Virus record (IMG/VR): IMGVR_UViG_3300045902_000030
Span: 1 to 35,800 of that record
DNA length: 35,800 nt
Strand: one strand, 5' to 3'
From: a virus
Shown here: one piece after another, positions 1-35,800 of the stretch
Position numbering within the stretch: the stretch's first letter is position 1
Layout: the number at the start of each line of letters is the position of its first letter
Translations under genes and position numbers: made by a program
The notes under the pieces: model-generated
The model's database searches: none
Told to the model about the DNA's origin: nothing
The model's input: the letters and a program-made list of their open reading frames with translations, nothing else

Positions 1-1
1 T

Positions 2-832
2 GGAATTACTGAGGAGGGGATTCCTGAAGCCTGGTCGCGGTTAGCAACGACATATAACTATGTCCGGTTTTTCTTCTATAGAGATATGCGGAAGAATATA
101 CAATACATCCCTGGCATTCGGCCTCATATATTAAAGCAACATTTTAAATCGCACCCAGAGCTGTCCAGTGATATAATTTTTTATCATGACTGTGACATGG
201 TTTTTACTAAGCCTGTTAATTGGAATCAATTCGTCGATGGGCCGTTGTGGTATGCAAGTGATACAAGATTTTATATTGGTGCAGAATATATTAAAAGTAA
301 AGGAATGGATGTATTTCAGGGGATGTGTGATATTGTTGGAATTGATCCATCAATACCTGAACAGTATGAATTACATTCTGGTGGCGCACAATATATTATG
401 AAATCGGTAACATGGGAGTTTTGGGACAAAGTAGAACGAGATGCTGAGTCTCTGTATAGATTTTTTCTGCACCACCTTGAAACACACCCAGAATCTCCGT
501 CGTATCATCCAATTCAAAAATGGACCGCTGATATGTGGTCGGTATTATGGAATTGTTGGTATTTTGGTCATGTATTACATGTTGTGCCGGAACTGGAATT
601 TGCGTGGGCCACACAAGGTATAGACAAGTGGCAAAGTTGTAATATATATCACAACGCCGGAGTCGTAAAAGAATATGAACATAAATATTTTTTTAAAGGT
701 AATTACATAAATAAATTGCCATATGGAATAACCAATACGATTGATCCGGGCTTGGCATCACATTATTATGTGAATGAAATCATTGAAACGGCGAAAACCT
801 CTTGCTTATATTCTGTCGTTCCATCCAATTAA
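2..832 (+). CDS. Glycosyltransferase-like protein, 5' end outside window
   Basis: The reading frame is open from base 2, so the gene starts upstream of the window and only its 3' part (276 codons plus stop) is seen. An internal ATG at 86 is not convincing as a start, because the in-frame residues before it (ending YVRFFFYRD) read as normal protein. FYHDCDMVF carries a DxD-like DCD motif, the usual metal/nucleotide-sugar site of GT-A fold glycosyltransferases. Further on, HSGGAQYIMK, WTADMWSVLW and the C-terminal YHNAGV segment match a family of phage glycosyltransferase-like proteins that I know from memory. It may modify DNA, virion proteins or host surface glycans; the sequence does not say which. 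A terminator follows directly, so it ends a transcription unit. Confidence 0.6.
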   Translation, partial: GITEEGIPEAWSRLATTYNYVRFFFYRDMRKNIQYIPGIRPHILKQHFKSHPELSSDIIFYHDCDMVFTKPVNWNQFVDGPLWYASDTRFYIGAEYIKSKGMDVFQGMCDIVGIDPSIPEQYELHSGGAQYIMKSVTWEFWDKVERDAESLYRFFLHHLETHPESPSYHPIQKWTADMWSVLWNCWYFGHVLHVVPELEFAWATQGIDKWQSCNIYHNAGVVKEYEHKYFFKGNYINKLPYGITNTIDPGLASHYYVNEIIETAKTSCLYSVVPSN

Positions 833-856
833 TGGGGGGAGGCGGTATTTGGGGGT

Positions 857-878
857 AATTCAGCATCAATGCTGAATT
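857..878 (+). terminator. Perfect 10-bp inverted repeat
   Basis: AATTCAGCAT and ATGCTGAATT form a perfect 10-bp stem around a 2-base centre. There is no T run directly after it. It lies just ahead of the stronger terminator hairpin and may be part of a double structure or a protein-binding palindrome. Confidence 0.4.
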
Positions 879-880
879 GG

Positions 881-916
881 GGAACTACTTATTTTTAGTA
901 GTTCCTCTTTCTTTTT
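881..916 (+). terminator. Rho-independent terminator after the glycosyltransferase
   Basis: GGAACTACT pairs with AGTAGTTCC (9 bp) around a TATTTTT loop, followed by TCTTTCTTTTT. This is a classic intrinsic terminator. It separates the upstream gene from the ligase/nucleotidyltransferase gene at 928. Confidence 0.8.
886..892 (+). promoter_or_regulatory. TACTTAT motif, candidate late promoter element
   Basis: TACTTAT lies 35 bases before the ATG at 928. It belongs to a set of TAYTTAT motifs in the intergenic gaps of this window. It overlaps the stem and loop of the terminator hairpin at 881-905, so its function is less certain than for the other copies. Confidence 0.25.
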
Positions 917-927
917 GGGTGTCTCGT

Positions 928-3900
928 ATGGACTTACTTGTTGAAGCAAATCATCTGGCAGCCTATTTAGCCGTAGGATTAAAACAAACTCTTGTAGAGG
1001 ATCGTTCGGAAAAGCGAATAATTGCCGCATATTCAGGTGAATTTCAACCATTTCACCAAGGCCACTATGAAGTATTTCAACGTCTTCAAAACAAATTTGG
1101 CAAAGACAATGTATATTTGATTACCGGCGAACAAGACGGAGATGATCCGGCCGAACCCATGTCATTCAAAGACAAGGAAGAAATTATCACGAAAATGTTT
1201 GGTATTTCCAAAGATAAAATTCAACAAGTTGAAAATCCATACATTCCCAAAGAGCTATTAGAGCGGTTTGATGCACAAACCACGGCATATGTCGCAATAG
1301 TAGATGAAGACGCCGCAGAACAACTTGAAAAAAGTGAATATTTTGAACATTATGCTGAAGACCTCCCCCTCAGAGGATACAGGCAAGCTGGTTATTTCTT
1401 AAGCGAACCCGAGGTTCGTATTAAAATTGGCAATCAAAATCTCTCCGATTCTCAACTCATTCAGATTCTTGGCTCCAAGCATACCAAGGATGAAGTAAAA
1501 AATCGTATTTTGAATAAGATGTTTCCAAAGAAGAATAGTAAAATATTTGATCTTGTGAAGAAAAAGGCGTCATTAGGTGCAAAGAAACTTGACGGCTTTG
1601 AATTTTCAGATGCCACCGGCCAAGATAACAAGGAAACTGGTTTTGGAAAGACCGATGCCAAGGGACAAGACACAAAAATACCCAAAGTTATTGGTTCAAA
1701 GAATACGCCCATCATGCAGCGTAAGATCCGCAATCCGTTAACAGGCCGTGCTATTAAAATTCAATCAGCCCTCAAATATCCACGATGGAAGCCTGTATAC
1801 AAGATGGCAAACCAAGTTCTCAAGGCAGCAGGAATCGACCGTAAAGATCGTACTGACGATCCTGAGGTTAATCAACGGTATCGTAGACGTGCTCAAAGAA
1901 TGAAGAAAGAAGATATTGCCAATGAATTGTCACAACAACTCACCGAGGAATTGTTGCAGATTGCTCGCACGGAGGGACTAAATTTAAACATTACAGGTTT
2001 AGGCGAAGTGACCCTTCGTCTTGAAAATGTTGACGCAGATTTTTTATTTGAAGGCGGTGCCGCCGGTCATCTTGCACATCCTTATGACGACGTAGATTTA
2101 AAGTTTGATGACTTTGAGGAAATTATTCGTCGTGGTTTGAGCGGCGGTCTTGACAAAGAGGCACCGGTTACAGAAAAACTTGACGGTCAAAATATTCAGT
2201 TTTCATACCGAGACGGCAAAGTAATTTTTGCTCGTAATCTTGGCCACGTAAAAAATGCCGGTAAAGATGCACTTGATGCTAAGGGCGTTCGTGATAAATT
2301 TGCCGGTCGAGGTAATATTGAAGCTAGCTTTGGTAACGCTGCCGATGACCTCGATGCCGCTATTCGTGCTTTGCCCGAAGCGCAACGTAAGAATATGTTC
2401 AAGGACGGTAAGAAGTGGGTAAACCTAGAGATTATCAATCCAGAAACTCAAAATGTTATTCCATATGACAAGAACATTCTAGTGTTTCACAATACCGTAG
2501 AATACGATGACGATGGCAACGAAGTAGATCGGGGCCAAGAAGAAGGTGCAGCATTAGCAAATATGATTCAGAAAGTTGGCGCACAGAAGCAAAAAACATA
2601 CGGTATTCAGGGTCCACAAAATGTTGCTTTTTCTGACAAAACTGATACTGTATTCAAGGCGCGTCAAGAACAGTATTTGCAAGACCTCGAAGAACTCCGT
2701 GCTAGTGCCGGTCTATCTAGCAAGGCTACACTTGGCGACTATCTCAAGAAGAAGTGGGCCGATAAACTTGATGTAGAAATAAAAAAGCAAAACATCAAGA
2801 TGGATGCGTCAACTAAAGAAAGACTTATCAAACGATGGGCGTTTGGTGACAAGTCATTGAGTGCTAGAGATTTTAAGAAAATGCATCCTGAACTTGATGA
2901 TTGGTTCAAGCGCATGGAAACCGAATCAGTATCATTCAATAAGCAAATTAAAAAGCCTATTGAGATGTTATTCCTGCGCGTAGGTGCAGACAGCTTAATC
3001 CGTATGACGAACTTTATTTCGGCAAATAATCCAGCGGCATCACAAGCACTCAAGTCTGCGGTAGCCGATGTTATTCGTCGAGTTCAAGCTAGCCCTGATC
3101 GTTCACCGGAATTACTTACCCGTGAAATTGAAAGACTACAGGGTATTGGTTTTGATCGAGTAGTGCCTACAGAGGGTGTAGTATTTATTTATGGTGGTAA
3201 GCCGTACAAGTTCACAGGTGCATTTGCTCCGGTAAATCAACTACTTGGCGCATTAAAATTTGGACGTATTGCAGATTCTGAAGATGGTGAAACAACCACA
3301 CAACCTCAATCAAATACCCATAATACAAAAAAGCCTATAGTGGTGTATCCAGGTAGATTCCAACCGTTTCACGCCGGTCACTATTCGGTATATAAGAGTC
3401 TTGTTGACAAGTATGGTGCAGAAAATGTGTATATCGGAACTAGTAACAAGACTGATAATGAAAAGTCACCATTTAATTTTGACGAAAAGCAATTTATTAT
3501 GTCGTCTATGTTTGGCATTCCAAAAGACAAGATTGTTCAAGTCAAGAATCCTTACGCACCAGAAGAAATTCTAAATAAGTTTCCCGAAGATACGCCGTTT
3601 ATCACCGCATTTAGCGAAAAAGATGCTCAACGTTTAACAGGCGGAAAATATTATCAAAAATTGCCCGATGACCCATCTCAGATTAAGGGTGATTACAAAA
3701 ACGTTGGATATTATATGATTGCACCTGAATTTCAACTTGATGTGGACGGAGAAAACATCTCAGGAACTACGGTTCGAAAAGTGCTCGGTGATCCTAAAAA
3801 GAGTCCGGCTGAAAAACAGAAGTTATTCAAAGCTATGTATGGTAAATTTAATCCCGATGTATATTCGTTGGTTGTTGGAAAGTTGTCTGGTAAAACACCA

Positions 3901-4116
3901 CCAACATCACCAAAAACTCCCGTTGCAAAGAAAGCGATGGTCAAAAAAGCGGCGCTAAAAACAACAGATAAGAAATTACAGAGCGTATTGAATAAAAAAG
4001 TTCGTAACCCCGAAACCAAGCGCGATATTTTGGTAAAGACCGCACTAAAGTATGACAAGAATCATCCAGCACGCAAGGTGGCAATGAAGATGATTCGACA
4101 AACCCAATCTAAGTAA
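928..4116 (+). CDS. Nucleotidyltransferase-ligase-nucleotidyltransferase fusion protein
   Basis: This is a 1062-residue multidomain enzyme. Residues about 30-220 form an HxGH nucleotidyltransferase (cytidylyltransferase/NMNAT fold) domain with H43-Q-G-H46. Residues about 370-785 look like a covalent nucleotidyltransferase (DNA/RNA ligase) domain: K417-L-D-G as motif I with the AMP-accepting Lys, E501 in NLEIINP as motif III, E749-G-V-V as motif IV and K761 in YKFTG as motif V. Residues about 800-990 form a second HxGH domain with H815-A-G-H818 and an intact ISGTTVR motif. A short NPxT...ALxY module occurs at about 267-300 and again at the C-terminus. ATG 928 is chosen because upstream in-frame starts lie inside the terminator. 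The N-terminus MDLLVEA resembles a prohead-protease site, so the protein may be packaged. RNA repair or NAD metabolism are both possible; substrate unknown. Confidence 0.7.
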   Translation: MDLLVEANHLAAYLAVGLKQTLVEDRSEKRIIAAYSGEFQPFHQGHYEVFQRLQNKFGKDNVYLITGEQDGDDPAEPMSFKDKEEIITKMFGISKDKIQQVENPYIPKELLERFDAQTTAYVAIVDEDAAEQLEKSEYFEHYAEDLPLRGYRQAGYFLSEPEVRIKIGNQNLSDSQLIQILGSKHTKDEVKNRILNKMFPKKNSKIFDLVKKKASLGAKKLDGFEFSDATGQDNKETGFGKTDAKGQDTKIPKVIGSKNTPIMQRKIRNPLTGRAIKIQSALKYPRWKPVYKMANQVLKAAGIDRKDRTDDPEVNQRYRRRAQRMKKEDIANELSQQLTEELLQIARTEGLNLNITGLGEVTLRLENVDADFLFEGGAAGHLAHPYDDVDLKFDDFEEIIRRGLSGGLDKEAPVTEKLDGQNIQFSYRDGKVIFARNLGHVKNAGKDALDAKGVRDKFAGRGNIEASFGNAADDLDAAIRALPEAQRKNMFKDGKKWVNLEIINPETQNVIPYDKNILVFHNTVEYDDDGNEVDRGQEEGAALANMIQKVGAQKQKTYGIQGPQNVAFSDKTDTVFKARQEQYLQDLEELRASAGLSSKATLGDYLKKKWADKLDVEIKKQNIKMDASTKERLIKRWAFGDKSLSARDFKKMHPELDDWFKRMETESVSFNKQIKKPIEMLFLRVGADSLIRMTNFISANNPAASQALKSAVADVIRRVQASPDRSPELLTREIERLQGIGFDRVVPTEGVVFIYGGKPYKFTGAFAPVNQLLGALKFGRIADSEDGETTTQPQSNTHNTKKPIVVYPGRFQPFHAGHYSVYKSLVDKYGAENVYIGTSNKTDNEKSPFNFDEKQFIMSSMFGIPKDKIVQVKNPYAPEEILNKFPEDTPFITAFSEKDAQRLTGGKYYQKLPDDPSQIKGDYKNVGYYMIAPEFQLDVDGENISGTTVRKVLGDPKKSPAEKQKLFKAMYGKFNPDVYSLVVGKLSGKTPPTSPKTPVAKKAMVKKAALKTTDKKLQSVLNKKVRNPETKRDILVKTALKYDKNHPARKVAMKMIRQTQSK

Positions 4117-4125
4117 AGGTATACT

Positions 4126-4752
4126 ATGGAAGAACGTCAATCACGAATGGAACAAAAGATCGACTCAATTCGAGGCGAGCTTGCCAAGAAAATACAGAAG
4201 TTCGACCGTCCCATTGTAGGATGGCGACCCGAAGTTATTGAACGAAAAGAAGGTGAAGTTTGGGACGACGATGGTAAACTATGGACTGTTAAAGACGGTA
4301 TTAAACAGTCCATTACAAAATTACAAGGTGCTAAAACACCGTGGTGGTGTCCAAAGTGTAACAAATCAATGAGTCATAGATTTGACGATAAATTTTATCG
4401 TATTTACAATCAATGCTATGACTGCACTATTGAAGAACATACCAAAATGAAATTGGATGGTACATGGGAAGAGTTTGAACATACTATGGTTCGTAGAAAT
4501 GAGATGGCGTGGTTACGAGATCACATTGAAGAATGCAAAGACTATATTCGCACATTTAGAACTCCACAGGTACATTTTCAAAATGGTGGATGGGAAGAAT
4601 TAGCAAGCATTAAACAATTTACTCAGTTGTTTGAACAAATTCAAGCAGATATTAAGTTCTGTGAAGACCGGCTTGCCGTATTACAACAAGAAGAACAGGA
4701 ACAAACGGAGATATCAAATGGCGAAAGAGTTGAAGATACAAATAGAGGATAA
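4126..4752 (+). CDS. Zinc-ribbon protein of unknown function
   Basis: The protein has 208 residues. The N-terminal 25 residues look helical and charged, followed by a central segment (GEVWDDDGKLW) and a zinc ribbon made of CPKC (about residues 79-82) and CYDC (about 101-104). The C-terminal half is helical and rich in Glu and Gln, with a possible coiled coil. AAAGG lies 7 bases before the ATG. It sits between the nucleotidyltransferase fusion and a membrane protein just upstream of the terminase, and its 3' end overlaps the next gene by 35 bases, so the two are probably co-translated. I see no small-terminase (gp16) signature. Function unknown. Confidence 0.7.
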   Translation: MEERQSRMEQKIDSIRGELAKKIQKFDRPIVGWRPEVIERKEGEVWDDDGKLWTVKDGIKQSITKLQGAKTPWWCPKCNKSMSHRFDDKFYRIYNQCYDCTIEEHTKMKLDGTWEEFEHTMVRRNEMAWLRDHIEECKDYIRTFRTPQVHFQNGGWEELASIKQFTQLFEQIQADIKFCEDRLAVLQQEEQEQTEISNGERVEDTNRG

Positions 4753-5383
4753 AGGCGGACTTTTTCGTTTTAGAACTTTGCTTTATGGTGTTTTGATTGT
4801 TATAGGCTTAACACTGGCAGTAGTTATTGCGTTTAATCTTGGTCGAGATGATGGTTTAACCACATATCGTAAAGAATTCAAGACATATCAAAATACCGTT
4901 GTAGTTCCAACATTGGCATTATCAGATAGTCTAAAGAAAAAAGTAAACAGTTTGCTAGTTATTGCTGATTCTACAAAAACTGTTGCGGAATCTTTGACTG
5001 TAAAAATTAATGGGATGCAACGTAACAATAACTTATTACGTGTGCAGAATGCAAAGTTATCAGATAGTTTAAAATCTATTCTGTTGCCTCCAGAGTGTGA
5101 TGCATATAAAGATTTAGTAGTTTCGCTAGAAACTGAAGTAGACAGTTTACACGCTACTGTAAATACTCTTGAAAAACGCGATACGCTTCGATTGGTTGAA
5201 ATTAACAATCTTCGTATAGGACTGTCGTTTCAAACTACCCGATCAGACAGTTTACAGAAAGTTGTAATTAACTTTCCAAAACCACCAAAACCCCGAAAAC
5301 TGCTTGGTATTGAGTTGTCCAATAGAACAATGTTTGTTGCGGGGATCGTTGTCGGTGCCACGGCAGTTGGAGTTGTTAAATGA
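4718..5383 (+). CDS. Membrane-anchored coiled-coil protein, spanin-like candidate
   Basis: The protein has 221 residues from ATG 4718, preceded by CGGAG; a longer in-frame extension upstream would lie deep in the previous gene and is rejected. A hydrophobic segment (LLYGVLIVIGLTLAVVIAF, about residues 21-39) fits one N-terminal membrane anchor. It is followed by about 150 residues with heptad-like Leu and many SDSL/DSLKK stretches suggesting coiled coil, a Pro-rich FPKPPKP segment, and a short hydrophobic C-terminus (FVAGIVVGATAVGVV). An anchor plus a periplasmic coiled coil resembles inner-membrane spanins, but the C-terminal hydrophobic stretch is unusual and no partner spanin was recognised. 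Its stop overlaps the terminase start (ATGA). Confidence 0.6.
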   Translation: MAKELKIQIEDKGGLFRFRTLLYGVLIVIGLTLAVVIAFNLGRDDGLTTYRKEFKTYQNTVVVPTLALSDSLKKKVNSLLVIADSTKTVAESLTVKINGMQRNNNLLRVQNAKLSDSLKSILLPPECDAYKDLVVSLETEVDSLHATVNTLEKRDTLRLVEINNLRIGLSFQTTRSDSLQKVVINFPKPPKPRKLLGIELSNRTMFVAGIVVGATAVGVVK

Positions 5384-7074
5384 GTACAAATTTTAAAGAT
5401 CTAATCCGCAAAGAATACCAGAAATGTGCGAAAGATCCCGTATACTTTATGAAGAAGTATTGTTATATTCAACATCCGATTAAAGGTCGGCTGTTGTTTA
5501 ATCTCTATGACTATCAGGAGCAATGTCTTTCCACGTTTGAAGAAAAGAAATATACTATTGTATTGAAAGGCCGACAGATTGGTCTTTCTACTGTAGTTGC
5601 GTGTTATGGTTTGTGGATGATGATCTTTCACAAAGACAAGAATGTTCTTGTTATTGCTACTAAACAAGAAACCGCTAAGAACCTAATTACCAAGGTTAGA
5701 TTTGCGTTTGATAATTTGCCTCCGTGGCTGCAAGTGCCTTGTATTGAAAACAACAAACTCAGCCTTAGATTTAAGAATGGTTCACAAATTAAAGCTAGCT
5801 CAAGTTCAGTAGATGCCGGTCGTTCCGAAGCTGTATCCTTACTCGTGTTCGACGAAGCAGCCTTCATTAAAAATATCGAGGAAATTTGGACGGCTGCTCA
5901 GGCTACACTATCTACGGGTGGTAAAGCCATTCTTATTTCTACGCCAAACGGTATTGGTAACTTTTTTTTCAAAAAGTATACAGAAGCCGAAGAATTTAAA
6001 GATCGTTCAAGAGATGGGGTATTTTATCCTATTAAACTTGATTGGCGTGTTCACCCAGAAAGAACCCAAGCATGGCGCGATGAACAAGAAAACATTCTCG
6101 GACCACAAAAAGCTCGTCAAGAATATGATGCCGAGTTCTTAGGTTCCGGGAATACCGTTATTGATGGCGATGTCATTGAATTTCATCGAGTTACTAATGT
6201 TCGGGATCCTGAGATGAAACGCGGACCAGGCGGTGATCTTTGGGTTTGGGAAACGGTAAATTATAATAAGAGTTACATTGTTGTAGCCGACGTGGCACGA
6301 GGCGAAAATAGCGAAATCGGTGACTATAGTGCAGCCCATGTTATTGATGCAGAGACGTGTGCGCAGGTCGCAGAGTATCGCGGTCGCATTAATACTACAG
6401 AATATGGTCATATGTTGGTGGCGATTGCTACCGAATACAATGATGCATTGTTGGTCATTGAAAATAGCAATATTGGATGGGCTACTATCCAAACTGCCAT
6501 CGACCGTGGATACAAGAATTTATTCTACATGACCGAAGACATCAAATATCTTGATCCCAATGAAATGCCAAGTAACAAGTTGTATCGTCAACAAAAAAAT
6601 GCTATTGCTGGATTTACGACTTCCGCTCGAACTCGTCCGCTCATTATTTCTAAGCTTGACGAATATATGCGAAATAATTCTGTAACCATTCGTTCTCAAC
6701 GCACAATTGACGAATTGATGACTTTTGTGTGGGAAAACGGCAAGGCACAGGCCGCCGAGGGATATCACGATGATTTGATTATGGCATTATCCATTGGTTT
6801 GTGGGTAAGAGACACTGCTCTACAGATTCACAGCACTAATATGCAATATACAAGATTGGCACTCGATAAGATCACCAAGGTCAGTGGAGTAGACGCGGTA
6901 TATACTCCCGACCGTGGACCATCCACCCCAGGCGTAACGCTCAATCGTTATACTAGACCGGCTAACAGTGATATGCCTATAATGATTGGCGGTGCAGATC
7001 CGTATCAGATGCCTATTTTGGGCGGTGGATTACAAAACCCCAATAACCAAGAAGATTTACGGTGGCTTTTCTAA
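5380..7074 (+). CDS. 17: Terminase large subunit (gp17-like)
   Basis: This is the ATPase-nuclease motor that cuts concatemeric DNA and pumps it into the prohead through the portal. It has 564 residues, close to T4 gp17 (610). The N-terminal ATPase has a Walker A-like GRQIGLST at residues 64-71 and Walker B LLVFDE with D158-E159, followed by the ISTPNG coupling segment. The C-terminal RNase H-fold nuclease has D304 in VVADVARGE, an Asp/Glu region in LLVIENSN, and HDD at 463-465 in GYHDDLIMAL. These are the expected acidic metal ligands. The start overlaps the previous stop by 4 bases (ATGA), so translational coupling is likely. Confidence 0.95.
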   Translation: MSTNFKDLIRKEYQKCAKDPVYFMKKYCYIQHPIKGRLLFNLYDYQEQCLSTFEEKKYTIVLKGRQIGLSTVVACYGLWMMIFHKDKNVLVIATKQETAKNLITKVRFAFDNLPPWLQVPCIENNKLSLRFKNGSQIKASSSSVDAGRSEAVSLLVFDEAAFIKNIEEIWTAAQATLSTGGKAILISTPNGIGNFFFKKYTEAEEFKDRSRDGVFYPIKLDWRVHPERTQAWRDEQENILGPQKARQEYDAEFLGSGNTVIDGDVIEFHRVTNVRDPEMKRGPGGDLWVWETVNYNKSYIVVADVARGENSEIGDYSAAHVIDAETCAQVAEYRGRINTTEYGHMLVAIATEYNDALLVIENSNIGWATIQTAIDRGYKNLFYMTEDIKYLDPNEMPSNKLYRQQKNAIAGFTTSARTRPLIISKLDEYMRNNSVTIRSQRTIDELMTFVWENGKAQAAEGYHDDLIMALSIGLWVRDTALQIHSTNMQYTRLALDKITKVSGVDAVYTPDRGPSTPGVTLNRYTRPANSDMPIMIGGADPYQMPILGGGLQNPNNQEDLRWLF

Positions 7075-7078
7075 AGTT

Positions 7079-7195
7079 ATGTCAAATCTCTTCACAAAGT
7101 TACTACTTATGGTAGATTGGCATTTTTACAAGAAACAATTCGGGAAGAAATTTCCGGTTTACATTAAAGGGGGCGTATGGCAGACGAATTTGTAG
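7079..7195 (+). CDS. Possible 38-residue ORF between terminase and next gene
   Basis: A short ATG ORF fills the roughly 100-base gap after the terminase and overlaps the next gene by 19 bases. It would encode MSNLFTKLLLMVDWHFYKK followed by a basic, aromatic tail. There is no clear ribosome binding site, and a second in-frame ATG at 7109 would give 28 residues. It may be real, or the gap may simply be a leader for the gene at 7177. Confidence 0.2.
   Translation: MSNLFTKLLLMVDWHFYKKQFGKKFPVYIKGGVWQTNL
7104..7110 (+). promoter_or_regulatory. TACTTAT motif, candidate late promoter element
   Basis: TACTTAT, in context ACTACTTATGG, lies in the gap after the terminase and 66 bases before the ATG at 7177. 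It is one of the set of intergenic TAYTTAT motifs. Confidence 0.35.
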
Positions 7196-7554
7196 CAAAA
7201 TTTATATCTACGCTACTGGCTTCTCGGGATCAGGCACATGTATTTCATCTACAAACCCGATCCTATGCTGTTCACAAGGCGTTGAATGAGTATTACGACG
7301 CTGTGGTAGACTTAATTGATGAATTTGTGGAAAGTTATCAAGGTCGATATGGTATCTTGACAGGTCTCAAACCGGCCACGTCATTTATTGAAACTGAATC
7401 GTCTGAAGATGTGGTCAAGTATTTCGTTGCACTTAATGATTTTGTGGATCGTTCCAGAGAAAGACTGCCAAATGACGGTTTTATTATGAATCAAGTTGAT
7501 GAATTGTCACAACTTATCAACTCCACATTATATAAGCTGACATACCTTAACTGA
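7177..7554 (+). CDS. Small helical protein, possibly DUF5856-like
   Basis: The protein has 125 residues and appears all-helical. It begins MADEFVAKFISTLL and has a conserved-looking FHLQTRSYAVHKALNEYYD segment (residues about 23-41) followed by DLIDEFVESYQGRYG. The histidine- and acid-containing helices recall small ferritin-like or Dps-like phage proteins of the DUF5856 kind; this is from memory and not a confirmed match. AAGGGGG precedes the ATG at good spacing. It lies between terminase and portal, so a head-associated role is plausible but unproven. Confidence 0.65.
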   Translation: MADEFVAKFISTLLASRDQAHVFHLQTRSYAVHKALNEYYDAVVDLIDEFVESYQGRYGILTGLKPATSFIETESSEDVVKYFVALNDFVDRSRERLPNDGFIMNQVDELSQLINSTLYKLTYLN

Positions 7555-7561
7555 GATTTTT

Positions 7562-7897
7562 ATGATTAGAATGGCGCGATTGATTGATATGCCTAGTTTC
7601 AATGGTGTAGAACTTGGAAAAGTAATGGCCGATGCGCGCTTACGAGCGTTTAAATCACCAGTTACCGAAAATTCTGGTGAGGAAGGTCAAGAACCACCTT
7701 CTTATATGAACGTGTCTAATTTGCAAGCTATGAAATCCAACATTGAATACTTGTTGTCACATGTTACCGAAGAAACCGAAATAGGAAATTGGGCCGAAGA
7801 TCATATCGCAGTTGCGGCACATGAACTTTCTCAAGTTGCTGACTACTTTCGCTCTAAGGAACAGGAGATAGACCGTGGCTCAAATCCTACTCAGTAA
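7562..7897 (+). CDS. Small acidic protein of unknown function
   Basis: The protein has 111 residues. ATG 7562 is used; ATG 7571 three codons later is an alternative, and neither has a strong ribosome binding site. The middle is Glu/Pro-rich and looks disordered, and the C-terminal half (IGNWAEDHIAVAAHELSQVA) looks like two helices of a type seen in other phage structural proteins. Its end overlaps the next gene by 23 bases and contains that gene's ribosome binding site, so the two are linked in translation. Confidence 0.6.
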   Translation: MIRMARLIDMPSFNGVELGKVMADARLRAFKSPVTENSGEEGQEPPSYMNVSNLQAMKSNIEYLLSHVTEETEIGNWAEDHIAVAAHELSQVADYFRSKEQEIDRGSNPTQ

Positions 7898-8561
7898 TTT
7901 ACTCAATGAGGGGTGCGGCTATTCCAAAATGGCACCCACGCCACGAAGAGAATCCTCTAGTAATGACGATGATGTGGCTCCAGAAACCGGCGTAATGACT
8001 TCTGGTGCGGATACTATTCCCCGAGAAAAATCTGATAAGCTATTTAAAGCGCTTAAACTTGATAAAACCACGGTCGATCCCCATCAGTTTCATATGGGAG
8101 TCAATGTTGAACTTGAACACAACGATGTAACCCACGGCGACCTAAAGAAAATTGCGCTTATTGCATTAGCTCACCTTGCTGAAGATCCCGCATACTATAC
8201 CAAGCTATCACAAGTTGAAGAAAATGACCGCATCGAGAATGATCCATGTTGGAAAGGGTATAAGATGGTAGGTCAAAAAGAGAAAAACGGCCGAGATGTG
8301 CCAAATTGTGTACCTGAATCTCGTATGCCGTTGATGGGAGATCTATTGGATGAAAGTAAGCCTGCCAAGGGTAAAAAGTGGAAGACGAATGGTGTATCTC
8401 ACGGTCAAAAAGGTGTAAGAATCTCTCCAGGAACACCTCGCGGTGATGCTTATTGCGCTCGCTCGGCTGGAATCAAGGGTGATTGGAAAAATGACCCAAA
8501 CAGTCCAAACCGTCTTAGCCGTAAGAAGTGGAAGTGCCGTGGCAAAAAGTCAATGAAGTAA
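7875..8561 (+). CDS. DUF5661-like protein with basic Cys-rich C-terminus
   Basis: The gene starts at GTG 7875, with AGGAG at 7862-7866; 228 residues. The N-terminus MAQILLSNLLNEG contains an LLNE motif that could be a prohead-protease propeptide. Residues about 72-115 (FHMGVNVELEH, then IALAHLAEDPAYYTKL) match the DUF5661 pattern of a Glu-His motif followed by an ExPxYYxxL helix. A middle segment, CWKGYKMVGQKEKNGR, and a C-terminal segment, YCARSAGIKGDW followed by RKKWKCRGKKS, are both motifs I recognise from uncultured large phages. The paired Cys and many Lys/Arg suggest metal or nucleic-acid binding. It has several recognisable modules but no known activity; probably a virion or DNA-associated protein. 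Confidence 0.65.
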   Translation: MAQILLSNLLNEGCGYSKMAPTPRRESSSNDDDVAPETGVMTSGADTIPREKSDKLFKALKLDKTTVDPHQFHMGVNVELEHNDVTHGDLKKIALIALAHLAEDPAYYTKLSQVEENDRIENDPCWKGYKMVGQKEKNGRDVPNCVPESRMPLMGDLLDESKPAKGKKWKTNGVSHGQKGVRISPGTPRGDAYCARSAGIKGDWKNDPNSPNRLSRKKWKCRGKKSMK

Positions 8562-8572
8562 AGGAGCATTAT

Positions 8573-8893
8573 ATGAGTTTAATTACACTATTTTCTAGCG
8601 GTTCGTCTGGCACGGGGTCAGCGGTGGAGTTGTCATCTACGCGAAAGACCGATCTTGTCATTCAAGTTGCTCCGGGATCTTATACCAGTGTACAAATTTT
8701 TGGATCTGTTGCTGGTGTTGCTCCGGCGGCATTGCCTGGTTATAGCATCACGGGTAGCGTAACTTCTCCGACCATTACTACTTTCACGCCGGGAATGTAT
8801 GTTATTCCCAATGCCGGCGGTCTTGTTGTTGAAGCTCGTGTAGCACTATCAGGTGGATCCGGATCTGTATTTGCAAAAGCACTGACTGGCTAA
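8573..8893 (+). CDS. Small beta-rich protein, possible head decoration
   Basis: The protein has 106 residues from ATG 8573, with AAGGAG at 8561-8566. The composition is rich in Gly, Ser, Thr, Val and Ala with almost no charge after residue 30, which suggests a compact beta domain. The segment STRKTDLVIQVAPGSYTSV and the later GGLVVEARVALSGGSG look like strands of a jelly-roll or Ig-like fold. It lies directly before the portal, and the strong ribosome binding site suggests high expression. A capsid decoration or head-fibre subunit is a reasonable guess, but no family is recognised. Confidence 0.6.
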   Translation: MSLITLFSSGSSGTGSAVELSSTRKTDLVIQVAPGSYTSVQIFGSVAGVAPAALPGYSITGSVTSPTITTFTPGMYVIPNAGGLVVEARVALSGGSGSVFAKALTG

Positions 8894-8899
8894 TATATT

Positions 8900-10762
8900 A
8901 TGGCTCCAAATAATCAAGGATTGTTTCCACGACTTCGTAAACTATTCTCACAAGGCGTAGTTGTACGACATGTTGGAGGCAAAAAACTCAAGGTCGCTGA
9001 TACCGACTATATTCAGTCCTATTTGTCAAATGCATATAAGGACCGATATAGCCGTATTTTCAGTGCGTCCAGTATGGGAGGTAACAGCTTAAACAACCAG
9101 TATGGGTTGAATATGGCTTACCAGACCCAGCGTATCATGCTTTTTCGTGAGTATGATATTATGGATGGCGATCCCATCATTAATTCTGCACTCGACATCT
9201 ATGCCGATGAATGCACATTGATGAATGAATATGACGAGATGTTGACTATTGAGTGTGATGACGAGAACATCAAGGAAATTCTTCACAATTTGTTCTATGA
9301 TATCATTAACATTAATTTCAATTTATATCCGTGGGTTCGCAATCTTTGCAAGTATGGGGATCAATTTGTTTTCTTAGAAATTGCCGAAGAATACGGAATT
9401 ATTAATGTTCAACCGCTTTCTGTGTATGATACCATTCGTGTAGAAGGTGAAGACCCAGAAAATCCCCGATACACCTATTTTCAAAGTGTGGGAATGACGG
9501 GTCAAAAAATGAAGTTTGAAAATTATGAAGTGGCACACTTTCGATTGATGAGCGATTCAAACTGGCTTCCATATGGTAAAGCCATGATTGAAGGCGCTCG
9601 TCGTGTTTGGAAGCAGCTTACGCTAATGGAAGATGCTATGTTAATTCATCGCATCATGCGTGCACCGGAAAAACGAGTTATCAAACTTGATATCGGTAAC
9701 ATTCCGCCGGCAGAAGTAGATGCGTATATGCAACGTATTGCCGATAAGATGAAGAAAGTGCCATTTATGGATCCCCAGACCGGTGATTATAATCTTCGAT
9801 ACAACATCATGAACATTTTGGAAGATTTTTACATTCCAGTTCGTGGTGGTGATAGCGGTACAGACATCAGTAATCTAAGTGGTTTAGAATTTAACAGCAT
9901 TGAAGATATTGAATATCTTCGTAATCGTATGATGGCTGGCCTCAAGATTCCAAAAGCCTTTTTGGGATATGATGAAAGTATTAATGGTAAACTCACTCTT
10001 GCGGCAGAAGATGTTCGATTTGCCCGCACCATTGAGCGTATTCAGCGTATTATCGTTGCTGAACTTACAAAAATTGCTATTGTCCACTTGTACGCTCAGG
10101 GTTTTGAAGATGAAGAACTTGTAAGCTTTAATTTGAGACTCACCGTTCCTTCTACAATTTACGAACAAGAGAAGATTAATCTGTGGAAAGAAAAGGTACA
10201 GCTTGCATCAGATATTCAAAACCTCAAAATGTTGGGTTCTGATTGGGTATACAAGAATGTATTTAACTTTAGTGATCAGGAAATTCAGGCGCAACGTGAT
10301 ATGGTTGCCGAGGATGTCAAGCGTTCCTTCCGTTATGTGCAGCTTGAAAGTGGTGAAAGCGATCCTGAAAAATATGGATTTCCTCAAGATAAGCAGCCTG
10401 AGGCCCCGTCACTTGGTGGGGATTCAATGATGGGCGATATGGGAGATCAGATGTCTTCACCTGTTGGTGAGGCACGTATGGGTCGTCCTAAGACCGGACC
10501 TAGATACGGTCAAGATGCACATCCCCGAGGCCGAGATCCATTGGGATTTAAAGAGCGTTATAAAGTTATTCAAAGTTCTGAAAAGAAGCGAAAAAACCCC
10601 CGTAAAAGTCCACTTTCTTTGGAAATGAAGACTTCCATTGATCGAAAGCTAGGACGTTTACCGGTTTCGACCCCAAAGATTATTACCGAAAGCCACACTG
10701 ACCCCGATGCGGGGACTTTTCTCGATTTGTCAAATATAAATAATGAGATTGTTGAAGAGTAA
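8900..10762 (+). CDS. 20: Portal vertex protein (gp20-like)
   Basis: This is the dodecameric portal through which DNA enters and leaves the head and on which the prohead is nucleated. It has 620 residues, against 524 in T4. Family-type segments are present: REYDIMDGDPIINSALDIYA, the central PYGKAMIEGARRVWKQLTLM and LIHRIMRAPEKRVI, and the stem/clip region ending in LRNRMMAGLKIPKAFLGYDE. The extra length is mostly a C-terminal tail after residue about 500, which is Gly/Met/Lys/Arg-rich (GGDSMMGDMGDQ) and probably disordered or inside the head. There is no clear Shine-Dalgarno sequence before the ATG. Confidence 0.93.
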   Translation: MAPNNQGLFPRLRKLFSQGVVVRHVGGKKLKVADTDYIQSYLSNAYKDRYSRIFSASSMGGNSLNNQYGLNMAYQTQRIMLFREYDIMDGDPIINSALDIYADECTLMNEYDEMLTIECDDENIKEILHNLFYDIININFNLYPWVRNLCKYGDQFVFLEIAEEYGIINVQPLSVYDTIRVEGEDPENPRYTYFQSVGMTGQKMKFENYEVAHFRLMSDSNWLPYGKAMIEGARRVWKQLTLMEDAMLIHRIMRAPEKRVIKLDIGNIPPAEVDAYMQRIADKMKKVPFMDPQTGDYNLRYNIMNILEDFYIPVRGGDSGTDISNLSGLEFNSIEDIEYLRNRMMAGLKIPKAFLGYDESINGKLTLAAEDVRFARTIERIQRIIVAELTKIAIVHLYAQGFEDEELVSFNLRLTVPSTIYEQEKINLWKEKVQLASDIQNLKMLGSDWVYKNVFNFSDQEIQAQRDMVAEDVKRSFRYVQLESGESDPEKYGFPQDKQPEAPSLGGDSMMGDMGDQMSSPVGEARMGRPKTGPRYGQDAHPRGRDPLGFKERYKVIQSSEKKRKNPRKSPLSLEMKTSIDRKLGRLPVSTPKIITESHTDPDAGTFLDLSNINNEIVEE

Positions 10763-10768
10763 GTTGTA

Positions 10769-10775
10769 TACTTAT
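10769..10775 (+). promoter_or_regulatory. TACTTAT motif, candidate late promoter element
   Basis: TACTTAT (context GTATACTTATTGGG) lies just after the portal stop and 56 bases before the ATG at 10832. It would start a transcript covering the core proteins and gp21. Confidence 0.4.
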
Positions 10776-10831
10776 TGGGTGTGAGAAGAATATCGGGTCA
10801 CTTATACCTGACACTCACGGAGCGATAATAG

Positions 10832-11710
10832 ATGAGAGGAATCACCGTAAATCACAACAAGATCAAGAATACAGGCGTACTTTTTGAAATTCTGGTTCGT
10901 CAGATAACATCTGATATACTGGAGGGTCGCACTGATTCAGCAGCACTGAATATTTTAAAGAAATATTTTGGTGCCAATCGAGAACTTGGTAAAGAACTGC
11001 AACTTTATCAAGTCATATTCAATGCGCCGAATCTTAATGAATCGCGAGCATTGCAATATCTCAATATGATTATCAAGCAAAGAAAAAAGCTTGATGAACG
11101 AAAACTTGCCGCAGAAAAATATGAACTTATCAAGGAAATTAAGAATTATTATGACCTTGAAAAGTTTTTGTCATGCAAGATTCCTTCCTATAAGCTCCAT
11201 GCGTCAATTTATAAGACGTTCATGGCCGAAGCAAAATTTGGCGGAGATGCCATTCTGAATATTCAGGATGTAGCGTCCGCTCGTTTTACTTTAATTGAAC
11301 ATCTTATTGGCACCGGTCGTAAGAATGCTAAGAAAGAAGAGTCGGCACTTCTTGAAGAATTCAAGAATCAAACAGAAGATCTACGCTTATTGACTTATAA
11401 GATTATGATCGACCGATTCAATGAAAAGTATCAAGATTTAAATGACAAACAAAAGTCACTTCTTCGAGAATATATTAATGATGTTTCTGGTAATAACACC
11501 TTAAAAAATTACATTCTTCAAGAAGTGCCGACTCTTCGCAATAGCATTCAACGAAAGAGCAATCGTCTAAATGACCGAGTTATGCAAATTAAGATCAACG
11601 AAGTTATTTCACAGCTTTCAAATATTGGAAAAAATCGCGGTATCAAAGATAACGAAATTACGGCTTTGATGATTGCATATCAGATTGAAAAGGAGCTCGA
11701 CAATGAGTAA
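10832..11710 (+). CDS. Helical head-region protein between portal and protease
   Basis: The protein has 292 residues, is predicted almost all-helical and is rich in Lys, Glu, Ile and Asn. The segment KNTGVLFEILVRQITSDILEG near the N-terminus recurs, from memory, in other uncultured T4-like phages at this locus. It lies between gp20 and gp21, where T4 carries the prohead core genes 67 and 68, so a role in the prohead core is a positional inference only. It is far longer than T4 gp67 or gp68. Its 3' end overlaps the next gene by 8 bases. Confidence 0.7.
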   Translation: MRGITVNHNKIKNTGVLFEILVRQITSDILEGRTDSAALNILKKYFGANRELGKELQLYQVIFNAPNLNESRALQYLNMIIKQRKKLDERKLAAEKYELIKEIKNYYDLEKFLSCKIPSYKLHASIYKTFMAEAKFGGDAILNIQDVASARFTLIEHLIGTGRKNAKKEESALLEEFKNQTEDLRLLTYKIMIDRFNEKYQDLNDKQKSLLREYINDVSGNNTLKNYILQEVPTLRNSIQRKSNRLNDRVMQIKINEVISQLSNIGKNRGIKDNEITALMIAYQIEKELDNE

Positions 11711-12431
11711 TTCCGCACTAAAAAAGCTCATTCGTGAGCTCGTAGAAGAAGAATTGGCCGAGATTAGCACTTCTGCTAATGCCGGTCCTTACAATACGCC
11801 ATTTGCTTTCCGTGGTAACAGTGCCGAGGGTAAGGCTAAGGCCCGGAAGAATGCCACACAAGCTGGTATGTTGGTGGTGAGGGGTAGGGAAGAGAAGGCC
11901 GACGATGCCGGTGAACAGTCGGTTGAAACGGTTCCGTTTGGTGAGAAGGGTGCTGGAGCGTTGAAGAAGCCGAAGGCTGAACCGAAGCCAAAGATTGAGG
12001 AGTCTACTTCTGTAGAAGATCGTATTAAGAATAAAGAAGAGCGACTTAGAAAATTAGAACAATCAAAGAGTAAAATGTGGCAAGGCAGTAAAAAATACGA
12101 TGATACAATTAATACTATTAGAGTTCTAAAACAACAAATTGCCGATCTAAAGAAGGAAAAGTCTTCTTCGAAAACGGAAGTAGTTCAAGAGAACCGATAC
12201 GCGGAACTCAAGGCCGCTGATGGTTCTCCAACTCGTAAAATTGCTGAGGCTGTTCGTGAAATCAACCGACAAATTAGTGAAATTGATCGCGTCGTCACAT
12301 TAAATTCTCGACTGAAGAAAGAATCGGGACTTGACGGCAGCAGTCTCTATAAGAATACGGTAAAGAGCATTACTCGTCTTGAATCAAAATTGCAACATCT
12401 CTCAGCTAAACTTCGCGAACTAAAGGCTTAA
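11703..12431 (+). CDS. Prohead core-like coiled-coil protein (gp67/68 position)
   Basis: ATG 11703 has AAGGAG 8 bases upstream; 242 residues. The N-terminus MSNSALKKLIRELVEEEL has the LIRE motif shared with two neighbouring ORFs and fits a capsid-targeting peptide. Then come a GPYNTPFAF segment, a low-complexity Lys/Glu/Pro linker, and two strongly charged helical stretches (about 100-150 and 175-240) likely to form coiled coils. A second (I/L)xE-like stretch, IEEST, occurs near residue 90. The position between portal and protease, the charge and the coiled coil all fit a cleavable prohead core protein, but homology to T4 gp67 or gp68 is not demonstrated. Confidence 0.65.
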   Translation: MSNSALKKLIRELVEEELAEISTSANAGPYNTPFAFRGNSAEGKAKARKNATQAGMLVVRGREEKADDAGEQSVETVPFGEKGAGALKKPKAEPKPKIEESTSVEDRIKNKEERLRKLEQSKSKMWQGSKKYDDTINTIRVLKQQIADLKKEKSSSKTEVVQENRYAELKAADGSPTRKIAEAVREINRQISEIDRVVTLNSRLKKESGLDGSSLYKNTVKSITRLESKLQHLSAKLRELKA

Positions 12432-12432
12432 T

Positions 12433-13488
12433 ATGAGTCAACTACTTGTTGAATATTTCCCGCTACAATACGATCAGTCTCAGATTCTTGCTGAAGCTGC
12501 AAATCCCCATGCTCCTATTAAAGTTAAGGGTATTTTGCAACGTGCTAATGCTAAGAATCAAAATGGTCGTGTTTATCCCAAAGAAATTTTGGTCCGTGAA
12601 AGTCAAAAATATGAAAATGAGTTTATCAAGCAACGACGCGCGTTGGGCGAGCTCGATCATCCAGAGTGCGTAAGTGATTGTGATATAATGACTTATGATG
12701 GGTGGCGCGATATCAAAACCGTTGAAGTGGGTACCTATGTTGCTACATTGAATACACAGACGCAACGGCTGGAATATCATCCTATTACTCGCGTTATCAA
12801 TCAACCATATAAAGGTGTTATGTATCACATCAAGGGTAAAAATATTGATGTCGTAGTAACACCAAATCATAGATTTGTGCTTCAAGATAGAAACGGTAAA
12901 TTTTTAGAAAAAACGGCGGAAGAAATTTATCAACTATCACAAACACTAACCGTTTCGCATTTGACAATTCCAAATGAACTTTTTATAGAAAAATCAAAAG
13001 GCATTCATCTAGATTTTCGCCATTTGTCAATTGATCCAGTGGATTACGATGACACGGTTCATTGTGTCACAGTAGAAAATGGAACGTTTTATGCTCGACG
13101 AAACGGAAAATCGTTTTGGTCAGGCAATTCCACTGTAGTCAATCTTCGTAATGTCAGTCACAACATCACGGAGATGCACTGGGAGGGTGACGACCTGGTG
13201 GGCACTATTGAAATTCTATCTACTCCATCAGGTAATATTGTCAAAGAATTAATGAAAAATGGCATTCGTCTTGGTGTATCGAGCCGAGGAGTTGGATCGG
13301 TTCGCAATCTCGGTGAAGGTTCTGTTGAAGTAGATGAAGATTTCAATCTCATTTGCTTCGACATAGTTTCAAATCCGTCCACCCACGGTGCATTTATCAA
13401 TGAAAATGCCGGTCATCAAACTGTAAATCGTCAATACGAGTCATTGGATCGTCTAGTATATGACTTTCTTGCTGAGATCAAGCCATGA
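12433..13488 (+). CDS. 21: Prohead core protease (gp21-like) precursor with intein
   Basis: This is the serine protease that cuts scaffold and capsid propeptides after (I/L)xE to trigger head maturation. The precursor has 351 residues. The N-extein (1-78) ends GELDHPE with the catalytic His H76. The C-extein (233-351) starts STVVNLRNVSHNI and contains GVSSRG (S283/S284), the catalytic Ser box. Joined, the exteins give about 197 residues, near T4 gp21 (212). Residues 79-232 are an intein that splits the protease 3 residues after its catalytic His, so the precursor should be inactive. Self-cleavage sites may be LVE7 and LAE21-A. It directly follows the core-like gene and overlaps the next gene (ATGA). 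Confidence 0.92.
   Translation: MSQLLVEYFPLQYDQSQILAEAANPHAPIKVKGILQRANAKNQNGRVYPKEILVRESQKYENEFIKQRRALGELDHPECVSDCDIMTYDGWRDIKTVEVGTYVATLNTQTQRLEYHPITRVINQPYKGVMYHIKGKNIDVVVTPNHRFVLQDRNGKFLEKTAEEIYQLSQTLTVSHLTIPNELFIEKSKGIHLDFRHLSIDPVDYDDTVHCVTVENGTFYARRNGKSFWSGNSTVVNLRNVSHNITEMHWEGDDLVGTIEILSTPSGNIVKELMKNGIRLGVSSRGVGSVRNLGEGSVEVDEDFNLICFDIVSNPSTHGAFINENAGHQTVNRQYESLDRLVYDFLAEIKP
12667..13128 (+). other. Mini-intein in the prohead protease gene
   Basis: This is a 154-residue Hint-domain intein (residues 79-232 of the precursor). Block A starts with nucleophile C79 in CVSDCDIMTYDGW. Block B is VVVTPNHRFVL with T143 and H146. The block F region is TVHCVTVENGTFYA. Block G ends FWSGN with N232, followed by S233 as the +1 nucleophile. 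The penultimate residue is Gly instead of the usual His, a variant I recall from other phage inteins. At 154 residues there is no room for a homing endonuclease, and no LAGLIDADG or HNH motif is present, so it is a mini-intein that cannot home on its own. Confidence 0.9.
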
Positions 13489-13727
13489 AAATAAAGATGA
13501 ATGAACTTCGTCAAATTATTCGTGAAGAACTAAAACATACTTTACTAGAATTTGATGCTAAGGATATGCCGCCTGGTACTAGTTGGAAAGTTGCTGGTAA
13601 GGGGTGGGCTGCTAAGAATAAGAATGGCGTGACCAATTATTGGTATGGTAAGGATATGAACAAGAATAAGGAAAACGCTGATAAATTCCGTAATGACACT
13701 ACTGCTAAGCCAAAAACTGGAGCATAG
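13485..13727 (+). CDS. Small internal-protein-like gene with targeting-type N-terminus
   Basis: The protein has 80 residues and its ATG overlaps the gp21 stop (ATGA). It starts MKIKMNELRQIIREEL, an amphipathic helix with an IIREE motif fitting (I/L)xE cleavage after E14. The rest is basic and small (SWKVAGKGWAAKNKNGV, then YWYGKDMNKNKENADKF), rich in Lys, Asn and Gly. A short N-terminal helix with an (I/L)xE site plus a basic body is how T4 internal proteins are built, and these are packaged and ejected with the DNA. A head-packaged DNA-binding peptide is therefore a fair inference; no family match is known. Confidence 0.6.
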   Translation: MKIKMNELRQIIREELKHTLLEFDAKDMPPGTSWKVAGKGWAAKNKNGVTNYWYGKDMNKNKENADKFRNDTTAKPKTGA

Positions 13728-13734
13728 TCTCAAC

Positions 13735-13749
13735 TATTTATTATAAATA
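13735..13749 (+). promoter_or_regulatory. TATTTAT motif with adjacent T4-type TATAAATA
   Basis: TATTTAT at 13735-13741 runs directly into TATAAATA at 13742-13749, which equals the T4 late promoter consensus. The two share a palindrome (TTTATTATAAA). It lies about 100 bases before the ATG at 13846, in an AT-rich gap. The same CTATTTATTATAAA string occurs at 19907-19920. Confidence 0.5.
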
Positions 13750-13787
13750 AAGACAATTTATTGTAATTAAATTATTAGAAAAACGAT

Positions 13788-13808
13788 ATCAATTATAATA
13801 TTGATTTT
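13788..13808 (+). terminator. Weak AT-only hairpin followed by T run
   Basis: ATCAAT pairs with ATTGAT (6 bp) around a TATAAT loop and is followed by TTT. The stem has few G/C pairs, so termination would be weak; it may be chance in an AT-rich gap. Confidence 0.2.
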
Positions 13809-13845
13809 GTTGAAGCGTAGTTAAATAAACAACTTGGAGATTACA

Positions 13846-14613
13846 ATGCCAGCTAAATCCAAGGCACAAGCTAGATTTATGGGTATGGTTCACGCTTTCA
13901 AGAAAGGTGAAATGCCTGGTGCTTCTGCTGCCGTAAAGAGGGCAGCCAGTAGTATGTCTGATGACGAGGCAAAACGGTTTGCGTCTACAAAACACCGGGG
14001 TCTTCCTGATAAAATTAGGGGTGAGAGTATGTTTGGACAAGTCGTAGCTCAATACAATGAATATGGCGATACGCTTCGTAATTCATTCTCGATGCGAGAA
14101 ATGGCCGAGAAGCTCATGGATATTGCCGATTTTGCAGAACAGACTCTTACCAATGAAACCGCCGGTAATGATTGGTATGATGCGCACACCATTCGTCGTA
14201 ATATAAAAGAAATGCGTGCATATGTGAAAGAATTTCACAAGTTGGCCGAAGAATACGATACCATTCGTACTCGTGCTACGGCATTGTATGATGATATGGG
14301 ACGAGTTCTAGAACGTTATTTTGAAGTTACCGGATATGACACCGATAATGATATGGAAGATGATTTGATACCTGCAAATGGGGAAAAGAACCCTGAACAA
14401 CGAAGTTCACACGTTCCGCAAGTACATGAAACTGATTTTTCTGATGTCGGTGGTATTACTGAACCAAAATCTCGTCGTGATGAACTCAAGAAAAAGTTAC
14501 GGGAGCGGGTAGTAGCTATAGCCCGTCACAAGCTCACGGGCGAACAACTAGTACAATTTGATACACTAGACCCCGCAAAACAACTTCGCGCGGCGTGGAG
14601 AATTGTAAAGTGA
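13846..14613 (+). CDS. DUF3008-like N-terminus with helical C-terminal region
   Basis: ATG 13846 is preceded by GGAGA; an upstream in-frame TTG is rejected. The protein has 255 residues. The N-terminal about 55 residues (MPAKSKAQARFMGMVHAFKK, then FASTKHRGLPDK) match the small DUF3008 proteins, found as stand-alone genes in many bacteria and phages. The rest is helical and charged, with a coiled-coil-like middle, an acidic linker around residue 175 and a basic C-terminus (KSRRDELKKKLRERVV). The fusion of a DUF3008-type head to a long helical body is unusual. It lies between gp21 and gp22, so a head role is possible. Function unknown. Confidence 0.65.
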   Translation: MPAKSKAQARFMGMVHAFKKGEMPGASAAVKRAASSMSDDEAKRFASTKHRGLPDKIRGESMFGQVVAQYNEYGDTLRNSFSMREMAEKLMDIADFAEQTLTNETAGNDWYDAHTIRRNIKEMRAYVKEFHKLAEEYDTIRTRATALYDDMGRVLERYFEVTGYDTDNDMEDDLIPANGEKNPEQRSSHVPQVHETDFSDVGGITEPKSRRDELKKKLRERVVAIARHKLTGEQLVQFDTLDPAKQLRAAWRIVK

Positions 14614-14666
14614 AAAAGCTAATTCGAGAAGAGCTTGAAAACATTATCCTACCGATGTGTAATTAG
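14610..14666 (+). CDS. 18-residue ORF resembling a capsid-targeting peptide
   Basis: GTG 14610 overlaps the previous stop (GTGA), with GGAG at 14597-14600. It encodes only VKKLIREELENIILPMCN. The KKLIREEL part closely matches the N-termini of the proteins at 11703 and 13485. It could be a truncated head-protein gene, a leader peptide for the membrane protein at 14673, or a free targeting peptide. Confidence 0.4.
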   Translation: MKKLIREELENIILPMCN

Positions 14667-14672
14667 AACACC

Positions 14673-15002
14673 ATGCTTCAATTTATAGATAATCTACCGA
14701 CTACACGCATTCGTATTTTAGTTACCATTGGACTCATAGTAGCTACAGTAGTTACATGGCTAAAACACGCATGTGATGTTCGTAGCGCACAAGGCATTTG
14801 TCTTGGATGGGAACCCTCGGCAAATATGATTATGTTTTTGGCGGCATTAGCTGGCGTAGATGTAGCTCAATATTTGAGTAGAGGATTTATTAACAGATCT
14901 GAAACACCTGCCGCATCACAGAAAGTTGTGGAACCCGCCACCGAACCGGCGGTGGAATTTACCACCGATGTATCAGAATTGTCTGAACAAGAAAAAGGAT
15001 AA
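14673..15002 (+). CDS. Holin-like two-segment membrane protein
   Basis: The protein has 109 residues. Two hydrophobic segments are visible: ILVTIGLIVATVVTWL (about residues 14-29) and MIMFLAALAGVDVAQYL (about 52-68), joined by a short loop with two Cys and GWEPS. The C-terminal 35 residues are acidic and Pro/Thr/Glu-rich, which should be cytoplasmic. Size, topology and the charged tail fit small phage holins, but no holin family is recognised and any small virion membrane protein would look similar. There is no clear Shine-Dalgarno sequence; it starts 6 bases after the 18-residue ORF, which may couple its translation. Confidence 0.55.
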   Translation: MLQFIDNLPTTRIRILVTIGLIVATVVTWLKHACDVRSAQGICLGWEPSANMIMFLAALAGVDVAQYLSRGFINRSETPAASQKVVEPATEPAVEFTTDVSELSEQEKG

Positions 15003-15013
15003 ACGGGGTATAC

Positions 15014-15289
15014 ATGGGAAAGAAACAGAATAAAGAAAAGGCCACGGGTCTTGAAGTTTATGTAAATTTGTCCGGTGAAAATAAGAAGGACCGAGATGCC
15101 GTAGATCTTGCTCTACGAGAGCTTAAGAAAAAAATTAAAAAGAGTGGTCTTATGCAAGAGCTTCGTATACGAGAGGCATATATGTCACCTTCAAAGTATC
15201 GTAAGTATCGCAAGAATGAGGCCATTAAGCGGCGGAAGCGGGATGAACGTAAAAACGAATGGTCACGTAAAAATACTACTGAATGGTAA
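15014..15289 (+). CDS. Ribosomal protein bS21-like protein
   Basis: The protein has 91 residues and is very basic. Residues about 31-82 follow the bS21 pattern: an ALRELKKKIKKSGLMQELRI helix, the REAYMSPS turn, and a long Arg/Lys helix (KYRKYRKNEAIKRRKRDERK). Cellular bS21 is about 70 residues; here there is an extra 25-residue N-terminus. bS21 sits near the mRNA exit channel of the 30S subunit and influences initiation. Phage-encoded bS21 homologues are known and are thought to join host ribosomes and favour phage mRNA. Its place inside the head gene cluster, just before the scaffold, suggests late expression. A basic head protein that resembles bS21 is the alternative. Confidence 0.7.
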   Translation: MGKKQNKEKATGLEVYVNLSGENKKDRDAVDLALRELKKKIKKSGLMQELRIREAYMSPSKYRKYRKNEAIKRRKRDERKNEWSRKNTTEW

Positions 15290-15328
15290 AAAATTTAGGT
15301 AAAATTGTTATTATTAAGTTTTACTTAC

Positions 15329-15335
15329 TATTTAT
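15329..15335 (+). promoter_or_regulatory. TATTTAT motif, candidate late promoter element
   Basis: TATTTAT (context ACTATTTATTTG) lies 111 bases before the scaffold gene ATG and just upstream of a string of hairpins. It could start the gp22-gp23 transcript, whose products are needed in the largest amounts. Confidence 0.4.
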
Positions 15336-15336
15336 T

Positions 15337-15397
15337 TGTGTAATCACAGAATACGCTTTCACCTATAAAGCGTGCGGATGATTTTCGGTCTAACCGA
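15337..15397 (+). promoter_or_regulatory. Hairpin-rich leader upstream of gp22
   Basis: Three short stems follow each other: TGTG/CACA with a TAAT loop (15337-15348), ACGCTTT/AAAGCGT with a 7-base loop (15353-15373) and TCGGT/ACCGA with a CTA loop (15385-15397). A terminator-like hairpin follows. Four hairpins in about 90 bases suggest a structured 5' leader, but no known riboswitch was recognised. Confidence 0.4.
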
Positions 15398-15401
15398 TAT
15401 G

Positions 15402-15422
15402 AGGGCTCTGAATAGCCCTTTT
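15402..15422 (+). terminator. Terminator-like hairpin before gp22
   Basis: AGGGCT pairs with AGCCCT (6 bp) around a 6-base loop and continues into TTT. It lies 25 bases before the gp22 ATG. It may end the upstream transcript, or act as an attenuator for the capsid genes if they are transcribed from upstream. Confidence 0.5.
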
Positions 15423-15446
15423 AGACGTTTCTAGGAAACTAATACT

Positions 15447-16598
15447 ATGGCTAAAGACACATTATTAAAGGAAGCCATTGCCGACGCAAAGATGGTCAAG
15501 GAAGCAGCTATTGCAAATGCAATGATTACCTTGAAGGAATCTTTCAAGCCGCAACTCTCTTCAATGCTTGCTGCAAAGCTTCGTAATGAAGAAGAGGGCG
15601 ACGGCGATGATGATGCAGTGGAAGAACAGAAGAAGCTTGATTCTTCTGATATTGGCGGCGGTGCCGTGACAGTTGACAACCCAGGACCAAAGAAGCCATC
15701 GGCAGTAGCGTCTTCGTCTTCAGATATTGAAAATCCAGAACAGGAAGTAGAAACTTTCGGTGAAGGTATTGAAGATATGTTTGATGATGAGGAAGAAGAT
15801 GAACTTGATGATGAAGTTCCTGATGCCGGTGTTGACGGTGAAGAAGAAGTTGACAACGACGGCGATGAAGACGATCTTGACCTTGAAGCAATCATTCGTG
15901 AACTTGAAGCCGATCTTATCGACGACGAAGGTGAAGAAGATGTGCCAACAGAGGGATTTGATGATGTTCACGCCGGTGAAGAGGTTGACGGTGCTGTAAC
16001 AACGGAAACCGTTGAAGGCGACGGTGATGACGGTGTTCACCGTGATGGCAAGTCTCATCCGGCCAAATATGGTTTTAATGGCGGTAAGGTTACAGAAACA
16101 ACCCTTGGTGAAGACGCCGAGGAAGAAGTAGACCTCGAAGAAATTCTTCGTGAAATGGAAGCAGATGAAGATGATATGGAAGATTCTTCTGAACAGATTG
16201 CAACCGAAAACGTTGAGCTCAAGCGTTCATTGCGTGAGCACCGCGAGGTGATCAAGCTACTTCGTAATCGTATCAACGAAGTCACATTGCTCAATAACAA
16301 GTTAATGTTTACAACTAAAATTTTCCGCAACTTCCAGTTGTCGGAAGGTCAGAAAAAGAAAGTTGTGGAGCAATTTGACCGCGCTACGACGCTTCGTGAG
16401 GCAAAGCTTGTGTATTCCACAATTGCCGAGTCTCTTGGTGTGAAGGCTGTTACCCCTAAGAAGGTAGCATCAAAGATCACCGAAGGTGCTTCTAAGACAG
16501 TTGCATCTACGAAGCCGAAGTCTCAGACAGTTCTAACAGAAGGCGATGCAATTGTTGCTCGTCTCCAGAAGCTAGCCGGCATTCAACTAAACGGCTAA
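15447..16598 (+). CDS. 22: Prohead core scaffold protein (gp22-like)
   Basis: The main scaffold of the prohead is assembled inside the capsid shell and then destroyed by gp21. It has 383 residues, against 269 in T4. A helical N-terminus (MAKDTLLKEAIADAK) is followed by an extremely acidic, low-complexity middle (about 50-235) made of Asp/Glu runs, then a conserved helical C-terminal domain with LLRNRINEVTLLNNKLMFTT and FDRATTLREAKLVYSTI, typical of T4-type gp22. Several sites of (I/L)xE type occur, for example LLKE-A and IRELEAD, as expected for a protein cut to small peptides. AGGAA precedes the ATG. The acidic expansion is larger than in T4. Confidence 0.88.
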   Translation: MAKDTLLKEAIADAKMVKEAAIANAMITLKESFKPQLSSMLAAKLRNEEEGDGDDDAVEEQKKLDSSDIGGGAVTVDNPGPKKPSAVASSSSDIENPEQEVETFGEGIEDMFDDEEEDELDDEVPDAGVDGEEEVDNDGDEDDLDLEAIIRELEADLIDDEGEEDVPTEGFDDVHAGEEVDGAVTTETVEGDGDDGVHRDGKSHPAKYGFNGGKVTETTLGEDAEEEVDLEEILREMEADEDDMEDSSEQIATENVELKRSLREHREVIKLLRNRINEVTLLNNKLMFTTKIFRNFQLSEGQKKKVVEQFDRATTLREAKLVYSTIAESLGVKAVTPKKVASKITEGASKTVASTKPKSQTVLTEGDAIVARLQKLAGIQLNG

Positions 16599-16623
16599 TC
16601 ACTCTAACCTATAGGAATATACT

Positions 16624-18192
16624 ATGAGTTTGAATCTAAACCAGCTTCTGTCTGAGAGCTCGACGCCGCTTGACGCTCTTCTAGCACAGTCCCGTGGACT
16701 TGCCAAGAAGTGGGAAAAGACGGGCTTGCTCGAAGGCATGAAATCCGAAATAGAACGCGGCAACATGGCCGTGCTTCTTGAAAACCAAGCTAAGCAGCTT
16801 GTACTTGAAAGCTCCCGTACCGGCGGTGCTAACGCAGAACAGTGGTCCGGTGTTGCTCTTCCACTAGTTCGTAAGGTCTTTGCAGAAATTGCTGCTAAGG
16901 AATTTGTATCGGTTCAGCCGATGAATCTCCCAAGCGGTCTTATCTTCTACATGGACTTTAAGTATGGCACAAACCAGCCACCGCGCCTTGCAGGTCAGTC
17001 CGTATATGGTGATACGACTTCATCGACGGCACCAGTTGGCGGTCTATATGGCGCAGGTCGTTTTGGTTATTCCATCAACGAAGTAACTGCATCGGGTCTA
17101 AGCATTACTTCGTCCTCGTTGGCAACAACGGCATCTGTCAACTTCTTGCAGGGTGTCAATCCGTCAGGTTTGGCTGAGTTTGAAGTTCCTCTTGCGAGCC
17201 TCCCAGGAGCTGACGTCAATGCCGTTCGTTCTTTCGTACCATCGGGTACATTATTTACTGGTTGGCTTCCAGCATTTACTCGTCTTAATGCTGCCAAGAC
17301 CCACGTGGTCTTCGTTGCTAATGCAACGGCCGGTGCTACAATTAACCAAGTTGACTACACAGTTCAACCTGTTGATTCTAACCGTGGCGACTTTGAAGAC
17401 CGTGTTGGTAGCTCGATTCCGCCAACGGGTGTGGATCTCGGTATTCCAGAAATTGACATTGAACTTCGCTCTGAGCCTATTGTTGCCAAGAGCCGTAAGC
17501 TCAAGGCCGTCTGGACGCCGGAACTCGCACAAGACCTCAATGCTTACCACAGCATTGATGCCGAAGCTGAATTGACGGCAATGTTGAGTGAATACATTTC
17601 TTTGGAAATCGACCTTGAAATCCTAGAAATGTTGCTCACCAACGCTCAGACCACGGGTTACTGGTCAGCCAAGATTGCTCAGGTCTGGAATGGTACGGCG
17701 TTTGTACCTGATACAAACCTCGCCGCTCAGGCTTGGACCACAATGACCTGGTACCAGACGCTTGGCAATGAAATTCAGAAGGTCAGCAACAAGATTCATC
17801 AGCTCACCCTTCGTGGTGGTGCTAACTTCATTGTTGTGTCACCATCTGTTGCTTCAATTCTTGAAGTAATTCCAGGTTTCACTGCTAAGACGGACGGCAA
17901 CCAGAGCAACTTTGCAATGGGTGTCTCGCAGGTTGGAAGCTTCCAGAACCGCTTCCAGGTCTATAAGAATCCTTACCTCACGGGTAATGTGGCTCTTATG
18001 GGCTTCCGTGGTTCTAACTTCCTTGAGACTGGTGCTGTGTATGCTCCATACATCCCACTCATTATGACTCCGTTGGTCTATGATCCACAAAACTTCACGC
18101 CACGTCGTGGGGTAATGACTCGTTACGCTAAGAAGATGGTTCGTAGCGAGTTCTTCGGTAAGATCGTCATTGACGGTGTTCCGAACCTCTAA
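16624..18192 (+). CDS. 23: Major capsid protein (gp23-like)
   Basis: The main shell protein of the head has 522 residues, near T4 gp23 (521), with an HK97-type fold expected. An N-terminal propeptide of about 62 residues is likely: it is charged and helical, and the best maturation site is QLVLE62-S63, at the place of the T4 cut after residue 65. Conserved segments include VALPLVRKVFAEIAAKEFVSVQP, YMDFKYGTN, and the C-terminal YAPYIPLIMTPLVYDPQNF followed by a TRYAKKMV region. The codon choice is more uniform and GC-richer than in flanking genes, as expected for the most expressed protein. AGGAA precedes the ATG, and a strong terminator follows. Confidence 0.95.
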   Translation: MSLNLNQLLSESSTPLDALLAQSRGLAKKWEKTGLLEGMKSEIERGNMAVLLENQAKQLVLESSRTGGANAEQWSGVALPLVRKVFAEIAAKEFVSVQPMNLPSGLIFYMDFKYGTNQPPRLAGQSVYGDTTSSTAPVGGLYGAGRFGYSINEVTASGLSITSSSLATTASVNFLQGVNPSGLAEFEVPLASLPGADVNAVRSFVPSGTLFTGWLPAFTRLNAAKTHVVFVANATAGATINQVDYTVQPVDSNRGDFEDRVGSSIPPTGVDLGIPEIDIELRSEPIVAKSRKLKAVWTPELAQDLNAYHSIDAEAELTAMLSEYISLEIDLEILEMLLTNAQTTGYWSAKIAQVWNGTAFVPDTNLAAQAWTTMTWYQTLGNEIQKVSNKIHQLTLRGGANFIVVSPSVASILEVIPGFTAKTDGNQSNFAMGVSQVGSFQNRFQVYKNPYLTGNVALMGFRGSNFLETGAVYAPYIPLIMTPLVYDPQNFTPRRGVMTRYAKKMVRSEFFGKIVIDGVPNL

Positions 18193-18224
18193 GTTGTTGT
18201 AACATAACAAGTTAGAATAAAAAG

Positions 18225-18251
18225 GGCGACCTGTAATGGGTCGCCTTTTTT
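18225..18251 (+). terminator. Rho-independent terminator after the major capsid gene
   Basis: GGCGACC pairs with GGTCGCC (7 bp) around a TGTAATG loop, followed by six T. A run of A before the stem makes it partly bidirectional. It ends the gp22-gp23 transcript. Confidence 0.9.
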
Positions 18252-18286
18252 ATTTGATCAAATCGTGGTTTGGTCATAACACATCC

Positions 18287-18293
18287 TACTTAT
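18287..18293 (+). promoter_or_regulatory. TACTTAT motif upstream of the HNH endonuclease
   Basis: TACTTAT (context CCTACTTATAG) lies between the capsid terminator and the homing endonuclease, 24 bases before its ATG. With the GGAGGT ribosome binding site at 18309-18314, this would give the endonuclease its own transcript. Confidence 0.35.
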
Positions 18294-18317
18294 AGAAGAA
18301 CGCCCCATGGAGGTATT

Positions 18318-19898
18318 ATGACAAAATCATATAAAAACCGCCCGCCGCGAGGAAAGACTTCAAAAAATACACCGTGGCATCGGCCGTGTCCACAATGTAA
18401 ACAAACCATGTATTATTCCTCAAAAGGAAATTTAGTAAAGGCAATCAAAAATAATCGTGTATGTATGCAGTGTAAAAATATATTCACTGATGAGTATCGG
18501 CAAAAAATTGCCAGTTCACTCAAGGGTAAAACATACATAAATCGTAAATCAAATAAGAAAACGACTATTAGCACATTCCATAAATCGTGTCCGGCATGTA
18601 ATAGTATCATATACTATGCAAACAAATATTCACTTGATCGTTCCATACGAACCAATGCGGTGTGTAATGGTTGTGCGTCGCACCTATACAAAAAAACATT
18701 CAACTGTGTTATTACACAAGATCATATCAATAAAATGACAGCCACAAAGGCTGGCTACGACAGTTATGACGAATATGTGATTGATTATCCAAAAAAGCAA
18801 CAATACCGGCGAGAGGTCCGCCGGATCACACGAGCACAACCCATTCATTTGTTGCCAAATTATTCTGCTTATCAAACAAGCGTTGGTAGAAATGGGATAC
18901 AAAATGCTTATCAACTTGATCATATCATAAGCATTGACGAGGGCTATAAACGAAATATTCCACCGCATGTGATCGGCAATATTAAAAACCTACAAATCAT
19001 TAGTTGGGAACATAATATTGCAAAGCGGAATAAACCATCACAGTCGTTTTATTCGTGGATACACGATATCTTGAATGATGCGGTATTTGATCATATGGTC
19101 GGTCAATTTCCAGTATCAGTATATTCAAAACAGCACGGCGCAGTCATTCACTATACCGATATACGAATTGACGGTGAGTTTAGCTCAGGTATATCATCAT
19201 CATCCCTGTATAAAGTTCGTCAGACGGTGCTTGATAGAAATGAAATATTTATCAATGTATTTAGTTCTGAGTGGGAAGAAAAAACCGAGTTGGTGAAACA
19301 TAAAATTTTACATATTCTGAATCGTTCGTCAACGACCCCACTCTATGCTCGCACAATGCGCCCGGCGGTGATTTCTAATACCGTTGCGAAAGAATTTTTA
19401 GAAGAACATCATATTCAAGGATTTACCCCATCAACATATTATTATGGATTATACCACGGTGTTACTTTGGTTGCTGTGATGACATTTTCCAAAAACCGTG
19501 TTGTTACTGGTAATCGCCCTGCCGAAAACACATATGAGATGGTACGATATGCTACACATATGAATTATAAGATTATTGGTGGATTTTCAAAATTATTACA
19601 ATTTTTTATCCGTGAACATAGGCCAATTACAATATATTCATATGCCAATTTACGATATAGTCAATCAACCACAGTATATGACCGTACCGGATTTAAACCT
19701 ATACATACCACCGCACCTGGATATTTTTATGTCAAGGATGGCATGGCGTTGCACCGGTATAGATTTAGAAAATCAACACTGGTATCACAGGGATATGACC
19801 CGAATTTGTCTGAAACCGATATTATGAAACAACTTGGATACGACCGAATTTGGGACTGCGGGCACCGTCGATATGAACTAAATTGTTTAAACGACTAA
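18318..19898 (+). CDS. HNH homing endonuclease with shared C-terminal domain
   Basis: This free-standing homing endonuclease has 526 residues. ATG 18318 follows a perfect GGAGGT; an upstream in-frame TTG is rejected. Two zinc ribbons lie at the N-terminus (CPQC...CMQC about residues 23-52; CPAC...CNGC about 92-120). The HNH nuclease core is LDHIISI (D201-H202), KNLQ (N224) and WEHNIAKRNK (H232). The C-terminal about 190 residues (YARTMRP, GLYHGVTLVAVMTFSK, GGFSKLL, YDRIWDCG) form a GNAT-like domain that also ends the second endonuclease at 25881. It sits between gp23 and the neck genes as an insertion, is AT-richer than its neighbours, and probably spreads by cutting related phages lacking it. 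Confidence 0.88.
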   Translation: MTKSYKNRPPRGKTSKNTPWHRPCPQCKQTMYYSSKGNLVKAIKNNRVCMQCKNIFTDEYRQKIASSLKGKTYINRKSNKKTTISTFHKSCPACNSIIYYANKYSLDRSIRTNAVCNGCASHLYKKTFNCVITQDHINKMTATKAGYDSYDEYVIDYPKKQQYRREVRRITRAQPIHLLPNYSAYQTSVGRNGIQNAYQLDHIISIDEGYKRNIPPHVIGNIKNLQIISWEHNIAKRNKPSQSFYSWIHDILNDAVFDHMVGQFPVSVYSKQHGAVIHYTDIRIDGEFSSGISSSSLYKVRQTVLDRNEIFINVFSSEWEEKTELVKHKILHILNRSSTTPLYARTMRPAVISNTVAKEFLEEHHIQGFTPSTYYYGLYHGVTLVAVMTFSKNRVVTGNRPAENTYEMVRYATHMNYKIIGGFSKLLQFFIREHRPITIYSYANLRYSQSTTVYDRTGFKPIHTTAPGYFYVKDGMALHRYRFRKSTLVSQGYDPNLSETDIMKQLGYDRIWDCGHRRYELNCLND

Positions 19899-19907
19899 GT
19901 TGTAAAC

Positions 19908-19914
19908 TATTTAT
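19908..19914 (+). promoter_or_regulatory. TATTTAT motif, candidate late promoter element
   Basis: TATTTAT lies in the 42-base gap after the endonuclease, followed by TATAAA, 26 bases before the ATG at 19941. The surrounding CTATTTATTATAAA string is identical to that at 13734-13747. Confidence 0.45.
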
Positions 19915-19940
19915 TATAAACCCGATTTCGGAGATCCTTC

Positions 19941-20558
19941 ATGGAACATAGTATGAAGTTATCTGTTTTGTTAGAGCGAGCGCTAACAGAAGATGAGAAA
20001 ATGAAGATGTTGTCACAGACCGTAAAGAATCCCGAGACGGGTAATGATATCACTGTGAAAACGGCATTGGGATATCCCAAGAATCACCCGGCTCGAAAAG
20101 CGGCCGCTAAGATTTATGCACAATTTATGAATAAAACATCGGCCGATCAGAAGCCGGCACCTGATCCGACTGCCGGTCCCGGTTCATATCCATCGAACCA
20201 CTTGCCATTGGATCCTGCTAACAACAAAAACATACCAGATGACAGTCCATTTTTACGCTGGATCAGAGCTAAGCAGGAAAAAAGGCGACGTCTAGGTCAA
20301 CGTCAACAACCACAAGAACCCTCTGCTCAGTCTTCCGTGTCCGGTCCGGTTAACAGTCCCGGTGCAGATTCATTGAACAAGGGGCCAAACACCTCGCCAG
20401 CATATGATAAATCGCGTTCAAATCCAACATCTGTTCCTCAACAACCACAATCAGTTGATTTTGATGACGATGATTATTATCACGCGCGCCGCGATGATGC
20501 ATTAACTGGCGACTATTATCGCAGATGGCGTGATCGCCGACCCCGTAGATTTAGATAA
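19941..20558 (+). CDS. Virion-region protein with NPET module and disordered tail
   Basis: ATG 19941 is preceded by CGGAGAT; 205 residues. The N-terminus (MEHSMKLSVLLERAL) contains an LLE motif that could be a gp21 site. Residues about 27-60 hold a module (VKNPETGNDITVKTALGY, then PKNHPARKAAAKIY) nearly identical to the C-terminus of the 1062-residue fusion protein at 928. The remainder is Pro/Ser/Asn/Gln-rich and low-complexity, with a basic tail (YYRRWRDRRPRRFR), so probably disordered with possible nucleic-acid contact. It lies just before the neck genes. No known family. A minor head protein or packaged DNA-binding protein is plausible. Confidence 0.6.
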   Translation: MEHSMKLSVLLERALTEDEKMKMLSQTVKNPETGNDITVKTALGYPKNHPARKAAAKIYAQFMNKTSADQKPAPDPTAGPGSYPSNHLPLDPANNKNIPDDSPFLRWIRAKQEKRRRLGQRQQPQEPSAQSSVSGPVNSPGADSLNKGPNTSPAYDKSRSNPTSVPQQPQSVDFDDDDYYHARRDDALTGDYYRRWRDRRPRRFR

Positions 20559-20576
20559 TAATCACCAGAGAATACA

Positions 20577-21785
20577 ATGCCATTAGATCCGGTTGGTGGT
20601 GGACCAGTAGTTCCAATTCGTATTTGGCCTGGGTCCGGTAGCGCAAACGTTGCCGGAAAAACGTCGTTTGCGCTTTTTGATGATGATGATGACTTTGTTG
20701 AAGTTGCGCCGCAACTTGCAAAACATATTTGTTCAACATTGGGATATCCTATTGTATCTGTAGAACTTGAAGATACTAACATTTACGCCAATTTTGAAAA
20801 GGCTACGATGGCGTTCGCGGCTATTGTAAATGAATTCAATATGCGCGAAAATATGATGATGTATCAGGGTATGTCCACGGGATCATCATTTAGTCAAAAA
20901 TTACTCAAGAGTAGTCCGGTACCATATGTGGTAAAGCTTGCCGCTGATTATGGTACTGAGGCCATGTCTGGTGGAACTGTAGATGTTAAGCGTGGTTATG
21001 TAACCATGCAGAAAGGTCAACAAGAATATGACTTGCAAAGTCTATGGGCCGCAGTTAGTGAGTCGGGTAACCGACTAGAAATTAAACGAGTATTCCATGA
21101 ACGTGTGCCGGCTATGCAAAGATTCTTTGATCCGTTTGCTGGCACGGGAACTGACTTAAGCAGCTTAATGGGCAGTTTTGGGTGGCAAGGTTTTGCCGTG
21201 GCATCCAACTTTTTGGTCATGCCTACATATGAAACCATTCTTCGCGCACAAGCTATTGAATTAAACGATCAAATTCGTCGTTCTAACTATAGTTTTGAAA
21301 TTCGCAATAACAAACTCAGACTTTATCCAGTTGTTACTGATGATACCGCCGGCGACCGAGTGTGGTTTGAATATATTGTCGAGCGTGATAAGTTTCGCTC
21401 GGACCCAAGCGGTTCGGTTGGTGGCAAATTAGAACGAGGGGTCGTCAGTGATTACAGCAATGTTCCATTTGCTTATGTGCCATTTTCTGATATCAATGAT
21501 GTAGGCCGTGATTGGATTTATCGTTATACACTTGCATTGTCTAAGATTACTCTTGGATATATTCGTAACAAATATGATAGTTTGCCTATTCCAAATGCTG
21601 AAGTAACTCTTGACGGCGACCGTTTACGTCAAGAAGGTCAATCAGAAATTGAACGTCTTGAAGAGTATCTTCGTGAAACATTAGAGCAAACAGGTAAAAA
21701 AGCTCAAATGGAAAAACAAAAAGAAAATGAAATGAATGCACAGGAAATCCTAAAGCGTGTTCCTTTACCCCTTTATGTGTTTTAA
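20577..21785 (+). CDS. 13: Neck protein (gp13-like)
   Basis: The protein has 402 residues. It contains FVEVAPQLAKHICSTLGYPI near the N-terminus, a YDLQSLW segment, and the characteristic YTLALSKITLGYIRNKYDSL followed by PIPNAEVTLDGDRLRQEG, which I recognise from gp13-type neck proteins of uncultured T4-like phages. T4 gp13 (309 residues) binds the filled head at the portal and allows tail attachment. The extra length is mostly an N-terminal Gly/Pro-rich lead and a charged helical C-terminus (about 345-395). It is the first of three tightly packed genes (13, 14, 15 by order), separated from the next by 3 bases. Confidence 0.65.
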   Translation: MPLDPVGGGPVVPIRIWPGSGSANVAGKTSFALFDDDDDFVEVAPQLAKHICSTLGYPIVSVELEDTNIYANFEKATMAFAAIVNEFNMRENMMMYQGMSTGSSFSQKLLKSSPVPYVVKLAADYGTEAMSGGTVDVKRGYVTMQKGQQEYDLQSLWAAVSESGNRLEIKRVFHERVPAMQRFFDPFAGTGTDLSSLMGSFGWQGFAVASNFLVMPTYETILRAQAIELNDQIRRSNYSFEIRNNKLRLYPVVTDDTAGDRVWFEYIVERDKFRSDPSGSVGGKLERGVVSDYSNVPFAYVPFSDINDVGRDWIYRYTLALSKITLGYIRNKYDSLPIPNAEVTLDGDRLRQEGQSEIERLEEYLRETLEQTGKKAQMEKQKENEMNAQEILKRVPLPLYVF

Positions 21786-21788
21786 TTT

Positions 21789-22241
21789 ATGCGGTTTGTC
21801 AGTCAACAGGATTACAATTTATTTTTACATCTGAATCGTGAACTCATCAATACATTTATTGATGTGCAAATTGTAATTTATAAGATCAATGTAGAAGAAT
21901 CAAAAAAGAACATCTACGGTGAAGCAACGATTAAACGATGGGCACGGGGCACGCAGATTCCTGCACTTGTTAATCGTGATATGACTACCGCAGTGAAAGA
22001 CATTCAGACCGTAAATACCGAACAAAGTGTAGAGTTTCATTTATTGCGTGAAGAGTGTAAGAGTCGTAATATTTTTCCTGAGATCGGTGACATTATTAAT
22101 TTTGATGGAGCATACTACGAAATTAACAATACTAATGAAGTTCAGTTAGTAGCCGGTCAGTCCATTTATAATCACTCGATTACGTGTACGTGTCACTTGA
22201 CTCGAAACACCAATTTGCAGCTTGAGGAGCCTGACCGATGA
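21789..22241 (+). CDS. 14: Head-closure/neck protein (gp14-like)
   Basis: The protein has 150 residues, shorter than T4 gp14 (256). A helical N-terminus (DYNLFLHLNRELINTFID) is followed by a beta-rich body with FPEIGDIINFDGAYYEI and a C-terminal SITCTCHLTR strand. This 'GD-I-F-YYEI' layout is typical of head-closure proteins that plug the portal. Its place between the gp13-like and gp15-like genes supports gp14. The start has no visible ribosome binding site but lies 3 bases after the previous stop; the end overlaps the next ATG (ATGA). Confidence 0.55.
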   Translation: MRFVSQQDYNLFLHLNRELINTFIDVQIVIYKINVEESKKNIYGEATIKRWARGTQIPALVNRDMTTAVKDIQTVNTEQSVEFHLLREECKSRNIFPEIGDIINFDGAYYEINNTNEVQLVAGQSIYNHSITCTCHLTRNTNLQLEEPDR

Positions 22242-23038
22242 GTGGTGTTAACAAGAATAATAGATATGATGCTCTAGGCCAGACTATTGATGATACTCAA
22301 AATCGTGGACTGGACAATCGATTTGAAGACGATGATAAATCTCCGCTTCGTATCACCTTAATGACGATTGATGAAATCATCATTAACTACTTCGATGATG
22401 TTATCAAACCGAGGATTGTAACGTTGGATGCAGTTCAACGAGTGCCCATTATTTATGGTTCCGGCGAACGATGGGCAATGTTTAGGAAGGATGGATTTTT
22501 ACGGGCACCAAATACCGATAAAGCTCTTACGCCGATGATTATGATTCGTCGCAGAAATATTGAACGTGGACGATTAACAAATCCCGTAAACAAGTATTTG
22601 GAAACGGCCTGGGAGTCTGGTTGGAATCGACGTAATGCATATGATAAATTTGCTGTGTTGAACGGCATTCAACCGAGTCGAAAATTTCACACAGTTATTA
22701 TCCCGGATTATATAGACATCAACTACGATGTGGTGGTGTGGACAGAATACGAAGAACAAATGAGCGATTTACTCGGTCAGATTCAGGTTGAAACCGAAGA
22801 ATATTGGGGCGTTCGCAATAATTTCAAGTTTCGTGTAAAAATTGATACTATGGACAGTCAAACTGACCTTGAATCGGCGCAAGATCGTGTAGTGAGAACT
22901 GCGTTTACAATGAAAGTTGGTGCATACCTCATTCCGGAACGTATGGTCAAAAATGCAAAAATTGTGTCTACAAACCAGAAAGTTTACACCGCCAAAAAGG
23001 TGGTCGCAATTGTCGAAGTAGACGGAACAAAAAAATAA
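22238..23038 (+). CDS. 15: Tail completion / sheath stabiliser protein (gp15-like)
   Basis: The protein has 266 residues, close to T4 gp15 (272). GAGGAG precedes the ATG by 8 bases. The sequence of blocks matches the gp15 layout: VPIIYGSGERWAMFRKDGFL, then PMIMIRRRNIERGR, IDINYDVVVWTEYEEQMSDL, FKFRVKIDTM, and a final AFTMKVGAYLIPE strand. In T4, gp15 caps the tail and stabilises the top of the contracted or extended sheath, joining it to the neck. A gp3-type tail terminator has a similar fold and is the alternative. The order 13-14-15 agrees with T4. Confidence 0.65.
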   Translation: MSGVNKNNRYDALGQTIDDTQNRGLDNRFEDDDKSPLRITLMTIDEIIINYFDDVIKPRIVTLDAVQRVPIIYGSGERWAMFRKDGFLRAPNTDKALTPMIMIRRRNIERGRLTNPVNKYLETAWESGWNRRNAYDKFAVLNGIQPSRKFHTVIIPDYIDINYDVVVWTEYEEQMSDLLGQIQVETEEYWGVRNNFKFRVKIDTMDSQTDLESAQDRVVRTAFTMKVGAYLIPERMVKNAKIVSTNQKVYTAKKVVAIVEVDGTKK

Positions 23039-23048
23039 CTATAATCGA

Positions 23049-23055
23049 TACTTAT
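23049..23055 (+). promoter_or_regulatory. TACTTAT motif, candidate late promoter element
   Basis: TACTTAT (context GATACTTATAG) lies just after the gp15-like stop and 62 bases before the next ATG. A second copy follows 30 bases downstream. Confidence 0.4.
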
Positions 23056-23078
23056 AGTATTTTGAACAATTAAAGTTA

Positions 23079-23085
23079 TACTTAT
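23079..23085 (+). promoter_or_regulatory. Second TACTTAT motif in the pre-sheath gap
   Basis: TACTTAT (context TTATACTTATGG) lies 32 bases before the ATG at 23118. Two motifs 30 bases apart in a 79-base gap suggest a strong or doubled promoter for the sheath gene. Confidence 0.4.
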
Positions 23086-23117
23086 GGAAGTAACAGAAAC
23101 ACTCCGTTGAGGTGGTT

Positions 23118-23387
23118 ATGACAGAACCTATTAAGCTTCCTGAAGAAGAACTTCAGCTTCTGGTAAGCCTTCAAACTAAATGGAATGAACTCACCAAACG
23201 ATTTGGTGAACTACATTTCCAGCGAAAAGGACTTGAAGCCGAACTTCAAGTTACCGATGAAGAACTCGACTTGCTCGACCAAGAGCGGGTAGATATTGTA
23301 AAAAGGTTACAAGATAAGTATGGGCAGGGCGTGGTAAATCTCGCTACGGGCGAATTTATTCCCGATGCTCCACTTACTACTCAGTAA
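23118..23387 (+). CDS. Short coiled-coil protein upstream of tail sheath
   Basis: ATG 23118 follows GAGGT; an in-frame GTG two codons earlier is less likely. The protein has 89 residues. A single long helix with heptads (LQTKWNELTKRFGELHFQRK, then LEAELQVTDEELDLLDQE) should form a coiled coil, and the C-terminus KYGQGVVNLATGEFIP is a motif that I recall in small phage proteins near tail genes. Function unknown; it is probably co-expressed with the sheath 19 bases downstream. Confidence 0.65.
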   Translation: MTEPIKLPEEELQLLVSLQTKWNELTKRFGELHFQRKGLEAELQVTDEELDLLDQERVDIVKRLQDKYGQGVVNLATGEFIPDAPLTTQ

Positions 23388-23406
23388 TCTTTTGGAGAAC
23401 TAACTT

Positions 23407-25785
23407 ATGGCCGAACGTCTAATTTCCCCAGGCGTATTCACCGTAGAACGTGACCTTTCATTCCTTCCTCAAGGTATTTCCGAAATTGGTGCTGCCTTTA
23501 TCGGTCCAACGTTGAAGGGGCCGGCGTTCCGCCCGGTAATTGTCGATTCCCAGGAACAATTTGAAGCAATCTTTGGTCAAACTACGCCTGATTTTTACAC
23601 ATCATATGCAGTGCAAAACTATCTCCGTGAAGCCGGTAGAGCAACCGTCTGTCGTGTGCTTGGACTTGATGGATATAGCAATAGCACGGTGGAATCTTTG
23701 ATTCTTAGCATAACCTCTGCTTCCGTTACAGCGCCAATTGGTGTTATCTTTCCATCACGTAAGGGTGTAACACTACCAACGGGTTCTCTTGGTCCTGCGG
23801 TGAGCCCAACACAATTTTCGTTGACAATTTCTGGTTCAAATGGTTTGAAGACGTTCCACTCTATGAGTGTTGATCCGTCTTCAAGAAACTATTTTGCCAA
23901 AGTTCTTGGTACGACATCTACGACACAACATGATGGATTTGTCCTCCTACAGTTCCCGGACGCCGTATCATTTATTTCTGGTGCTCTCGCAGGATCTGGT
24001 TCTATGAACCTTGCTATTGAAAGCAACCAATTGATGTTGAGTGGATCTATCTATGGAACATATCGTCAGGCTACAACGCCGTGGATTCGTTCCCAGACAA
24101 TTGGATCTATCAAGTACAATCTCTTTAGGTTCCATACACTTTCCGATGGTAATGCAGCAAACACCGATGTAAAGGTATCTATTGCTTCTATCCGTCCAAA
24201 TCCTCTTGGGGAAGGATATGGTACATTCTCGGTCATTGTTCGTAAGTTTGACGATACCGACAGTAAGTTGAATGTTCTTGAACAGTTTGATAACCTATCC
24301 CTCGATCCAAATTCAGCAAATTATATTGCTCGACGAATTGGTACGGCCCGCACCATTATTGATGCAAACAACGACATCTATCTTGAAGGTGATTGGCCGA
24401 ACAATTCAAAGTATGTATATGTTGAAATGGATCCTGGTGCCGATGACGTACCGGAAGAAGCACTTCCATATGGATTTGCCGCATTGGCCGCGCCGCTCAA
24501 CATTGTTAACTTGCCTGCACCAAATTACATAACTACACGTTATACAACGCCTCCCGGTTCTACAACAGCCGTTGCAAATAATCGTATCTTCTACGGATTT
24601 GATTTTGCTGACACAACCGGTTTGTCATATCTTAACCCGCTACCATCTGGTAGTATAGATGCTGCTGGTTCTACGCTTCGCGTGGGTGTATTCGCCACGG
24701 GTTCTAACGAAAAACCCGGCGGCGGTCCAGATGAAGGATTTGACCTTCAAACCATTTTGTCTGCTCAGGACATTACCGATATCGCACCTCAGAATGCCAC
24801 CTCGATTCGTAAGTTCACAGTACCATTCCAGAACGGATTTGATGGTCAAGCTCCTAACGTAATTCGTGCAGTTGGTGGCGCTATTACACCCACAAACACA
24901 CAAGGCTTTGACTTGAGTGATTCGAATCGTAGTGGAGCAAGAGCTTACAAGATTTGTATCGACGCACTAGCAAATCCTGATGCATTTGACATCAATATGT
25001 TGGTAATCCCCGGTGTTATTTACAGTTTTCACCCATATATTGTTACCCAAGGTATCAATATGTGTGAAAACCGTGGTGACTGCTTCTACATTCTTGATGG
25101 TTCGCCGTTGGGATCAACAGTAAATGCAGCAGTCGGCGACATTCAAGACCTCGATACCAATTATGCCGGTACTTACTATCCGTGGGTCAAGATTCGTGAT
25201 GCCGGTAGCAATAAGACTGTATGGGCACCGCCCTCTGTAGTAATGCCAAATGTTTTTGCCTTCAACGACCGAGTTGCTGCTGAGTGGTTTGCACCAGCAG
25301 GCCTCAACCGTGGTGGTATTGATGTGGCTCTACAAGTTCGTACTCGTGTGGATCAGGCTAATCGCGATGATCTTTACGAAGGTCGAGTCAACCCAATTGC
25401 TACATTCCCAGGTCAGGGTATCGTAGCATGGGGTCAGAAGACGCTGCAACAGCAAGCTTCTGCTCTTGATCGAATCAATGTTCGTCGTCTGCTTATTGCA
25501 GTTAAGAAGTTCATTGCTTCGACCTCGCGTTACCTCGTATTTGAACAGAACGTTGAATCAACTCGTCAACGATTCTTGTCTATCGTCAATCCATACCTCC
25601 AGAGTGTACAGGAACGTGCTGGTTTGTATGCTTTCCGTGTGGTAATGGATGAAACGAACAACACGCCAGATATTATCGACCGTAACATTTTGGTGGGTCA
25701 GTTGTATCTCCAGCCGGCACGAACTGCGGAATTCATTAGTCTTGAATTCAACATCTTGCCGACCGGCGCTACATTCCCTGAATAA
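23407..25785 (+). CDS. 18: Tail sheath protein (gp18-like)
   Basis: This is the contractile outer tube of the tail. It has 792 residues, against 659 in T4; the extra length lies in the central domains (about 90-480), which are surface-exposed in known sheaths and vary most. The N-terminus ERLISPGVFTVERDLSFLPQ and the following AAFIGPTLKGPAF are typical, as is the C-terminal core RRLLIAVKKFIASTSRYLVF, then STRQRFLSIVNPYLQSVQER and the closing EFISLEFNILP. Both termini supply the strands that link neighbouring subunits. GGAG precedes the ATG. A very strong hairpin follows the stop. Confidence 0.95.
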   Translation: MAERLISPGVFTVERDLSFLPQGISEIGAAFIGPTLKGPAFRPVIVDSQEQFEAIFGQTTPDFYTSYAVQNYLREAGRATVCRVLGLDGYSNSTVESLILSITSASVTAPIGVIFPSRKGVTLPTGSLGPAVSPTQFSLTISGSNGLKTFHSMSVDPSSRNYFAKVLGTTSTTQHDGFVLLQFPDAVSFISGALAGSGSMNLAIESNQLMLSGSIYGTYRQATTPWIRSQTIGSIKYNLFRFHTLSDGNAANTDVKVSIASIRPNPLGEGYGTFSVIVRKFDDTDSKLNVLEQFDNLSLDPNSANYIARRIGTARTIIDANNDIYLEGDWPNNSKYVYVEMDPGADDVPEEALPYGFAALAAPLNIVNLPAPNYITTRYTTPPGSTTAVANNRIFYGFDFADTTGLSYLNPLPSGSIDAAGSTLRVGVFATGSNEKPGGGPDEGFDLQTILSAQDITDIAPQNATSIRKFTVPFQNGFDGQAPNVIRAVGGAITPTNTQGFDLSDSNRSGARAYKICIDALANPDAFDINMLVIPGVIYSFHPYIVTQGINMCENRGDCFYILDGSPLGSTVNAAVGDIQDLDTNYAGTYYPWVKIRDAGSNKTVWAPPSVVMPNVFAFNDRVAAEWFAPAGLNRGGIDVALQVRTRVDQANRDDLYEGRVNPIATFPGQGIVAWGQKTLQQQASALDRINVRRLLIAVKKFIASTSRYLVFEQNVESTRQRFLSIVNPYLQSVQERAGLYAFRVVMDETNNTPDIIDRNILVGQLYLQPARTAEFISLEFNILPTGATFPE

Positions 25786-25798
25786 TATAATAGTTATA

Positions 25799-25833
25799 AA
25801 TTAAAGACCCTTGAAATTCAAGGGTCTTTAATT
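25799..25833 (+). terminator. Strong hairpin terminator after tail sheath
   Basis: A perfect 17-bp inverted repeat with a single central base (TTAAAGACCCTTGAA on the left and its complement on the right), ending in TCTTTAATT. It is symmetric, so it could act in both directions. It separates gp18 from the inserted endonuclease. Confidence 0.85.
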
Positions 25834-25880
25834 AAACTTCTCATAATAGAACTCTACTGTCTACACTAACTACAACTACA

Positions 25881-27524
25881 ATGTGTCCACAAAATAGACA
25901 TCGGTGTCAGCAATGTAATAAATTATTATCACCGACACAAAAATTTTGCAATATTACATGTCAAACCAGATTTGAGCAGCGTACTGAGAAATTTTGTGTA
26001 ATCTGTAATAAATCACTCGGCCGCATTCATACTAATAAAAAAACTTGTTCAAACACCTGCCGTGGACTGTTGCGACGACGGGAAGCTCGTGAAATACGAA
26101 TTTGTGGTGTATGTAAATCATCATTTGAAACATATAAAAAAACAAAAAAACTATATTGTAGTGATGCATGCCGTCGAGTAATCAATGCACTGCCCGAAAC
26201 GAATGCAAAACGACAACATACTATACAATCAACAAACATGCAAAGATATGGCGTGCCATATACATCACAGACCGATACGTGGAAACGAAATGTATCACAA
26301 AAGATGATTGATCGTTACGCAGATTTAGATGTTAAACAAACTATGGTTGATAAAATAAAAGATACCAAACGGCGCCGGTATGGTAATCCAAATTATAACA
26401 ATTTGAAGAAAGCCACACAAACATTATTAGATAGGTACAACGTCACGAATTGGAATGAAACTACATCATTCAAACGAACATTCTTTGACAAAGCTATGAA
26501 ACGAATTGCCCCGTTTGTGCGACCTATGTTCTCCTTTGAAGAATATATGGGCGTAGACCATCAATATACATTTCAGTGTGTGACTTGTAATCATATATTC
26601 ACCGATACCGCAAACAATGCACGGATTCCTCGATGCAAACAATGCTTCCCGAACCGTTCAGGCTCGTCTCAATATGAAGATGAATTATGTGCGTTCATCA
26701 CCACACACTATACCGATCCGATTGAACGCAACACACGCACTATTATTGCCCCGAAAGAACTGGATGTATATGTGCCCGACCGACGGCTGGCTATTGAGTT
26801 CAATGGCTTGTATTGGCATTCTGAAATTGGAGGTGGTAAAGATAAACACTATCATATGCAAAAATTGCAGTTGTGTCGGGCCAAGGGCATTCAATTATTA
26901 CAAATCGGTGAATTGGACTGGATCTATAAACGACCGATTGTGGAGTCGGTGATATTATATGCTTTGGGGCAATCCCGAAATATTTATGCCCGGGCCTGTA
27001 CCATTCGACCACTCTCAGCAAAAACTTGCAATCAATTTCTCAATGAGAATCATTTACAAGGTGGTGACAAATCATCTATTCGGTATGGATTGTATCATCA
27101 CGAAACATTAGTTGCTGTGATGACCTTTGGTAAAAGTAGATATGATAAGTTGTATGAATATGAATTGTTACGATTTTGTAATATACAAGGTCATCGCGTC
27201 GTTGGTGGGTTTAGTAAACTGTTTACACATTTTAAGCGTTCACATCAACCAACCAGTGTAGTATCATACGCAAATAAAATGTATTATTCCGGTCAATCAT
27301 ACCAATCGGCTGGATTTATTTATGCGGGTGACACGCCGCCGGGATATCAGTATATTGATGCCCAGTATACCCACACAATGTCACGGCTGCTTTATCAAAA
27401 ACACAAATTACCGACAATTCTGGACAAGTATGATATGACCCTGACCGAATGGGAAAATATGCAATTAAACGGATATGACCGAATTTGGGATTGTGGGAAT
27501 ACGAAGTGGATTTGGAGTCACTAA
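25881..27524 (+). CDS. VSR/EDxHD-type homing endonuclease with shared C-terminal domain
   Basis: The protein has 547 residues. The N-terminus has three Cys clusters (CQQCNK...CNITC; CVICNK...CSNTC; CGVCKS...CSDAC), probably zinc fingers. Next come repeats of the RYGVPYTS/RYGNPNY type, known DNA-binding modules. The nuclease resembles the very-short-patch-repair/EDxHD fold: ELDVYVP (E293, D295), AIEFNGLYWHSE (E306, H313), YHMQK and GIQLLQIGELDW. The C-terminal 190 residues (YARACTIRP, GLYHHETLVAVMTFGK, GGFSKLF, YDRIWDCG) repeat the domain of the HNH enzyme at 18318. There is no ribosome binding site or TAYTTAT motif upstream, so expression may be low. It is inserted between gp18 and gp19. Confidence 0.85.
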   Translation: MCPQNRHRCQQCNKLLSPTQKFCNITCQTRFEQRTEKFCVICNKSLGRIHTNKKTCSNTCRGLLRRREAREIRICGVCKSSFETYKKTKKLYCSDACRRVINALPETNAKRQHTIQSTNMQRYGVPYTSQTDTWKRNVSQKMIDRYADLDVKQTMVDKIKDTKRRRYGNPNYNNLKKATQTLLDRYNVTNWNETTSFKRTFFDKAMKRIAPFVRPMFSFEEYMGVDHQYTFQCVTCNHIFTDTANNARIPRCKQCFPNRSGSSQYEDELCAFITTHYTDPIERNTRTIIAPKELDVYVPDRRLAIEFNGLYWHSEIGGGKDKHYHMQKLQLCRAKGIQLLQIGELDWIYKRPIVESVILYALGQSRNIYARACTIRPLSAKTCNQFLNENHLQGGDKSSIRYGLYHHETLVAVMTFGKSRYDKLYEYELLRFCNIQGHRVVGGFSKLFTHFKRSHQPTSVVSYANKMYYSGQSYQSAGFIYAGDTPPGYQYIDAQYTHTMSRLLYQKHKLPTILDKYDMTLTEWENMQLNGYDRIWDCGNTKWIWSH

Positions 27525-27628
27525 ATGATTAAATTAACATCGTTACTATATGACCGGTTTTTAACTTTTTAAGTAAATACATAATATGTATATATATCTG
27601 TAATACGAACGGGAAAGTAATTTCAATT

Positions 27629-27952
27629 ATGAATTTAAGAGACATATCAAAGCAAATTGGTGTAAATCAAACTGGATTACGAAAATTGGTTGACAGCAAG
27701 TACAATTCATATAATGGATGGACGGTAGTTGGAACTCCGCACATTTCCAGGAATATTTCTATATCAAGATCAAAGCGAAGTAGTGAATATCCACGGTTAA
27801 TTTCACCAGATGGAACTATTTATCGTATAGAAGATACGATTCGATCTTTTTGTAGATTTCATAATCTAACCCCAAGTTCTGTGTCTAAGCTAATAAACAA
27901 AAAAATACCATCATATAAAGGATGGTTTGTACAGGAGATTCTCCATGGCTAA
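27629..27952 (+). CDS. Tandem NUMOD-like DNA-binding protein
   Basis: The protein has 107 residues and no nuclease domain. The first half (LRDISKQIGVNQTGLRKLVD, then YNGWTV) and the second half (SPDGTIYRIEDTIRSFCRFH, then SVSKLINKK and YKGWF) look like two copies of the helix-turn-helix modules (NUMOD/IENR type) that position phage homing endonucleases on DNA. It directly follows the endonuclease at 25881 and its stop overlaps the tail tube ATG by 8 bases. It may be a remnant of another homing endonuclease, a DNA-binding partner, or a regulator of gp19. GGGAAAG upstream is a weak ribosome binding site. Confidence 0.6.
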   Translation: MNLRDISKQIGVNQTGLRKLVDSKYNSYNGWTVVGTPHISRNISISRSKRSSEYPRLISPDGTIYRIEDTIRSFCRFHNLTPSSVSKLINKKIPSYKGWFVQEILHG

Positions 27953-28433
27953 TCTCGTTGCAGAAAATGAGATGTTCTTTACTGCGTTTGAACCTAAGAT
28001 GAAGAATCGTTTCATCATGTATATTGATGGTTTGCCTTCATATGTGGTTCGAAAGATTGAACGTCCGAAGTATTCCGCAGAAGCAAAAGTGCTTCCGCAC
28101 ATTAACCTTGAGCGTTATGTCAAGGGTAAATCAAAGTGGGGTCCAATTAACTGTACACTATATGATCCGATTGTTCCGTCCGGCGCACAGGCGGTAATGG
28201 AATGGGTTCGTCTTCACCACGAATCAATTACCGGTCGTGATGGTTATGCCGACTTCTATAAGAAAGATATTGTATTCAATATGCTTGGTCCCGTGGGTGA
28301 TAAAGTAGAAGAATGGATTGGTAAGGGATGTCTTGTTACCGAAGCTAATTTTAATGATGCTGATTGGGGTACGGATGACCCGACCGAAATCAGCTTGACA
28401 ATTCAAGCTGACTACTGGATTCTTAACTACTAA
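27945..28433 (+). CDS. 19: Tail tube protein (gp19-like)
   Basis: The inner tail tube subunit has 162 residues from ATG 27945 with AGGAGA at 27933-27938, matching T4 gp19 (163). An in-frame start 18 bases upstream is rejected because the ribosome binding site favours 27945. Typical blocks: FEPKMKNRFIMYIDGLPSYV, KYSAEAKVLPHINLERYVKG, LYDPIVPSGAQAVMEWVRLH and the closing WGTDDPTEISLTIQADY. It stacks as hexamers inside the sheath. Its ribosome binding site lies inside the inserted NUMOD ORF, so the insertion has kept the tube gene's initiation region. Confidence 0.93.
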   Translation: MANLVAENEMFFTAFEPKMKNRFIMYIDGLPSYVVRKIERPKYSAEAKVLPHINLERYVKGKSKWGPINCTLYDPIVPSGAQAVMEWVRLHHESITGRDGYADFYKKDIVFNMLGPVGDKVEEWIGKGCLVTEANFNDADWGTDDPTEISLTIQADYWILNY

Positions 28434-28475
28434 TATAATAGATGGACAATTAGTAGGTTCGATCTCCACTGGGGC

Positions 28476-28528
28476 AAGGTGGTGTCTATACTCTATTTAT
28501 ATTGAGTGTAAACACCGCCTTTCTTTTT
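28476..28528 (+). terminator. Long terminator hairpin after tail tube
   Basis: An 18-base left arm (28476-28493) pairs with 28504-28521 with G-U wobbles and one mismatch, around a 10-base AT loop, followed by TCTTTTT. It is a strong intrinsic terminator ending the gp19 transcript. Confidence 0.85.
28494..28500 (+). promoter_or_regulatory. TATTTAT motif in terminator loop
   Basis: TATTTAT fills most of the loop of the gp19 terminator and lies 42 bases before the ATG at 28543. As at 886-892, motif and terminator overlap, so it may be a promoter embedded in a terminator or a loop that matches by chance. Confidence 0.3.
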
Positions 28529-28542
28529 ATTAGAGAATTGGT

Positions 28543-28905
28543 ATGTCTTGTGAACTAAATAATATTTACGATATTTGCATACTTCAAAATCAAACATTTG
28601 AATTACCGTTTCAGTTGTATAATGATGACGGGGTAACTGCTATCAACGTTAGTGGTTGGTCATTTACAGGATCCATAAAGTCACAATTCACTGATCCCGT
28701 TCCCGCGTTGTATTTTACCAGTTCTGTTGTAGATGCGTCATCTGGAAGTATTAAACTATATCTTTCCGCTGAAACCACATGGATGCTTACTGGATCAAAA
28801 TATGTATATGATGTCATCGGTAATAATTCCAATGTCACACCAGTTGAAACGCTACGGCTAATGCAGGGTAAAGTGTCCGTTCGTCCAGGAGTAACCGAAC
28901 CGTGA
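28543..28905 (+). CDS. Small beta-rich protein preceding the fibre gene
   Basis: The protein has 120 residues. It starts MSCELNNIYDICILQNQTFE and continues with alternating beta strands: LPFQLYNDDGVTAINVSGWS, FTGSIKSQF, DASSGSIKLYLSAE, and a last strand with KVSVRPGVTEP. The layout (QNQTF...W.FTG.I......G.I.L.LS....W.L..G.YVYDV) matches small phage proteins that sit before tail fibre genes and resemble the N-terminal domain of baseplate BppU-type proteins. It may be a fibre attachment or adaptor subunit. The next gene starts inside its stop (GTGA), so the two products are probably made together. Confidence 0.6.
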   Translation: MSCELNNIYDICILQNQTFELPFQLYNDDGVTAINVSGWSFTGSIKSQFTDPVPALYFTSSVVDASSGSIKLYLSAETTWMLTGSKYVYDVIGNNSNVTPVETLRLMQGKVSVRPGVTEP

Positions 28906-31900
28906 TTATTCGCGTATCAGGATCGACCCCGGGCAACTCGATAAACCTTACCGTAAATGGTACGGGTGTGCCTGGATCATCAGGCATTCAAGTAAATGTT
29001 CCCCAATTTGTCAGTCAAGCTAATAACGCAATTAGTTCTAGTTATGCCGGTACGGCGTCACTTGCTCTTTCTACATTAGGTGCTATTTCATCTGCATCAT
29101 ATGCAGAATATGCTAATGCCGTCTCATGGAGTAATGTTGTAAATATTCCACAAAATATTGTATCGAGTTCCGCTCAAGTTGATTATACACAACTTCAGAA
29201 TATTCCTAGTAGTAGCAATTCAGCTTCGTATGTAGAATATAACAATATTGCTAATAAACCCGTTGGATTAGTATCAAGTTCGGCTCAAGCCGCGTCATGG
29301 GCAGTTGCTAGTGCTAGCACGGCTACAACCGCAACAACTTCAAGTTATGCACTTACTGCGAGCGCCGTTCTTAATATTCCACCACTACCTACAGGAGTGG
29401 TCAGTTCCAGCGCACAGGTCAGTTATGTTCAATTGTCCGATATTCCCACAGGAATCATATCCAGTTCTACACAATTACCTGTTGGGTTAGTCAGTTCTAG
29501 TGTTCAAGTCAACTATACACAACTTACTGGTATTCCATCGGGGTTGGTCTCCTCATCAGTTCAAGCGGAGACATGGTCCGTAGCTAGTGCATCAATTGCA
29601 CCTACAAGTTGGTCATTGATATCAGATCGTCCTGATGGACTTGTTTCAAGTTCTGCACAAGTTAATTCTGGTAGCTTTACTGGCAGTTTTATTGGTAGTG
29701 CTAGTTTTGCCGATAACGCAGATAATAGTATCAGTGCCAGCTTTGCCATTTCTGCCTCATGGGCACAGACTACAGGACCGGCTGATTGGAATACACTACT
29801 TAACCGACCGGTTGGTATCGTAAGTGCCAGCGCGCAAATTAATACGGGCAGTTTTACCGGCAGTTTTGTTGGTAGTGCCAGCTTTGCTAATAACGCCGAA
29901 AACAGCATTAGCGCTAGTTTTGCTACTACGACATCTTTTGCATTTACCGCACTCAGTGCAAGTTGGGCACCCGGTGTCGGTGATGCTGTAGATTGGTCTA
30001 CTATTATCAATATACCTGTTGGCATTGTTTCTAGTTCATCACAAATTAATACGGGTAGTTTTACTGGATCATTCACCGGATCAGTCACTAACGCCGTATC
30101 AGCAAGTTTTGCTGCCGATGCTTATACACAGTGGAATAATATTGGCAACCGCCCCGACGGCTTGATCAGCAGTTCAGCACAACTACCTACCGGTCTCGTC
30201 AGTGCTAGTTCACAAATTAATTACATCGGCATTTCTAATGTTCCTGGTGGTATTGTTTCAAGTTCAACACAAATTATAGCGGGGTTGCCTGTTGGAACGG
30301 TATCAAGCAGCAATCAAGTCAATTATACACAACTACAAAATATCCCTACAGGTTTAGTTAGCAGTTCTACACAAGCTGTAACGTGGAATGTGGCGACTGC
30401 CTCAATTGCTGCGACATCATGGAGTTTGGTTGCAGATAAACCATCTGGTCTCGTTAGTGCATCGAGCCAAGTCTCTTACACAGGCCTGTCAAACGTTCCT
30501 GCTGGTATTGTGTCGTCATCAACACAAGCCACAACGTGGACTGTGGCAACAGCTTCACTTGCTAATGAGGTTGCGTATAATAATGTTACTGGAACGCCGA
30601 TTGGTTTGGTCAGCGCATCAAGTCAAGTAGATTTCTTGCAGACTTCCAACCGTCCAACGGGGTTAGTATCCAGCTCTGGTCAAGTTAATTACACTGGATT
30701 GACTGACGTTCCCGTTGGCATTGTAAGCTCCTCAGGCCAAGTCTCTTACACAGGACTATCAAACGTTCCTGCTGGTATTGTATCTAGTTCCGCACAAGCT
30801 TCTACATGGACTGTGGCGACTGCCTCAATTGCTGCGACATCATGGAGTTTGGTTGCAGATAAACCATCTGGTCTCGTCAGCGCATCGAGTCAAATTGACT
30901 TCTCTCAGACTACAAACCGACCAGTTGGCTTAGTATCCGCATCGGTTCAGGTCAGCTACCCTGATCTATCCAACATTCCGGTTGGTATTCTCAGCAGTTC
31001 TACTCAATTCAATTCTCTATCAAATACAAGTGCCAGCTATGCTCAGAACAGTTTCACTGCTGTATCTGCATCATGGGCACCGTCAACTGAAGGTGCGCCG
31101 GTCAGCTGGACAAGTGTTACTGGTAAGCCTGATGGTCTAGTATCCAGTAGTGCGCAGGTTAACTTCACACAACTTCAGAACATCCCAGTTGGACTTATCA
31201 GCGGAACGGCACAGGTCAAAGCTATTCTTGATGCTGATGGTGTGTTTAGTAGTTCTGAACAAGTTCAGTTCAATAGTATTAGTGGTCGTCCAAATGGACT
31301 GGTCAGTAGTTCCGCACAAATTGTAGCGGGTCTACCAGCGGGTACTGTATCCAGTTCTGCACAAGTATCATATACGGGGTTGACCGATCTTCCGGTTGGC
31401 ATCGTCAGCAGTAGCACTCAAGCTTCTACATGGACTGTTGCCACGGCCTCGATTGCTAATACTTCATGGAGCCTGGTTGCAAATAAACCAGATGGTTTAG
31501 TTAGTGCTTCCGGTCAAGTAGACTTCCTACAAATCTCAAATCGTCCCGAAGGGTTGGTGTCTAGTTCAGCACAAGTCAACTACACCGGATTGACTGGTGT
31601 TCCTGTTGGCATTGTGAGCTCCTCGGGTCAAGTCTCATACACAGGATTGTCAAATATTCCTGTAGGCATTGTCAGTGCTTCAAGTCAAGTAGACTTCCTA
31701 CAAACCTCAAATCGTCCAACGGGGTTGGTGTCCAGTTCAGCACAAGTATCCTATACGGGCCTATCAAATATTCCTGTTGGTATTGTATCTAGTTCAACAC
31801 AAGCTTCTACTTGGACTGTTGCCACGGCATCAATTGCTAATACTTCATGGAGTTTGGTTGCTGATCGTCCCGTTGGTTTGGTCTCAAGTTCAACACAGGT

Positions 31901-34900
31901 CAATTACAACGATTTGAACGGTATTCCGATTGGTTTAGTTAGTGCATCAAGTCAAGTAGATTTCTTACAGACCGTGAACCGACCTGTTGGTTTGGTCTCA
32001 AGTTCTGCACAGATAGATTATACTGGTATTACAAACATTCCAGTTGGTATTGTTAGTGCTTCAAACCAAGTCTCCTATACTGGCTTGTCAAACGTTCCTG
32101 CTGGCATCGTCAGCAGTAGTACTCAAGCCACAACATGGACCGTAGCAACAGCTTCAATTGCGGCAACGAGTTGGAGTCTCATAGAAAATATTCCGAATGG
32201 ACTTGTATCGAGTTCTATACAAGCAACGGATTGGACAGTGGCAAGTAGTAGTGTTGCTGCAACCGCTTCAATTGCACCGACATCATGGAGTTTAGTTGCG
32301 AATAGACCCGTTGGTCTGGTTAGCGCCTCAAACCAAGTAGATTTCTTACAGATCTCAAATCGACCTGTCGGTCTCGTTTCAAGTTCAGCACAAGTCAATT
32401 ACAGTGGTTTGACTGGCGTTCCTGTAGGCATTGTTTCTAGTTCTACACAATTACCAACCGGATTAGTTAGTGCCAGTGCGCAAATTAGTTACACTGGTAT
32501 TACCGATGTGCCTATAGGTATTTTGAGTTCATCAACTCAATTTAACGCACTTACAAATACGAGTGCTAGCTTTGCCATTTCTGCGTCATGGGCACCGACT
32601 ACAGGACCGGCCGATTGGAATACACTACTTAACCGACCTGTTGGTATTGTCTCAAGTTCAGCGCAAGCAACCGATTGGACGGTTGCAAGTAGCAGTGTTG
32701 CAATTAGTGCAAGTATTTCACCGACTAGTTGGAGTTTGATATCAAATATTCCTGTAAATCTTGTATCTAGTTCTGCACAAATTGTTGCTGGACTACCCGC
32801 TGGTAGTGTGAGTTCAAGTGCTCAAATTGACTATACGGGTATTACTGGTATTCCGGTAGGTCTCGTTTCCAGTAGCGCACAGGTAAACTATAGTGGTTTG
32901 AACGGCATTCCCGCCGGTATTGTTAGTAGTAGCACTCAAGCTTCTACTTGGACCGTTGCTACGGCTTCAATTGCTAATACCTCGTGGAGTTTAGTTGCAG
33001 ATAAACCTGTTGGTCTCGTCAGTGCTTCAAACCAAGTCTCCTATACAGGCTTGTCAAACGTTCCTGTTGGCATTGTGAGCTCCTCAGGCCAAGTCTCTTA
33101 TACTGGACTGTCAAACGTTCCTGTTGGCATTGTGAGCAGTAGTACTCAAGCCACAACATGGACCGTAGCAACTGCCTCAATTGCTAATACTTCATGGAGT
33201 TTAGTTGCAAATAAACCTGTTGGTTTAGTTAGCGCTTCCGGTCAAGTAGACTTCCTACAAACCTCAAATCGTCCAACGGGGTTGGTTTCAAGTTCAGCAC
33301 AAGTCAATTATACGGGTTTGACTGGTGTTCCTGTCGGCATCGTAAGTTCATCTGGTCAAGTTAATTACACTGGGTTGGCTGGCGTTCCTGTTGGCATCGT
33401 CAGCAGTAGTGATCAAGCCTCGGCATGGACAGTTGCAACGGCTTCTATTGCTAATACCTCGTGGAGTTTAGTTGCAAATAAACCTGTTGGTTTAGTCAGT
33501 GCCTCAAGTCAAGTAGATTTCTTACAGACTTCCAATCGTCCCGCAGGGTTGGTTTCAAGTTCAGCACAAGTCAATTATACGGGCCTATCAAACGTTCCCG
33601 TTGGTATCGTAAGTTCATCTGGTCAGGTCAATTACAGTGGTTTGAACGGTATTCCTATTGGTATTGTATCTAGTTCAACACAAGCTTCTACTTGGACCGT
33701 AGCAACTGCCTCGATTGCTAATACTTCATGGAGTTTAGTTGCAAATAAACCTGTTGGTCTCGTTAGTGCTTCAAACCAAGTAGATTTCTTGCAGACTTCC
33801 AATCGTCCCGTAGGGTTGGTCTCAAGTTCAGCACAAGTATCCTATACAGGCTTGTCAAACGTTCCTGTTGGCATCGTAAGTTCATCTGGTCAAGTTAATT
33901 ACACTGGGTTGGCTGGCGTTCCTGTTGGCATTGTCAGTGCCTCAAGTCAAGTAGATTTCTTACAGACTTCCAATCGTCCCGTAGGGTTGGTTTCAAGTTC
34001 AGCACAAGTCAATTACAGTGGTTTGACCGGTGTTCCTGTTGGCATTGTGAGCTCCTCAGGTCAAGTCTCATACACAGGATTGTCAAATATTCCTGTAGGC
34101 ATTGTCAGTGCCTCAAGTCAAGTAGACTTCCTACAAACCTCAAATCGTCCAACGGGGTTGGTGTCCAGTTCAGCACAAGTCAATTACAGTGGTTTGACCG
34201 GTGTTCCTGTCGGTATTGTATCTAGTTCAACACAAGCTTCTACTTGGACTGTAGCAACTGCGTCAATTGCTAATACCTCATGGAGTTTAGTTGCCGATAA
34301 ACCTGTTGGTCTAGTCAGTGCTTCCGGTCAAGTATCCTATACAGGCTTGTCAAACGTTCCCGTTGGTATCGTAAGTTCATCTGGTCAGGTCAATTACAGT
34401 GGTTTGACTGGCGTTCCTGTTGGTATTGTCAGTGCCTCAAGTCAAGTAGACTTCCTACAAACCGCAAATCGTCCCGCAGGATTGGTGTCCAGTTCAGCAC
34501 AAGTATCTTATACGGGTTTGACTGGTGTTCCTGTCGGCATCGTAAGTTCATCTGGTCAGGTCAATTACACTGGGTTGGCTGGTATTCCTGTTGGCATTGT
34601 CAGCGCATCAAGTCAAGTAGATTTCTTGCAGACTGTGAACCGACCAACAGGGTTGGTTTCCAGTTCGGCACAAGTCTCTTACACAGGACTATCAAATATT
34701 CCTGTAGGCATTGTGAGCTCCTCAGGCCAAATTTCTTATACGGGCCTATCAAATATTCCTGTCGGTATTGTCAGCAGTAGTACTCAAGCCACAACCTGGA
34801 CCGTTGCTACGGCTTCAATTGCTAATACTTCATGGAGCCTAGTTGCAGATAAACCTGTTGGTTTAGTCAGTGCATCAAGTCAAGTAGACTTCCTACAAAC

Positions 34901-35800
34901 ATCAAATCGTCCCGCAGGATTGGTGTCCAGTTCAGCACAGGTCAACTACACCGGATTGACTGGTGTTCCTGTTGGTCTCGTAAGTTCATCTGGTCAAGTC
35001 AATTACAACGGTTTGACTGGCGTTCCTGTCGGCATTGTCAGTGCCTCAAGTCAAGTAGATTTCTTGCAGATCTCAAATCGTCCAGCAGGGTTGGTCTCAA
35101 GTTCAGCACAAGTCTCTTATACGGGCCTATCAAATATTCCTGTTGGTATTGTCAGTAGCAGTAATCAAGCTTCTACATGGACCGTAGCAACATCATCGGT
35201 AGCTACATCAGCAAGTTATGCTCTATCGGCAAGCTGGGCACCTGGTGGTGGTGGTGAACCGGTCAGTGCATCCTATGCACTCACTTCAAGCTACGCCGCA
35301 CTGGCACAAAATGTGTTGGGTAGTATTGCCAATGCAACCAGTGCAAGTTATGCCTTAACGTCGTCTTATGCGGTAAATGCGGCGACCGCATCCTATGTTG
35401 AAGGCACGATTGACGGTGGTATCACGGGGTCGTTTAGTGGTAGTGGTGCTGGCATCTATAATGTCACAGCGTCAATTGTAAACAGCAATGCTGTCGCGTT
35501 ACCGTCAGGCACACTGGGATTGACCACATGGCATCTTCCGTATGTATTGGGCGCGACCGCACTGACAACAATTGCCGCTGCTACAAATACGGTTCGCTTC
35601 ATTCCGTTCATGGCACCGCGTAATATTCAACAGGTTGGCATCACGGTCACGGCTGGTGGACTTGCTGGGTTGTCATGTTCCGTTGCTGTTTATACGAACC
35701 GTCCAAATTCATTCCTGCCCCATGAGCTCATTGATTTTGTGGTAATACCTGCTGGGTCCAACGCCACATTTAGTATACCTTTTACTCCGAATCTCACACC
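28902..35800 (+). CDS. Very long repetitive tail-fibre-like protein, 3' end outside window
   Basis: GTG 28902 overlaps the previous stop (GTGA). The frame appears open to the window edge, about 2,300 codons, and is incomplete. A short N-terminus (RVSGSTPGNSINLTVNGTG) is followed by thousands of bases of repeats with a 19-residue unit such as PVGLVSSSAQVNYTGLTGV, its VDFLQTSNR variant, and a longer 32-residue unit containing STWTVATAS and TSWSLVADK. SFTGSF-SASFA stretches lie near the start, and ASYALTSSYA stretches near 35,200-35,400. From about 35,430 a non-repeat domain begins (LGLTTWHLPYVLGATAL, then IPFMAPRNIQQVGI). Composition is Ser/Val/Gly/Ala-rich with hardly any Cys, His or Met. It is probably a trimeric fibre or other filamentous virion appendage; the family is inferred from style and position. 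Confidence 0.75.
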   Translation, partial: MIIRVSGSTPGNSINLTVNGTGVPGSSGIQVNVPQFVSQANNAISSSYAGTASLALSTLGAISSASYAEYANAVSWSNVVNIPQNIVSSSAQVDYTQLQNIPSSSNSASYVEYNNIANKPVGLVSSSAQAASWAVASASTATTATTSSYALTASAVLNIPPLPTGVVSSSAQVSYVQLSDIPTGIISSSTQLPVGLVSSSVQVNYTQLTGIPSGLVSSSVQAETWSVASASIAPTSWSLISDRPDGLVSSSAQVNSGSFTGSFIGSASFADNADNSISASFAISASWAQTTGPADWNTLLNRPVGIVSASAQINTGSFTGSFVGSASFANNAENSISASFATTTSFAFTALSASWAPGVGDAVDWSTIINIPVGIVSSSSQINTGSFTGSFTGSVTNAVSASFAADAYTQWNNIGNRPDGLISSSAQLPTGLVSASSQINYIGISNVPGGIVSSSTQIIAGLPVGTVSSSNQVNYTQLQNIPTGLVSSSTQAVTWNVATASIAATSWSLVADKPSGLVSASSQVSYTGLSNVPAGIVSSSTQATTWTVATASLANEVAYNNVTGTPIGLVSASSQVDFLQTSNRPTGLVSSSGQVNYTGLTDVPVGIVSSSGQVSYTGLSNVPAGIVSSSAQASTWTVATASIAATSWSLVADKPSGLVSASSQIDFSQTTNRPVGLVSASVQVSYPDLSNIPVGILSSSTQFNSLSNTSASYAQNSFTAVSASWAPSTEGAPVSWTSVTGKPDGLVSSSAQVNFTQLQNIPVGLISGTAQVKAILDADGVFSSSEQVQFNSISGRPNGLVSSSAQIVAGLPAGTVSSSAQVSYTGLTDLPVGIVSSSTQASTWTVATASIANTSWSLVANKPDGLVSASGQVDFLQISNRPEGLVSSSAQVNYTGLTGVPVGIVSSSGQVSYTGLSNIPVGIVSASSQVDFLQTSNRPTGLVSSSAQVSYTGLSNIPVGIVSSSTQASTWTVATASIANTSWSLVADRPVGLVSSSTQVNYNDLNGIPIGLVSASSQVDFLQTVNRPVGLVSSSAQIDYTGITNIPVGIVSASNQVSYTGLSNVPAGIVSSSTQATTWTVATASIAATSWSLIENIPNGLVSSSIQATDWTVASSSVAATASIAPTSWSLVANRPVGLVSASNQVDFLQISNRPVGLVSSSAQVNYSGLTGVPVGIVSSSTQLPTGLVSASAQISYTGITDVPIGILSSSTQFNALTNTSASFAISASWAPTTGPADWNTLLNRPVGIVSSSAQATDWTVASSSVAISASISPTSWSLISNIPVNLVSSSAQIVAGLPAGSVSSSAQIDYTGITGIPVGLVSSSAQVNYSGLNGIPAGIVSSSTQASTWTVATASIANTSWSLVADKPVGLVSASNQVSYTGLSNVPVGIVSSSGQVSYTGLSNVPVGIVSSSTQATTWTVATASIANTSWSLVANKPVGLVSASGQVDFLQTSNRPTGLVSSSAQVNYTGLTGVPVGIVSSSGQVNYTGLAGVPVGIVSSSDQASAWTVATASIANTSWSLVANKPVGLVSASSQVDFLQTSNRPAGLVSSSAQVNYTGLSNVPVGIVSSSGQVNYSGLNGIPIGIVSSSTQASTWTVATASIANTSWSLVANKPVGLVSASNQVDFLQTSNRPVGLVSSSAQVSYTGLSNVPVGIVSSSGQVNYTGLAGVPVGIVSASSQVDFLQTSNRPVGLVSSSAQVNYSGLTGVPVGIVSSSGQVSYTGLSNIPVGIVSASSQVDFLQTSNRPTGLVSSSAQVNYSGLTGVPVGIVSSSTQASTWTVATASIANTSWSLVADKPVGLVSASGQVSYTGLSNVPVGIVSSSGQVNYSGLTGVPVGIVSASSQVDFLQTANRPAGLVSSSAQVSYTGLTGVPVGIVSSSGQVNYTGLAGIPVGIVSASSQVDFLQTVNRPTGLVSSSAQVSYTGLSNIPVGIVSSSGQISYTGLSNIPVGIVSSSTQATTWTVATASIANTSWSLVADKPVGLVSASSQVDFLQTSNRPAGLVSSSAQVNYTGLTGVPVGLVSSSGQVNYNGLTGVPVGIVSASSQVDFLQISNRPAGLVSSSAQVSYTGLSNIPVGIVSSSNQASTWTVATSSVATSASYALSASWAPGGGGEPVSASYALTSSYAALAQNVLGSIANATSASYALTSSYAVNAATASYVEGTIDGGITGSFSGSGAGIYNVTASIVNSNAVALPSGTLGLTTWHLPYVLGATALTTIAAATNTVRFIPFMAPRNIQQVGITVTAGGLAGLSCSVAVYTNRPNSFLPHELIDFVVIPAGSNATFSIPFTPNLT
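29120..35200 (+). repeat. In-frame 57-bp fibre repeats with higher-order pattern
   Basis: The basic unit is 57 bp (19 residues) with core VSSSxQ or VSASxQ. I counted about 16 cores in 33,000-34,000, so the array probably holds on the order of 90. Three or so 57-bp units plus one 96-bp Trp-containing unit form larger blocks. From about 30,400 on, whole blocks are nearly identical at DNA level (for example the TTCTACTTGGAC and GATTTCTTACAGAC variants recur), which indicates recent duplication or gene conversion. Confidence 0.85.

Follow-up and report, generated by a model that had tools for sequence, protein, structure and literature searches.

The window, i.e., the whole stretch of 35,800 nucleotides that was analysed, carries a cluster of head genes, and many of the encoded proteins begin with a short segment containing the motif [LI][LI]xE (Table 1). 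The preliminary description had listed nine such tetrapeptides and had read them as marking the proteins that are packaged in the head. All nine are in frame from their starts, two of which (7875 and 14610) are GTG codons, but VLLE of the 19941 protein does not fit [LI][LI]xE. Two additional [LI]xE sites, at E20 in 11703 and at E21 in 12433, were absent from that list.

Table 1. N-terminal [LI]xE segments and associated genes in the window; residue numbers give the position of the motif glutamate
Feature	Coordinates	Strand	Motif or domain
Two-domain cytidylyltransferase-like (NMNAT-like) 1062-aa protein, N-terminus	928..999	+	LLVE ends E6; TLVE ends E24
DUF5661 protein N-terminus, GTG start	7875..7910	+	LLNE ends E12; short-tag type
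Tag of protein at T4 gp67/gp68 position	11703..11762	+	LIRE E12; conserved junction ELAE|ISTS E20
S77 prohead protease N-terminus	12433..12495	+	LLVE E7; conserved ILAE|A E21, proposed self-cleavage site
Prohead protease gene (Peptidase_S77) with intein-like insert	12433..13488	+	PF03420 6.9e-25; PF14890 1.3e-7
Long tag MKIKMNELRQIIREELKHTLLE on small basic protein	13485..13550	+	First site E14; second E22
Head-cluster protein with N-terminal DUF3008 domain	13846..14613	+	PF11450 4.8e-6
18-codon GTG ORF, tag-like without cargo; not an established gene	14610..14666	+	
Scaffold-like protein N-terminus	15447..15539	+	LLKE E9; second [LI]xE E31
Major capsid protein propeptide	16624..16809	+	LLSE E11; E37 GLLE, E53 VLLE and E62 LVLE conserved
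Head-cluster protein N-terminus	19941..19976	+	VLLE at E12

The 928 protein matches PF01467 at 2e-14, and its relative in Microcystis phage Mel-JY01 begins MGKLINILLSE. Part of it had been described as a ligase; as the Pfam RNA_ligase match is below the cut-off (E = 0.061), a proven ligase domain was rejected. The 7875 protein matches PF18905 at 6e-16, its frame is preserved in L212, and a relative of the DUF5661 region in L020 begins MIKLKSLISE. The tag of 13485 is predicted, at low confidence, to be helical over residues 5-21; among its homologues, E22 is invariant (4/4) and E14 occurs in 3/4. Several relatives of the 13846 core begin with a short tag instead (MIRLKDLLNEED, MKLTQLLKENEE, MLKLKDLLNETE and MKLKDILEES). 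The N-terminus of 19941 is kept in L213 and L214, and a second ATG at 19953 would give MKLSVLLE with the glutamate at residue 8. Scans of viral contigs with genes 928, 13485, 19941, and 14673 gave just one or two relatives per gene.

The ORF at 14610 had been counted among the head proteins. The pattern KLIREELENI is read in 0/214 other loci, the single match of the scan (L001) being the window itself, and L211 and L215 have no counterpart and no room for one. Hence, 14610 was rejected as a gene, and we regard it as a relic or a chance occurrence.

We tallied the strict motif, [LI][LI]xE with the glutamate at residues 5-16, over 30 curated complete genes, from which the edge-cut genes 2-832 and 28872-35800 were excluded. 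It is present in 8/30 genes, where 1.39 are expected from shuffled N-termini (p = 0.0002) and 0.62 from random internal 16-mers (p = 0.0002). With a first-ATG gene caller, the count is 5/33 as compared to 1.0 after shuffling (p = 0.004). The strict motif is found in 8/21 genes left of the neck gene and in 0/9 to its right (Fisher p = 0.035), and the loose motif [LIVMF][LIV]xE in 9/21 and 1/9 (p = 0.10), the sole gene on the right being that of a putative tail tube protein (LVAE). The N-terminal excess in the window is thus confirmed as a real observation.

The window encodes an S77 (gp21-family) protease with PF03420 above the cut-off, and the same holds for 16/16 relatives checked. The strict motif exceeds shuffles in LR756508 (49/656, ratio 3.0), Flavobacterium phage immuto (13/211, ratio 3.1), G004 (2.2), Mel-JY01 (2.1), G001 (1.9), and T4 (1.8), with p from 0.002 to 0.044; gene starts in most of the compared genomes are first-ATG calls. 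In immuto, 12/26 genes of an island at 100.7-119.0 kb are tagged vs 17/212 elsewhere, a contrast whose p value is not independent because the boundaries were chosen once the matches were known. The immuto gene 81481, which adjoins baseplate genes, has the N-terminal motif LIKE.

As a positive control, T4 recovers gp68, gp21, gp22, gp24, ipII, ipIII, and Alt. However, about two thirds of the loose matches in T4 are not known head proteins (~8/25 are known head or injected proteins), so that a motif match within 14 residues of the start is by itself unreliable as a code. This precision of about one third would fit a motif that arises by chance and composition, phage N-termini being rich in the helix-forming residues L, I, K, and E and frequently containing four-residue motifs of this kind. 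The S77-encoding G002, G003, and RM378, in which the excess is absent, and P-SSM2, in which it is non-significant, would fit as well. We consider this explanation highly improbable: shuffles of the same residues yield 1.4 vs 8 in the window, the three S77-less controls (SPO1, crAss001, and N4) have no excess, and 21 unrelated cores in LR756508 bear a common tag whose second site keeps a set distance from the first (see below).

The motif instance given in the preliminary description often differs from the conserved site, and the conserved [LI]xE sits further in. In the protease family, E7 is kept in 10/37 members and is D in 23/37, i.e., LLVE reads LLVD in most relatives, and the later column (E21) has [LI]xE in 33/37. 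In the capsid protein family, the first site (E11) is [LI]xE in 40/76 members, E37 in 75/76, and E53 in 67/76; at E62, glutamate is found in 75/76 and the full [LI]xE in 36/76. For both families, this early motif was therefore rejected as the conserved cut. In the scaffold-like 15447 family, E9 occurs as [LI]xE in 18/27 and E31 in 27/27. The junction of the 11703 family is [LI]xE in 23/30 non-redundant members, a count in which nine family ORFs were not placed. For the immuto homologue of 11703, at 123311, the predicted site reads VLEE|MSTT, and [LI]xE sites are likewise predicted in the immuto genes at 103762, 117587, and 118588. For proteins with two sites, we take the second (E20-22) as the more likely final cut. 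This would correct the naive rule, since the expected cut often falls around residue 20-22, on the second [LI]xE and not on the first motif.

In the giant relative LR756508 (484 kb), one helical tag of ~22 residues is common to 21 proteins. This set comprises 25 seeds minus four that were of the short-tag type or out of register; the long- and short-tag seeds were picked by pattern, and the likeness of the tags therefore comes partly from selection. Between the cores of the 21 proteins, 0/210 pairs have detectable homology (the mean core identity from global alignment was discarded, as such alignment inflates the value). A second [LIVMF]xE lies 7-8 residues past the first site in 15/21 proteins, the shuffle mean being 2.3. 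The motif glutamates of LR756508 cluster at residues 9-10 and 14-15, with 63 instances at these four positions; the counts listed for residues 30-60 average 2.6 per position. When the long-tag profile was searched against 3,321 proteins of 14 records, the best match outside LR756508 was 13485 (iE = 1.1e-5, residues 1-20), which is also its one match in the window.

LR756508 has a short-tag family as well, for which Pfam and PDB searches gave no named family; in PHROGs, most members match groups of unknown function. An arrangement of R, S, and E was read from a single alignment (A1), and 'ADP-ribosyltransferase-like' is therefore to be taken only as a lead.

We propose, with a probability of about 0.75, that the [LI]xE motif marks removable N-terminal propeptides which target proteins to the capsid core and work like the capsid-targeting sequence (CTS) of T4. 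The best reading is that there are two tag forms, a short one of about 6-12 residues and a long one of about 20-22 residues that is an amphipathic helix. Either segment would dock its protein onto the prohead scaffold core; cleavage after [LI]xE by the gp21-like S77 protease would then release the mature protein within the head. The first 14 residues would serve as the targeting helix, sometimes with an earlier site. We infer the whole course from scaffold docking through packaging and cutting to delivery into the host. The earlier proposal of a targeting code thus stands in part: the S77 protease, the N-terminal excess, and the reuse of the tag in LR756508 argue for it, but a match so close to the start is an unreliable guide.

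The tags could also be docking helices for the scaffold or another assembly partner that stay uncut, with [LI]xE as a by-product of amphipathic LxxLLxE helices. The D found in most of the protease family and the low-confidence helix over residues 5-21 of the long tag agree with this, as does T4 IPIII, in which D at the site (D10) is described in excerpts of PMC9026906 as allowing targeting and blocking cutting. We nevertheless judge it unlikely, as a cut fits better with the near-invariant [LI]xE that the 11703 family has at a fixed junction before the core, whatever lies upstream, and with the constant spacing of the second site in the long tags.

The tagged genes of LR756508 are scattered over many regions and include kinase-like and KptA-like enzymes. 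Together with the similar N-terminus of immuto 81481 beside baseplate genes, this would be in line with a tag that addresses another compartment or complex of infection (e.g., the membrane or the replication site), its use in the head cluster being secondary. Such an address is quite improbable: LR756508 153398, the head protein at the gp68 position directly upstream of the protease, carries the same tag type, the tag terminates at a protease-type site, and T4 packages the ADP-ribosyltransferase Alt likewise, according to parts of PMC9026906 and PMC5694885.

Should the tag prove to be a packaging code, the cargo of T4-like phages, including phages that were never isolated, could be predicted from genome sequence, the number of injected effectors in giant phages could be tested, and new packaging tags would be at hand to load proteins into phage heads. 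It is conceivable, at somewhat less than even odds, that the tag is a general virion export code in this clade: phages such as LR756508 would use one cleavable helix to send several dozen different proteins into the head, and would then inject them as an arsenal for host takeover. The proposed cargo may include the large ADP-ribosyltransferase-like family, a zeta-toxin-like kinase, and a KptA-like enzyme. Were this export code real, head cargo would be readable from genome sequence alone.

The packaging tags proposed here resemble the T4 CTS of IPI-IPIII and the propeptide of Alt, which gp21 cuts, in being N-terminal segments of ~6-20 residues on core or internal proteins which end in a glutamate with a hydrophobic P3; in both cases, the phage encodes an S77 protease. 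The N-terminus of T4 gp24, MAKINELLRES, resembles the window capsid protein MSLNLNQLLSES, and that of T4 gp22, MLKEQLIAEA, resembles the window scaffold MAKDTLLKEA. The likeness to the CTS is one of pattern only: at iE<1, the short-tag profile of LR756508 has a single T4 match, which lies in the interior of another protein, and it misses the T4 internal proteins. Unlike the T4 CTS, the tags have an additional, longer helical form with two sites. A literature search turned up no paper on tags of this kind, either for the clade or for LR756508. In the giant phages SPN3US and phiKZ, head-protein propeptides are cleaved by the prohead protease after a glutamate motif, and the diverged gp53 and gp54 share identical N-terminal 15 residues (PMC5694885, in part). 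The motif there is AxE or SxE, and many of the propeptides are longer than 100 residues, in contrast to [LI]xE and 6-22 residues here. The internal proteins of T-even phages are diverse and recognised via a shared N-terminal signal (Repoila 1994, cited in excerpts of PMC12373910, which also describe Ip1, Ip2, and Ip3 as injected inhibitors of type IV restriction). Here, too, a single signal would serve many unrelated cores, but the profile search did not relate the tags to the T-even signal by sequence, and the window cargo is known from genes alone. Whereas T4 has a handful of tagged proteins, LR756508 has at least 21 without detectable core homology, in addition to a multi-member RG-motif family.

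The nine N-terminal tetrapeptides listed in the preliminary description are all encoded in the window; eight fit its proposed pattern [LI][LI]xE (strict motif), and VLLE (19941) falls outside it. With the glutamate at residues 5-16, the strict motif occurs in 8 of 30 curated complete genes, against 1.39 expected from shuffled N-termini (p=0.0002) and 0.62 from random internal stretches (p=0.0002). Left of the neck gene it is present in 8/21 genes and right of it in 0/9 (p=0.035), while the loose motif [LIVMF][LIV]xE gives 9/21 versus 1/9 (p=0.10).

The window spans the whole 35.8-kb virus record and carries a T4-like gene set: terminase, T4-type portal, S77 (gp21-family) prohead protease, T4-type major capsid protein and head-tail adaptor. 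By position and family, it also encodes a scaffold-like protein, and a putative sheath, tube and long repeat protein were assigned on position and size alone. The closest records by capsid protein are the unannotated 484-kb LR756508 (57% identity), Flavobacterium phages immuto, Microcystis phage Mel-JY01 and Rhodothermus phage RM378, along with 80 IMG/VR loci.

We tallied the strict motif (E at 7-16) in 14 records with one first-ATG caller. Ratios over shuffles were 4.9 for the window (5/33), 3.0 for LR756508 (49/656), 3.1 for immuto (13/211), 2.2 for G004 (9/213), 2.1 for Mel-JY01 (9/234), 1.9 for G001 (12/276; G001-G004 are related phage records) and 1.8 for T4 (11/247). In G002, G003, RM378 and P-SSM2 it was not significantly above shuffles, though each encodes S77, so S77 phages show the excess often but not always. 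The S77-less phages SPO1 (3/175), crAss001 (1/102) and N4 (1/74) showed no excess. As positive control, T4 has the loose motif in 25 ORFs, among them, as identified from records, gp68, gp21, gp22, gp24, ipII, ipIII, Alt and the DNA-end protector gp2. As denV and DNA ligase also match, the motif by itself enriches for head proteins but is no code (about one third correct in T4). In immuto (MW353176), N-termini with the motif are concentrated at 100.7-119.0 kb, immediately before the terminase gene (12/26 genes versus 17/212 elsewhere, the region being picked post hoc); a FDLKKFLVENKLT-type start is common to three of these genes and to gene 1803, which lies outside the cluster.

Judged from sequence, the tag pattern in LR756508 is unmistakable. 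Motif glutamates concentrate at residues 9-10 (29) and 14-15 (34), whereas the counts listed for 30-60 average 2.6 per position. A long tag (rough consensus M-K-L-T-E-x-K-L-R-K-I-I-R-E-E-I-x-x-V-L-x-E) begins 21 proteins whose remaining parts show detectable homology in 0/210 pairs; in 15 of these 21, another [LIVMF]xE follows 7-8 residues past the first (shuffle mean 2.3). A short tag (M-[KR]-L-K-x-L-L-x-E, roughly) begins 20 seeds, chosen by pattern, in 11 core groups. Many seeds belong to an RG-motif family (21 aligned) in which R-G, P-R and E are near-invariant; it matches mainly PHROGs of unknown function (11975, 12810, 15932). This family comprises about 20 short-tagged LR756508 proteins (loci L085, L104, L106, L108-L110); its RG...E arrangement recalls R-S-E ADP-ribosyltransferases, and it may be ADP-ribosyltransferase-like. 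Among the other tagged proteins there are matches to Zeta_toxin (8e-9) and, weakly and below cut-off, to KptA (6e-5). When a long-tag profile built from LR756508 alone was searched against 3,321 proteins of the 14 records, the top outside match was window gene 13485 (iE=1.1e-5, residues 1-20), followed by immuto 102836 (1.3e-3); at iE<1, six further matches lay within LR756508 proteins and five within those of other records.

Family comparisons of site conservation place the likely cut downstream of the motif first described. The capsid protein family (76 sequences) has the first site in 40/76, E37 in 75/76, E53 in 67/76 and a glutamate at E62 in 75/76. In the protease family (37 sequences), E7 is found in 10/37, D there in 23/37 and a later [LI]xE in 33/37; in the scaffold family (27 sequences), E9 is kept in 18/27 and E31 in 27/27. 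For the 11703 family (gp67/gp68 position), 30 non-redundant members were placed and 9 ORFs were not placeable. Immediately ahead of the conserved [ST]T...GY.TP core, the site is [LI]xE in 23/30, [VMF]xE in 3/30, another P3 residue in 3/30 (two of these, L056 and L069, have LEE one residue downstream) and lacks glutamate in 1/30; the region upstream differs widely in length and sequence. The 13485 family keeps E22 in 4/4 and E14 in 3/4, and a low-confidence model of 13485 (mean pLDDT 61.5) predicts a helix at 5-21 and a core starting at 33. On these comparisons, window genes 11703, 12433 and 13485 each have a 20-22-residue tag ending in the conserved site.

Relatives of the 13846 core start with short tags (MIRLKDLLNEED, MKLTQLLKENEE, MLKLKDLLNETE, MKLKDILEES), whereas the window's 13846 protein opens with a DUF3008 domain; in L021 and L025 this domain is joined to the 11703-type protein instead. 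DUF3008 (SKAQ..FMGM..LPDK) is an N-terminal fusion on different head-cluster proteins in different phages, at the place of the relatives' short tag, and could be an alternative targeting domain.

Window features by coordinates
Coordinates	Feature	Observation
928-4116	NMNAT-like protein	Small C-terminal domain NPETg..I.VktAL.Y.KnHPARkaA, also within an L020 protein
12433-13488	Prohead protease	Intein-like insert (Pfam Intein_splicing 1.3e-7, residues about 100-218); uninterrupted in close relative L210 (197 aa); the LR756508 protease is interrupted too, with two S77 pieces in a 576-aa open frame
13846-14613	DUF3008 protein	Starts with DUF3008, not a short tag
14610-14666	18-codon GTG ORF, rejected as gene	No counterpart in relatives; reads exactly like a cargo-less tag (KKLIREELENIIL); overlaps preceding stop; perhaps relic of a lost tagged gene
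15014-15289	Ribosomal protein S21-like (phrog_21469, 4e-10)	Within head cluster; similar small ORF at matching LR756508 position; Mel-JY01 has an annotated S21 gene close to its protease gene
18270-19898, 25881-27524	Two long ORFs, probably free-standing homing endonucleases	Zinc-finger-like cysteine pairs; C-termini alike (..YDRIWDCG..); break capsid and tail gene order
19941-20558	Protein sharing the 928-4116 domain	Domain at the front
28872-35800	Probably a tail-related repeat protein	Very long open frame, SSAQV/GLVSSS-type repeats, continues past contig end

Work on T4 describes 10-19-residue N-terminal propeptides that carry internal proteins into the scaffold core and are removed by gp21. 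In IPIII, positions 4 and 7 are important for targeting and positions 8 and 10 for cutting, D at 10 stopping cutting with targeting unaffected; Alt loses six residues after ITE (PMC9026906, PMC3012670, PMC5694885). The pattern, its statistics and the site conservation are observed here, and this capsid targeting sequence (CTS) scheme most likely fits the window tags. By analogy, the amphipathic N-terminal segment would dock on the scaffold core, the docked protein would be packaged in the head, and the S77 protease would cut after [LI]xE. In the protease family, D at the first site would permit targeting without a cut there, cutting occurring at the later site instead.

A short-tag profile from LR756508 reached no T4 internal protein, with T4 among the records searched; hence, descent from the T4 internal-protein tag is unsupported. 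Literature searches returned no report of such tags in the window clade or LR756508. The principle is already known from T-even phages, where one signal is described as common to many internal proteins (PMC12373910). New are the tags in a clade distant from T-even phages, their long form with two sites and the scale of tag use in LR756508; in the proposed scheme, the window tags would work like the T4 CTS.

Follow-up and report, generated by a model that had tools for sequence, protein, structure and literature searches.

Why does the prohead protease gene of a T4-like phage carry 154 additional codons between the residues of its catalytic triad, and do these codons serve the phage or simply persist in it? 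The gene is found in a 35,800-nucleotide stretch of viral DNA (positions 1 to 35,800 of IMG/VR record IMGVR_UViG_3300045902_000030; hereafter, the window), whose source is a T4-like phage, and consists of a single uninterrupted open reading frame of 351 codons (12433-13488). Its product is a T4 gp21-type prohead protease with a 154-residue intein between His76 and Ser283. The protein belongs to Peptidase_S77 (Pfam E=6.9e-25; 88.1 bits against a cut-off of 27), and the flanks of the insert also match the head maturation protease family phrog_207. The protease itself comprises the following features:

12433..12666, plus strand: N-extein, residues 1-78, ending in GELDHPE; matches Peptidase_S77 and phrog_207 and aligns with residues 1-87 of T4 gp21
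12445..12453, plus strand: L-V-E (residues 5-7), a putative N-terminal autocleavage motif by alignment with LIE-9 of T4
12658..12660, plus strand: His76, aligned with the catalytic His85 of T4 gp21 and invariant among empty alleles
13129..13488, plus strand: C-extein, from S233 (+1) to the end of the protease, stop codon included; from the sequence and Pfam
13279..13281, plus strand: Ser283, aligned with the serine that is Ala in the T4 gp21 crystal chain 5JBL
13360..13362, plus strand: Asp310, third residue of the presumed triad; an invariant column corresponding to the Asp of the T4-type triad (PMC5694885)

By alignment to T4 gp21 (PDB 5JBL, family S77), which has no intein and is only about 27% identical in sequence, all three triad residues (H76, S283, and D310) are present in the window protease. 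Of the two serines of SSR in the GVSSRG box (residues 281-286), the first is presumed to be catalytic; T4 gp21 also has Ser at this position, and in its crystal chain both His85 and this Ser are replaced by Ala. A sequence-only reading of the locus had placed a mini-intein 3 residues past the catalytic His, separating the His box from the serine box. The coordinates and residues that it named (C79, TPNH, N232, S233, H76, GVSSRG) agree exactly with the ORF translation, the alignment to His85 of T4 gp21 supports the identity of the His, and both Ser283 and Asp310 are located beyond the intein. Near the head genes, the phage also encodes ribosomal protein S21 (window positions 15014-15289; Pfam E=5.7e-10).

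The insert, as judged from its sequence, is a class 1-type mini-intein that is predicted to splice. Its recognizable parts are the following:

12667..13128, plus strand: mini-intein, 154 aa, C79 to N232; Pfam Intein_splicing, empty site in L008, HINT fold of the model
12859..12870, plus strand: block B T-P-N-H (T143-H146), conserved across the aligned same-site inteins
12973..12984, plus strand: scar of endonuclease loss, N181-F184, where ~214 residues of L117 are missing; from alignment to L117, L009, and L118, next to a low-confidence model loop (184-186)
13063..13065, plus strand: Cys211, block F position 4 (intein residue 133), invariant in the aligned gp21 inteins
13123..13128, plus strand: Gly231 (penultimate) and Asn232 (terminal); all 37 inteins at this site share the Gly

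The insert starts with Cys1 (C79, codon 12667-12669), carries the block B TxxH motif in the form of TPNH, and ends with Asn followed by Ser (N232, codon 13126-13128, and S233, codon 13129-13131), an arrangement typical of class 1 inteins. The class 3 alternative, a WCT triplet (B:12, F:4, G:5) without Cys1, is ruled out by the presence of Cys1 and by Phe in place of Trp at B:12; F:4 is Cys, and G:5 is Ser. Between blocks B and F there is no endonuclease domain, only the four-residue scar. In profile searches, the 154 residues matched Pfam Intein_splicing with E=2.2e-8 and 34.5 bits, 1.3 bits short of the cut-off of 35.8, and scored below the cut-offs of the NCBIfam intein models; same-site relatives from L015 (44.7 bits) and L009 (37.7 bits) exceed the Pfam cut-off. 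In the AlphaFold2 model of the precursor, residues 79-232 form a compact beta domain (pLDDT mostly 83-94 in the blocks, with one low loop), and the flanking exteins match T4 gp21, with low confidence for the His loop 72-76. The closest PDB matches of the modeled insert found by Foldseek are inteins (6zgq, E=5e-9, TM 0.82 on target). It is the only intein found in the window.

The insertion is exact. In 97 intein-free gene rows, the spacing from GELDHP to SSR is constant at 55 residues; in the window it is 209, that is, 55+154, which argues against a chance resemblance to an intein. Starting at the portal gene and continuing beyond gp21, the sister contig L008 is collinear with the window (~80-85% DNA identity); the DNA alignment stops at 12667 and resumes at 13129 on the same base, so that exactly the intein segment is absent. 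The empty protease of L008 matches T4 gp21 both in sequence (E=1e-14) and in fold (E=4e-14, TM 0.79 on target), and its triad residues align with those of T4 as well. Given this clean empty site and the constant spacing, the possibility that the insertion is part of the normal gp21 fold is ruled out. The nearest protease (94% amino acid identity) and its next relatives are intein-free. A distant DNA search with window positions 11673-14700 against the phage collection returned no match. Between its portal gene and the next gene, L008 carries a free-standing endonuclease gene (1984-2589) that appears GIY-YIG-like by sequence reading and is missing at the corresponding place in the window (about 10827-10865).

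If the insert splices as a class 1 intein, the 351-aa precursor would be translated with the folded intein parting His76 from Ser283 and Asp310; an N-S shift at Cys79 would be followed by transfer to Ser233, and cyclization of Asn232 would release the intein and ligate Glu78 to Ser233, joining HPE to STVV in a 197-aa protease. Because a folded intein would stand between His76 and Ser283, protease activity should need splicing and, on structural grounds, the unspliced precursor is likely inactive, as the sequence-only reading had proposed. Its further suggestion, that Gly in place of the penultimate His may slow Asn cyclization, is opposed by precedent. The penultimate His is common but not obligatory in class 1 inteins, and Gly occupies this position in all 37 main-site gp21 inteins, mobile full-length members included. 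The mycobacteriophage RDF intein splices to completion with Gly at this position, and a Gly-to-His change slows it strongly and makes precursor accumulate (PMC5050341). The block F His, which is able to substitute for the penultimate His (PMC5050341), is common yet less conserved among class 1 inteins, where it occupies position F:13 (PMC4031507). The window intein has NGTF in that region and no such His. With both helper histidines absent, its competence to splice is judged from family precedent.

A survey of IMG/VR and phage records found 39 gp21 inteins for which the two junctions could be read; near-duplicate contigs contribute some of these. All 39 start with Cys1, and 37 are inserted, within about one residue, at the main site HP(x)|S; one-residue shifts are seen in L007 (HPDS|S) and in L146 and L152 (HP|SS). 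The other two, in L022 (3155-4198, penultimate His) and L143 (3989-5074, penultimate Leu), occupy a second site, GE|xDHP, two residues upstream of the catalytic His. Every aligned member has Cys at block F position 4, and none of the listed C-terminal sequences shows the block F His that is usual in inteins. Most gp21 inteins are full-length (344-393 aa) and carry LAGLIDADG motifs; mini-inteins are found in the window (154 aa), in L007 (151 aa), and in L131-L133 (152 aa). A relative of L131, L135 (3680-4549), has a frame change at its NGN|S junction that is either a lesion or a sequencing error. A scan of genome contigs with an alignment of the full-length inteins picked up two unrelated host proteins and nothing else; by sequence reading, one is FolE-like and the other papain-like. 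An intein is present in an apparent papain-like protease from an Omnitrophota MAG (L171:3791-5686), where, by sequence reading, the catalytic Cys is seemingly the +1 residue. The intein itself belongs to a known kind; no earlier description of a gp21 intein family, or of any intein in a prohead protease, was found in the open-access literature searched. The inteins of phage vB_CcoM-IBB_35, for example, are located in the terminase, PhoH, and NrdA.

The histories of the inteins and of their host proteases are in conflict. In the splicing-domain tree, the window intein pairs with the full-length intein of L117 (support 100/96), whose phage has a protease only about 51% identical to that of the window; the mini-intein of L007 pairs with the full-length one of L036 (97/92), and L131-L133 form a third group. 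Well-supported branches of this tree force at least three changes between the full-length and mini forms, read here from the sequences as endonuclease losses. In the protease tree, the window groups with the empty L008 (SH-aLRT 93) amid other empty alleles, and L117 falls into a different clade, as would be expected from homing. Intein presence on that tree requires at least 11 changes, 5 of them forced by well-supported branches, but these counts are approximate because this is a quick tree with long branches. By parsimony only, the intein was gained in the window lineage rather than lost in L008. Recent homing is indicated by L010 (3074-4183) and L011 (3041-4150), diverged phages whose full-length inteins are 99-100% identical in DNA, compared to 53-97% in the surrounding DNA (mostly 53-93%, with 97% in one downstream stretch), and dS is 0.013 for the intein versus 0.436 for the extein. 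The branch of the window intein is longer than that of its L117 partner (0.46 vs 0.09) and could reflect weaker constraint. The dN/dS values of about 0.4 for the window intein against L117 and 0.08-0.17 among the L131-L133 mini-inteins are consistent with retained splicing function. The mini-inteins of L131, L132, and L133 (3986-4441) show less divergence than the exteins around them (for L131/L132, dS is 0.165 versus 0.646, and identity is high across the intein plus ~240 bases downstream), which suggests either recombination or mobilization in trans.

Taken together, the anatomy, the exact empty site, the mobile relatives at the same site, the gene-tree conflict, and the repeated endonuclease loss identify the insert as, very probably, an endonuclease-less descendant of a mobile gp21 intein, predicted to be self-splicing and presumably kept because its imprecise loss kills the protease. 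Its ancestor would have been a full-length LAGLIDADG homing intein aimed at the catalytic-His codons of T4-like gp21 genes; it would have entered the window phage lineage horizontally, with the endonuclease domain deleted before or after arrival. A deletion that missed the exact boundaries would cost the phage an essential protease; selection would maintain efficient splicing, with no delay. We infer that the intein splices in vivo, that the precursor is inactive, and that the insert persists for this reason; a block to re-invasion is possibly an additional effect.

The sequence-only reading had instead proposed a timing switch, in which a domesticated intein delays protease activation and head maturation through slow or signal-dependent splicing. 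An intein that keeps Ser and Asp apart from the catalytic His, and so should leave the precursor inactive, would suit such a switch, as would the at least three origins of versions without the endonuclease, and tuning of phage splicing has been proposed (PMC5050341). Nevertheless, a switch appears highly unlikely, given that the 94%-identical protease and other relatives do without the intein, that most inteins at the site are full-length homing ones, and that the penultimate Gly is family-wide and compatible with complete splicing. Besides, in T4 gp21 the N-terminus already blocks activity, and the block is lifted when the protease cleaves itself inside the assembled prohead (PMC9958956). The T4 autocleavage motif is LIE-9 (PMC9026906, PMC9958956), L/I-x-E/D motifs resembling L-V-E are found in most homologs, and, with its L-V-E aligned to LIE-9, the window phage probably already has a timing mechanism. 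The wider proposal, that splicing is tuned or held until core assembly and that repeated endonuclease loss reflects selection for timing or homing immunity, is also quite improbable. If an adaptive reason is sought, homing immunity is more plausible than timing: the mini-intein would break the recognition site and shield gp21 from full-length inteins of co-infecting phages. This explanation, compatible with the descent of the insert from a mobile intein, is unlikely but deserves consideration, as full-length inteins at this site are common and recently mobile. Metagenome 3300025162 contains a mini allele (L006) beside a full-length one (L128), as does 3300032319 (L131 and L126, respectively), and 3300032053 has inteins at the two sites (L117, L191, L022) along with an empty gp21 (L060). 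Such co-occurrence in deep metagenomes, seen in 2 of the 6 mini-bearing samples, is circumstantial and may be trivial.

Movement of the mini-intein by the endonuclease of a related intein, or by a free-standing one, could explain the lower divergence of the L131/L132 mini-inteins relative to their exteins. However, ordinary homologous recombination accounts for these tracts, no LAGLIDADG gene was detected among the window ORFs scanned, and the window has a single intein, which makes such mobility improbable. The window does contain a 542-aa ORF (18270-19898) whose C-terminal part matches PHROG homing endonuclease/HNH families; this label may be wrong and, having neither Pfam nor PDB support, the ORF was rejected as a trans-acting partner. 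Finally, the long branch and the missing helper histidines might point to a degenerate insert that has lost splicing, with the gene inactive or the insert tolerated. This is extremely unlikely: the frame is open, every nucleophile is intact, the intein fold is modeled with confidence, the extein is under strong purifying selection (dN/dS 0.026 against L008), and no second gp21 was recognized among the window ORFs examined.

The insert resembles several known systems. In fold, it is a compact HINT domain like the gp41-1, NrdJ-1, and AceL NrdHF inteins (PDB 6qaz, 8ubs, and 6zgq), but it is contiguous and has Cys1. Those three are split inteins, with AceL NrdHF of class 3. The mycobacteriophage RDF intein (Bethlehem gp51) is likewise a phage class 1 intein with a penultimate Gly, located beside a conserved active-site motif, but it resides in another host protein, retains its endonuclease, and has had its splicing measured, whereas the window intein is known from sequence (PMC5050341). 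The mycobacteriophage TerL1-a and TerL1-b inteins are alleles one residue apart at the catalytic motif of a head/packaging enzyme; they are sporadically present, like the gp21 inteins, and assembly is thought to be blocked before splicing, but their site is the terminase P-loop, not the prohead protease (PMC5050341).

These data add the active site of the prohead protease to the targets of phage inteins and bring to light a broad family of gp21 inteins: at one site, alleles may be empty, full-length, or stripped of the endonuclease in independent events, and there is a second site as well. With all allele types at the same site, a comparative test of why mini-inteins persist (neglect, homing immunity, or regulation) becomes possible, and the family, which misses both helper histidines, offers a natural set for the study of Asn cyclization in their absence.
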